Below, one piece after another: positions 1 through 64,000 of a stretch of 64,000 nt of DNA. The position numbers were made by a program, and so were the translations under genes. Position 1 is the first letter of the stretch. The number at the start of each line of letters is the position of its first letter. Source of the DNA: Siphonodentalium dalli (Eukaryota > Mollusca > Scaphopoda > Gadilida > Siphonodentaliidae); the NCBI GenBank assembly GCA_032622095.1, contig CP136067.1, forward strand, positions 177,664,556 to 177,728,555. Direction: 5' to 3'. Below the pieces are notes generated by a model. That model ran no database searches, was not told where the DNA came from, and was given only the letters and a program-made list of their open reading frames with translations.

Positions 1-563
1 GGCCGGATACTTGTGATTATGCGGACATCAGCGAGGGATAAGAAGCTGTCGGTCATCCAGGTATCCCCCAAGGTTATTGTGGCCCTGGACGGCAGTCACA
101 TCCCAAGTGTTCGTCCGTCCCAAGGTCCTGATGATTTTTCAACCGGAAGCAGTATCATTCAATTGTGTTACAATGCGTGTGTGATGACAGTGGGTGTTCA
201 TAGATGTCAGTGTTGGTATGCCAGGACAAATGCATGATGAGAAAATCTTTACTTGGGGATGCTGCTTATCCACTGGTCGATCGGATCATGACACCCTATC
301 GGGATAATGGACACCTGTCTACGAAAGAAACTAAGTTCAACACAGTTCATTCATCAAAGCGTCAACTAATAGAGAGGGAATTTGGTTTTCTGAAAAACCG
401 TTTTAATAGGTTAATGCACTGTGTGAACATAACGGATTTGTCCGAGTTATCAGAATTTGTGTTGGCCTGTTGTATTCTGCACAACTTTCTTAAACAAAAC
501 AATGATGATGTTTGTACATACAGCCAGTCACTTCCGAACGCCAGCCATCTGAATCTGTTCTAA
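1..563 (+). pseudogene. Harbinger relic monomer 1 (R class, cut by window edge)
   Basis: Only the catalytic half is inside the window. The GAGGGATAA form puts a stop just upstream of the DGSHIP block. The C-terminal frame at 204-563 has GDAAYPL and IEREFGF, then the R-class frameshift that ends in SHLNLF. It matches monomer 3 at an offset of 2625. Confidence 0.85.
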
Positions 564-570
564 CTACCTT

Positions 571-1040
571 CCCAGAGGCAGAAATGGTGCAAAGTGTAAA
601 AGGAAGACACTGACAGGTAAACTTTAGTTTGTTTATGCTGGTGGAATCCTTTGAAATGCCTGCAGCTTGGACCTCCTGAAGTAACCATGTTATGTCATCT
701 TTTAATAAGTTGATAATTAATCGTGTGCTTTATATCTACATTTAAATATATACAGTAAATATGTGGAACTTTAACTACATTACTCACAGCTGTGTATCTT
801 CACACTTTCCTATTTAAAAATCAATGACTCCCTTATCAACACATTTCGTTGTAACCGTGAATGTATAAGCATATTTTGTATTCATCACATGTTTGTCTAT
901 GATTGGAAAATAATCACAATTTAATTTGTATCTGTGTAAACAAACTGAGTCTGTCATAGCCTTTCATGTAGTTTAGAATGCCTCAATAATTGTCATTTGC
1001 ATCGTTTTCCCAACTCACAGTGATATGGACATCAGAAAAA
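571..1040. other. Inter-monomer spacer (representative)
   Basis: About 450 bp of AT-rich sequence separates each C-terminal frame from the next N-terminal piece. It has no family-like coding content. It contains TTTAAATATATACAG and runs of TTAA-rich sequence, and closes with a pyrimidine-rich TTTTCCCAACTCACAG at 1005-1020. I read it as former 3' untranslated sequence joined to the end of a former intron. Spacers are as conserved between copies as the coding relic, so the whole unit is homogenised together. Confidence 0.6.
1001..1022 (+). promoter_or_regulatory. 3' splice-acceptor-like site (representative, repeated in every monomer)
   Basis: The stretch CGTTTTCCCAACTCACAG followed by TGATATGG resembles a pyrimidine tract plus CAG acceptor and lies about 25 bp before the N-terminal transposase piece. 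The same string precedes each monomer, sometimes as CCCC or as CTCATAG (31110, 33722), which would still keep the AG. If real, the ancestral gene had an upstream exon that is not in the repeat. Confidence 0.4.
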
Positions 1041-1044
1041 GTTT

Positions 1045-1870
1045 TTGAGAACTTTCAGGGTATCTCCTGATACCTTCGAAAAGTTGTATAACAACGTGAA
1101 GGAATCACTTGTCAATGAGCCAACTCCTTCTGCGAAACCACCCACTGAACCACAGAAGTTGGCCACATTTTTAAAATATGCTGGGTCTAATGAGACAATC
1201 AACCAGATTAGCACACTCTTCAGAGTAACTGAGTCATCTGTGGTTAGAGCCTGCAGAACGGGGTTATTAATGCTATTCTTGACACTATGAGTCATAAAAT
1301 GATCAGATGACCGGATACTTGTGATTATGCGGACATCAGCGAGAGATTAGAAGCTGTCGGTCATCCAGGTATCCCCAAGGTTATTGTGGCCCTGGACGGC
1401 AGTCACATCCCAAGTGTTCGTCCGTCTCAAGGTCCTGATGATTTTTCAACCGGAAGCAGTATCATTCAATTGTGTTACAATGCGTTTGTGATGACAGTGG
1501 GTGTTCATAGATGTCAGTGTTGGTATGCCAGGACAAATGCATGATGAGAAAATCTTTACTTGGGGATGCTGCTTATCCACTGGTCGATCGGATCATGACA
1601 CCCTATCGGGATAATGGACACCTGTCTACGAAAGAAACTAAGTTCAACACAGTTCATTCATCAAAGCGTCAACTAATAGAGAGGGAATTTGGTTTTCTGA
1701 AAAACCGTTTTAATAGTTTAATGCACTGTGTGAACATAACGGATTTGTCCGAGTTATCAGAATTTGTGTTGGCCTGTTGTATTCTGCACAACTTTCTTAA
1801 ACAAAACAATGATGATGTTTGTACATACAGCCAGTCACTTCCGAACGCCAGCCATCTGAATCTGTTCTAA
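1045..1870 (+). pseudogene. Harbinger relic monomer 2 (R body with Ser variant, W-type tail)
   Basis: The N-terminal piece is open through the TTTTTAAAA (Leu) form. A TGA replaces the Trp codon before CCGGATACTT. The body carries FNSLMHC instead of FNRLMHC. After the R-class stop the sequence switches to W-type (ACAGAACTAGGCAG, then TTTGCAATGCATG), so the unit is mosaic. Confidence 0.83.
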
Positions 1871-2361
1871 CTACCTTCCCAGAGACAGAACTAGGCAGAG
1901 ATGGTGCAAAGTGTAAAAGGAAGACACTGACAGATACACTTTAGTTTGTTTATGCTGGTGGAATCCTTTGCAATGCATGTAGCTTCGGCCTCCTGAAGTC
2001 ACCATGTCATGTCATCTTTTAATAAGTTGATAATTAATCGTGTGCTTTATATCGACATTTAAATATATACAGTAAATATGTGGAACTTTAACTACATTAC
2101 TCACAGCTGTGTATCTTCACACTTTCCTATTTAAAAATCAATGACTCCCTTATCAACACATTTCGTTGTAACCGTGAATGTATAAGCATATTTTGTATTC
2201 ATCACATGTTTGTCTATGATTGGAAAATAATCACAATTTAATTTGTAACTGTGTAAACAAACTGAGTCTGTCATAGCCTTTCATGTAGTTTAGAATGCCT
2301 CAATAATTGTCATTTGCATCGTTTTCCCAACTCACAGTGATATGGACATCAGAAAAAGTTT

Positions 2362-3188
2362 TTGAGAACTTTCAGGTTATCTCCTGATACCATCGAAAAG
2401 TTGTATAACAACGTGAAGGAATCACTTGTCAATGAGCCAACTCCTTCTGCGAAACCACCCACTGAACCACAGAAGTTGGCCACATTTTAAAAATATGCTG
2501 GGTCTAATGAGACAATCAACCAGATTAGCACACTCTTCAGAGTAACTGAGTCATCTGTGGTTAGAGCCTGCAGAACGGGGTTATTAATGCTATTCTTGAA
2601 ACTATGCGTCAGAAAATGATCAGATGGCCGGATACTTGTGATTATGCGGACATCAGCGAGGGATAAGAAGCTGTCGGTCATCCAGGTATCCCCCAAGGTT
2701 ATTGTGGCCCTGGACGGCAGTCACATCCCAAGTGTTCGTCCGTCCCAAGGTCCTGATGATTTTTCAACCGGAAGCAGTATCATTCAATTGTGTTACAATG
2801 CGTGTGTGATGACAGTGGGTGTTCATAGATGTCAGTGTTGGTATGCCAGGACAAATGCATGATGAGAAAATCTTTACTTGGGGATGCTGCTTATCCACTG
2901 GTCGATCGGATCATGACACCCTATCGGGATAATGGACACCTGTCTACGAAAGAAACTAAGTTCAACACAGTTCATTCATCAAAGCGTCAACTAATAGAGA
3001 GGGAATTTGGTTTTCTGAAAAACCGTTTTAATAGGTTAATGCACTGTGTGAACATAACGGATTTGTCCGAGTTATCAGAATTTGTGTTGGCCTGTTGTAT
3101 TCTGCACAACTTTCTTAAACAAAACAATGATGATGTTTGTACATACAGCCAGTCACTTCCGAACGCCAGCCATCTGAATCTGTTCTAA
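2362..3188 (+). pseudogene. Harbinger relic monomer 3 (R class)
   Basis: It has a TTTTAA stop in the N-terminal piece and a GGGATAA stop before DGSHIP. An ATC codon (DTIEK) replaces TTC near 2392, and this marks the left limit of identity with the 5238-bp tetramer. The last 119 codons match monomer 1. Confidence 0.83.
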
Positions 3189-3669
3189 CTACCTTCCCAG
3201 AGGCAGAAATGGTGCAAAGTGTAAAAGGAAGACACTGACAGGTAAACTTTAGTTTGTTTATGCTGGTGGAATCCTTTGAAATGCCTGCAGCTTGGACCTC
3301 CTGAAGTAACCATGTTATGTCATCTTTTAATAAGTTGATAATTAATCGTGTGCTTTATATCTACATTTAAATATATACAGTAAATATGTGGAACTTTAAC
3401 TACATTACTCACAGCTGTGTATCTTCACACTTTCCTATTTAAAAATCAATGACTCCCTTATCAACACATTTCGTTGTAACCGTGAATGTATAAGCATATT
3501 TTGTATTCATCACATGTTTGTCTATGATTGGAAAATAATCACAATTTAATTTGTATCTGTGTAAACAAACTGAGTCTGTCATAGCCTTTCATGTAGTTTA
3601 GAATGCCTCAATAATTGTCATTTGCATCGTTTTCCCAACTCACAGTGATATGGACATCAGAAAAAGTTT

Positions 3670-4495
3670 TTGAGAACTTTCAGGGTATCTCCTGATACCT
3701 TCGAAAAGTTGTATAACAACGTGAAGGAATCACTTGTCAATGAGCCAACTCCTTCTGCGAAACCACCCACTGAACCACAGAAGTTGGCCACATTTTTAAA
3801 ATATGCTGGGTCTAATGAGACAATCAACCAGATTAGCACACTCTTCAGAGTAACTGAGTCATCTGTGGTTAGAGCCTGCAGAACGGGGTTATTAATGCTA
3901 TTCTTGACACTATGAGTCATAAAATGATCAGATGACCGGATACTTGTGATTATGCGGACATCAGCGAGAGATTAGAAGCTGTCGGTCATCCAGGTATCCC
4001 CAAGGTTATTGTGGCCCTGGACGGCAGTCACATCCCAAGTGTTCGTCCGTCTCAAGGTCCTGATGATTTTTCAACCGGAAGCAGTATCATTCAATTGTGT
4101 TACAATGCGTTTGTGATGACAGTGGGTGTTCATAGATGTCAGTGTTGGTATGCCAGGACAAATGCATGATGAGAAAATCTTTACTTGGGGATGCTGCTTA
4201 TCCACTGGTCGATCGGATCATGACACCCTATCGGGATAATGGACACCTGTCTACGAAAGAAACTAAGTTCAACACAGTTCATTCATCAAAGCGTCAACTA
4301 ATAGAGAGGGAATTTGGTTTTCTGAAAAACCGTTTTAATAGTTTAATGCACTGTGTGAACATAACGGATTTGTCCGAGTTATCAGAATTTGTGTTGGCCT
4401 GTTGTATTCTGCACAACTTTCTTAAACAAAACAATGATGATGTTTGTACATACAGCCAGTCACTTCCGAACGCCAGCCATCTGAATCTGTTCTAA
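3670..4495 (+). pseudogene. Harbinger relic monomer 4 (R body with Ser variant, W tail)
   Basis: Copy of monomer 2 at +2625 with the same Leu form, TGA lesion, FNSLMHC variant and W-type tail. Confidence 0.83.
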
Positions 4496-4986
4496 CTACC
4501 TTCCCAGAGACAGAACTAGGCAGAGATGGTGCAAAGTGTAAAAGGAAGACACTGACAGATACACTTTAGTTTGTTTATGCTGGTGGAATCCTTTGCAATG
4601 CATGTAGCTTCGGCCTCCTGAAGTCACCATGTCATGTCATCTTTTAATAAGTTGATAATTAATCGTGTGCTTTATATCGACATTTAAATATATACAGTAA
4701 ATATGTGGAACTTTAACTACATTACTCACAGCTGTGTATCTTCACACTTTCCTATTTAAAAATCAATGACTCCCTTATCAACACATTTCGTTGTAACCGT
4801 GAATGTATAAGCATATTTTGTATTCATCACATGTTTGTCTATGATTGGAAAATAATCACAATTTAATTTGTAACTGTGTAAACAAACTGAGTCTGTCATA
4901 GCCTTTCATGTAGTTTAGAATGCCTCAATAATTGTCATTTGCATCGTTTTCCCAACTCACAGTGATATGGACATCAGAAAAAGTTT

Positions 4987-5873
4987 TTGAGAACTTTCAG
5001 GTTATCTCCTGATACCATCGAAAAGTTGTATAACAACGTGAAGGAATCACTTGTCAATGAGCCAACTCCTTCTGCGAAACCACCCACTGAACCACAGAAG
5101 TTGGCCACATTTTAAAAATATGCTGGGTCTAATGAGACAATCAACCAGATTAGCACACTCTTCAGAGTAACTGAGTCATCTGTGGTTAGAGCCTGCAGAA
5201 CGGGGTTATTAATGCTATTCTTGAAACTATGCGTCAGAAAATGATCAGATGGCCGGATACTTGTGATTATGCGGACATCAGCGAGGGATAAGAAGGTATC
5301 CCCCAATGTTATTGTGGCCCTGGACGGCAGTCACATCCCAAGTGTTCGTCCGTCCCAAGGTCCTGATGATTTTTCAACCGGAAGCAGTATCATTCAATTG
5401 TGTTACAATGCGTGTGTGATGACAGTGGGTGTTCATAGATGTCAGTGTTGGTATGCCAGGACAAATGCATGATGAGAAAATCTTTACTTGGGGATGCTGC
5501 TTATCCACTGGTCGATTGGATCATGACACCCTATCAGGATAATGGACACCTGTCTACGAAAGAAACTAAGTTCAACATAGTTCATTCATCAAAGCGTCAG
5601 GTAATAGAGAGGGAATTTGGTTTTCTGAAAAACCATTTTAATAGGTTAATGCATTGTGTGAACATAACGAATTTGTCTGAGTTATCAGAATTTGTGTTGG
5701 CCTGTTGTATTCTGCACAACTTTCTTAAACAAAACAATGATGTTTGTTTGGACATACAGCCAGTCACTTCCGATAGCCAGCCATCTGAATCTGTTCTAAC
5801 TACCTTCCCAGAGGCAGAACTAGGCAGAGATGGTGCAAAGTGTAAAAGGAAGACACTGACAGATAAACTTTAG
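4987..5873 (+). pseudogene. Harbinger relic monomer 5 (W class)
   Basis: First W-class unit. An in-frame 15-bp deletion joins AGAAG to GTATCCCCC at 5295. The C-terminal frame stays open for 144 codons (DVCLDIQPVTSDSQ to TLTDKL), which I take as the ancestral C-terminus. It has DWIMTPYQDN where most copies have YRDN. Confidence 0.84.
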
Positions 5874-6289
5874 TTTGTTTATGCTGGTGGAATCCTTTGC
5901 AATGCATGTAGCTTCGGCCTCCTGAAGTCACCATGTCATGTCATCTTTTAATAAGTTGATAATTAATCGTGTGCTTTATATCGACATTTAAATATATACA
6001 GTAAATATGTGGAACTTTAACTACATTACTCACAGCTGTGTATCTTCACACTTTCCTATTTAAAAATCAATGACTCCCTTATCAACACATTTCGTTGTAA
6101 CCGTGAATGTATAAGCATATTTTGTATTCATCACATGTTTGTCTATGATTGGAAAATAATCACAATTTAATTTGTATCTGTGTAAACAAATGAGTCTGTC
6201 ATAGCCTTTCATGTAGTTTAGAATGCCTCAATAATTGTCATTTGCATCGTTTTCCCAACTCACAGTGATATGGACATCAGAAAAAGTTT

Positions 6290-7118
6290 TTGAGAACTTT
6301 CAGGTTATCTCCTGATACCTTCGAAAAGTTGTATAACAACGTGAAGGAATCACTTGTCAATGAGCCAACTCCTTCTGCGAAACCACCCACTGAACCACAG
6401 AAGTTGGCCACATTTTAAAAATATGCTGGGTCTAATGAGACAATCAACCAGATTAGCACACTCTTCAGAGTAACTGAGTCATCTGTGGTTAGAGCCTGCA
6501 GAACGGGGTTATTAATGTTATTCTTGAAACTATGCGTCAGAAAATGATCAGATGGCCGGATACTTGAGATTATGCGGACATCAGCGACATATTAGAAGCT
6601 GTCGGTCATCCAGGTATCCCCAAGGTTATTGTGGCCCTGGACGGCAGTCACATCATCCCAAGTGTTCGTCCGTCTCAAGGTCCTGATGATTTTTCAACCG
6701 GAAGCAGTATCATTCAATTGTGTTACAATGCGTTTGTGATGACAGTGGGTGTTCATAGATGTCAGTGTTGGTATGCCAGGACAAATGCATGATGAGAAAA
6801 TCTTTACTTGGGGATGCTGCTTATCCACTGGTCGATCGGATCATGACACCCTATCGGGATAATGGACACCTGTCTACGAAAGAAACTAAGTTCAACACAG
6901 TTCATTCGTCAAAGCGTCAACTAATAGAGAGGGAATTTGGTTTTCTGAAAAACCGTTTTAATAGGTTAATGCACTGTGTGAACATAACGGATTTGTCCGA
7001 GTTATCAGAATTTGTGTTGGCCTGTTGTATTCTGCACAACTTTCTTAAACAAAACAATGATGATGTTTGTACATACAGCCAGTCACTTCCGAACGCCAGC
7101 CATCAGAATCTGTTCTAA
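6290..7118 (+). pseudogene. Harbinger relic monomer 6 (R class, ATC insertion)
   Basis: A 3-bp ATC insertion gives SHIIPS in the first-Asp block. A TGA replaces the TGT Cys codon in TACTTGAGATT. The tail reads SHQNLF. It differs from monomer 10 at 6590 (T versus G at 11828). Confidence 0.83.
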
Positions 7119-7599
7119 CTACCTTCCCAGAGGCAGAAATGGTGCAAAGTGTAAAAGGAAGACACTGACAGGTAAACTTTAGTTTGTTTATGCTGGTGGA
7201 ATCCTTTGAAATGCCTGCAGCTTGGACCTCCTGAAGTAACCATGTTACGTCATCTTTTAATAAGTTGATAATTAATCGTGTGCTTTATATCTACATTTAA
7301 ATATATACAGTAAATATGTGGAACTTTAACTACATTACTCACAGCTGTGTATCTTCACACTTTCCTATTTAAAAATCAATGACTCCCTTATCAACACATT
7401 TCGTTGTAACCGTGAATGTATAAGCATATTTTGTATTCATCACATGTTTGTCTATGATTGGAAAATAATCACAATTTAATTTGTATCTGTGTAAACAAAC
7501 TGAGTCTGTCATAGCCTTTCATGTAGTTTAGAATGCCTCAATAATTGTCATTTGCATCGTTTTCCCAACTCACAGTGATATGGACATCAGAAAAAGTTT

Positions 7600-8426
7600 T
7601 TGAGAACTTTCAGGGTATCTCCTGATACCTTCGAAAAGTTGTATAACAACGTGAAGGAATCACTTGTCAATGAGCCAACTCCTTCTGCGAAACCACCCAC
7701 TGAACCACAGAAGTTGGCCACATTTTAAAAATATGCTGGGTCTAATGAGACAATCAACCAGATTAGCACACTCTTCAGAGTAACTGAGTCATCTGTGGTT
7801 AGAGCCTGCAGAACGGGGTTATTAATGCTATTCTTGAAACTATGCGTCAGAAAATGATCAGATGGCCGGATACTTGTGATTATGCGGACATCAGCGAGGG
7901 ATAAGAAGCTGTCGGTCATCCAGGTATCCCCCAAGGTTATTGTGGCCCTGGACGGCAGTCACATCCCAAGTGTTCGTCCGTCCCAAGGTCCTGATGATTT
8001 TTCAACCGGAAGCAGTATCATTCAATTGTGTTACAATGCGTGTGTGATGACAGTGGGTGTTCATAGATGTCAGTGTTGGTATGCCAGGACAAATGCATGA
8101 TGAGAAAATCTTTACTTGGGGATGCTGCTTATCCACTGGTCGATCGGATCATGACACCCTATCGGGATAATGGACACCTGTCTACGAAAGAAACTAAGTT
8201 CAACACAGTTCATTCATCAAAGCGTCAACTAATAGAGAGGGAATTTGGTTTTCTGAAAAACCGTTTTAATAGGTTAATGCACTGTGTGAACATAACGGAT
8301 TTGTCCGAGTTATCAGAATTTGTGTTGGCCTGTTGTATTCTGCACAACTTTCTTAAACAAAACAATGATGATGTTTGTACATACAGCCAGTCACTTCCGA
8401 ACGCCAGCCATCTGAATCTGTTCTAA
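7600..8426 (+). pseudogene. Harbinger relic monomer 7 (R class)
   Basis: Counterpart of monomer 3 in the second 5238-bp tetramer. It has the TTTTAA stop and the GGGATAA stop, but carries CAGGGTATC and CTTCGA in the N-terminal piece, unlike monomer 3. Confidence 0.83.
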
Positions 8427-8907
8427 CTACCTTCCCAGAGGCAGAAATGGTGCAAAGTGTAAAAGGAAGACACTGACAGGTAAACTTTAGTTTGTTTATG
8501 CTGGTGGAATCCTTTGAAATGCCTGCAGCTTGGACCTCCTGAAGTAACCATGTTATGTCATCTTTTAATAAGTTGATAATTAATCGTGTGCTTTATATCT
8601 ACATTTAAATATATACAGTAAATATGTGGAACTTTAACTACATTACTCACAGCTGTGTATCTTCACACTTTCCTATTTAAAAATCAATGACTCCCTTATC
8701 AACACATTTCGTTGTAACCGTGAATGTATAAGCATATTTTGTATTCATCACATGTTTGTCTATGATTGGAAAATAATCACAATTTAATTTGTATCTGTGT
8801 AAACAAACTGAGTCTGTCATAGCCTTTCATGTAGTTTAGAATGCCTCAATAATTGTCATTTGCATCGTTTTCCCAACTCACAGTGATATGGACATCAGAA
8901 AAAGTTT

Positions 8908-9733
8908 TTGAGAACTTTCAGGGTATCTCCTGATACCTTCGAAAAGTTGTATAACAACGTGAAGGAATCACTTGTCAATGAGCCAACTCCTTCTGCGAAA
9001 CCACCCACTGAACCACAGAAGTTGGCCACATTTTTAAAATATGCTGGGTCTAATGAGACAATCAACCAGATTAGCACACTCTTCAGAGTAACTGAGTCAT
9101 CTGTGGTTAGAGCCTGCAGAACGGGGTTATTAATGCTATTCTTGACACTATGAGTCATAAAATGATCAGATGACCGGATACTTGTGATTATGCGGACATC
9201 AGCGAGAGATTAGAAGCTGTCGGTCATCCAGGTATCCCCAAGGTTATTGTGGCCCTGGACGGCAGTCACATCCCAAGTGTTCGTCCGTCTCAAGGTCCTG
9301 ATGATTTTTCAACCGGAAGCAGTATCATTCAATTGTGTTACAATGCGTTTGTGATGACAGTGGGTGTTCATAGATGTCAGTGTTGGTATGCCAGGACAAA
9401 TGCATGATGAGAAAATCTTTACTTGGGGATGCTGCTTATCCACTGGTCGATCGGATCATGACACCCTATCGGGATAATGGACACCTGTCTACGAAAGAAA
9501 CTAAGTTCAACACAGTTCATTCATCAAAGCGTCAACTAATAGAGAGGGAATTTGGTTTTCTGAAAAACCGTTTTAATAGTTTAATGCACTGTGTGAACAT
9601 AACGGATTTGTCCGAGTTATCAGAATTTGTGTTGGCCTGTTGTATTCTGCACAACTTTCTTAAACAAAACAATGATGATGTTTGTACATACAGCCAGTCA
9701 CTTCCGAACGCCAGCCATCTGAATCTGTTCTAA
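8908..9733 (+). pseudogene. Harbinger relic monomer 8 (Ser variant, W tail)
   Basis: Matches monomer 4 at +5238, including the TGA lesion before CCGGATACTT and the W-type tail after an R-class C-terminal frame. Confidence 0.83.
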
Positions 9734-10224
9734 CTACCTTCCCAGAGACAGAACTAGGCAGAGATGGTGCAAAGTGTAAAAGGAAGACACTGACAGATAC
9801 ACTTTAGTTTGTTTATGCTGGTGGAATCCTTTGCAATGCATGTAGCTTCGGCCTCCTGAAGTCACCATGTCATGTCATCTTTTAATAAGTTGATAATTAA
9901 TCGTGTGCTTTATATCGACATTTAAATATATACAGTAAATATGTGGAACTTTAACTACATTACTCACAGCTGTGTATCTTCACACTTTCCTATTTAAAAA
10001 TCAATGACTCCCTTATCAACACATTTCGTTGTAACCGTGAATGTATAAGCATATTTTGTATTCATCACATGTTTGTCTATGATTGGAAAATAATCACAAT
10101 TTAATTTGTAACTGTGTAAACAAACTGAGTCTGTCATAGCCTTTCATGTAGTTTAGAATGCCTCAATAATTGTCATTTGCATCGTTTTCCCAACTCACAG
10201 TGATATGGACATCAGAAAAAGTTT

Positions 10225-11111
10225 TTGAGAACTTTCAGGTTATCTCCTGATACCATCGAAAAGTTGTATAACAACGTGAAGGAATCACTTGTCAATGAGC
10301 CAACTCCTTCTGCGAAACCACCCACTGAACCACAGAAGTTGGCCACATTTTAAAAATATGCTGGGTCTAATGAGACAATCAACCAGATTAGCACACTCTT
10401 CAGAGTAACTGAGTCATCTGTGGTTAGAGCCTGCAGAACGGGGTTATTAATGCTATTCTTGAAACTATGCGTCAGAAAATGATCAGATGGCCGGATACTT
10501 GTGATTATGCGGACATCAGCGAGGGATAAGAAGGTATCCCCCAATGTTATTGTGGCCCTGGACGGCAGTCACATCCCAAGTGTTCGTCCGTCCCAAGGTC
10601 CTGATGATTTTTCAACCGGAAGCAGTATCATTCAATTGTGTTACAATGCGTGTGTGATGACAGTGGGTGTTCATAGATGTCAGTGTTGGTATGCCAGGAC
10701 AAATGCATGATGAGAAAATCTTTACTTGGGGATGCTGCTTATCCACTGGTCGATTGGATCATGACACCCTATCAGGATAATGGACACCTGTCTACGAAAG
10801 AAACTAAGTTCAACATAGTTCATTCATCAAAGCGTCAGGTAATAGAGAGGGAATTTGGTTTTCTGAAAAACCATTTTAATAGGTTAATGCATTGTGTGAA
10901 CATAACGAATTTGTCTGAGTTATCAGAATTTGTGTTGGCCTGTTGTATTCTGCACAACTTTCTTAAACAAAACAATGATGTTTGTTTGGACATACAGCCA
11001 GTCACTTCCGATAGCCAGCCATCTGAATCTGTTCTAACTACCTTCCCAGAGGCAGAACTAGGCAGAGATGGTGCAAAGTGTAAAAGGAAGACACTGACAG
11101 ATAAACTTTAG
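10225..11111 (+). pseudogene. Harbinger relic monomer 9 (W class)
   Basis: Matches monomer 5 at +5238 with the same 15-bp deletion and YQDN variant. The C-terminal frame is open for 144 codons. Confidence 0.84.
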
Positions 11112-11527
11112 TTTGTTTATGCTGGTGGAATCCTTTGCAATGCATGTAGCTTCGGCCTCCTGAAGTCACCATGTCATGTCATCTTTTAATAAGTTGATAA
11201 TTAATCGTGTGCTTTATATCGACATTTAAATATATACAGTAAATATGTGGAACTTTAACTACATTACTCACAGCTGTGTATCTTCACACTTTCCTATTTA
11301 AAAATCAATGACTCCCTTATCAACACATTTCGTTGTAACCGTGAATGTATAAGCATATTTTGTATTCATCACATGTTTGTCTATGATTGGAAAATAATCA
11401 CAATTTAATTTGTATCTGTGTAAACAAATGAGTCTGTCATAGCCTTTCATGTAGTTTAGAATGCCTCAATAATTGTCATTTGCATCGTTTTCCCAACTCA
11501 CAGTGATATGGACATCAGAAAAAGTTT

Positions 11528-12356
11528 TTGAGAACTTTCAGGTTATCTCCTGATACCTTCGAAAAGTTGTATAACAACGTGAAGGAATCACTTGTCAATG
11601 AGCCAACTCCTTCTGCGAAACCACCCACTGAACCACAGAAGTTGGCCACATTTTAAAAATATGCTGGGTCTAATGAGACAATCAACCAGATTAGCACACT
11701 CTTCAGAGTAACTGAGTCATCTGTGGTTAGAGCCTGCAGAACGGGGTTATTAATGTTATTCTTGAAACTATGCGTCAGAAAATGATCAGATGGCCGGATA
11801 CTTGAGATTATGCGGACATCAGCGACAGATTAGAAGCTGTCGGTCATCCAGGTATCCCCAAGGTTATTGTGGCCCTGGACGGCAGTCACATCATCCCAAG
11901 TGTTCGTCCGTCTCAAGGTCCTGATGATTTTTCAACCGGAAGCAGTATCATTCAATTGTGTTACAATGCGTTTGTGATGACAGTGGGTGTTCATAGATGT
12001 CAGTGTTGGTATGCCAGGACAAATGCATGATGAGAAAATCTTTACTTGGGGATGCTGCTTATCCACTGGTCGATCGGATCATGACACCCTATCGGGATAA
12101 TGGACACCTGTCTACGAAAGAAACTAAGTTCAACACAGTTCATTCGTCAAAGCGTCAACTAATAGAGAGGGAATTTGGTTTTCTGAAAAACCGTTTTAAT
12201 AGGTTAATGCACTGTGTGAACATAACGGATTTGTCCGAGTTATCAGAATTTGTGTTGGCCTGTTGTATTCTGCACAACTTTCTTAAACAAAACAATGATG
12301 ATGTTTGTACATACAGCCAGTCACTTCCGAACGCCAGCCATCAGAATCTGTTCTAA
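11528..12356 (+). pseudogene. Harbinger relic monomer 10 (R class, ATC insertion)
   Basis: Matches monomer 6 at +5238 and monomer 14 at +5244, so it sits where the two tetramer registers overlap. It keeps SHIIPS, the TGA at the Cys codon and SHQNLF. Confidence 0.83.
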
Positions 12357-12837
12357 CTACCTTCCCAGAGGCAGAAATGGTGCAAAGTGTAAAAGGAAGA
12401 CACTGACAGGTAAACTTTAGTTTGTTTATGCTGGTGGAATCCTTTGAAATGCCTGCAGCTTGGACCTCCTGAAGTAACCATGTTACGTCATCTTTTAATA
12501 AGTTGATAATTAATCGTGTGCTTTATATCTACATTTAAATATATACAGTAAATATGTGGAACTTTAACTACATTACTCACAGCTGTGTATCTTCACACTT
12601 TCCTATTTAAAAATCAATGACTCCCTTATCAACACATTTCGTTGTAACCGTGAATGTATAAGCATATTTTGTATTCATCACATGTTTGTCTATGATTGGA
12701 AAATAATCACAATTTAATTTGTATCTGTGTAAACAAACTGAGTCTGTCATAGCCTTTCATGTAGTTTAGAATGCCTCAATAATTGTCATTTGCATCGTTT
12801 TCCCAACTCACAGTGATATGGACATCAGAAAAAGTTT

Positions 12838-13664
12838 TTGAGAACTTTCAGGGTATCTCCTGATACCTTCGAAAAGTTGTATAACAACGTGAAGGAATCA
12901 CTTGTCAATGAGCCAACTCCTTCTGCGAAACCACCCACTGAACCACAGAAGTTGGCCACATTTTAAAAATATGCTGGGTCTAATGAGACAATCAACCAGA
13001 TTAGCACACTCTTCAGAGTAACTGAGTCATCTGTGGTTAGAGCCTGCAGAACGGGGTTATTAATGCTATTCTTGAAACTATGCGTCAGAAAATGATCAGA
13101 TGGCCGGATACTTGTGATTATGCGGACATCAGCGAGGGATAAGAAGCTGTCGGTCATCCAGGTATCCCCCAAGGTTATTGTGGCCCTGGACGGCAGTCAC
13201 ATCCCAAGTGTTCGTCCGTCCCAAGGTCCTGATGATTTTTCAACCGGAAGCAGTATCATTCAATTGTGTTACAATGCGTGTGTGATGACAGTGGGTGTTC
13301 ATAGATGTCAGTGTTGGTATGCCAGGACAAATGCATGATGAGAAAATCTTTACTTGGGGATGCTGCTTATCCACTGGTCGATCGGATCATGACACCCTAT
13401 CGGGATAATGGACACCTGTCTACGAAAGAAACTAAGTTCAACACAGTTCATTCATCAAAGCGTCAACTAATAGAGAGGGAATTTGGTTTTCTGAAAAACC
13501 GTTTTAATAGGTTAATGCACTGTGTGAACATAACGGATTTGTCCGAGTTATCAGAATTTGTGTTGGCCTGTTGTATTCTGCACAACTTTCTTAAACAAAA
13601 CAATGATGATGTTTGTACATACAGCCAGTCACTTCCGAACGCCAGCCATCTGAATCTGTTCTAA
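12838..13664 (+). pseudogene. Harbinger relic monomer 11 (R class)
   Basis: Carries the TTTTAA and GGGATAA stops. Its spacer has GTATGAGC at 13968, shared only with monomer 15 (19212), which marks the 5244-bp register. Confidence 0.83.
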
Positions 13665-14145
13665 CTACCTTCCCAGAGGCAGAAATGGTGCAAAGTGTAA
13701 AAGGAAGACACTGACAGGTAAACTTTAGTTTGTTTATGCTGGTGGAATCCTTTGAAATGCCTGCAGCTTGGACCTCCTGAAGTAACCATGTTATGTCATC
13801 TTTTAATAAGTTGATAATTAATCGTGTGCTTTATATCTACATTTAAATATATACAGTAAATATGTGGAACTTTAACTACATTACTCACAGCTGTGTATCT
13901 TCACACTTTCCTATTTAAAAATCAATGACTCCCTTATCAACACATTTCGTTGTAACCGTGAATGTATGAGCATATTTTGTATTCATCACATGTTTGTCTA
14001 TGATTGGAAAATAATCACAATTTAATTTGTATCTGTGTAAACAAACTGAGTCTGTCATAGCCTTTCATGTAGTTTAGAATGCCTCAATAATTGTCATTTG
14101 CATCGTTTTCCCAACTCACAGTGATATGGACATCAGAAAAAGTTT

Positions 14146-14971
14146 TTGAGAACTTTCAGGGTATCTCCTGATACCTTCGAAAAGTTGTATAACAACGTGA
14201 AGGAATCACTTGTCAATGAGCCAACTCCTTCTGCGAAACCACCCACTGAACCACAGAAGTTGGCCACATTTTTAAAATATGCTGGGTCTAATGAGACAAT
14301 CAACCAGATTAGCACACTCTTCAGAGTAACTGAGTCATCTGTGGTTAGAGCCTGCAGAACGGGGTTATTAATGCTATTCTTGACACTATGCGTCATAAAA
14401 TGATCAGATGACCGGATACTTGTGATTATGCGGACATCAGCGAGAGATTAGAAGCTGTCGGTCATCCAGGTATCCCCAAGGTTATTGTGGCCCTGGACGG
14501 CAGTCACATCCCAAGTGTTCGTCCGTCTCAAGGTCCTGATGATTTTTCAACCGGAAGCAGTATCATTCAATTGTGTTACAATGCGTTTGTGATGACAGTG
14601 GGTGTTCATAGATGTCAGTGTTGGTATGCCAGGACAAATGCATGATGAGAAAATCTTTACTTGGGGATGCTGCTTATCCACTGGTCGATCGGATCATGAC
14701 ACCCTATCGGGATAATGGACACCTGTCTACGAAAGAAACTAAGTTCAACACAGTTCATTCATCAAAGCGTCAACTAATAGAGAGGGAATTTGGTTTTCTG
14801 AAAAACCGTTTTAATAGTTTAATGCACTGTGTGAACATAACGGATTTGTCCGAGTTATCAGAATTTGTGTTGGCCTGTTGTATTCTGCACAACTTTCTTA
14901 AACAAAACAATGATGATGTTTGTACATACAGCCAGTCACTTCCGAACGCCAGCCATCTGAATCTGTTCTAA
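14146..14971 (+). pseudogene. Harbinger relic monomer 12 (Ser variant, R tail)
   Basis: The body matches monomers 2, 4 and 8 (Leu form, TGA, FNSLMHC), but after about 14984 the tail is R-type (GGCAGAAATGG). The tail swap ends the 5238-bp register. Confidence 0.83.
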
Positions 14972-15452
14972 CTACCTTCCCAGAGGCAGAAATGGTGCAA
15001 AGTGTAAAAGGAAGACACTGACAGGTAAACTTTAGTTTGTTTATGCTGGTGGAATCCTTTGAAATGCCTGCAGCTTGGACCTCCTGAAGTAACCATGTTA
15101 TGTCATCTTTTAATAAGTTGATAATTAATCGTGTGCTTTATATCTACATTTAAATATATACAGTAAATATGTGGAACTTTAACTACATTACTCACAGCTG
15201 TGTATCTTCACACTTTCCTATTTAAAAATCAATGACTCCCTTATCAACATATTTCGTTGTAACCGTGAATGTATAAGCATATTTTGTATTCATCACATGT
15301 TTGTCTATGATTGGAAAATAATCACAATTTAATTTGTATCTGTGTAAACAAACTGAGTCTGTCATAGCCTTTCATGTAGTTTAGAATGCCTCAATAATTG
15401 TCATTTGCATCGTTTTCCCAACTCACAGTGATATGGACATCAGAAAAAGTTT

Positions 15453-16354
15453 TTGAGAACTTTCAGGGTATCTCCTGATACCTTCGAAAAGTTGTATAAC
15501 AACGTGAAGGAATCACTTGTCAATGAACCAACTCCTTCTGCGAAACCACCCACTGAACCACAGAAGTTGGCCACATTTTAAAAATATGCTGGGTCTAATG
15601 AGACAATCAACCAGATTAGCACACTCTTCAGAGTAACTGAGTCATCTGTGGTTAGAGCCTGCAGAACGGGGTTATTAATGCTATTCTTGAAACTATGCGT
15701 CAGAAAATGATCAGATGGCCGGATACTTGTGATTATGCGGACATCAGCGAGGGATAAGAAGCTGTCGGTCATCCAGGTATCCCCCAAGGTTATTGTGGCC
15801 CTGGACGGCAGTCACATCCCAAGTGTTCGTCCGTCCCAAGGTCCTGATGATTTTTCAACCGGAAGCAGTATCATTCAATTGTGTTACAATGCGTGTGTGA
15901 TGACAGTGGGTGTTCATAGATGTCAGTGTTGGTATGCCAGGACAAATGCATGATGAGAAAATCTTTACTTGGGGATGCTGCTTATCCACTGGTCGATTGG
16001 ATCATGACACCCTATCGGGATAATGGACACCTGTATACGAAAGAAACTAAGTTCAACATAGTTCATTCATCAAAGCGTCAGGTAATAGAGAGGGAATTTG
16101 GTTTTCTGAAAAACCATTTTAATAGGTTAATGCATTGTGTGAACATAACGAATTTGTCTGAGTTATCAGAATTTGTGTTGGCCTGTTGTATTCTGCACAA
16201 CTTTCTTAAACAAAACAATGATGTTTGTTTGGACATACAGCCAGTCACTTCCGATAGCCAGCCATCTGAATCTGTTATAACTACCTTCCCAGAGACAGAA
16301 CTAGGCAGAGATGGTGCCAAGTGTAAAAGGAAGACACTGACAGATAAACTTTAG
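15453..16354 (+). pseudogene. Harbinger relic monomer 13 (W class)
   Basis: W-class unit with a Ser-to-Tyr change (GHLYTKE) and PETEL instead of PEAEL. The 144-codon C-terminal frame is open. The 15-bp deletion of monomers 5 and 9 is absent, so this is a different W lineage in the same slot. Confidence 0.84.
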
Positions 16355-16771
16355 TTTGTTTATGCTGGTGGAATCCTTTGCAATGCATGTAGCTTCGGCC
16401 TCCTGAAGTCACCATGTCATGTCATCTTTTAATAAGTTGATAATTAATCGTGTGCTTTATATCGACATTTAAATATATACAGTAAATATGTGGAACTTTA
16501 ACTACATTACTCACAGCTGTGTATCTTCACACTTTCCTATTTAAAAATCAATGACTCCCTTATCAACACATTTCGTTGTAACCGTGAATGTATAAGCATA
16601 TTTTGTATTCATCACATGTTTGTCTATGATTGGAAAATAATCACAATTTAATTTGTATCTGTGTAAACAAACTGAGTCTGTCATAGCCTTTCATGTAGTT
16701 TAGAATGCCTCAATAATTGTCATTTGCATCGTTTTCCCAACTCACAGTGATATGGACATCAGAACAAGTTT

Positions 16772-17600
16772 TTGAGAACTTTCAGGTTATCTCCTGATAC
16801 CTTCGAAAAGTTGTATAACAACGTGAAGGAATCACTTGTCAATGAGCCAACTCCTTCTGCGAAACCACCCACTGAACCACAGAAGTTGGCCACATTTTAA
16901 AAATATGCTGGGTCTAATGAGACAATCAACCAGATTAGCACACTCTTCAGAGTAACTGAGTCATCTGTGGTTAGAGCCTGCAGAACGGGGTTATTAATGT
17001 TATTCTTGAAACTATGCGTCAGAAAATGATCAGATGGCCGGATACTTGAGATTATGCGGACATCAGCGACAGATTAGAAGCTGTCGGTCATCCAGGTATC
17101 CCCAAGGTTATTGTGGCCCTGGACGGCAGTCACATCATCCCAAGTGTTCGTCCGTCTCAAGGTCCTGATGATTTTTCAACCGGAAGCAGTATCATTCAAT
17201 TGTGTTACAATGCGTTTGTGATGACAGTGGGTGTTCATAGATGTCAGTGTTGGTATGCCAGGACAAATGCATGATGAGAAAATCTTTACTTGGGGATGCT
17301 GCTTATCCACTGGTCGATCGGATCATGACACCCTATCGGGATAATGGACACCTGTCTACGAAAGAAACTAAGTTCAACACAGTTCATTCGTCAAAGCGTC
17401 AACTAATAGAGAGGGAATTTGGTTTTCTGAAAAACCGTTTTAATAGGTTAATGCACTGTGTGAACATAACGGATTTGTCCGAGTTATCAGAATTTGTGTT
17501 GGCCTGTTGTATTCTGCACAACTTTCTTAAACAAAACAATGATGATGTTTGTACATACAGCCAGTCACTTCCGAACGCCAGCCATCAGAATCTGTTCTAA
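16772..17600 (+). pseudogene. Harbinger relic monomer 14 (R class, ATC insertion)
   Basis: Has AGAACAAG just before the N-terminal piece, SHIIPS, the TGA at the Cys codon and SHQNLF. It corresponds to monomer 10 at +5244. Confidence 0.83.
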
Positions 17601-18081
17601 CTACCTTCCCAGAGGCAGAAATGGTGCAAAGTGTAAAAGGAAGACACTGACAGGTAAACTTTAGTTTGTTTATGCTGGTGGAATCCTTTGAAATGCCTGC
17701 AGCTTGGACCTCCTGAAGTAACCATGTTACGTCATCTTTTAATAAGTTGATAATTAATCGTGTGCTTTATATCTACATTTAAATATATACAGTAAATATG
17801 TGGAACTTTAACTACATTACTCACAGCTGTGTATCTTCACACTTTCCTATTTAAAAATCAATGACTCCCTTATCAACACATTTCGTTGTAACCGTGAATG
17901 TATAAGCATATTTTGTATTCATCACATGTTTGTCTATGATTGGAAAATAATCACAATTTAATTTGTATCTGTGTAAACAAACTGAGTCTGTCATAGCCTT
18001 TCATGTAGTTTAGAATGCCTCAATAATTGTCATTTGCATCGTTTTCCCAACTCACAGTGATATGGACATCAGAAAAAGTTT

Positions 18082-18908
18082 TTGAGAACTTTCAGGGTAT
18101 CTCCTGATACCTTCGAAAAGTTGTATAACAACGTGAAGGAATCACTTGTCAATGAGCCAACTCCTTCTGCGAAACCACCCACTGAACCACAGAAGTTGGC
18201 CACATTTTAAAAATATGCTGGGTCTAATGAGACAATCAACCAGATTAGCACACTCTTCAGAGTAACTGAGTCATCTGTGGTTAGAGCCTGCAGAACGGGG
18301 TTATTAATGCTATTCTTGAAACTATGCGTCAGAAAATGATCAGATGGCCGGATACTTGTGATTATGCGGACATCAGCGAGGGATAAGAAGCTGTCGGTCA
18401 TCCAGGTATCCCCCAAGGTTATTGTGGCCCTGGACGGCAGTCACATCCCAAGTGTTCGTCCGTCCCAAGGTCCTGATGATTTTTCAACCGGAAGCAGTAT
18501 CATTCAATTGTGTTACAATGCGTGTGTGATGACAGTGGGTGTTCATAGATGTCAGTGTTGGTATGCCAGGACAAATGCATGATGAGAAAATCTTTACTTG
18601 GGGATGCTGCTTATCCACTGGTCGATCGGATCATGACACCCTATCGGGATAATGGACACCTGTCTACGAAAGAAACTAAGTTCAACACAGTTCATTCATC
18701 AAAGCGTCAACTAATAGAGAGGGAATTTGGTTTTCTGAAAAACCGTTTTAATAGGTTAATGCACTGTGTGAACATAACGGATTTGTCCGAGTTATCAGAA
18801 TTTGTGTTGGCCTGTTGTATTCTGCACAACTTTCTTAAACAAAACAATGATGATGTTTGTACATACAGCCAGTCACTTCCGAACGCCAGCCATCTGAATC
18901 TGTTCTAA
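18082..18908 (+). pseudogene. Harbinger relic monomer 15 (R class)
   Basis: Matches monomer 11 at +5244, including the spacer GTATGAGC variant and both upstream stops. Confidence 0.83.
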
Positions 18909-19389
18909 CTACCTTCCCAGAGGCAGAAATGGTGCAAAGTGTAAAAGGAAGACACTGACAGGTAAACTTTAGTTTGTTTATGCTGGTGGAATCCTTTGAA
19001 ATGCCTGCAGCTTGGACCTCCTGAAGTAACCATGTTATGTCATCTTTTAATAAGTTGATAATTAATCGTGTGCTTTATATCTACATTTAAATATATACAG
19101 TAAATATGTGGAACTTTAACTACATTACTCACAGCTGTGTATCTTCACACTTTCCTATTTAAAAATCAATGACTCCCTTATCAACACATTTCGTTGTAAC
19201 CGTGAATGTATGAGCATATTTTGTATTCATCACATGTTTGTCTATGATTGGAAAATAATCACAATTTAATTTGTATCTGTGTAAACAAACTGAGTCTGTC
19301 ATAGCCTTTCATGTAGTTTAGAATGCCTCAATAATTGTCATTTGCATCGTTTTCCCAACTCACAGTGATATGGACATCAGAAAAAGTTT

Positions 19390-20215
19390 TTGAGAACTTT
19401 CAGGGTATCTCCTGATACCTTCGAAAAGTTGTATAACAACGTGAAGGAATCACTTGTCAATGAGCCAACTCCTTCTGCGAAACCACCCACTGAACCACAG
19501 AAGTTGGCCACATTTTTAAAATATGCTGGGTCTAATGAGACAATCAACCAGATTAGCACACTCTTCAGAGTAACTGAGTCATCTGTGGTTAGAGCCTGCA
19601 GAACGGGGTTATTAATGCTATTCTTGACACTATGCGTCATAAAATGATCAGATGACCGGATACTTGTGATTATGCGGACATCAGCGAGAGATTAGAAGCT
19701 GTCGGTCATCCAGGTATCCCCAAGGTTATTGTGGCCCTGGACGGCAGTCACATCCCAAGTGTTCGTCCGTCTCAAGGTCCTGATGATTTTTCAACCGGAA
19801 GCAGTATCATTCAATTGTGTTACAATGCGTTTGTGATGACAGTGGGTGTTCATAGATGTCAGTGTTGGTATGCCAGGACAAATGCATGATGAGAAAATCT
19901 TTACTTGGGGATGCTGCTTATCCACTGGTCGATCGGATCATGACACCCTATCGGGATAATGGACACCTGTCTACGAAAGAAACTAAGTTCAACACAGTTC
20001 ATTCATCAAAGCGTCAACTAATAGAGAGGGAATTTGGTTTTCTGAAAAACCGTTTTAATAGTTTAATGCACTGTGTGAACATAACGGATTTGTCCGAGTT
20101 ATCAGAATTTGTGTTGGCCTGTTGTATTCTGCACAACTTTCTTAAACAAAACAATGATGATGTTTGTACATACAGCCAGTCACTTCCGAACGCCAGCCAT
20201 CTGAATCTGTTCTAA
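19390..20215 (+). pseudogene. Harbinger relic monomer 16 (Ser variant, R tail)
   Basis: Matches monomer 12 at +5244: Leu form, TGA before CCGGATACTT, FNSLMHC and R-type tail. Its spacer shares CAACATATTTCG with monomer 12. Confidence 0.83.
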
Positions 20216-20696
20216 CTACCTTCCCAGAGGCAGAAATGGTGCAAAGTGTAAAAGGAAGACACTGACAGGTAAACTTTAGTTTGTTTATGCTGGTGGAATC
20301 CTTTGAAATGCCTGCAGCTTGGACCTCCTGAAGTAACCATGTTATGTCATCTTTTAATAAGTTGATAATTAATCGTGTGCTTTATATCTACATTTAAATA
20401 TATACAGTAAATATGTGGAACTTTAACTACATTACTCACAGCTGTGTATCTTCACACTTTCCTATTTAAAAATCAATGACTCCCTTATCAACATATTTCG
20501 TTGTAACCGTGAATGTATAAGCATATTTTGTATTCATCACATGTTTGTCTATGATTGGAAAATAATCACAATTTAATTTGTATCTGTGTAAACAAACTGA
20601 GTCTGTCATAGCCTTTCATGTAGTTTAGAATGCCTCAATAATTGTCATTTGCATCGTTTTCCCAACTCACAGTGATATGGACATCAGAAAAAGTTT

Positions 20697-21598
20697 TTGA
20701 GAACTTTCAGGGTATCTCCTGATACCTTCGAAAAGTTGTATAACAACGTGAAGGAATCACTTGTCAATGAACCAACTCCTTCTGCGAAACCACCCACTGA
20801 ACCACAGAAGTTGGCCACATTTTAAAAATATGCTGGGTCTAATGAGACAATCAACCAGATTAGCACACTCTTCAGAGTAACTGAGTCATCTGTGGTTAGA
20901 GCCTGCAGAACGGGGTTATTAATGCTATTCTTGAAACTATGCGTCAGAAAATGATCAGATGGCCGGATACTTGTGATTATGCGGACATCAGCGAGGGATA
21001 AGAAGCTGTCGGTCATCCAGGTATCCCCCAAGGTTATTGTGGCCCTGGACGGCAGTCACATCCCAAGTGTTCGTCCGTCCCAAGGTCCTGATGATTTTTC
21101 AACCGGAAGCAGTATCATTCAATTGTGTTACAATGCGTGTGTGATGACAGTGGGTGTTCATAGATGTCAGTGTTGGTATGCCAGGACAAATGCATGATGA
21201 GAAAATCTTTACTTGGGGATGCTGCTTATCCACTGGTCGATTGGATCATGACACCCTATCGGGATAATGGACACCTGTATACGAAAGAAACTAAGTTCAA
21301 CATAGTTCATTCATCAAAGCGTCAGGTAATAGAGAGGGAATTTGGTTTTCTGAAAAACCATTTTAATAGGTTAATGCATTGTGTGAACATAACGAATTTG
21401 TCTGAGTTATCAGAATTTGTGTTGGCCTGTTGTATTCTGCACAACTTTCTTAAACAAAACAATGATGTTTGTTTGGACATACAGCCAGTCACTTCCGATA
21501 GCCAGCCATCTGAATCTGTTATAACTACCTTCCCAGAGACAGAACTAGGCAGAGATGGTGCCAAGTGTAAAAGGAAGACACTGACAGATAAACTTTAG
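20697..21598 (+). pseudogene. Harbinger relic monomer 17 (W class)
   Basis: Matches monomer 13 at +5244 with the GHLYTKE and PETEL variants and the 144-codon open C-terminus. Confidence 0.84.
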
Positions 21599-22015
21599 TT
21601 TGTTTATGCTGGTGGAATCCTTTGCAATGCATGTAGCTTCGGCCTCCTGAAGTCACCATGTCATGTCATCTTTTAATAAGTTGATAATTAATCGTGTGCT
21701 TTATATCGACATTTAAATATATACAGTAAATATGTGGAACTTTAACTACATTACTCACAGCTGTGTATCTTCACACTTTCCTATTTAAAAATCAATGACT
21801 CCCTTATCAACACATTTCGTTGTAACCGTGAATGTATAAGCATATTTTGTATTCATCACATGTTTGTCTATGATTGGAAAATAATCACAATTTAATTTGT
21901 ATCTGTGTAAACAAACTGAGTCTGTCATAGCCTTTCATGTAGTTTAGAATGCCTCAATAATTGTCATTTGCATCGTTTTCCCAACTCACAGTGATATGGA
22001 CATCAGAACAAGTTT

Positions 22016-22841
22016 TTGAGAACTTTCAGGTTATCTCCTGATACCTTCGAAAAGTTGTATAACAACGTGAAGGAATCACTTGTCAATGAGCCAACTCCTT
22101 CTGCGAAACCACCCACTGAACCACAGAAGTTGGCCACATTTTAAAAATATGCTGGGTCTAATGAGACAATCAACCAGATTAGCACACTCTTCAGAGTAAC
22201 TGAGTCATCTGTGGTTAGAGCCTGCAGAACAGGGTTATTAATGCTATTCTTGACACTATGCGTCATAAAATGATCAGATTGCCGGATACTTGTGATTATG
22301 CGGACATCAGCGAGAGATTAGAAGCTGTCGGTCATCCAGGTATCCCCAAGGTTATTGTGGCCCTGGACGGCAGTCACATCCCAAGTGTTCGTCCGTCTCA
22401 AGGTCCTGATGATTTTTCAACCGGAAGCAGTATCATTCAATTGTGTTACAATGCGTTTGTGATGACAGTGGGTGTTCATAGATGTCAGTGTTGGTATGCC
22501 AGGACAAATGCATGATGAGAAAATCTTTACTTGGGGATGCTGCTTATCCACTGGTCGATCGGATCATGACACCCTATCGGGATAATGGACACCTGTCTAC
22601 GAAAGAAACTAAGTTCAACACAGTTCATTCATCAAAGCGTCAACTAATAGAGAGGGAATTTGGTTTTCTGAAAAACCGTTTTAATAGGTTAATGCACTGT
22701 GTGAACATAACGGATTTGTCCGAGTTATCAGAATTTGTGTTGGCCTGTTGTATTCTGCACAACTTTCTTAAACAAAACAATGATGATGTTTGTACATACA
22801 GCCAGTCACTTCCGAACGCCAGCCATCTGAATCTGTTCTAA
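22016..22841 (+). pseudogene. Harbinger relic monomer 18 (R class, open first-Asp frame)
   Basis: First unit whose MRHKMIRLPD frame (22258-22515) runs open through DISERLEAVGHP and DGSHIP. The 5244-bp register breaks near 22231 (CAGAACAGGG here against CAGAACGGGG in monomer 14). Confidence 0.83.
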
Positions 22842-23322
22842 CTACCTTCCCAGAGGCAGAAATGGTGCAAAGTGTAAAAGGAAGACACTGACAGGTAAAC
22901 TTTAGTTTGTTTATGCTGGTGGAATCCTTTGAAATGCCTGCAGCTTGGACCTCCTGAAGTAACCATGTTATGTCATCTTTTAATAAGTTGATAATTAATC
23001 GTGTGCTTTATATCTACATTTAAATATATACAGTAAATATGTGGAACTTTAACTACATTACTCACAGCTGTGTATCTTCACACTTTCCTATTTAAAAATC
23101 AATGACTCCCTTATCAACACATTTCGTTGTAACCGTGAATGTATAAGCATATTTTGTATTCATCACATGTTTGTCTATGATTGGAAAATAATCACAATTT
23201 AATTTGTATCTGTGTAAACAAACTGAGTCTGTCATAGCCTTTCATGTAGTTTAGAATGCCTCAATAATTGTCATTTGCATCGTTTTCCCAACTCACAGTG
23301 ATATGGACATCAGAAAAAGTTT

Positions 23323-24200
23323 TTGAGAACTTTCAGGGTATCTCCTGATACCTTCGAAAAGTTGTATAACAACGTGAAGGAATCACTTGTCAATGAGCCA
23401 ACTCCTTCTGCGAAACCACCCACTGAACCACAGAAGTTGGCCACATTTTAAAAATATGCTGGGTCTAATGAGACAATCAACCAGATTAGCACACTCTTCA
23501 GAGTAACTGAGTCATCTGTGGTTAGAGCCTGCAGAACGGGGTTATTAATGCTATTCTTGAAACTATGCGTCAGAAAATGATCAGATGGCCGGATACTTGT
23601 GATTATGCGGACATCAGCGAGGGATAAGAAGCTGTCGGTCATCCAGGTATCCCCCAAGGTTATTGTGGCCCTGGACGGCAGTCACATCCCAAGTGTTCGT
23701 CCGTCCCAAGGTCCTGATGATTTTTCAACCGGAAGCAGTATCATTCAATTGTGTTACAATGCGTGTGTGATGACAGTGGGTGTTCATAGATGTCAGTGTT
23801 GGTATGCCAGGACAAATGCATGATGAGAAAATCTTTACTTGGGGATGCTGCTTATCCACTGGTCGATTGGATCATGACACCCTATCGGGATAATGGACAC
23901 CTGTCTACGAAAGAAACTAAGTTCAACATAGTTCATTCATCAAAGCGTCAGGTAATAGAGAGGGAATTTGGTTTTCTGAAAAACCATTTTAATAGGTTAA
24001 TGCATTGTGTGAACATAACGAATTTGTCTGAGTTATCAGAATTTGTGTTGGCCTGTTGTATTCTGCACAACTTTCTTAAACAAAACAATGATGTTTGTTT
24101 GGACATACAGCCAGTCACTTCCGAACGCCAGCCATCTGAATCTGTTCTAACTACCTTCCCAGAGGCAGAAATGGTGCAAAGTGTAAAAGGAAGACACTGA
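23323..24200 (+). pseudogene. Harbinger relic monomer 19 (W body, R tail recombinant)
   Basis: The W-class body (DWIMTPY, LKNHF, DVCLDIQPV) switches to R-type near 24120 (TTCCGAACGCC, then GGCAGAAATGG). The open frame therefore stops at 136 codons. Confidence 0.83.
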
Positions 24201-24631
24201 CAGGTAAACTTTAGTTTGTTTATGCTGGTGGAATCCTTTGAAATGCCTGCAGCTTGGACCTCCTGAAGTAACCATGTTATGTCATCTTTTAATAAGTTGA
24301 TAATTAATCGTGTGCTTTATATCTACATTTAAATATATACAGTAAATATGTGGAACTTTAACTACATTACTCACAGCTGTGTATCTTCACACTTTCCTAT
24401 TTAAAAATCAATGACTCCCTTATCAACACATTTCGTTGTAACCGTGAATGTATAAGCATATTTTGTATTCATCACATGTTTGTCTATGATTGGAAAATAA
24501 TCACAATTTAATTTGTATCTGTGTAAACAAACTGAGTCTGTCATAGCCTTTCATGTAGTTTAGAATGCCTCAATAATTGTCATTTGCATCGTTTTCCCAA
24601 CTCACAGTGATATGGACATCAGAAAAAGTTT

Positions 24632-25508
24632 TTGAGAACTTTCAGGGTATCTCCTGATACCTTCGAAAAGTTGTATAACAACGTGAAGGAATCACTTGTC
24701 AATGAACCAACTCCTTCTGCGAAACCACCCACTGAACCACAGAAGTTGGCCACATTTTAAAAATATGCTGGGTCTAATGAGACAATCAACCAGATTAGCA
24801 CACTCTTCAGAGTAACTGAGTCATCTGTGGTTAGAGCCTGCAGAACGGGGTTATTAATGCTATTCTTGAAACTATGCGTCAGAAAATGATCAGATGGCCG
24901 GATACTTGTGATTATGCGGACATCAGCGAGGGATAAGAAGGTATCCCCCCAAGGTTATTGTGGCCCTGGACGGCAGTCACATCCCAAGTGTTCGTCCGTC
25001 CCAAGGTCCTGATGATTTTTCAACCGGAAGCAGTATCATTCAATTGTGTTACAATGCGTGTGTGATGACAGTGGGTGTTCATAGATGTCAGTGTTGGTAT
25101 GCCAGGACAAATGCATGATGAGAAAATCTTTACTTGGGGATGCTGCTTATCCACTGGTCGATTGGATCATGATACCCTATCGGGATAATGGACACCTGTC
25201 TACGAAAGAAACTAAGTTCAACATAGTTCATTCATCAAAGCGTCAGGTAATAGAGAGGGAATTTGGTTTTCAGTAATAGGTTAATGCATTGTGTGAACAT
25301 AACGAATTTGTCTGAGTTATCAGAATTTGTGTTGGCCTGTTGTATTCTGCACAACTTTCTTAAACAAAACAATGATGTTTGTTTGGACATACAGCCAGTC
25401 ACTTCCGATAGCCAGCCATCTGAATCTGTTCTAACTACCTTCCCAGAGACAGAACTAGGCAGAGATGGTGCCAAGTGTAAAAGGAAGACACTGACAGATA
25501 AACTTTAG
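24632..25508 (+). pseudogene. Harbinger relic monomer 20 (W class, 11-bp deletion)
   Basis: An 11-bp deletion near 25271 removes the LKNHF segment just after EREFGF and splits the C-terminal region into two frames (25085-25276 and 25263-25508). It also has a 15-bp deletion upstream and a run of six C at 24943-24950. Confidence 0.83.
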
Positions 25509-25925
25509 TTTGTTTATGCTGGTGGAATCCTTTGCAATGCATGTAGCTTCGGCCTCCTGAAGTCACCATGTCATGTCATCTTTTAATAAGTTGATAATTA
25601 ATCGTGTGCTTTATATCGACATTTAAATATATACAGTAAATATGTGGAACTTTAACTACATTACTCACAGCTGTGTATCTTCACACTTTCCTATTTAAAA
25701 ATCAATGACTCCCTTATCAACACATTTCGTTGTAACCGTGAATGTATAAGCATATTTTGTATTCATCACATGTTTGTCTATGATTGGAAAATAATCACAA
25801 TTTAATTTGTATCTGTGTAAACAAACTGAGTCTGTCATAGCCTTTCATGTAGTTTAGAATGCCTCAATAATTGTCATTTGCATCGTTTTCCCAACTCACA
25901 GTGATATGGACATCAGAACAAGTTT

Positions 25926-26751
25926 TTGAGAACTTTCAGGTTATCTCCTGATACCTTCGAAAAGTTGTATAACAACGTGAAGGAATCACTTGTCAATGAG
26001 CCAACTCCTTCTGCGAAACCACCCACTGAACCACAGAAGTTGGCCACATTTTAAAAATATGCTGGGTCTAATGAGACAATCAACCAGATTAGCACACTCT
26101 TCAGAGTAACTGAGTCATCTGTGGTTAGAGCCTGAAGAACGGGGTTATTAATGCTATTCTTGACACTATGCGTCATAAAATGATCAGATGGCCGGATAAT
26201 TGTGATTATGCGGACATCAGCGAGAGATTAGAAGCTGTCGGTCATCCAGGTATCCCCAAGGTTATTGTGGCCCTGGACGGCAGTCACATCCCAAGTGTTC
26301 GTCCGTCTCAAGGTCCTGATGATTTTTCAACCGGAAGCAGTATCATTCAATTGTGTTACAATGCGTTTGTGATGACAGTGGGTGTTCATAGATGTCAGTG
26401 TTGGTATGCCAGGACAAATGCATGATGAGAAAATCTTTACTTGGGGATGCTGCTTATCCACTGGTCGATCGGATCATGACACCCTATCGGGATAATGGAC
26501 ACCTGTCTACGAAAGAAACTAAGTTCAACACAGTTCATTCATCAAAGCGTCAACTAATAGAGAGGGAATTTGGTTTTCTGAAAAACCGTTTTAATAGGTT
26601 AATGCACTGTGTGAACATAACGGATTTGTCCGAGTTATCAGAATTTGTGTTGGCCTGTTGTATTCTGCACAACTTTCTTAAACAAAACAATGATGATGTT
26701 TGTACATACAGCCAGTCACTTCCGAACGCCAGCCATCTGAATCTGTTCTAA
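25926..26751 (+). pseudogene. Harbinger relic monomer 21 (R class)
   Basis: Has an open MRHKMIRWPD frame at 26168-26425 with Cys-to-Asn-type drift (PDNCDY). CCTGAAGAAC replaces CCTGCAGAAC, adding a TGA in the N-terminal frame. The C-terminus is R-class. Confidence 0.83.
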
Positions 26752-27232
26752 CTACCTTCCCAGAGGCAGAAATGGTGCAAAGTGTAAAAGGAAGACACTG
26801 ACAGGTAAACTTTAGTTTGTTTATGCTGGTGGAATCCTTTGAAATGCCTGCAGCTTGGACCTCCTGAAGTAACCATGTTATGTCATCTTTTAATAAGTTG
26901 ATAATTAATCGTGTGCTTTATATCTACATTTAAATATATACAGTAAATATGTGGAACTTTAACTACATTACTCACAGCTGTGTATCTTCACACTTTCCTA
27001 TTTAAAAATCAATGACTCCCTTATCAACACATTTCGTTGTAACCGTGAATGTATAAGCATATTTTGTATTCATCACATGTTTGTCTATGATTGGAAAATA
27101 ATCACAATTTAATTTGTATCTGTGTAAACAAACTGAGTCTGTCATAGCCTTTCATGTAGTTTAGAATGCCTCAATAATTGTCATTTGCATCGTTTTCCCA
27201 ACTCACAGTGATATGGACATCAGAAAAAGTTT

Positions 27233-28109
27233 TTGAGAACTTTCAGGGTATCTCCTGATACCTTCGAAAAGTTGTATAACAACGTGAAGGAATCACTTGT
27301 CAATGAACCAACTCCTTCTGCGAAACCACCCACTGAACCACAGAAGTTGGCCACATTTTAAAAATATGCTGGGTCTAATGAGACAATCAACCAGATTAGC
27401 ACACTCTTCAGAGTAACTGAGTCATCTGTGGTTAGAGCCTGCAGAACGGGGTTATTAATGCTATTCTTGAAACTATGCGTCAGAAAATGATCAGATGGCC
27501 GGATACTTGTGATTATGCGGACATCAGCGAGGGATAAGAAGGTATCCCCCCAAGGTTATTGTGGCCCTGGACGGCAGTCACATCCCAAGTGTTCGTCCGT
27601 CCCAAGGTCCTGATGATTTTTCAACCGGAAGCAGTATCATTCAATTGTGTTACAATGCGTGTGTGATGACAGTGGGTGTTCATAGATGTCAGTGTTGGTA
27701 TGCCAGGACAAATGCATGATGAGAAAATCTTTACTTGGGGATGCTGCTTATCCACTGGTCGATTGGATCATGATACCCTATCGGGATAATGGACACCTGT
27801 CTACGAAAGAAACTAAGTTCAACATAGTTCATTCATCAAAGCGTCAGGTAATAGAGAGGGAATTTGGTTTTCAGTAATAGGTTAATGCATTGTGTGAACA
27901 TAACGAATTTGTCTGAGTTATCAGAATTTGTGTTGGCCTGTTGTATTCTGCACAACTTTCTTAAACAAAACAATGATGTTTGTTTGGACATACAGCCAGT
28001 CACTTCCGATAGCCAGCCATCTGAATCTGTTCTAACTACCTTCCCAGAGACAGAACTAGGCAGAGATGGTGCCAAGTGTAAAAGGAAGACACTGACAGAT
28101 AAACTTTAG
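27233..28109 (+). pseudogene. Harbinger relic monomer 22 (W class, 11-bp deletion)
   Basis: Matches monomer 20 at +2601, including the 11-bp and 15-bp deletions and the extended C run. Confidence 0.83.
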
Positions 28110-28526
28110 TTTGTTTATGCTGGTGGAATCCTTTGCAATGCATGTAGCTTCGGCCTCCTGAAGTCACCATGTCATGTCATCTTTTAATAAGTTGATAATT
28201 AATCGTGTGCTTTATATCGACATTTAAATATATACAGTAAATATGTGGAACTTTAACTACATTACTCACAGCTGTGTATCTTCACACTTTCCTATTTAAA
28301 AATCAATGACTCCCTTATCAACACATTTCGTTGTAACCGTGAATGTATAAGCATATTTTGTATTCATCACATGTTTGTCTATGATTGGAAAATAATCACA
28401 ATTTAATTTGTATCTGTGTAAACAAACTGAGTCTGTCATAGCCTTTCATGTAGTTTAGAATGCCTCAATAATTGTCATTTGCATCGTTTTCCCAACTCAC
28501 AGTGATATGGACATCAGAACAAGTTT

Positions 28527-29352
28527 TTGAGAACTTTCAGGTTATCTCCTGATACCTTCGAAAAGTTGTATAACAACGTGAAGGAATCACTTGTCAATGA
28601 GCCAACTCCTTCTGCGAAACCACCCACTGAACCACAGAAGTTGGCCACATTTTAAAAATATGCTGGGTCTAATGAGACAATCAACCAGATTAGCACACTC
28701 TTCAGAGTAACTGAGTCATCTGTGGTTAGAGCCTGAAGAACGGGGTTATTAATGCTATTCTTGACACTATGCGTCATAAAATGATCAGATGGCCGGATAA
28801 TTGTGATTATGCGGACATCAGCGAGAGATTAGAAGCTGTCGGTCATCCAGGTATCCCCAAGGTTATTGTGGCCCTGGACGGCAGTCACATCCCAAGTGTT
28901 CGTCCGTCTCAAGGTCCTGATGATTTTTCAACCGGAAGCAGTATCATTCAATTGTGTTACAATGCGTTTGTGATGACAGTGGGTGTTCATAGATGTCAGT
29001 GTTGGTATGCCAGGACAAATGCATGATGAGAAAATCTTTACTTGGGGATGCTGCTTATCCACTGGTCGATCGGATCATGACACCCTATCGGGATAATGGA
29101 CACCTGTCTACGAAAGAAACTAAGTTCAACACAGTTCATTCATCAAAGCGTCAACTAATAGAGAGGGAATTTGGTTTTCTGAAAAACCGTTTTAATAGGT
29201 TAATGCACTGTGTGAACATAACGGATTTGTCCGAGTTATCAGAATTTGTGTTGGCCTGTTGTATTCTGCACAACTTTCTTAAACAAAACAATGATGATGT
29301 TTGTACATACAGCCAGTCACTTCCGAACGCCAGCCATCTGAATCTGTTCTAA
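28527..29352 (+). pseudogene. Harbinger relic monomer 23 (R class)
   Basis: Matches monomer 21 at +2601 with PDNCDY and the CCTGAAGAAC lesion. The match ends near 29626, where this unit has TTATCCACAC. Confidence 0.83.
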
Positions 29353-29833
29353 CTACCTTCCCAGAGGCAGAAATGGTGCAAAGTGTAAAAGGAAGACACT
29401 GACAGGTAAACTTTAGTTTGTTTATGCTGGTGGAATCCTTTGAAATGCCTGCAGCTTGGACCTCCTGAAGTAACCATGTTATGTCATCTTTTAATAAGTT
29501 GATAATTAATCGTGTGCTTTATATCTACATTTAAATATATACAGTAAATATGTGGAACTTTAACTACATTACTCACAGCTGTGTATCTTCACACTTTCCT
29601 ATTTAAAAATCAATGACTCCCTTATCCACACATTTCGTTGTAACCGTGAATGTATAAGCATATTTTGTATTCATCACATGTTTGTCTATGATTGGAAAAT
29701 AATCACAATTTAATTTGTATCTGTGTAAACAAACTGAGTCTGTCATAGCCTTTCATGTAGTTTAGAATGCCTCAATAATTGTCATTTGCATCGTTTTCCC
29801 AACTCACAGTGATATGGACATCAGAAAAAGTTT

Positions 29834-30734
29834 TTGAGAACTTTCAGGGTATCTCCTGATACCTTCGAAAAGTTGTATAACAACGTGAAGGAATCACTTG
29901 TCAATGAGCCAACTCCTTCTGCGAAACCACCCACTGAACCACAGAAGTTGGCCACATTTTAAAAATATGCTGGGTCTAATGAGACAATCAACCAGATTAG
30001 CACACTCTTCAGAGTAACTGAGTCATCTGTGGTTAGAGCCTGCAGAACGGGGTTATTAATGCTATTCTTGAAACTATGCGTCAGAAAATGATCAGATGGC
30101 CGGATACTTGTGATTATGCGGACATCAGCGACAGATTAGAAGCTGTCGGTCATCCAGGTATCCCCAAGGTTATTGTGGCCCTGGACGGCAGTCACATCCC
30201 AAGTGTTCGTCCGTCCCAAGGTCCTGATGATTTTTCAACCGGAAGCAGTATCATTCAATTGTGTTACAATGCGTGTGTGATGACAGTGGGTGTTCATAGA
30301 TGTCAGTGTTGGTATGCCAGGACAAATGCATGATGAGAAAATCTTTACTTGGGGATGCTGCTTATCCACTGGTCGATTGGATCATGACACCCTATCGGGA
30401 TAATGGACACCTGTCTACGAAAGAAACTAAGTTCAACATAGTTCATTCATCAAAGCGTCAAGTAATACAGAGGGAATTTGGTTTTCTGAAAAACCATTTT
30501 AATAGGTTAATACATTGTGTGAACATAACGAATTTGTCTGAGTTATCAGAATTTGTGTTGGCCTGTTGTATTCTGCACAACTTTCTTAAACAAAACAATG
30601 ATGTTTGTTTGGACATACAGCCAGTCACTTCCGATAGCCAGCCATCTGAATCTGTTCTAACTACCTTCCCAGAGGCAGAACTAGGCAGAGATGGTGCAAA
30701 GTGTAAAAGGAAGACACTGACAGATAAACTTTAG
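29834..30734 (+). pseudogene. Harbinger relic monomer 24 (W class, catalytic Glu changed to Gln)
   Basis: Open frames at 30076-30333 and 30300-30734. The motif reads VIQREFGF: GAG is replaced by CAG at the predicted catalytic Glu. The spacer has a net 14-bp loss at ATATATCCACATAAAC. Confidence 0.84.
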
Positions 30735-31137
30735 TTTGTTTATGCTGGTGGAATCCTTTGCAATGCATGTAGCTTCGACCTCCTGAAGTCACCATGTCAT
30801 GTCATCTTTTAATAAGTTGATAATTAATCGTGTGCTTTATATCGACATTTAAATATATCCACATAAACTACATTACTCACAGCTGTGTATCTTCACACTT
30901 TCCTATTTAAAAATCAATGACTCCCTTATCAACACATTTCGTTGTAACCGTGAATGTATAAGCATATTTTGTATTCATCACATGTTTGTCTATGATTGGA
31001 AAATAATCACAATTTAATTTGTATCTGTGTAAACAAATGAGTCTGTCATAGCCTTTCATGTAGTTTAGAATGCCTCAATAATTGTCATTTGCATCGTTTT
31101 CCCCAACTCATAGTGATATGGACATCAGAAAAAGTTT

Positions 31138-31966
31138 TTGAGAACTTTCAGGTTATCTCCTGATACCTTCGAAAAGTTGTATAACAACGTGAAGGAATCA
31201 CTTGTCAATGAGCCAACTCCTTCTGCGAAACCACCCACTGAACCACAGAAGTTGGCCACATTTAAAAAATATGCTGGGTCTAATGAGACAATCAACCAGA
31301 TTAGCACACTCTTCAGACTAACTGAGTCATCTGTGGTTAGAGCCTGCAGAACGGGGTTATTAATGCTATTCTTGAAACTATGCGTCAGAATATGATCAGA
31401 TGGCCGGATACTTGTGATTATGCGGACATCAGCGACAGATTAGAAGCTGTCGGTCATCCAGGTATCCCCAAGGTTATTGTGGCCCTGGACGGCAGTCACA
31501 TCATCCCAAGTGTTCGTCCGTCTCAAGGTCCTGATGATTTTTCAACCGGAAGCAGTATCATTCAATTGTGTTACAATGCGTTTGTGATGACAGTGGGTGT
31601 TCATAGATGTCAGTGTTGGTATGCCAGGACAAATGCATGATGAGAAAATCTTTACTTGGGGATGCTGCTTATCCACTGGTCGATCGGATCATGACACCCT
31701 ATCGGGATAATGGACACCTGTCTACGAAAGAAACTAAGTTCAACACAGTTCATTCATCAAAGCGTCAACTAATAGAGAGGGAATTTGGTTTTCTGAAAAA
31801 CCGTTTTAATAGGTTAATGCAGTGTGAACATAACGGATTTGTCCGAGTTATCAGAATTTGTGTTGGCCTGTTGTATTCTGCACAACTTTCTTAAACAAAA
31901 CAATGATGATGTTTGTACATACAGCCAGTCACTTCCGAACGCCAGCCATCTGAATCTGTTCTAACT
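31138..31966 (+). pseudogene. Harbinger relic monomer 25 (R class, 2-bp deletion)
   Basis: The N-terminal piece is open through the TTTAAAAAA (Lys) form, with SHIIPS. A 2-bp loss at about 31822 (ATGCAGTGTGAAC) shifts the frame after FNRLM, so the ACCILHNF helix is out of frame. Confidence 0.83.
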
Positions 31967-32445
31967 ACCTTCCCAGAGGCAGAAATGGTGCAAAGTGTAA
32001 AAGGAAGACACTGACAGGTAAACTTTAGTTTGTTTATGCTGGTGGAATCCTTTGAAATGCCTGCAGCTTGGACCTCCTGAAGTAACCATGTTATGTCATC
32101 TTTTAATAAGTTGATAATTAATCGTGTGCTTTATATCTACATTTAAATATATACAGTAAATATGTGGAACTTTAACTACATTACTCACAGCTGTGTATCT
32201 TCACACTTTCCTATTTAAAAATCAATGACTCCCTTATCCACACATTTCGTTGTAACCGTGAATGTATAAGCATATTTTGTATTCATCACATGTTTGTCTA
32301 TGATTGGAAAATAATCACAATTTAATTTGTATCTGTGTAAACAAACTGAGTCTGTCATAGCCTTTCATGTAGTTTAGAATGCCTCAATAATTGTCATTTG
32401 CATCGTTTTCCCAACTCACAGTGATATGGACATCAGAAAAAGTTT

Positions 32446-33346
32446 TTGAGAACTTTCAGGGTATCTCCTGATACCTTCGAAAAGTTGTATAACAACGTGA
32501 AGGAATCACTTGTCAATGAGCCAACTCCTTCTGCGAAACCACCCACTGAACCACAGAAGTTGGCCACATTTTAAAAATATGCTGGGTCTAATGAGACAAT
32601 CAACCAGATTAGCACACTCTTCAGAGTAACTGAGTCATCTGTGGTTAGAGCCTGCAGAACGGGGTTATTAATGCTATTCTTGAAACTATGCGTCAGAAAA
32701 TGATCAGATGGCCGGATACTTGTGATTATGCGGACATCAGCGACAGATTAGAAGCTGTCGGTCATCCAGGTATCCCCAAGGTTATTGTGGCCCTGGACGG
32801 CAGTCACATCCCAAGTGTTCGTCCGTCCCAAGGTCCTGATGATTTTTCAACCGGAAGCAGTATCATTCAATTGTGTTACAATGCGTGTGTGATGACAGTG
32901 GGTGTTCATAGATGTCAGTGTTGGTATGCCAGGACAAATGCATGATGAGAAAATCTTTACTTGGGGATTCTGCTTATCCACTGGTCGATTGGATCATGAC
33001 ACCCTATCGGGATAATGGACACCTGTCTACGAAAGAAACTAAGTTCAACATAGTTCATTCATCAAAGCGTCAAGTAATACAGAGGGAATTTGGTTTTCTG
33101 AAAAACCATTTTAATAGGTTAATACATTGTGTGAACATAACGAATTTGTCTGAGTTATCAGAATTTGTGTTGGCCTGTTGTATTCTGCACAACTTTCTTA
33201 AACAAAACAATGATGTTTGTTTGGACATACAGCCAGTCACTTCCGATAGCCAGCCATCTGAATCTGTTCTAACTACCTTCCCAGAGGCAGAACTAGGCAG
33301 AGATGGTGCAAAGTGTAAAAGGAAGACACTGACAGATAAACTTTAG
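32446..33346 (+). pseudogene. Harbinger relic monomer 26 (W class, Glu to Gln)
   Basis: Matches monomer 24 at +2612: VIQREFGF and the 14-bp spacer loss. It also has GDSAYPL (Ala to Ser beside the second Asp). Confidence 0.84.
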
Positions 33347-33749
33347 TTTGTTTATGCTGGTGGAATCCTTTGCAATGCATGTAGCTTCGACCTCCTGAAG
33401 TCACCATGTCATGTCATCTTTTAATAAGTTGATAATTAATCGTGTGCTTTATATCGACATTTAAATATATCCACATAAACTACATTACTCACAGCTGTGT
33501 ATCTTCACACTTTCCTATTTAAAAATCAATGACTCCCTTATCAACACATTTCGTTGTAACCGTGAATGTATAAGCATATTTTGTATTCATCACATGTTTG
33601 TCTATGATTGGAAAATAATCACAATTTAATTTGTATCTGTGTAAACAAATGAGTCTGGCATAGCCTTTCATGTAGTTTAGAATGCCTCAATAATTGTCAT
33701 TTGCATCGTTTTCCCCAACTCATAGTGATATGGACATCAGAAAAAGTTT

Positions 33750-34578
33750 TTGAGAACTTTCAGGTTATCTCCTGATACCTTCGAAAAGTTGTATAACAAC
33801 GTGAAGGAATCACTTGTCAATGAGCCAACTCCTTCTGCGAAACCACCCACTGAACCACAGAAGTTGGCCACATTTAAAAAATATGCTGGGTCTAATGAGA
33901 CAATCAACCAGATTAGCACACTCTTCAGACTAACTGAGTCATCTGTGGTTAGAGCCTGCAGAACGGGGTTATTAATGCTATTCTTGAAACTATGCGTCAG
34001 AATATGATCAGATGGCCGGATACTTGTGATTATGCGGACATCAGCGACAGATTAGAAGCTGTCGGTCATCCAGGTATCCCCAAGGTTATTGTGGCCCTGG
34101 ACGGCAGTCACATCATCCCAAGTGTTCGTCCGTCTCAAGGTCCTGATGATTTTTCAACCGGAAGCAGTATCATTCAATTGTGTTACAATGCGTTTGTGAT
34201 GACAGTGGGTGTTCATAGATGTCAGTGTTGGTATGCCAGGACAAATGCATGATGATAAAATCTTTACTTGGGGATGCTGCTTATCCACTGGTCGATCGGA
34301 TCATGACACCCTATCGGGATAATGGACACCTGTCTACGAAAGAAACTAAGTTCAACACAGTTCATTCGTCAAAGCGTCAACTAATAGAGAGGGAATTTGG
34401 TTTTCTGAAAAACCGTTTTAATAGGTTAATGCACTGTGTGAACATAACGGATTTGTCCGAGTTATCAGAATTTGTGTTGGCCTGTTGTATTCTGCACAAC
34501 TTTCTTAAACAAAACAATGATGATGTTTGTACATACAGCCAGTCACTTCCGAACGCCAGCCATCTGAATCTGTTCTAA
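33750..34578 (+). pseudogene. Harbinger relic monomer 27 (R class)
   Basis: Matches monomer 25 at +2612 (Lys form, SHIIPS) up to about 34257, where GATGATAAAATC replaces GATGAGAAAATC. It lacks the 2-bp loss, so the 119-codon frame is whole. Confidence 0.83.
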
Positions 34579-35059
34579 CTACCTTCCCAGAGGCAGAAAT
34601 GGTGCAAAGTGTAAAAGGAAGACACTGACAGGTAAACTTTAGTTTGTTTATGCTGGTGGAATCCTTTGAAATGCCTGCAGCTTGGACCTCCTGAAGTAAC
34701 CATGTTATGTCATCTTTTAATGAGGTGATAATTAATCGTGTGCTTTATATCTACATTTAAATATATACAGTAAATATGTGGAACTTTGACTACATTACTC
34801 ACAGCTGTGTATCTTCACACTTTCCTATTTAAAAATCAATGACTCCCTTATCAACACATTTCGTTGTAACCGTGAATGTATAAGCATATTTTGTATTCAT
34901 CACATGTTTGTCTATGATTGGAAAATAATCACAATTTAATTTGTATCTGTGTAAACAAACTGAGTCTGTCATAGCCTTTCATGTAGTTTAGAATGCCTCA
35001 ATAATTGTCATTTGCATCGTTTTCCCAACTCACAGTGATATGGACATCAGAACAAGTTT

Positions 35060-35960
35060 TTGAGAACTTTCAGGTTATCTCCTGATACCTTCGAAAAGTT
35101 GTATAACAACGTGAAGGAATCACTTGTCAATGAGCCAACTCCTTCTGCGAAACCACCCACTGAACCACAGAAGTTGGCCACATTTTAAAAATATGCTGGG
35201 TCTAATGAGACAATCAACCAGATTAGCACACTCTTCAGAGTAACTGAGTCATCTGTGGTTAGAGCCTGCAGAACGGGGTTATTAATGCTATTCTTGAAAC
35301 TATGCGTCAGAAAATGATCAGATGGCCGGATACTTGTGATTATGCGGACATCAGCGAGGGATAAGAAGCTGTCGGTCATCCAGGTATCCCCAAGGTTATT
35401 GTGGCCCTGGACGGCAGTCACATCCCAAGTGTTCGTCCGTCCCAAGATCCTGATGATTTTTCAACCGGAAGCAGTATCATTCAATTGTGTTACAATGCGT
35501 GTGTGATGACAGTGGGTGTTCATAGATGTCAGTGTTGGTATGCCAGGACAAATGCATGATGAGAAAATCTTTACTTGGGGATGCTGCTTATCCACTGGTC
35601 GATTGGATCATGACACCCTATCGGGATAATGGACACCTGTCTACGAAAGAAACTAAGTTCAACATAGTTCATTCATCAAAGCGTCAGGTAATAGAGAGGG
35701 AATTTGGTTTTCTGAAAAACCATTTTAATAGGTTAATGCATTGAGTGAACATAACGAATTTGTCTGAGTTATCAGAATTTGTGTTGGCCTGTTGTATTCT
35801 GCACAACTTTCTTAAACAAAACAATGATGTTTGTTTGGACATGCAGCCAGTCACTTCCGATAGCCAGCCATCTGAATCTGTTCTAACTACCTTCCCAGAG
35901 GCAGAACTAGGCAGAGATGGTGCAAAGTGTAAAAGGAAGACACTGACAGATAAACTTTAG
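35060..35960 (+). pseudogene. Harbinger relic monomer 28 (W class, private stop)
   Basis: TGT is replaced by TGA at 35742-35744 (RLMH then stop), splitting the C-terminal frame into 35526-35744 and 35745-35960. It has DMQPV instead of DIQPV. The GGGATAA stop is present. Confidence 0.84.
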
Positions 35961-36376
35961 TTTGTTTATGCTGGTGGAATCCTTTGCAATGCATGTAGCT
36001 TCGACCTCCTGAAGTCACCATGTCATGTCATCTTTTAATAAGTTGATAATTAATCGTGTGCTTTATATCGACATTTAAATATATACAGTAAATATGTGGA
36101 ACTTTAACTACATTACTCACAGCTGTGTATCTTCACACTTTCCTATTTAAAAATCAATGACTCCCTTATCAACACATTTCGTTGTAACCGTGAATGTATA
36201 AGCATATTTTGTATTCATCACATGTTTGTCTATGATTGGAAAATAATCACAATTTAATTTATATCTGTGTAAACAAATGAGTCTGTCATAGCCTTTCATG
36301 TAGTTTAGAATGCCTCAATAATTGTCATTTGCATCGTTTTCCCAACTCACAGTGATATGGACATCAGAAAAAGTTT

Positions 36377-37205
36377 TTGAGAACTTTCAGGTTATCTCCT
36401 GATACCTTCGAAAAGTTGTATAACAACGTGAAGGAATCACTTGTCAATGAGCCAACTCCTTCTGCGAAACCACCCACTGAACCACAGAAGTTGGCCACAT
36501 TTTAAAAATATTCTGGGTCTAATGAGACAATCAACCAGATTAGCACACTCTTCAGACTAACTGAGTCATCTGTGGTTAGAGCCTGCAGAACGGGGTTATT
36601 AATGCTATTCTTGAAACTATGCGTCAGAATATGATCAGATAGCCGGATACTTGTTATTATGCGGACATCAGCGACAGATTAGAAGCTGTCGGTCATCCAG
36701 GTATCCCCAAGGTTATTGTGGCCCTGGACGGCAGTCACATCATCCCAAGTGTTCGTCCGTCTCAAGGTCCTGATGATTTTTCAACCGGAAGCAGTATCAT
36801 TCAATTGTGTTACAATGCGTTTGTGATGACAGTGGGTGTTCATAGATGTCAGTGTTGGTATGCCAGGACAAATGCATGATGATAAAATCTTTACTTGGGG
36901 ATGCTGCTTATCCACTGGTCGATCGGATCATGACACCCTATCGGGATAATGGACACCTGTCTACGAAAGAAACTAAGTTCAACACAGTTCATTCGTCAAA
37001 GCGTCAACTAATAGAGAGGGAATTTGGTTTTCTGAAAAACCGTTTTAATAGGTTAATGCACTGTGTGAACATAACGGATTTGTCCGAGTTATCAGAATTT
37101 GTGTTGGCCTGTTGTATTCTGCACAACTTTCTTAAACAAAACAATGATGATGTTTGTACATACAGCCAGTCACTTCCGAACGCCAGCCATCTGAATCTGT
37201 TCTAA
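36377..37205 (+). pseudogene. Harbinger relic monomer 29 (R class)
   Basis: Has a TAG at GATAGCCGG and ATATTCTGGG in the N-terminal piece. It keeps SHIIPS and GATGATAAAATC, linking it to monomer 27 at +2627. Confidence 0.83.
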
Positions 37206-37686
37206 CTACCTTCCCAGAGGCAGAAATGGTGCAAAGTGTAAAAGGAAGACACTGACAGGTAAACTTTAGTTTGTTTATGCTGGTGGAATCCTTTGAAATG
37301 CCTGCAGCTTGGACCTCCTGAAGTAACCATGTTATGTCATCTTTTAATAAGGTGATAATTAATCGTGTGCTTTATATCTACATTTAAATATATACAGTAA
37401 ATATGTGGAACTTTGACTACATTACTCACAGCTGTGTATCTTCACACTTTCCTATTTAAAAATCAATGACTCCCTTATCAACACATTTCGTTGTAACCGT
37501 GAATGTATAAGCATATTTTGTATTCATCACATGTTTGTCTATGATTGGAAAATAATCACAATTTAATTTGTATCTGTGTAAACAAACTGAGTCTGTCATA
37601 GCCTTTCATGTAGTTTAGAATGCCTCAATAATTGTCATTTGCATCGTTTTCCCAACTCACAGTGATATGGACATCAGAAAAAGTTT

Positions 37687-38587
37687 TTGAGAACTTTCAG
37701 GTTATCTCCTGATACCTTCGAAAAGTTGTATAACAACGTGAAGGAATCACTTGTCAATGAGCCAACTCCTTCTGCGAAACCACCCACTGAACCACAGAAG
37801 TTGGCCACATTTTAAAAATATGCTGGGTCTAATGAGACAATCAACCAGATTAGCACACTCTTCAGAGTAACTGAGTCATCTGTGGTTAGAGCCTGCAGAA
37901 CGGGGTTATTAATGCTATTCTTGAAACTATGCGTCAGAAAATGATCAGATGGCCGGATACTTGTGATTATGCGGACATCAGCGAGGGATAAGAAGCTGTC
38001 GGTCATCCAGGTATCCCCAAGGTTATTGTGGCCCTGGACGGCAGTCACATCCCAAGTGTTCGTCCGTCCCAAGGTCCTGATGATTTTTCAACCGGAAGCA
38101 GCATCATTCAATTGTGTTACAATGCGTGTGTGATGACAGTGGGTGTTCATAGATGTCAGTGTTGGTATGCCAGGACAAATGCATGATGAGAAAATCTTTA
38201 CTTGGGGATGCTGCTTATCCACTGGTCGATTGGATCATGACACCCTATCGGGATAATGGACACCTGTCTACGAAAGAAACTAAGTTCAACATAGTTCATT
38301 CATCAAAGCGTCAGGTAATAGAGAGGGAATTTGGTTTTCTGAAAAACCATTTTAATAGGTTAATGCATTGTGTGAACATAACGAATTTGTCTGAGTTATC
38401 AGAATTTGTGTTGGCCTGTTGTATTCTGCACAACTTTCTTAAACAAAACAATGATGTTTGTTTGGACATGCAGCCAGTCACTTCCGATAGCCAGCCATCT
38501 GAATCTGTTCTAACTACCTTCCCAGAGGCAGAACTAGGCAGAGATGGTGCAAAGTGTAAAAGGAAGACACTGACAGATAAACTTTAG
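37687..38587 (+). pseudogene. Harbinger relic monomer 30 (W class)
   Basis: Counterpart of monomer 28 without its private stop. The 144-codon frame is open and has DMQPV. It carries both the TTTTAA and the GGGATAA stops upstream. Confidence 0.84.
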
Positions 38588-39003
38588 TTTGTTTATGCTG
38601 GTGGAATCCTTTGCAATGCATGTAGCTTCGACCTCCTGAAGTCACCATGTCATGTCATCTTTTAATAAGTTGATAATTAATCGTGTGCTTTATATCGACA
38701 TTTAAATATATACAGTAAATATGTGGAACTTTAACTACATTACTCACAGCTGTGTATCTTCACACTTTCCTATTTAAAAATCAATGACTCCCTTATCAAC
38801 ACATTTCGTTGTAACCGTGAATGTATAAGCATATTTTGTATTCATCACATGTTTGTCTATGATTGGAAAATAATCACAATTTAATTTATATCTGTGTAAA
38901 CAAATGAGTCTGTCATAGCCTTTCATGTAGTTTAGAATGCCTCAATAATTGTCATTTGCATCGTTTTCCCAACTCACAGTGATATGGACATCAGAAAAAG
39001 TTT

Positions 39004-39827
39004 TTGAGAACTTTCAGGTTATCTCCTGATACCTTCGAAAAGTTGTATAACAACGTGAAGGAATCACTTGTCAATGAGCCAACTCCTTCTGCGAAACCAC
39101 CCACTGAACCACAGAAGTTGGCCACATTTAAAAAATATGCTGGGTCTAATGAGACAATCAACCAGATTAGCACACTCTTCAGAGTAACTGAGTCATCTGT
39201 GGTTAGAGCCTGCAGAACGGGGTTATTAATGCTATTCTTGAAACTATGCGTCAGAAAATGATCAGATGGCCGGATACTTGTGATTATGCGGACATCAGCG
39301 ACAGATTAGAAGCTGTCGGTCATCCAGGTATCCCCAAGGTTATTGTGGCCCTGGACGGCAGTCACATCCCAAGTGTTCGTCCGTCCCAAGGTCCTGATGA
39401 TTTTTCAACCGGAAGCAGTATCATTCAATTGTTACAATGCGTGTGTGATGACAGTGGGTGTTCATAGATGTCAGTGTTGGTATGCCAGGACAAATGCATG
39501 ATGATAAAATCTTTACTTGGGGATGCTGCTTATCCACTGGTCGATTGGATCATGACACCCTATCGGGATAATGGACACCTGTCTACGAAAGAAACTAAGT
39601 TCAACACAGTTCATTCGTCAAAGCGTCAACTAATAGAGAGGGAATTTGGTTTTCTGAAAAACCGTTTTAATAGGTTAATGCACTGTGTGAACATAACGGA
39701 TTTGTCCGAGTTATCAGAATTTGTGTTGGCCTGTTGTATTCTGCACAACTTTCTTAAACAAAACAATGATGATGTTTGTACATACAGCCAGTCACTTCCG
39801 AACGCCAGCCATCTGAATCTGTTCTAA
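39004..39827 (+). pseudogene. Harbinger relic monomer 31 (R class, 2-bp deletion)
   Basis: The N-terminal piece is open in the Lys form (39004-39261). A 2-bp loss at about 39432 (ATTGTTACAA for ATTGTGTTACAA) shifts the frame after SIIQL. W-type DWIMTPY sits in an otherwise R-class C-terminus. Confidence 0.83.
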
Positions 39828-40308
39828 CTACCTTCCCAGAGGCAGAAATGGTGCAAAGTGTAAAAGGAAGACACTGACAGGTAAACTTTAGTTTGTTTAT
39901 GCTGGTGGAATCCTTTGAAATGCCTGCAGCTTGGACCTCCTGAAGTAACCATGTTATGTCATCTTTTAATAAGGTGATAATTAATCGTGTGCTTTATATC
40001 TACATTTAAATATATACAGTAAATATGTGGAACTTTGACTACATTACTCACAGCTGTGTATCTTCACACTTTCCTATTTAAAAATCAATGACTCCCTTAT
40101 CAACACATTTCGTTGTAACCGTGAATGTATAAGCATATTTTGTATTCATCACATGTTTGTCTATGATTGGAAAATAATCACAATTTAATTTGTATCTGTG
40201 TAAACAAACTGAGTCTGTCATAGCCTTTCATGTAGTTTAGAATGCCTCAATAATTGTCATTTGCATCGTTTTCCCAACTCACAGTGATATGGACATCAGA
40301 AAAAGTTT

Positions 40309-41209
40309 TTGAGAACTTTCAGGTTATCTCCTGATACCTTCGAAAAGTTGTATAACAACGTGAAGGAATCACTTGTCAATGAGCCAACTCCTTCTGCGAA
40401 ACCACCCACTGAACCACAGAAGTTGGCCACATTTTAAAAATATGCTGGGTCTAATGAGACAATCAACCAGATTAGCACACTCTTCAGAGTAACTGAGTCA
40501 TCTGTGGTTAGAGCCTGCAGAACGGGGTTATTAATGCTATTCTTGAAACTATGCGTCAGAAAATGATCAGATGGCCGGATACTTGTGATTATGCGGACAT
40601 CAGCGAGGGATAAGAAGCTGTCGGTCATCCAGGTATCCCCAAGGTTATTGTGGCCCTGGACGGCAGTCACATCCCAAGTGTTCGTCCGTCCCAAGGTCCT
40701 GATGATTTTTCAACCGGAAGCAGCATCATTCAATTGTGTTACAATGCGTGTGTGATGACAGTGGGTGTTCATAGATGTCAGTGTTGGTATGCCAGGACAA
40801 ATGCATGATGAGAAAATCTTTACTTGGGGATGCTGCTTATCCACTGGTCGATTGGATCATGACACCCTATCGGGATAATGGACACCTGTCTACGAAAGAA
40901 ACTAAGTTCAACATAGTTCATTCATCAAAGCGTCAGGTAATAGAGAGGGAATTTGGTTTTCTGAAAAACCATTTTAATAGGTTGATGCATTGTGTGAACA
41001 TAACGAATTTGTCTGAGTTATCAGAATTTGTGTTGGCCTGTTGTATTCTGCACAACTTTCTTAAACAAAACAATGATGTTTGTTTGGACATGCAGCCAGT
41101 CACTTCCGATAGCCAGCCATCTGAATCTGTTCTAACTACCTTCCCAGAGGCAGAACTAGGCAGAGATGGTGCAAAGTGTAAAAGGAAGACACTGACAGAT
41201 AAACTTTAG
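40309..41209 (+). pseudogene. Harbinger relic monomer 32 (W class)
   Basis: Matches monomer 30 at +2622 with DMQPV and an open 144-codon frame. A private TTGATGCAT occurs in the RLMHC codons. Confidence 0.84.
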
Positions 41210-41625
41210 TTTGTTTATGCTGGTGGAATCCTTTGCAATGCATGTAGCTTCGACCTCCTGAAGTCACCATGTCATGTCATCTTTTAATAAGTTGATAATT
41301 AATCGTGTGCTTTATATCGACATTTAAATATATACAGTAAATATGTGGAACTTTAACTACATTACTCACAGCTGTGTATCTTCACACTTTCCTATTTAAA
41401 AATCAATGACTCCCTTATCAACACATTTCGTTGTAACCGTGAATGTATAAGCATATTTTGTATTCATCACATGTTTGTCTATGATTGGAAAATAATCACA
41501 ATTTAATTTATATCTGTGTAAACAAATGAGTCTGTCATAGCCTTTCATGTAGTTTAGAATGCCTCAATAATTGTCATTTGCATCGTTTTCCCAACTCACA
41601 GTGATATGGACATCAGAAAAAGTTT

Positions 41626-42524
41626 TTGAGAACTTTCAGGTTATCTCCTGATACCTTCGAAAAGTTGTATAACAACGTGAAGGAATCACTTGTCAATGAG
41701 CCAACTCCTTCTGCGAAACCACCCACTGAACCACAGAAGTTGGCCACATTTAAAAAATATGCTGGGTCTAATGAGACAATCAACCAGATTAGCACACTCT
41801 TCAGAGTAACTGAGTCATCTGTGGTTAGAGCCTGCAGAACGGGGTTATTAATGCTATTCTTGAAACTATGCGTCAGAAAATGATCAGATGGCCGGATACT
41901 TGTGATTATGCGGACATCAGCGACAGATTAGAAGCTGTCGGTCATCCAGGTATCCCCAAGGTTATTGTGGCCCTGGACGGCAGTCACATCCCAAGTGTTC
42001 GTCCGTCCCAAGGTCCTGATGATTTTTCAACCGGAAGCAGTATCATTCAATTGTTACAATGCGTGTGTGATGACAGTGGGTGTTCATAGATGTCAGTGTT
42101 GGTATGCCAGGACAAATGCATGATGAGAAAATCTTTACTTGGGGATGCTGCTTATCCACTGGTCGATTGGATCATGACACCCTATCGGGATAATGGACAC
42201 CTGTCTACGAAAGAAACTAAGTTCAACATAGTTCATTCATCAAAGCGTCAGGTAATAGAGAGGGAATTTGGTTTTCTGAAAAAACATTTTAATAGGTTAA
42301 TGCATTGTGTGAACATAACGAATTTGTCTGAGTTATCAGAATTTGTGTTGGCCTGTTGTATTCTGCACAACTTTCTTAAACAAAACAATGATGTTTGTTT
42401 GGACATACAGCCAGTCACTTCCGATAGCCAGCCATCTGAATCTGTTCTAACTACCTTCCCAGAGGCAGAACTAGGCAGAGATGGTGCAAAGTGTAAAAGG
42501 AAGACACTGACACATAAACTTTAG
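41626..42524 (+). pseudogene. Harbinger relic monomer 33 (W class, 2-bp deletion)
   Basis: Shares the Lys form and the ATTGTTACAA 2-bp loss with monomer 31 at +2622, but its C-terminus is W class, with LKKHF and a final THKL. Its spacer has GTGCGTTATATCG. Confidence 0.84.
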
Positions 42525-45107
42525 TTTGTTTATGCTGGTGGAATCCTTTGCAATGCATGTAGCTTCGACCTCCTGAAGTCACCATGTCATGTCATCTTTT
42601 AATAAGTTGATAATTAATCGTGTGCGTTATATCGACATTTAAATATATACAGTAAATATGTGGAACTTTAACTACATTACTCACAGCTGTGTATCTTCGC
42701 ACTTTCCTATTTAAAAATCAATGACTCCCGTATCAACACATTTCGTTGTAACCGTGAATGTATAAGCATATTTTGTATTCATCACATGTTTGTCTATGAT
42801 TGGAAAATAATCACAATTTAATTTGTATCTGTGTAAACAAATGAGTCTGTCATAGCCTTTCATGTAGTTTAGAATGCCTCAATAATTGTCATTTGCATCG
42901 TTTTCCCCAACTCACAGTGATATGGACATCAGAAAAAGTTTTTGAGAACTTTCAGGTTATCTCCTGATACCTTCGAAAAGTTGTATAACAACGTGAAGGA
43001 ATCACTTGTCAATGAGCCAACTCCTTCTGCGAAACCACCCACTGAACCACAGAAGTTGGCCACATTTTAAAAATATGCTGGGTCTAATGAGACAATCAAC
43101 CAGATTAGCACACTCTTCAGAGTAACTGAGTCATCTGTGGTTAGAGCCTGCAGAACGGGGTTATTAATGCTATTCTTGAAACTATGCGTCAGAAAATGAT
43201 CAGATGGCCGGATACTTGTGAGTATGCGGACATCAGCGACAGATTAGAAGCTGTCGGTCATCCAGGTATCCCCAAGGTTATTGTGGCCCTGGACGGCAGT
43301 CACATCCCAAGTGTTCGTCCGTCTCAAGGTCCTGATGATTTTTCAACCGGAAGCAGTATCATTCAATTGTGTTACAATGCGTTTGTGATGACAGTGGGTG
43401 TTCATAGATGTCAGTGTTGGTATGCCAGGACAAATGCATGATGAGAAAATCTTTACTTGGGGATGCTGCTTATCCACTGGTCGATCGGATCATGACACCC
43501 TATCGGGATAATGGACACCTGTCTACGAAAGAAACTAAGTTCAACACAGTTCATTCGTCAAAGCGTCAACTAATGGAGAGGGAATTTGGTTTTCTGAAAA
43601 ACCGTTTTAATAGGTTAATGCACTGTGTGAACATAACGAATTTGTCTGAGTTGTCAGAATTTGTGTTGGCCTGTTGTATTCTGCACAACTTTCTTAAACA
43701 AAACAATGATGTTTGTTTGGACATACAGCCAGTCACTTCCGATAGCCAGCCATCTGAATCTGTTCTAACTACCTTCCCAGAGGCAGAACTAGGCAGAGAT
43801 GGTGCAAAGTGTAAAAGGAAGACACTGACACATAAACTTTAGTTTGTTTATGCTGGTGGAATCCTTTGCAATGCATGTAGCTTCGACCTCCTGAAGTCAC
43901 CATGTCATGTCATCTTTTAATAAGTTGATAATTAATCGTGTGCGTTATATCGACATTTAAATATATACAGTAAATATGTGGAACTTTAACTACATTACTC
44001 ACAGCTGTGTATCTTCGCACTTTCCTATTTATAAATCAATGACTCCCGTATCAACACATTTCGTTGTAACCGTGAATGTATAAGCATATTTTGTATTCAT
44101 CACATGTTTGTCTATGATTGGAAAATAATCACAATTTAATTTGTATCTGTGTAAACAAATGAGTCTGTCATAGCCTTTCATGTAGTTTAGAATGCCTCAA
44201 TAATTGTCATTTGCATCGTTTTCCCCAACTCACAGTGATATGGACATCAGAAAAAGTTTTTGAGAACTTTCAGGTTATCTCCTGATACCTTCGAAAAGTT
44301 GTATAACAACGTGAAGGAATCACTTGTCAATGAGCCAACTCCTTCTGCGAAACCACCCACTGAACCACAGAAGTTGGCCACATTTTAAAAATATGCTGGG
44401 TCTAATGAGACAATCAACCAGATTAGCACACTCTTCAGAGTAACTGAGTCATCTGTGGTTAGAGCCTGCAGAACGGGGTTATTAATGCTATTCTTGAAAC
44501 TATGCGTCAGAAAATGATCAGATGGCCGGATACTTGTGAGTATGCGGACATCAGCGACAGATTAGAAGCTGTCGGTCATCCAGGTATCCCCAAGGTTATT
44601 GTGGCCCTGGACGGCAGTCACATCCCAAGTGTTCGTCCGTCTCAAGGTCCTGATGATTTTTCAACCGGAAGCAGTATCATTCAATTGTGTTACAATGCGT
44701 TTGTGATGACAGTGGGTGTTCATAGATGTCAGTGTTGGTATGCCAGGACAAATGCATGATGAGAAAATCTTTACTTGGGGATGCTGCTTATCCACTGGTC
44801 GATCGGATCATGACACCCTATCGGGATAATGGACACCTGTCTACGAAAGAAACTAAGTTCAACACAGTTCATTCGTCAAAGCGTCAACTAATGGAGAGGG
44901 AATTTGGTTTTCTGAAAAACCGTTTTAATAGGTTAATGCACTGTGTGAACATAACGAATTTGTCTGAGTTGTCAGAATTTGTGTTGGCCTGTTGTATTCT
45001 GCACAACTTTCTTAAACAAAACAATGATGTTTGTTTGGACATACAGCCAGTCACTTCCGATAGCCAGCCATCTGAATCTGTTCTAACTACCTTCCCAGAG
45101 GCAGAAA
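42335..45107 (+). repeat. Direct duplication of one recombinant monomer, 1318-bp period
   Basis: Sequence from about 42335 recurs at +1318 to about 45107. Shared markers are THKL, GTGCGTTATATCG, TATCTTCGCAC and CTAATGGAG. The R-to-W recombinant arose once and was then duplicated in tandem. Confidence 0.83.
42942..43842 (+). pseudogene. Harbinger relic monomer 34 (R-to-W recombinant)
   Basis: The 5' part is R class (DRIMTPY, FNTVHSS, QLMEREFGFLKNRF). From about 43635 it is W class (NITNLSELSEF to THKL), giving a 144-codon frame. A stop (TTTTAA) remains in the N-terminal piece. Confidence 0.86.
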
Positions 45108-45136
45108 TGGTGCAAAGTGTAAAAGGAAGACACTGA
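44260..45136 (+). pseudogene. Harbinger relic monomer 35 (R-W-R mosaic)
   Basis: Matches monomer 34 at +1318 up to about 45107, then returns to an R-type tail (GGCAGAAATGG), so the frame closes at 136 codons. Confidence 0.86.
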
Positions 45137-45567
45137 CAGGTAAACTTTAGTTTGTTTATGCTGGTGGAATCCTTTGAAATGCCTGCAGCTTGGACCTCCT
45201 GAAGTAACCATGTTATGTCATCTTTTAATAAGTTGATAATTAATCGTGTGCTTTATATCTACATTTAAATATATACAGTAAATATGTGGAACTTTAACTA
45301 CATTACTCACAGCTGTGTATCTTCACACTTTCCTATTTAAAAATCAATGACTCCCTTATCAACACATTTCGTTGTAACCGTGAATGTATAAGCATATTTT
45401 GTATTCATCACATGTTTGTCTATGATTGGAAAATAATCACAATTTAATTTGTATCTGTGTAAACAAACTGAGTCTGTCATAGCCTTTCATGTAGTTTAGA
45501 ATGCCTCAATAATTGTCATTTGCATCGTTTTCCCAACTCACAGTGATATGGACATCAGAACAAGTTT

Positions 45568-46468
45568 TTGAGAACTTTCAGGTTATCTCCTGATACCTTC
45601 GAAAAGTTGTATAACAACGTGAAGGAATCACTTGTCAATGAGCCAACTCCTTCTGCGAAACCACCCACTGAACCACAGAAGTTGGCCACATTTTAAAAAT
45701 ATGCTGGGTCTAATGAGACAATCAACCAGATTAGCACACTCTTCAGAGTAACTGAGTCATCTGTGGTTAGAGCCTGCAGAACGGGGTTATTAATGCTATT
45801 CTTGAAACTATGCGTCAGAAAATGATCAGATGGCCGGATACTTGTGATTATGAGGACATCAGCGAGGGATAAGAAGCTGTCGGTCATCCAGGTATCCCCA
45901 AGGTTATTGTGGCCCTGGACGGCAGTCACATCCCAAGTGTTCGTCCGTCCCAAGGTCCTGATGATTTTTCAACCGGAAGCAGTATCATTCAATAGTGTTA
46001 CAATGCGCGTGTGATGACAGTGGGTGTTCATAGATGTCAGTGTTGGTATGCCAGGACAAATGCATGATGAGAAAATCTTTACTTGAGGATGCTGCTTATC
46101 CACTGGTCGATTGGATCATGACACCCTATCGGGATAATGGACACCTGTCTACGAAAGAAACTAAGTTCAACATAGTTCATTCATCAAAGCGTCAGGTAAT
46201 AGAGAGGGAATTTGGTTTTCTGAAAAAACATTTTAATAGGTTAATGCATTGTGTGAACATAACGAATTTGTCTGAGTTATCAGAATTTGTGTTGGCCTGT
46301 TGTATTCTGCACAACTTTCTTAAACAAAACAATGATGTTTGTTTGGACATACAGCCAGTCACTTCCGATAGCCAGCCATCTGAATCTGTTCTAACTACCT
46401 TCCCAGAGGCAGAACTAGGCAGAGATGGTGCAAAGTGTAAAAGGAAGACACTGACAGATAAACTTTAG
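45568..46468 (+). pseudogene. Harbinger relic monomer 36 (W class)
   Basis: Private changes include Gly to Glu beside the second Asp (LLEDAAYPL), CAATAGTG (a stop in the SIIQL segment) and ATGAGGAC. The 144-codon C-terminal frame is open. Confidence 0.84.
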
Positions 46469-46884
46469 TTTGTTTATGCTGGTGGAATCCTTTGCAATGC
46501 ATGTAGCTTCGACCTCCTGAAGTCACCATGTCATGTCATCTTTTAATAAGTTGATAATTAATCGTGTGCTTTATATCGACATTTAAATATATACAGTAAA
46601 TATGTGGAACTTTAACTACATTACTCACAGCTGTGTATCTTCACACTTTCCTATTTAAAAATCAATGACTCCCTTATCAACACATTTCGTTGTAACCGTG
46701 AATGTATAAGCATATTTTGTATTCATCACATGTTTGTCTATGATTGGAAAATAATCACAATTTAATTTGTATCTGTGTAAACAAATGAGTCTGTCATAGC
46801 CTTTCATGTAGTTTAGAATGCCTCAATAATTGTCATTTGCATCGTTTTCCCAACTCACAGTGATATGGACATCAGAACAAGTTT

Positions 46885-47761
46885 TTGAGAACTTTCAGGT
46901 TATCTCCTGATACCTTCGAAAAGTTGTATAACAACGTGAAGGAATCACTTGTCAATGAGCCAACTCCTTCTGCGAAACCACCCACTGAACCACAGAAGTT
47001 GGCCACATTTTTAAAATATGCTGGGTCTAATGAGACAATCAACCAGATTAGCACACTCTTCAGAGTAACTGAGTCATATGTGGTTAGAGCCTGCAGAACG
47101 GGGTTATTAATGCTATTCTTGAAACTATGCGTCAGAAAATGATCAGATGGCCGGATACTTGTGATTATGCGGACATCAGCGACAGATTAGAAGCTGTCGG
47201 TCATCCAGGTATCCCCAAGGTTATTGTGGCCCTGGACGGCAGTCACATCCCAAGTGTTCGTCCGTCCCAAGGTCCTGATGATTTTTCAACCGGAAGCAGT
47301 ATCATTCAATTGTGTTACAATGCGTGTGTGATGACAGTGGGTGTTCATAGATGTCAGTGTTGGTATGCCAGGACAAATGCATGATGAGAAAATCTTTACT
47401 TGGGGATGCTGCTTATCCACTGGTCGATTGGATCATGACACCCTATCGGGATAATGGACACCTGTCTACGAAAGAAACTAAGTTCAACATAGTTCATTCA
47501 TCAAAGCGTCAGGTAATAGAGAGGGAATTTGGTTTTCTGAAAAACCATTTTAATAGGTTAATGCATTGTGTGAACATAACGAATTTGTCTGAGTTATCAG
47601 AATTTGTGTTGGCCTGTTGTATTCTGCACAACTTTCTTAAACAAAACAATGATGTTTGTTTGGACATACAGCCAGTCACTTCCGATAGCCAGCCATCTGA
47701 ATCTGTTCTAACTACCTTCCCAGAGGCAGAAATGGTGCAAAGTGTAAAAGGAAGACACTGA
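46885..47761 (+). pseudogene. Harbinger/HARBI1-like transposase relic, monomer 37 (reference description)
   Basis: This is one of the better preserved monomers and serves as reference. PIF/Harbinger transposases are nuclear DDE enzymes that cut and paste DNA with TTA/TAA targets. An open N-terminal piece (46885-47142, non-ATG start) reads RLSPDTFEKLYNNV and an ISTLFRVTES helix typical of the family's DNA-binding region. A frameshift near 47100 leads to the MRQKMIRWPD frame (47127-47384) with first catalytic Asp in VALDGSHIPSVRP. A second frameshift near 47340 moves to a VGMPGQMHDE frame, the family's PGxxHD block, which breaks off. The next frame (47351-47761) resumes with GDAAYPL (second Asp, residue 19) and IEREFGFLKNHF (Glu, residue 57), then the ACCILHNFL helix. 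Asp-Glu spacing fits DDE_Tnp_4. The residues expected between HDE and LLGDAAYP are missing. It is W class with an R-type patch near 47720 that ends the tail at 136 codons. A Ser-to-Tyr change (TESYVV) is private. It cannot encode an active enzyme. Confidence 0.88.
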
Positions 47762-48192
47762 CAGATAAACTTTAGTTTGTTTATGCTGGTGGAATCCTTT
47801 GCAATGCATGTAGCTTCGACCTCCTGAAGTCACCATGTCATGTCATCTTTTAATAAGTTGATAATTAATCGTGTGCTTTATATCGACATTTAAATATATA
47901 CAGTAAATATGTGGAACTTTAACTACATTACTCACAGCTGTGTATCTTCACACTTTCCTATTTAAAAATCAATGACTCCCGTATCAACACATTTCAATGT
48001 AACCGTGAATGTATAAGCATATTTTGTATTCATCACATGTTTGTCTATGATTGGAAAATAATCACAATTTAATTTGTATCTGTGTAAACAAATGAGTCTG
48101 TCATAGCCTTTCATGTAGTTTAGAATGCCTCAATAATTGTCATTTGCATCGTTTTCCCCAACTCACAGTGATATGGACATCAGAAAAAGTTT

Positions 48193-49018
48193 TTGAGAAC
48201 TTTCAGGTTATCTCCTGATACCTTCGAAAAGTTGTATAACAACGTGAAGGAATCACTTGTCAATGAGCCAACTCCTTCTGCGAAACCACCCACTGAACCA
48301 CAGAAGTTGGCCACATTTTAAAAATATGCTGGGTCTAATGAGACAATCAACCAGATTAGCACACTCTTCAGAGTAACTGAGTCATCTGTGGTTAGAGCCT
48401 GCAGAACGGGGTTATTAATGCTATTCTTGAAACTATGCGTCAGAAAATGATCAGATGGCCGGATACTTGTGATTATGCGGACATCAGCGACAGATTAGAA
48501 GCTGTCGGTCATCCAGGTATCCCCAAGGTTATTGTGGCCCTGGACGGCAGTCACATCCCAAGTGTTCGTCCGTCTCAAGGTCCTGATGATTTTTCAACCG
48601 GAAGCAGTATCATTCAATTGTGTTACAATGCGTTTGTGATGACAGTGGGTGTTCATAGATGTCAGTGTTGGTATGCCAGGACAAATGCATGATGAGAAAA
48701 TCTTTACTTGGGGATGCTGCTTATCCACTGGTCGATCGGATCATGACACCCTATCGGGATAATGGACACCTGTCTACGAAAGAAACTAAGTTCAACACAG
48801 TTCATTCGTCAAAGCGTCAACTAATAGAGAGGGAATTTGGTTTTCTGAAAAACCGTTTTAATAGGTTAATGCACTGTGTGAACATAACGGATTTGTCCGA
48901 GTTATCAGAATTTGTGTTGGCCTGTTGTATTCTGCACAACTTTCTTAAACAAAACAATGATGATGTTTGTACATACAGCCAGTCACTTCCGAACGCCAGC
49001 CATCTGAATCTGTTCTAA
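48193..49018 (+). pseudogene. Harbinger relic monomer 38 (R class)
   Basis: The MRQKMIRWPD frame is open at 48435-48692. The C-terminal 119 codons are R class. The spacer upstream has ATTTCAATGTAACC, a private change. Confidence 0.83.
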
Positions 49019-49502
49019 CTACCTTCCCAGAGGCAGAAATGGTGCAAAGTGTAAAAGGAAGACACTGACAGGTAAACTTTAGTTTGTTTATGCTGGTGGA
49101 ATCCTTTGAAATGCCTGCAGCTTGGACCCCCTGAAGTAACCATGTTATGTCATCTTTTAATAAGTTGATAATTAATCGTGTGCTTTATATCTACATTTAA
49201 ATATATACAGTAAATATGTGGAACTTTAACTACATTACTCACAGCTGTGTATCTTCACACTTTCCTATTTAAAAATCAATGACTCCCTTATCAACACATC
49301 ATTTCGTTGTAACCGTGAATGTATAAGCATATTTTGTATTCATCAAATGTTTGTCTATGATTGGAAAATAATCACAATTTAATTTGTATCTGTGTAAACA
49401 AACTGAGTCTGTCATAGCCTTTCATGTAGTTTAGAATGCCTCAATAATTGTCATTTGCATCGTTTTCCCAACTCACAGTGATATGGACATCAGAAAAAGT
49501 TT

Positions 49503-50328
49503 TTGAGAACTTTCAGGGTATCTCCTGATACCTTCGAAAAGTTGTATAACAACGTGAAGGAATCACTTGTCAATGAGCCAACTCCTTCTGCGAAACCACC
49601 CACTGAACCACAGAAGTTGGCCACATTTTAAAAATATGCTGGGTCTAATGAGACAATCAACCAGATTAGCACACTCTTCAGAGTAACTGAGTCATCTGTG
49701 GTTAGAGCCTGCAGAACGGGGTTATTAATGCTATTCTTGAAACTATGCGTCAGAAAATGATCAGATGGCCGGATACTTGTGATTATGCGGACATCAGCGA
49801 CAGATTAGAAGCTGTCGGTCATCCAGGTATCCCCAAGGTTATTGTGGCCCTGGACGGTAGTCACATCCCAAGTGTTCGTCCGTCCCAAGGTCCTGATGAT
49901 TTTTCAACCGGAAGCAGTATCATTCAATTGTGTTACAATGCGTGTGTGATGACAGTGGGTGTTCATAGATGTCAGTGTTGGTATGCCAGGACAAATGCAT
50001 GATGAGAAAATCTTTACTTGGGGATGCTGCTTATCCACTGGTCGATCGGATCATGACACCCTATCGGGATAATGGACACCTGTCTACGAAAGAAACTAAG
50101 TTCAACACAGTTCATTCGTCAAAGCGTCAACTAATAGAGAGGGAATTTGGTTTTCTGAAAAACCGTTTTAATAGGTTAATGCACTGTGTGAACATAACGG
50201 ATTTGTCCGAGTTATCAGAATTTGTGTTGGCCTGTTGTATTCTGCACAACTTTCTTAAACAAAACAATGATGATGTTTGTACATACAGCCAGTCACTTCC
50301 GAACGCCAGCCATCTGAATCTGTTCTAA
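49503..50328 (+). pseudogene. Harbinger relic monomer 39 (R class)
   Basis: Open first-Asp frame at 49745-50002 with GGACGGTAGTC. Monomers 38 to 40 share a CAACACATCATTTCG 3-bp insertion in the following spacer, which marks a local three-unit expansion. Confidence 0.83.
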
Positions 50329-50812
50329 CTACCTTCCCAGAGGCAGAAATGGTGCAAAGTGTAAAAGGAAGACACTGACAGGTAAACTTTAGTTTGTTTA
50401 TGCTGGTGGAATCCTTTGAAATGCCTGCAGCTTGGACCTCCTGAAGTAACCATGTTATGTCATCTTTTAATAAGTTGATAATTAATCGTGTGCTTTATAT
50501 CTACATTTAAATATATACAGTAAATATGTGGAACTTTAACTACATTACTCACAGCTGTGTATCTTCACACTTTCCTATTTAAAAATCAATGACTCCCTTA
50601 TCAACACATCATTTCGTTGTAACCGTGAATGTATAAGCATATTTTGTATTCATCACATGTTTGTCTATGATTGGAAAATAATCACAATTTAATTTGTATC
50701 TGTGTAAACAAACTGAGTCTGTCATAGCCTTTCATGTAGTTTAGAATGCCTCAATAATTGTCATTTGCATCGTTTTCCCAACTCACAGTGATATGGACAT
50801 CAGAAAAAGTTT

Positions 50813-51641
50813 TAGAGAACTTTCAGGTTATCTCCTGATACCTTCGAAAAGTTGTATAACAACGTGAAGGAATCACTTGTCAATGAGCCAACTCCTTCTG
50901 CGAAACCACCCACTGAACCACAGAAGTTGGCCACATTTAAAAAATATGCTGGGTCTAATAAGACAATCAACCAGATTAGCACACTCTTCAGAGTAACTGA
51001 GTCATCTGTGGTTAGAGCCTGCAGAACGGGGTTATTAATGCTATTCTTGAAACTATGCGTCAGAAAATGATCAGATGGCCGGATACTTGTGATTATGCGG
51101 ACATCAGCGACAGATTAGAAGCTGTCGGTCATCCAGGTATCCCCAAGGTTATTGTGGCCCTGGACGGCAGTCACATCATCCCAAGTGTTCGTCCGTCTCA
51201 AGGTCCTGATGATTTTTCAACCGGAAGCAGTATCATTCAATTGTGTTACAATGCGTTTGTTATGACAGTGGGTGTTCATAGATGTCAGTGTTGGTATGCC
51301 AGGACAAATGCATGATGAGAAAATCTTTACTTGGGGATGCTGCTTATCCACTGGTCGATCGGATCATGACACCCTATCGGGATAATGGACACCTGTCTAC
51401 GAAAGAAACTAAGTTCAACACAGTTCATTCGTCAAAGCGTCAACTAATAGAGAGGGAATTTGGTTTTCTGAAAAACGGTTTTAATAGGTTAATGCACTGT
51501 GTGAACATAACGGATTTGTCCGAGTTATCAGAATTTGTGTTGGCCTGTTGTATTCTGCACAACTTTCTTAAACAAAACAATGATGATGTTTGTACATACA
51601 GCCAGTCACTTCCGAACGCCAGCCATCTGAATCTGTTCTAA
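50813..51641 (+). pseudogene. Harbinger relic monomer 40 (R class)
   Basis: TTTTAGAGAAC replaces TTTTTGAGAAC at the start of the N-terminal piece. It has the Lys form, SHIIPS, NKTINQ instead of NETINQ, and LKNGF instead of LKNRF. Confidence 0.83.
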
Positions 51642-52125
51642 CTAACTTCCCAGAGGCAGAAATGGTGCAAAGTGTAAAAGGAAGACACTGACAGGTAAAC
51701 TTTAGTTTGTTTATGCTGGTGGAATCCTTTGAAATGCCTGTAGCTTGGACCTCCTGAAGTAACCATGTTATGTCATCTTTTAATAAGTTGATAATTAATC
51801 GTGTGCTTTATATCTACATTTAAATATATACAGTAAATATGTGGAACTTTAACTACATTACTCACAGCTGTGTATCTTCACACTTTCCTATTTAAAAATC
51901 AATGACTCCCTTATCAACACATCATTTCGTTGTAACCGTGAATGTATAAGCATATTTTGTATTCATCACATGTTTGTCTATGATTGGAAAATAATCACAA
52001 TTTAATTTGTATCTGTGTAAACAAACTGAGTCTGTCATAGCCTTTCATGTAGTTTAGAATGCCTCAATAATTGTCATTTGCATCGTTTTCCCAACTCACA
52101 GTGATATGGACATCAGAAAAAGTTT

Positions 52126-53026
52126 TTGAGAACTTTCAGGGTATCTCCTGATACCTTCGAAAAGTTGTATAACAACGTGAAGGAATCACTTGTCAATGAG
52201 CCAACTCCTTCTGCGAAACCACCCACTGAACCACAGAAGTTGGCCACATTTTAAAAATATGCTGGGTCTAATGAGACAATCAACCAGATTAGCACACTCT
52301 TCAGAGTAACTGAGTCATCTGTGGTTAGAGCCTGCAGAACGGGGTTATTAATGCTATTCTTGAAACTATGCGTCAGAAAATGATCAGATGGCCGGATACT
52401 TGTGATTATGCGGACATCAGCGACAGATTAGAAGCTGTCGGTCATCCAGGTATCCCCAAGGTTATTGTGGCCCTGGACGGTAGTCACATCCCAAGTGTTC
52501 GTCCGTCCCAAGGTCCTGATGATTTTTCAACCGGAAGCAGTATCATTCAATTGTGTTACAATGCGTGTGTGATGACAGTGGGTGTTCATAGATGTCAGTG
52601 TTGGTATGCCAGGACAAATGCATGATGAGAAAATCTTTACTTGGGGATGCTGCTTATCCACTGGTCGATTGGATCATGACACCCTATCGGGATAATGAAC
52701 ACCTGTCTACGAAAGAAACTAAGTTCAACATAGTTCATTCATCAAAGAGTCAGGTAATAGAGAGGGAATTTGGTTTTCTGAAAAACCATTTTAATAGGTT
52801 AATGCATTGTGTGAACATAACGAATTTGTCTGAGTTATCAGAATTTGTGTTGGCCTGTTGTATTCTGCACAACTTTCTTAAACAAAACAATGATGTTTGT
52901 TTGGACATACAGCCAGTCACTTCCGATAGCCAGCCATCTGAATCTGTTCTAACTACCTTCCCAGAGGCAAAACTAGGCAGAGATGGTGCAAAGTGTAAAA
53001 GGAAGACACTGACAGATAAACTTTAG
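52126..53026 (+). pseudogene. Harbinger relic monomer 41 (W class)
   Basis: The 144-codon frame is open with private NEHLST, SKSQV and PEAKL changes. Its spacer has the same 14-bp CCACATAAAC loss as monomers 24 and 26, about 20 kb to the left. Confidence 0.84.
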
Positions 53027-53429
53027 TTTGTTTATGCTGGTGGAATCCTTTGCAATGCATGTAGCTTCGACCTCCTGAAGTCACCATGTCATGTCATCTT
53101 TTAATAAGTTGATAATTAATCGTGTGCTTTATATCGACATTTAAATATATCCACATAAACTACATTACTCACAGCTGTGTATCTTCACACTTTCCTATTT
53201 AAAAATCAATGACTCCCTTATCAACACATTTCGTTGTAACCGTGAATGTATAAGCATATTTTGTATTCATCACATGTTTGTCTATGATTGGAAAATAATC
53301 ACAATTTAATTTGTATCTGTGTAAACAAACTGAGTCTGTCATAGCCTTTCATGTAGTTTAGAATGCCTCAATAATTGTCATTTGCATCGTTTTCCCAACT
53401 CACAGTGATATGGACATGAGAACAAGTTT

Positions 53430-54280
53430 TTGAGAACTTTCAGGTTATCTCCTGATACCTTCGACTGCGAAACCACCCACTGAACCACAGAAGTTGGCCA
53501 CATTTTAAAAATATGCTGGGTCTAATGAGACAATCAACCAGATTAGCACACTCTTCAGAGTAACTGAGTCATCTGTGGTTAGAGCCTGCAGAACGGGGTT
53601 ATTAATGCTATTCTTGAAACTATGCGTCAGAAAATGATCAGATGGCCGGATACTTGTGATTATGCGGACATCAGCGACAGATTAGAAGCTGTCGGTCATC
53701 CAGGTATCCCCAAGGTTATTGTGGCCCTGGACGGCAGTCACATCCCAAGTGTTCGTCCGTCCCAAGGTCCTGATGATTTTTCAACCGGAAGCAGTATCAT
53801 TCAATTGTGTTACAATGCGTGTGTGATGACAGTGGGTGTTCATATATGTCAGTGTTGGTATGCCAGGACAAATGCATGATGAGAAAATCTTTACTTGGGG
53901 ATGCTGCTTATCCACTGGTTGATTGGACCATGACACCCTATCGGGATAATGGACACCTGTCTACGAAAGAAACTAAGTTCAACATAGTTCATTCATCAAA
54001 GCGTCAGGGAATAGAGAGGGAATTTGGTTTTCTGAAAAAACATTTTAATAGGTTTATGCACTGTGTGAACATAACGAATTTGTCTGAGTTATCAGAATTT
54101 GTGTTGGCCTGTTGTATTCTGCACAACTTTCTTAAACAAAACAATGATGTTTGTTTGGACATACATCCAGTCACTTCCGATAGCCAGCCATCTGAATCTG
54201 TTCTAACTACCTTCCCAGAGGCAGAACTGGGCAGAGATGGTGCAAAGTGTAAAAGGAAGACACTGACAGATAAACTTTAG
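53430..54280 (+). pseudogene. Harbinger relic monomer 42 (right-edge unit, W class)
   Basis: Last unit. A 50-bp deletion at 53464/53465 removes most of the EKLYNNV to TPS segment. Many private substitutions occur (CATATATG, GATTGGACC, CAGGGAATAG, GGTTTATGC, CATCCAG). Its spacer starts W-like (CTTCGACC), becomes R-like (AAGTAACCATGTTATG), then stops at 54388. Confidence 0.85.
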
Positions 54281-54386
54281 TTTGTTTATGCTGGTGGAAT
54301 CCTTTGCAATGCATGTAGCTTCGACCTCCTGAAGTAACCATGTTATGTCATCTTTTAATAAGTTGATAATTAATCGTGTGCTTTAT

Positions 54387-54856
54387 ATCACTCCAAATGT
54401 GTCCGATTAATTTTTTTGCTAAAAGTAAACAATTTCAATTGTTTAAGCGGATCTTTGTTAAAGTCAAACAATTTATATTGGTTGATACGAGATATTGACT
54501 TGTTTGTTTTGAGCAATTGATTTAACAAAAAACAAGTAATTGTTTGAAGAGATAATATCATTTGTTAGACCAAAACAAAATATTGTTTAAAACAACTAAC
54601 TCAATGACTCAAATTAGCCAAAATACACAGTTCAAATTAAACAATTTAAAAACTGATATTAACCAATACAAATTGTTTGGCTTTAACAAATGATATTGTT
54701 CAAAACAACTAACTCAATGACTCAAATTAACCAAAATACACAGTTCAAGTTAAACAATTCAATAACTCAAATAAAACAATAAAATCGTTTGATTTTACTT
54801 AAACAATTGCAATTGTTTAATTTGTACAAACATGAATCGAACACATTTGGAGTGAT
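54387..54856. mobile_element. 470-bp fold-back (MITE-like) element at the array edge
   Basis: The left end CACTCCAAATGTGTCCGATT (54389) is matched inverted by the right end ending at 54854, with one mismatch in 20. Further inverted matches lie inside: 54456-54493 with 54653-54690, and TAAACAATT-type stems near both ends. There is also a direct repeat of about 71 bp inside (54580-54650 and 54693-54763, offset 113). No coding capacity is seen, and no convincing target duplication: the left flank is array sequence and the right flank is not. The family is not assigned. Confidence 0.7.
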
Positions 54857-55226
54857 TAAATTGTTTGTTTCGAAAAAAAATTTGTTTGTGACAAACATTT
54901 AGTTTTAAGAGTGTTGATGTTCGATAGCTAACTTCGGTTTGCGGTTAATGCAGCGGCAGATGTAAAATGGCCGATTAGGCGGCGAATTGTTAGTGTAACT
55001 TTCCGAGAAAACCCAATAACAGAGGCTTTATAATATATGCTTTCATGGAATGGCTATTTAAGAGAGATACCCTGTCGATTGGTAACGCTCGGATTTCCAG
55101 TTCTGATATGTTTAATCCACACACCAGCAGGTATGGTTACCGCTTTTTATGTAGGGACTGTGTAAGCCTCCCGCGAGAAAGTCGGCGAACGGGGAAAGCC
55201 GCCTTCTCTGCTACCATTCTTTGAAG
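54857..55226. other. Non-repetitive stretch upstream of a possible exon
   Basis: It begins AT-rich with TTTGTTTG runs and becomes locally GC-richer with several CG dinucleotides (54940-55220). TATA-like words occur at 55031 and CTATTTAAG at 55053. I see no transposase. It could be a promoter and 5' leader, but this rests on composition only. Confidence 0.3.
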
Positions 55227-55274
55227 ATGGGGGATATATCAACTCCGGGAAAACGCAACCGCCTGACGACAAAG
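55227..55274 (+). CDS. Possible 5' coding exon with splice donor (16 codons)
   Basis: An ATG with a favourable context (GAAGATGGGG) opens a 16-codon frame, MGDISTPGKRNRLTTK, which ends in AAG followed directly by GTAATG, a plausible donor. The surrounding sequence is locally GC-richer than the rest. The short, basic, Ser/Thr/Pro-containing peptide looks like the start of a nuclear protein, but I recognise no family. I could not find the next exon in this window. The frame may equally be chance. Confidence 0.3.
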
Positions 55275-56974
55275 GTAATGACATTTCCAGCACACAGACA
55301 AACGGTGATTAAATTAAATGCATTGTTTAACTGTAATTGCAAAAACTTATGAATAGATAGGACTCATGCAGTGCCCATAAATAACAAAGCTGGCGAGATT
55401 GACCGGTATGTGATTTGATATCGTTTCAAATACATGGCATGGTCTGAGGACTATCAATGAACTATATATGACAATTAGTCACGACGTTCCTCACTATAAA
55501 TATGGAGAAATAGATATATCATTTCCTCATATCAATGTATTAATTAGACACAATTAAAGGCAAACATATCCGTTTATATACAATGCAAATTTATATATCT
55601 GTAGGCCAAACCAAGGAAGGACCTTGCACCGATCATAAGGAGCAACACTATGGTTTAAACCTACGTTGGCGGTCCAGCCAAACCTGGTCTAAGGGGGCGT
55701 TTTGTCGTTCAGTTGCCAGCTAATTGACAACTCGGTTCGGTGATATGACTACCCTCTTACCAATCGGACCAAATGATAGGCCGGTATAATGGTTATTGAT
55801 AAGTCATAAATTATCGTGACCGCGTGCACGCTCACTGGATTTATTCATTGAGAAACAAGTATCGCTCAATAATCCGATCCCATTCTGTGTTTAAATCAAT
55901 TTAACAAAGGACATGTCTCTCAACACGAGTTTCACGCTCTGTTCATCACTTTGTTTGTGATATATTTCTGCAGGATGCTTCACCCGCAAAGACAAAATTT
56001 GGTGCATTTACATGTATATCTGTATATATTAAAGGGTATAGGAGCTGTCTATCTGTATGTCCGTTTGTCTGTTCGCAACTAACTGTTCTCCAATACACCT
56101 GGACCGATTTCAATTAAATTGGGTGTGGTGATTCGTGTGGTATAACGGCGTTAGGTTTTTTTAATTTTGATTTAAAAATAAGAAAAAATATAATTTAAAA
56201 CAAAATAAAACATTGTGTTAAATTGAGTAAGGAGTTGAATCTAAAAAGAAATGAAATTTAAAATTTAAATTAACTTTAGTTTGTTTTAAATTTAATTAAT
56301 TGTTTTTTAATTAAAATGTTCAAATAATCAACATGTGCATAAAGCCCCACTGGCGCTGAATAAAGTCTCCATAATCGAGTAAATCCAGTCAAGTAAAGGC
56401 AATTTGCTTATGAGTGCACACCATAAGCGGCATCTGAACTGTTGGAAGTGGGCAACCATGCAGAGGGACAGCTTTTAATAAAGAAATATATTACATGCGT
56501 TGATTCTTGTTCAATGTCATAAATTTCCCGTCATGCAGAAAATCAAAAAGGTTCCCATGTTTTGAACTGATAGAATATTATGTGAATTTATGGGCTTAGC
56601 CAGAGTAGAGCTTTGTGGCATGGTCTACATCAAAATAAGTTATCAAATTTGACTCATATAGCAATATAAGTTTAGGATTGCAAACTATATGTATAGAATA
56701 TCTGGTCATGCAGTAGCATCGTTTTGGTGTCAAAATTAAAACAAACCCAGTATTTTTGATTGCCACAAGCCAAACAAAAAACCCACAAGATAGTTGTAAA
56801 AATCATATATTTAGGAACATGTCAATATGCGAGCAAAGCTCGCGTGCGAATGAATCAACTGTGACACGATAACACCAGTCGGCAGTCGCCACTTAGACAC
56901 GCCCTCACTCGAGATTATTTACAGCTCCACCCTTTGACTGATTGTTTGACAATACTAAACCGCGATGAAGAAAA
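55275..56974. other. AT-rich non-coding stretch with repeat debris
   Basis: No family-like coding frame was found. At 55651-55695 a GGTTTAAACC segment followed by GGCGGTCCAGCCAAACC is the inverse of sequence at 57011-57030, so it belongs with the fold-back cluster downstream. Around 56040-56150 the stretch with CTGTATGTCCGTTTGTCTG and a GACCGATTTCAA motif resembles a dispersed repeat often seen in invertebrate genomes (impression from memory). 56150-56340 is very AT-rich. Confidence 0.4.
56477..56640. repeat. Dispersed degenerate repeat, copy 1
   Basis: GAAATATATTAC, GGTTCCCATGTTTTG and GCTTAGCCAGAGTAGAG recur in the same order at 59941-60045 with many differences. Both copies lie outside the Harbinger array. 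The family is not recognised. Confidence 0.5.
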
Positions 56975-57418
56975 GACGGATTCGTCATCTAAAGTTTAGC
57001 CTCGATAAAACTGGTTTAGCTGGACCGCCGAATTAGATGGTTTAGTTGCCGGTTTAAGCTTATAAAACGCAAAAACAATATTGAAATTGGCAAAAACTTA
57101 TCCCCATACGCTTTATATGTGTGATTGCTTCTCGCTTATAAATTTCCAATCAAAATATGACCGCTGTCGTAATTATTGATTTTCGCAATCAATAAAACGA
57201 GGCGGTCCGCATTAGGAAAGTACGTTTAATTATCCCGACGATACAGAGACACTACTGCTAAACCAATGGTCTGGCTGGACCAGGTTTAAACCAGAGATGA
57301 CGAATGCGTCACCTAGACCTGCGGTCTCGGGTTTAAACCACGGATTTTGCTGACTCACGGCGGTTTAAACCTAGAGGTTTACGTAGACCAGGTTTAAACC
57401 TGAGATGACGAATCCGGC
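56975..57418. mobile_element. Fold-back cluster with GTTTAAAC-bearing repeats
   Basis: The end GACGGATTCGTCATCT (56975-56990) is inverted at 57403-57418 (AGATGACGAATCCGGC). Inside, GACCAGGTTTAAACC plus GAGATGACGAAT occurs twice in direct orientation (57278-57307 and 57386-57415). Additional GGTTTAAACC words occur at 57329 and 57361. The inner arm GGTTTAGCTGGACCGCC (57012) is the inverse of 55669-55686. This suggests a non-autonomous inverted-repeat element or nested pieces of one. No target duplication was found. Confidence 0.5.
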
Positions 57419-58369
57419 TTATGTGTCGCAAAGAAAGGCCTGTCGATCATATAAATAAAAGGATGTATTCGGCAGCAGCGCTGGCTGACGAGAGATTACA
57501 GTAATGATGAGAAAGGAGATGATGACAGTGGTCAAATATAAGGAATTCACCAGCATTTAACAGCATATCAAGAATTCAAAGATTTATCTTGGGTCAACTT
57601 AACCGACTTCTTGGTCCAAAAAGCACAACACGTTCAGGTCGCTCACGTGTCTAAATAGCGCAGACTACTTTACAATTGAACGACTGCAGTCAATATATCT
57701 TACAGTTCATCCATCAGAATCCCGTATCTGTAAACAAACAGGTGTGGGATTTTAGCAGGTTGTATTTGATGTGCTGATGGAGAAATTGAAATCACGTACC
57801 CCAGACAAAAGGCTGTTTGTAGACATTTGATTAAATGTCGACCAAGAAGGGGCTCTTTTGTAATATGAAGGACAAAGTTAGAGATTGTGGTCCACAGCTA
57901 GGGAACAGTGCGGCGATTGCAAACAAAGCTCTAGTTTTCATCGCTCGATGTTGATTAAATGGATGCATCGACTTTGATACTTTCCCCATAAGACGCTGCA
58001 TCGGCACAGGTCTTAAAGGAGCGAATGTATTCTGCAACAGAAAAGGTTCCGATTGCAGATGGCATTGTTAAGAGCCATTGTGTGCGACCACAGTACTAGC
58101 AATATGTCTGTTCGGAAAATCAGGTGACACCCAACAGGCCATATTTCATTGTGATTGACCATACCCTATATGGAATGTTCGATCAACCTCATATTTACAA
58201 GGAAAAATTTGAAGTATAATTTTAAAAAGGATGATGAGGCAGCTAAATGGTTTAACATGTAGCAAGTAAATGCGAATGATTCGTCTCTATCCACTGAGCA
58301 GTGCCCTCACCAAACACACTAAAATCTACAACTTCAAAGATGAGAGAATATATGGCAATATCTTAGCCA

Positions 58370-58378
58370 CTCAGTGGC
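58370..58378. repeat. Target-site duplication, left copy
   Basis: CTCAGTGGC, identical to 58744-58752. It encodes the family's SVA segment in the host transposase relic. Confidence 0.8.
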
Positions 58379-58743
58379 GCTGAATATGTCATTGTCGCAT
58401 GGTTTCGGCAAAAAGACACCCAGGATTTAAAGTCTCACCCAACAACGGGAATTTTGTTTAGTCGTCTGCTATTAATATTGGTCCAACTATCAAGGATGCG
58501 GAATTGCGCTGTCAGTCAGACTCAAAGCCGAATTAAATTTCGTTGATATTTCACTCCGATCACAAACAAAAAATTATCATAATATTAATAGCAGACGACT
58601 AAACAAAATTCCCGTTATTTGGCGGGACTTTGAGATCCTGGGTGTCTTTTTGACAGTTTACGAGATCATGGGTGTCTTTTTGACAGTTTAAGAGATCCTG
58701 GGTGTCTTTTTGCCAGAAACCATGCGACTACGACCTATTCAGC
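58379..58743. mobile_element. 365-bp fold-back MITE nested in the P-element relic
   Basis: The left end GCTGAATATGTC (58379) is inverted at the right end (to 58743). Arms of about 100 bp continue inverted through CGCATGGTTTC, GGCAAAAAGACACCCAGGAT, then CAACGGGAATTTTGTTTAG and CGTCTGCTATTAATATT, paired with 58579-58735. The loop is 58480-58578. It is flanked by the perfect 9-bp direct repeat CTCAGTGGC (58370-58378 and 58744-58752). The transposase relic reads on from one side to the other, so the insertion point is clear. A 9-bp duplication fits Mutator-like elements, but that family assignment is inference. Confidence 0.85.
58632..58721. repeat. 30-bp tandem repeat in the right arm of the MITE
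   Basis: GAGATCCTGGGTGTCTTTTT plus GACAGTTTA(C/A) begins at 58632, 58662 and 58692 (the third copy is partial). The left arm has one copy only, so the expansion occurred after the inverted repeat formed. Confidence 0.85.
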
Positions 58744-58752
58744 CTCAGTGGC
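58744..58752. repeat. Target-site duplication, right copy
   Basis: CTCAGTGGC, adjoining the right end of the fold-back element. The P-element frame resumes here as SVAVAVTTYSNLG. Confidence 0.8.
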
Positions 58753-59552
58753 TGTAGCTGTCACGACTTACAGCAATCTTGGCGTCTTACCGATTGAAGC
58801 ACAAAGTACGGAACATTTCATAATGACATTCGATCCATTATTTGACTGTCAACACAGAACCCTAATAAATTAAACCATGCAAGGCTGCAATTACCAAAGA
58901 TTCAGTGCATTTGCCGTTCTTGTTAGCCCACTGTAGTAGCTATATTCAGCAATTACAACATGTCAGTATATATAACGGTAAGTGGCATTCCATGACTGAC
59001 TGGGAAATATCAATAGCATCTTTAATCAGCTGGCGGAAGAAGTCTATACAGTCTGTGGTATTGAATATATCCTAATCAATCGCTTGAATCAAGACGGTCT
59101 GGAGAACTTCTTTTATTGATACGTCAGTCCGGTGTTTGTCATGACAGACCAGACGCTCAGCAATTTGCAGCAGCCTACAAGCAATGCATTAATCTTCTGA
59201 ATAAACCAAAGGGGAGTAACTGTAAAGATGACAGATAAGATACTAAAAACACTAAACAAAACAAGAGAATTGCTTCATCTGACGATAAAATGTCAAGTTA
59301 ATGACAATTTATATAGCATTATCAGAATTTCAATTCGAATCTGTCTATCAACACATCAGTCATAAAAGTCGACGAACCACTCAAATATCTACGAGAAAGA
59401 CAATTCTTCATTACATCGCAGGATATCTGATAAGGGCTATTCAAAAGAAGCACACAAGCTGCGAACAGTGTCAGCTAACATCATTAGAAAGCACAGATAA
59501 TAAATATAAAGTACGGAACCAAGCAATCATTAATTGGAAGCCACTCTGGTGA

Positions 59553-60546
59553 TTTTGGTAGTCTTAATGTTTCATCCAATGGATTTTATCAGACAATATA
59601 TGTATGTGGAGAATAATTAGCAAAATAGTCAACAGGACCATACCTCCAGTAACGAAATAGGGCATAATCAAAGTTGACATGTGCTGACATACCTAGATCA
59701 TGCCAATAATCTCTAGTTCCCTGGCTAAGTGCCCGTAGAGATCACATTCCACCAGTAGAAAACCTTGGAACGTTTTGAAGTTTTAACAGGGAACGTTATC
59801 AAGACGAATACATAATGCAGGGAATTTCTCCTGGGTAATTAATTTGATGTTTATTGCGATATCGGCTCACAAAGTAAGAAAAAAGCATGCAATTTAGTGA
59901 ATTTACAGAGAAGTACATTATTAAGGAACAATTAACAACTAAGAAATATATTCCACAAGTTATTTTTCGACTTCATAAGTTTTCCTGTCAAAACTTCAAA
60001 AAGTTCCCAGGTTTTGTACTGGTGGAATATGATTAGCCAGAGTAGAGATCCACGCATGATCAACCTCCCCATAGAATCCGGCTTTAAAAGACATTGGATC
60101 CAGGATTCAGTTTAAGGAATATGGGACTATTTTGTAGTAGACAAAAAATGTTGTAAGAAGTATTTTTGAGCCACTGAAGAGGGTATTTTTCTCAATACTG
60201 TAAGCCACAGAACAGTCGATTTATGTGCAATATGTATTTCAGGAGGCAACAATGTTGTGTTTCAATTTTGTCTTACAATACCCTTAGTTTACGGAGTGAG
60301 TAGAAGTATTTGTCAAATTCTATATATGTTCCCAGTATACCACTGCCCCATCTCATATTAGGTAATATCATAGTCAAGACATGTAGGTGAAGGTCCCATG
60401 ACAGCTCGGGAATGCATGATTTACGTAACTTTGTTGAACCAAATTTTATTTTGCATACTCTCATGGGATTTCTCCCAGATAATCATTTCAATTTTTATTG
60501 CGCCATCGACTCTAAAAAATCATGCAATATTGTGTTGGGACCAGTC
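59553..60546. other. Non-coding stretch with dispersed repeat fragments
   Basis: No coding family was recognised. It contains copy 2 of the dispersed repeat (59941-60090). It also holds a short related pair: TTTCTCCTGGGTAATTAATTTGATG at 59823 and TTTCTCCCAGATAATCATTTCAAT at 60468 (each broken by differences), both followed by TTATTGCG and CATGCAAT. Confidence 0.4.
59941..60090. repeat. Dispersed degenerate repeat, copy 2
   Basis: GAAATATATTCCA, AGTTCCCAGGTTTTG and ATTAGCCAGAGTAGAG follow the order seen at 56477-56640. A segment present in copy 1 (TATGTGAATTTATGGGC) is missing here. Confidence 0.5.
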
Positions 60547-60945
60547 CTCTGGCCACTATTTATATACATTTAAAAATTGGGACAGAATCTCTCGCACCTA
60601 ATTACAATATTTTATAATATATAACCACTGGCCACTATTTACATCTTTTAAAAATTAACCAAATCTTTCGGGCATCTAATTACATAATTTTATATATGGA
60701 CATAGCCTCCGCCCATTATTTACATCTTTTTAAATTTTGGGCAGCATCTGGCCACTATTTACATATTTTTTAATTTGGAAAGATAATCTGGTCACTATTT
60801 ACATATTTATAAATTTGAACATGGCCTGCAGGCCATTTTTGACAGCTTCGGGTGGCTATTTACATATTTAAAATTTTGGACAGAGCCTCCGGCCACTATT
60901 TACACTTTTTTCATTTTGGACAGAGCCTGCAGCCACTATCTAGTA
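60547..60945. repeat. Degenerate minisatellite
   Basis: About eight diverged copies of a unit of roughly 45-60 bp built from GGCCACTATTTACAT, an AT-rich run, and TTTGGACAGAGCCTCC. Copies begin near 60550, 60627, 60710, 60749, 60791, 60851 and 60891. Unit length varies and no copy is intact in phase with its neighbours. Confidence 0.7.
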
Positions 60946-62084
60946 TATATAAAACTTCTCATATCTGGCTGGGTGGCCGGCGCACTTACGGATGAATAAA
61001 CAGACGAAGACCATTCGCCCAATCACCAATTTGTTCAGGGAATAAATAAAAAAAAAATACGCCATATTAGCCATGTAGTACTGGTAATTGTAATAATTCA
61101 AACAACACTTGACATCAGTCTGTCAGTCATGTTACATCTTCCAGATGTGGCGGTGTCATTTCAGGAGGCTGGGGACTGGTTGGGATTGCAAGAAGAGTGC
61201 AAACTTGTCGACCATTACTTAAAGCAGTGACCATACTGTCTAAAAAAAATAGTAAGCGGTCTATACACACCCCTGTTTTCTGCCACTGTTTTTACTAGCA
61301 AATTTTGTTTTCCAAATAAACCTTTTTGAAAGTTGAACAAGGGGTACGCATCTAAGATGCTATGTCGAGTTTATTGGCAGTCGAAAACAACTTCTGCCAT
61401 TAACTTGGCAATAAGGCCCACACATGGCCCAAATTGTCGGACAAACCTGGTTTTCGAACTCGTCCGAGATATTGTTGCAAGAGACTCATATATATATCAG
61501 ATATGGTTGTAATCAGTTAATATTTGATTGAGTTATCGCGCTAACAGGTGATAACACTGCAAAAAAAGTCATCAAAGATGGATAACTCTTGTCAAAAAGT
61601 TCGGACGTGACCCATTTTCTACAGACAGTAAATAGTCATTGGGGAGCAACTCACATACCATTTTTGTTTAATTCGTTCACAAATGTCAAAGTTATAAGGC
61701 ATTCTTTAGGTCCGCCCGCCCACCGTCCCTCGTCAAACCATAAGTCGAGTTTAAAAAAAACTCGACTAAAAATATAATAAGATATGTTATTTGTCTTGCG
61801 TATGAGCAATGAGAACATCAAATTCACCAAGCGAGACAGATGGCATGAAATTCAAATCAATCTGCCCCACGATTGTAAACAGAAAGTAGCCATTTTGAAA
61901 ATACTGTGCACGAAAATTGGCGACAACAAACCACTATTACAGGTAGATGCTGATAAATATGAGCAAATGGAGTATTAGAATACTTACAATAGTAATAGAA
62001 TAATATTTCCTAGTAATATATATCGTGAAAAAGGCAATGATTAATATAATAAATTGAGTTGTTAGCTGAGAAAATTCTCCGAAT
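60946..62084. other. Unassigned stretch
   Basis: No recognised gene. A perfect 9-bp stem (GTCGAGTTT paired with AAACTCGAC, 61744-61766) surrounds an A-rich loop. A 64-codon open frame at 61784-61978 is rich in Lys and Asp but matches no family I know, and I would not call it a gene. 61580-61740 has the look of a dispersed repeat with a GC-rich CCGCCCGCCCACCG tract. Confidence 0.35.
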
Positions 62085-63262
62085 TTGCACATGTCCACAC
62101 GAGGACGAGGAAACGAGAAAGCGGAAGTGAGGTTGCTAATTCAAGGACAATGGTGTCTTGTAGACCGGTTTGGACCACAGGATGCCGAATCGGTCGACAA
62201 TTTCAACAGGTTCTTTGAACCAGTCGAGGAAAATAGTCCTTCGTTGTTGGTATCATCAGCAAGATGATACCAACAGGTACGCGTCCCAGTACAAGATAAC
62301 AATGCCAACAGGTTGTCGACACATTCAAAAGTGAACAAATGGCAACCTGTTAATGTCGACATTTTAAAAGCATTTATTGGCCAAACTATCAACAATGGTT
62401 TGTTAAAAAACATGGACTGAATTCGTATTGGATTAAAACAGTCTTTTTTCACAGGACAGCCGATTGTTTATTTAGAAAAGTAATAACACTGGACACATTA
62501 AAATTAAAGCCACATGGCGGTTTGCGCTCCAAAATACACATTATTCGCTTTTGAATTTGTCTCATTATCGATAAATATCTAAACTACCTTTCTACGAGCA
62601 TAATGTAATCCAAAGACGCATTGAGGTAACGAAAAATACAACTGCGAATACGGTGATTGGGAACAGCCATGTGCACGACATGGAACAGAAAAGAGCGTTC
62701 CGTGCTAGTCTATTCCTGATACGGTAGTAATAAAGAGCGTTTATATGGCTTCTGGCGAAAAGTTGAAAACTGCTGAAAAATGGCTGCGACTTTGGAAAGT
62801 GTTTTTCAGAGCACATGAATATCAATAGTTTATTTATTGACCTATCGTATTCGTCGCTCCAAATTACGTAGAAAAACAATTGGAGGTTCGAATGGGCCAT
62901 GTGTGATAAACAAAGAATCACCACCAATGGGACCAAAGGAATACAATATGTGATTCCAGGACAGGATACATGGCAAAGACAAGTTTCCACAAAGCTTGGA
63001 TGAAGGTATTAGATTAGTGTCAGCCATTTGACGTATGCAATACACTGTTAGAGGGAAAACCGGAAATGCCACCATCTAGAGCTATGTTGATAATTATTAC
63101 ATGAGTGTAAACTTATGTGAGAAAATGCTAGATAAAGATGTGTATGTTACAGGAACTGTGCAATGCAAAAGGAAATGTCTCCCTGTAGACAATAATGCGA
63201 CATTGAAAATCAAAGGCTCGGCAATAGCTGTCAGGCATGATACCATGGTTTGTCTCAGTTGA
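62085..63262 (+). pseudogene. Decayed piggyBac-type transposase
   Basis: piggyBac transposases (DDE_Tnp_1_7) are DDD enzymes that cut and paste DNA at TTAA sites. An N-terminal frame starts at 62085 (or at the next Met, 62094) and is broken by a TGA at 62265. The same frame continues to KWQPVNVDILKAFIGQTINNG (62337-62399), which matches the family's WxPVTxxELxAFxG block, then stops near 62418. A shifted frame gives YWIKTVFF. After a poorly readable middle (62480-63080), an open stretch (63080-63262) gives VDNYYMSVNLCEKML then DVYVTGTVQCKRKCLP. The DNYYxS Asp corresponds to the second catalytic Asp and GTVxxxRKxLP is the family's following block. The first and third catalytic Asp were not located. 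It is dead by frameshifts and stops. Confidence 0.65.
62246..62274. other. Perfect 12-bp hairpin within the piggyBac relic
   Basis: GTTGGTATCATC and GATGATACCAAC are perfectly complementary around an AGCAA loop, and the in-frame TGA at 62265 lies in the right arm. Its role is unknown. It may be a small inverted duplication that created the stop. Confidence 0.6.
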
Positions 63263-64000
63263 GTTGAATGGGAACAGGTCAGAATAAATTTTAAACTATA
63301 AAATTTGGATATTATATTATATATCGTAATCATAATAGAAATGTTCTGTATTGTCATTGCTGGTTGGTCGTCATATAAACTTGTTTATTGTGTTAGTGTA
63401 GTTAGAATACACCCTAATTTAATCATTTTACAAATGATATAGGAATGAAACATAGAATGCCTCGCCTTTCCATGTGGGCGTGAGACCAATCTAGCCCCAC
63501 AATAAGCCCACGATCTCACACAATAAGTTTATTATATAATTATTAAATCAGCACGGTCTACAAAACATAATCTGCGTTGAGAAAATCACAGGTTAGTTTT
63601 TGGAGACGTAGAAGCATGATTAGTAAACGTATATATATTAGTTCAGGTCAGATCGCTATCGACATGTTACAATGTTCGAACCACCACATCGACAAAAATA
63701 ATGGAACCACAATGGAAATCCCTAACGACTAAAACAAACAAAAAACATGCGTGGTGTGGATATGTCTGATCAGATGACATACCACTATTCTGCAGAATTG
63801 AAAACTGTCAAATGTTGTAAAAAAGTGGTCTTTCGTTTGACCAGTCGCACATTCACAAATGCATACATATGCTACTAGGGTAATACAAATGATGTTGATG
63901 GTAAACAAAACTTAACCAGTTTTAGTGCATATCGTTGATGGACTTGTGGCGGGGTACGATAAACCAAGAACAAAAGTTGTTCGACCAAGTCTTGGAAGTG
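63263..64000. other. Unassigned AT-rich stretch
   Basis: I see no gene, RNA gene or recognisable element. The sequence just after 63262 may contain further eroded piggyBac C-terminal sequence, but I could not read it. Confidence 0.35.

Follow-up and report, generated by a model that had tools for sequence, protein, structure and literature searches.

The analysed window (the whole stretch of 64,000 nucleotides) was found to contain the right half of a tandem array on C7 which very probably arose from a dead PIF/Harbinger-type copy that was tandemly duplicated via a 3-bp microhomology and grew by unequal exchange to 72 units. The array spans C7:177601882-177718944, a total of 117,063 bp (117.1 kb) including 92,768 bp of satellite. 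BLAST tiling and cutting at the repeating joint showed 72 units of ~1.31 kb, all arranged head to tail in the same orientation, of which 42 overlap the window and 41 start inside it. These results agree with the original prediction of 42 copies of a 1.3-kb unit, lying head to tail in one orientation over positions 1-54388 (1-54389 by the present cutting). The array does not begin at window base 1 but runs on 62.7 kb leftward of it on the same contig. Copy number and unit order are those of the genome assembly, and the 134 kb read over the array region contained zero N.

Window 1..54389, + strand: right part of the array, from m31 (partial) to m72, by BLAST tiling and unit cutting.
Window 1035..2351, + strand: m32 (1317 bp), the first complete unit of the window, cut at the repeating joint.
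Window 1025..1045, + strand: repeating unit joint GACATCA / GAAAAAG, with the 3' flank as in L014, the C1 relative (GGACATCATGC).

A whole-assembly search with the unit, which had been proposed as a check, produced matches only on C7 (the array plus a single fragment close to it) and at a duplicated C1 locus among the best 6 of 8 candidates, all genome searches being scored on best candidates only. A probe of the 3' flank found only array places among the best 40 of 75 but failed to list the C1 relatives already known and therefore gives no evidence of rarity. The array is thus a long head-to-tail run of homogenised units as in a satellite, but one that is not abundant over several loci or chromosomes (best 6 of 8 candidates). 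It is better named single-locus (macrosatellite-like), because only one array and the C1 relatives were found, and with 93 kb at one locus it is of modest size as satellites go.

On the exon-sequence side of the unit joint, the sequence was the same as at the left end of the array (CACTCAGAACAAG) and was fused to the 3' flank via TCA, a microhomology of 3 bp. The same 24 bases were present at 56/71 joints and the other 15 had one or a few base changes; the 71 joints were located using one anchor with ≤6 substitutions permitted. The 3' non-coding sequence made up ~0.4 kb of the unit.

What the unit holds of a PIF/Harbinger-type transposase is its DDE_Tnp_4 part, and this is broken in all copies. 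A whole PIF/Harbinger element has terminal inverted repeats and a 3-bp TWA target duplication, and carries a second, Myb/SANT-like gene. The C1 relative matched DDE_Tnp_4 (PF13359) with E=4.6e-36 over profile positions 1-158 of 158 vs a partial profile for the unit frames. Within the 274-aa frame of L014, the motifs ALDGSHI, GDGAYPL and ERAFGFLK followed in this order, and are taken here to be the catalytic D, D and E blocks; VALDGSHI in the array is likewise presumed to be the first catalytic block. A PDB sequence search with the transposase gave 0 matches at E up to 0.01.

Window 51016..51312, + strand: frame fragment of one unit with the presumed first catalytic block (VALDGSHI), no Pfam match alone.
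Window 51282..51638, + strand: frame fragment carrying GDAAYPL together with the later catalytic block; it matches PF13359 DDE_Tnp_4, E=2.6e-16.
Window 53420..54389, + strand: last unit m72, truncated, by unit cutting; second most divergent of 72.
Window 53777-54277, + strand: 3' frame of m72, 167 aa, open to DKL, DDE_Tnp_4, E=2.5e-17.

Comparison of the units with the C1 relative showed that 59 bp between the PGxxHD and GDAAYPL blocks were missing in 72/72 units and kept in the relative, which bears out the constant gap between PGxxHDE and GDAAYPL that had been claimed. The claim that every copy has identical frameshifts was valid only for a core set found in 70-72 of the 72 units. This set included a 1-bp deletion at L014 5447 (72/72), a 2-bp insertion at L014 5209 (71/72, the exception being m48) and a 1-bp deletion at L014 5392 (70/72, the exceptions being m01 and m04, which lie left of the window). 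Further lesions varied between units: a 10-bp deletion was present in 41/72 units and absent from both end units m01 and m72, a 1-bp insertion was present in 19/72, and nonsense codons were found at L014 5121 in 57/72 and at 5295 in 25/72. In addition, m01 has a leucine where 57/72 units and L014 have a stop, and this leucine is unexplained by a simple single-founder history.

The C1 relative was ~11% different from the array and its copies lie within a longer segmental duplication. The left end of the array still adjoins founder sequence: the left edge (L007 5726-7389) aligned at 80-86% with the sequence upstream of a C1 copy. The first ~0.5 kb of this segment was a dispersed repeat, and the remainder occurred only at C7 and C1 among the best 40 of 223 candidates. 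The dispersed repeat (~0.5-0.7 kb) upstream of the left end was considered as the element's own terminus and rejected, as it occurred at many genomic places with no clear ends.

Based on these results, one C7 site would have carried a copy of a PIF/Harbinger-type transposase gene that lost its function, with the 59-bp deletion falling between the first and second catalytic blocks. The tandem duplication via the 3-bp microhomology may then have involved a segment that starts ~65 bp into a putative exon and ends ~0.4 kb beyond the stop codon. Unequal exchange between the copies would have produced 72 units with nested higher-order repeats (2-unit and 4-unit) and a homogenised interior, leaving the end copies more divergent. 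A foldback element built of satellite would have inserted later into one unit of the left half. Death before the first duplication is likely, and the shared lesions could also have been spread by later homogenisation.

The 68 full-length units differed by a mean of 1.77% (1.8%, making chance resemblance no issue), and 19/2278 full-length pairs were identical. Higher-order repeats of 2 and 4 units were present: pairs ≤0.2% apart accounted for 17/68 at distance 4, 8/70 at distance 2 and 0/71 for neighbours, and 2000 permutations for each gave a mean of ~1.4 close pairs and at most 6 at distance 4 or 7 at distance 2. By mean distance, m01 ranked first and m72 second among the 72 units. Most divergent end units together with higher-order repeats are as unequal exchange predicts. 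Rolling-circle amplification from a circular intermediate rather than stepwise unequal exchange is unlikely; a single repeating joint is equally expected from it and the multi-unit blocks could be single events, but repeated exchange accounts better for the divergent ends and for the mixture of 2-unit and 4-unit periods, and no second array was found elsewhere in the genome among the best 6 of 8 candidates of the whole-unit search.

Between the array majority and L014, 57/295 third positions and 47/588 first plus second positions differed (odds ratio 2.76, p=2.3e-6), whereas variation within the array affected 45/295 third positions and 79/588 others (odds ratio 1.16, p=0.47), in a test with few sites that treats linked sites as independent. 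The excess of third-position differences between the C1 and C7 lineages points to past coding constraint. As this excess was seen between the lineages and none within the array, a once-constrained coding sequence probably died and was then amplified by recombination. The array varies without coding constraint, as a satellite does; it appears to be non-coding and no function is ascribed to it. A functional gene family array from a domesticated Harbinger transposase, with some copies making a truncated protein, is very unlikely. The past constraint, the open frames of ~150-290 aa in many units and the few copies of the lineage (best 6 of 8 candidates) would agree with such a family; however, the 59-bp and 1-bp deletions in 72/72 units and the nonsense codons in 57 and 25 units do not, and it was rejected on the lack of codon-position bias within the array.

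It is equally improbable that a shorter repeat was expanded or mis-joined by the assembler. The array rests on the assembly and some of its units are identical, but the units have distinct indels, no N was present and both array edges join unlike sequence. In addition, the array left of the window is broken by a foldback element of 24.3 kb that consists of a 173-bp satellite, sits in one unit and is flanked by an exact 9-bp duplication. Repeated transposition, in which many Harbinger copies inserted side by side, is hardly conceivable even in a genome that carries many other Harbinger-type frames, and was rejected because the 71 joints match one another except for minor changes, the single unit examined for inverted 12-mers had none (inverted ends had been named as an observation against the original prediction) and all units lie in one orientation. 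Recombination of a dead element, as had been proposed, is favoured over transposition because of the shared lesions, the direct TCA joints, the result with inverted 12-mers, a single array as far as the searches reach, the higher-order repeats and the absence of codon bias within the array.

Satellites derived from transposons by tandem amplification of whole or partial elements are known (PMC9659126, PMC12628747), and the array is most likely a well-preserved new example of this route of satellite birth by ordinary DNA recombination. The closest case is the CficCl-61-40 satellite of Chenopodium, whose source is the tnp2 transposase domain of Jozin, a CACTA-like element (PMC7320549). Both have a monomer from a transposase domain that came via a deletion derivative, and a parental fragment attached at the array start. 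However, the CficCl-61-40 monomer is ~40 bp vs 1.3 kb for the C7 unit, which covers the entire DDE region and 3' flank; its arrays beside the parental fragment are 1.9-5.0 kb and it is abundant in several species vs one locus here; and its source belongs to another superfamily, CACTA-like rather than PIF/Harbinger-type (PMC7320549). The claim of unusualness is fair for Harbinger, while a satellite from a transposase domain had already been published. Neither the main text of the two reviews (PMC9659126, PMC12628747) nor the available text of PMC8268682 and PMC10218199 contained the word 'harbinger'. No published Harbinger-derived satellite was among the literature matches listed (titles and abstract starts), which does not prove absence. 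As a rule, the origin of a satellite has to be inferred when parent and array have long been separate. Here a single assembly shows a relative of the parent, the flank of the founder, the joint of the duplication and the array in its grown state, so the steps of satellite birth (constraint loss, microhomology duplication, exchange, higher-order repeats and divergent edges) are testable at one locus, and satellite sources now include the transposase core of a PIF/Harbinger-type element.

The foldback family was also compared with a known system, the Tetris foldback transposon that gave rise to the TIR-220 satellite in Drosophila virilis (PMC4079207). As at the present locus, a DNA transposon seeds satellite arrays, and both Tetris and the 24.3-kb element are inverted repeats of tandem repeats (~220 bp and 173 bp) with target duplications of 8-10 bp and 9 bp, respectively. 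In contrast, Tetris repeats are terminal-repeat sequence and not transposase (PMC4079207), and paired elements here reach 61 kb. Exact 9-bp target duplications were present at 15/19 paired elements of the family, which fits jumping as whole arrays. The longest same-order monomer run was only 2-3, at the outer end, in 4/5 element pairs compared, and the fifth had runs of 10; because the runs were mostly 2-3, a short mobile element with arrays growing after insertion is favoured. At this locus satellite and transposon would then have been converted into each other in both directions, a dead Harbinger transposase becoming a 93-kb satellite and a transposon that consists almost entirely of another satellite (173-bp units, 24.3 kb) inserting into it. 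This reading, at its boldest with foldback elements of ≤61 kb jumping as whole arrays and spreading satellites between chromosomes, is possible but doubtful.

Finally, the right edge of the array adjoined another repeat. The 468-bp right-edge repeat was rejected as a complete element, as comparison with two copies showed that its left arm was truncated. No target duplication was seen at this edge, and the right end of the array may have become joined to the inside of the inverted-repeat element.

Window 54386..54393, + strand: array right edge, where the broken array end meets the interior of a dispersed inverted-repeat element; the two have ~3 bp (ATC) in common.
Window 54390..54921, strand not assigned: MITE-like dispersed inverted-repeat element; copy comparison shows its left arm cut short where it meets the array.

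In the 2.23-Gb assembly of nine contigs (C1 to C9), the window corresponds to C7:177664556-177728555. The tandem array occupied window positions 1-54389 with 42 units overlapping the window, in line with the original prediction of 42 head-to-tail copies over 1-54388. However, the array does not start at window base 1 but reaches left to C7:177601882, the start of the first unit, and cutting at the repeating joint produced a total of 72 units (m01 at the left end to m72 at the right end). Of these, 68 were full length (1292-1319 bp), three were 912 bp with a common 407-bp deletion and one was truncated (970 bp). There were no N bases in the 134 kb read across the array region. The features of the array and its edges are as follows (L007, L008 and L010 are C7 stretches left of the window; L007 covers the left array edge).

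Window 1-54389: part of the tandem array inside the window, by BLAST tiling
Window 54390-54921: at the right array edge, a dispersed inverted-repeat element with its left arm missing, truncated at the array joint
L007 4745-5464 (C7:177599300-177600019): second, shorter transposase fragment, 1.9 kb left of the array; fragment proper at 4855-5356
C7:177609060-177633345 (L008 4505 to L010 8790): foldback element left of the window, inside the array

The closest relative of the unit, L014 on C1, contains a 274-aa open frame that matches DDE_Tnp_4 in full (E=4.6e-36) and, more weakly, Plant_tran and DDE_Tnp_1; the DDE_Tnp_4 matches of the array unit frames were partial. The unit starts ~65 bp inside a putative exon, whose boundary is deduced from a CAG acceptor of L014, spans the three catalytic blocks and ends ~0.4 kb past the stop codon. 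With L014 as reference, the interval between the HD and GDAAYPL blocks was 59 bp shorter in 72/72 units, which also lacked a single base ahead of this gap, a 2-bp insertion was found in 71/72 and a 1-bp deletion in 70/72, and the remaining lesions were confined to subsets of units. The expectation that every copy has the same gap and frameshifts thus held for the gap, but for the frameshifts only as a core set in 70-72 of the 72 units, with others in subsets. A nonsense codon (TAA) at 5121 was present in L014 and 57 of the 72 units, which may reflect recurrent mutation or exchange between loci, and the left-end unit m01 had leucine (TTA) there.

L014 differed from the array majority at 57/295 third positions and at 47/588 first and second positions (p=2.3e-6), and therefore coding constraint acted during part of the history of the separated lineages. 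Inside the array, variation was 45/295 at third and 79/588 at first and second positions (p=0.47), so no constraint was seen there. This lack of codon-position bias supports the original prediction that a dead element was amplified. The lesions common to the units also agree with death before amplification, though homogenisation could spread a lesion too.

Whole-unit search matched C7 (the array and one fragment 2 kb left of it) and two places on C1, among the best 6 of 8 candidates. The C1 places (L014 at 181.1 Mb and L015 at 183.1 Mb) represent a single locus present twice through a segmental duplication, with copies 2 Mb apart and 98.3-99.6% identical; the L015 transposase carries an extra ~4 kb. 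In the protein search, the next relatives were ~30-43% identical among the matches listed (best 141 of 600 candidates). A 3'-flank probe gave a list of 40 places, every one inside the array, and missed the known C1 relatives, so it was uninformative on other loci. As far as these genome searches reach, the array is single-locus. At least 34 stop-free Harbinger-type frames, most of them 357 aa long and 34% identical to that of L014, were found across all nine contigs. All had the same score of 83.4 bits, and this equality suggests near-identical copies of a recently active Harbinger family.

Left of the first unit, L007 5726-6020 and 6120-7389 aligned with sequence upstream of the C1 copy (L014 3458-3765, 86%, and 3812-5044, 80%). 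The first ~0.5 kb of this homology is a dispersed repeat, and the rest was found on C7 and C1 only among the best 40 of 223 candidates scored. This alignment shows that the left array end retains the flank of the founder. The joint reads GACATCA/GAAAAAG in most units, CACTCA/GAACAAG at the corresponding position of the left array end and GACATCA/TGCTATC in L014; the unit joint is a TCA microhomology. The same 24 bases were found at 56 of 71 joints, with 10 joints one base off and 5 one or a few off. No inverted 12-mers were found in the one unit tested. The right array end is a break joined to the inside of the dispersed inverted-repeat element. The L007 4855-5356 transposase fragment has an internal deletion different from that of the array and lies between 114-bp direct repeats (91% identical).

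Full-length units differed by a mean of 1.77% (maximum 4.0%), and 19 of 2278 pairs were identical. Pairs within 0.2% numbered 0/71 among neighbours, 8/70 two apart, 17/68 four apart and 7/64 eight apart, whereas in 2000 permutations such pairs averaged ~1.3-1.4 and reached 6-7 at most. For 38/72 units, a quick tree placed the nearest relative 2 or 4 units off. No other units were as divergent as m01 and m72, the two at the array ends. Such a pattern is expected from unequal exchange with divergent edges.

No Harbinger-transposase satellite was found among the papers listed in the literature searches, and the array is filed as an already known kind, transposon-derived satellite. For a satellite that arose from a transposase domain, the nearest precedent found is the Chenopodium CACTA case (PMC7320549). 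The main interest of the array is how fully its history can be read.

The foldback element is a 24,286-bp insert interrupting one unit in the left half of the array, flanked by a 9-bp duplication (AACTTTAAC). Its ends are terminal inverted repeats and the rest is made up of a ~173-bp monomer, matched 141 times: 104 one way and then 37 opposite. Its 24-base end had 27 forward and 26 reverse exact genome matches (control 0), and 38 of these 53 were paired into 19 elements of 5.6-61.3 kb on C1, C3, C4, C5, C7, C8 and C9. The exact 9-bp duplication was present in 15 of the 19 and absent at C3:163596685, C1:97483942, C3:189222567 and C9:21879848. Three of the 15 (C7:112.59, 112.90 and 113.20 Mb) have flanks in common and probably stem from the copying of a single insertion, which therefore gives 13 of 17 independent cases. 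Monomers were compared in four whole elements (C7, C4:47725507, C1:97483942 and C1:112357065). In three, monomers had their closer matches inside the same element (mean best-hit identity 0.989-0.995, against up to 0.990 in any other); the smallest had 0.974 within and 0.976 to the C7 element. The longest same-order run at 98% identity was 3 monomers between C7 and each of the other three, 2 between C1:112357065 and C4, and 10 between C4 and C1:97483942. Because of this own-element similarity and the mostly short runs, the foldback arrays probably expand or turn over once inserted. In the four elements read whole, gaps >120 bp between monomers were not seen, which leaves no room for a gene inside them. 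Tetris is the nearest precedent found for foldback elements with satellites (PMC4079207); the C7 element resembles Tetris-type foldback elements but is far larger.
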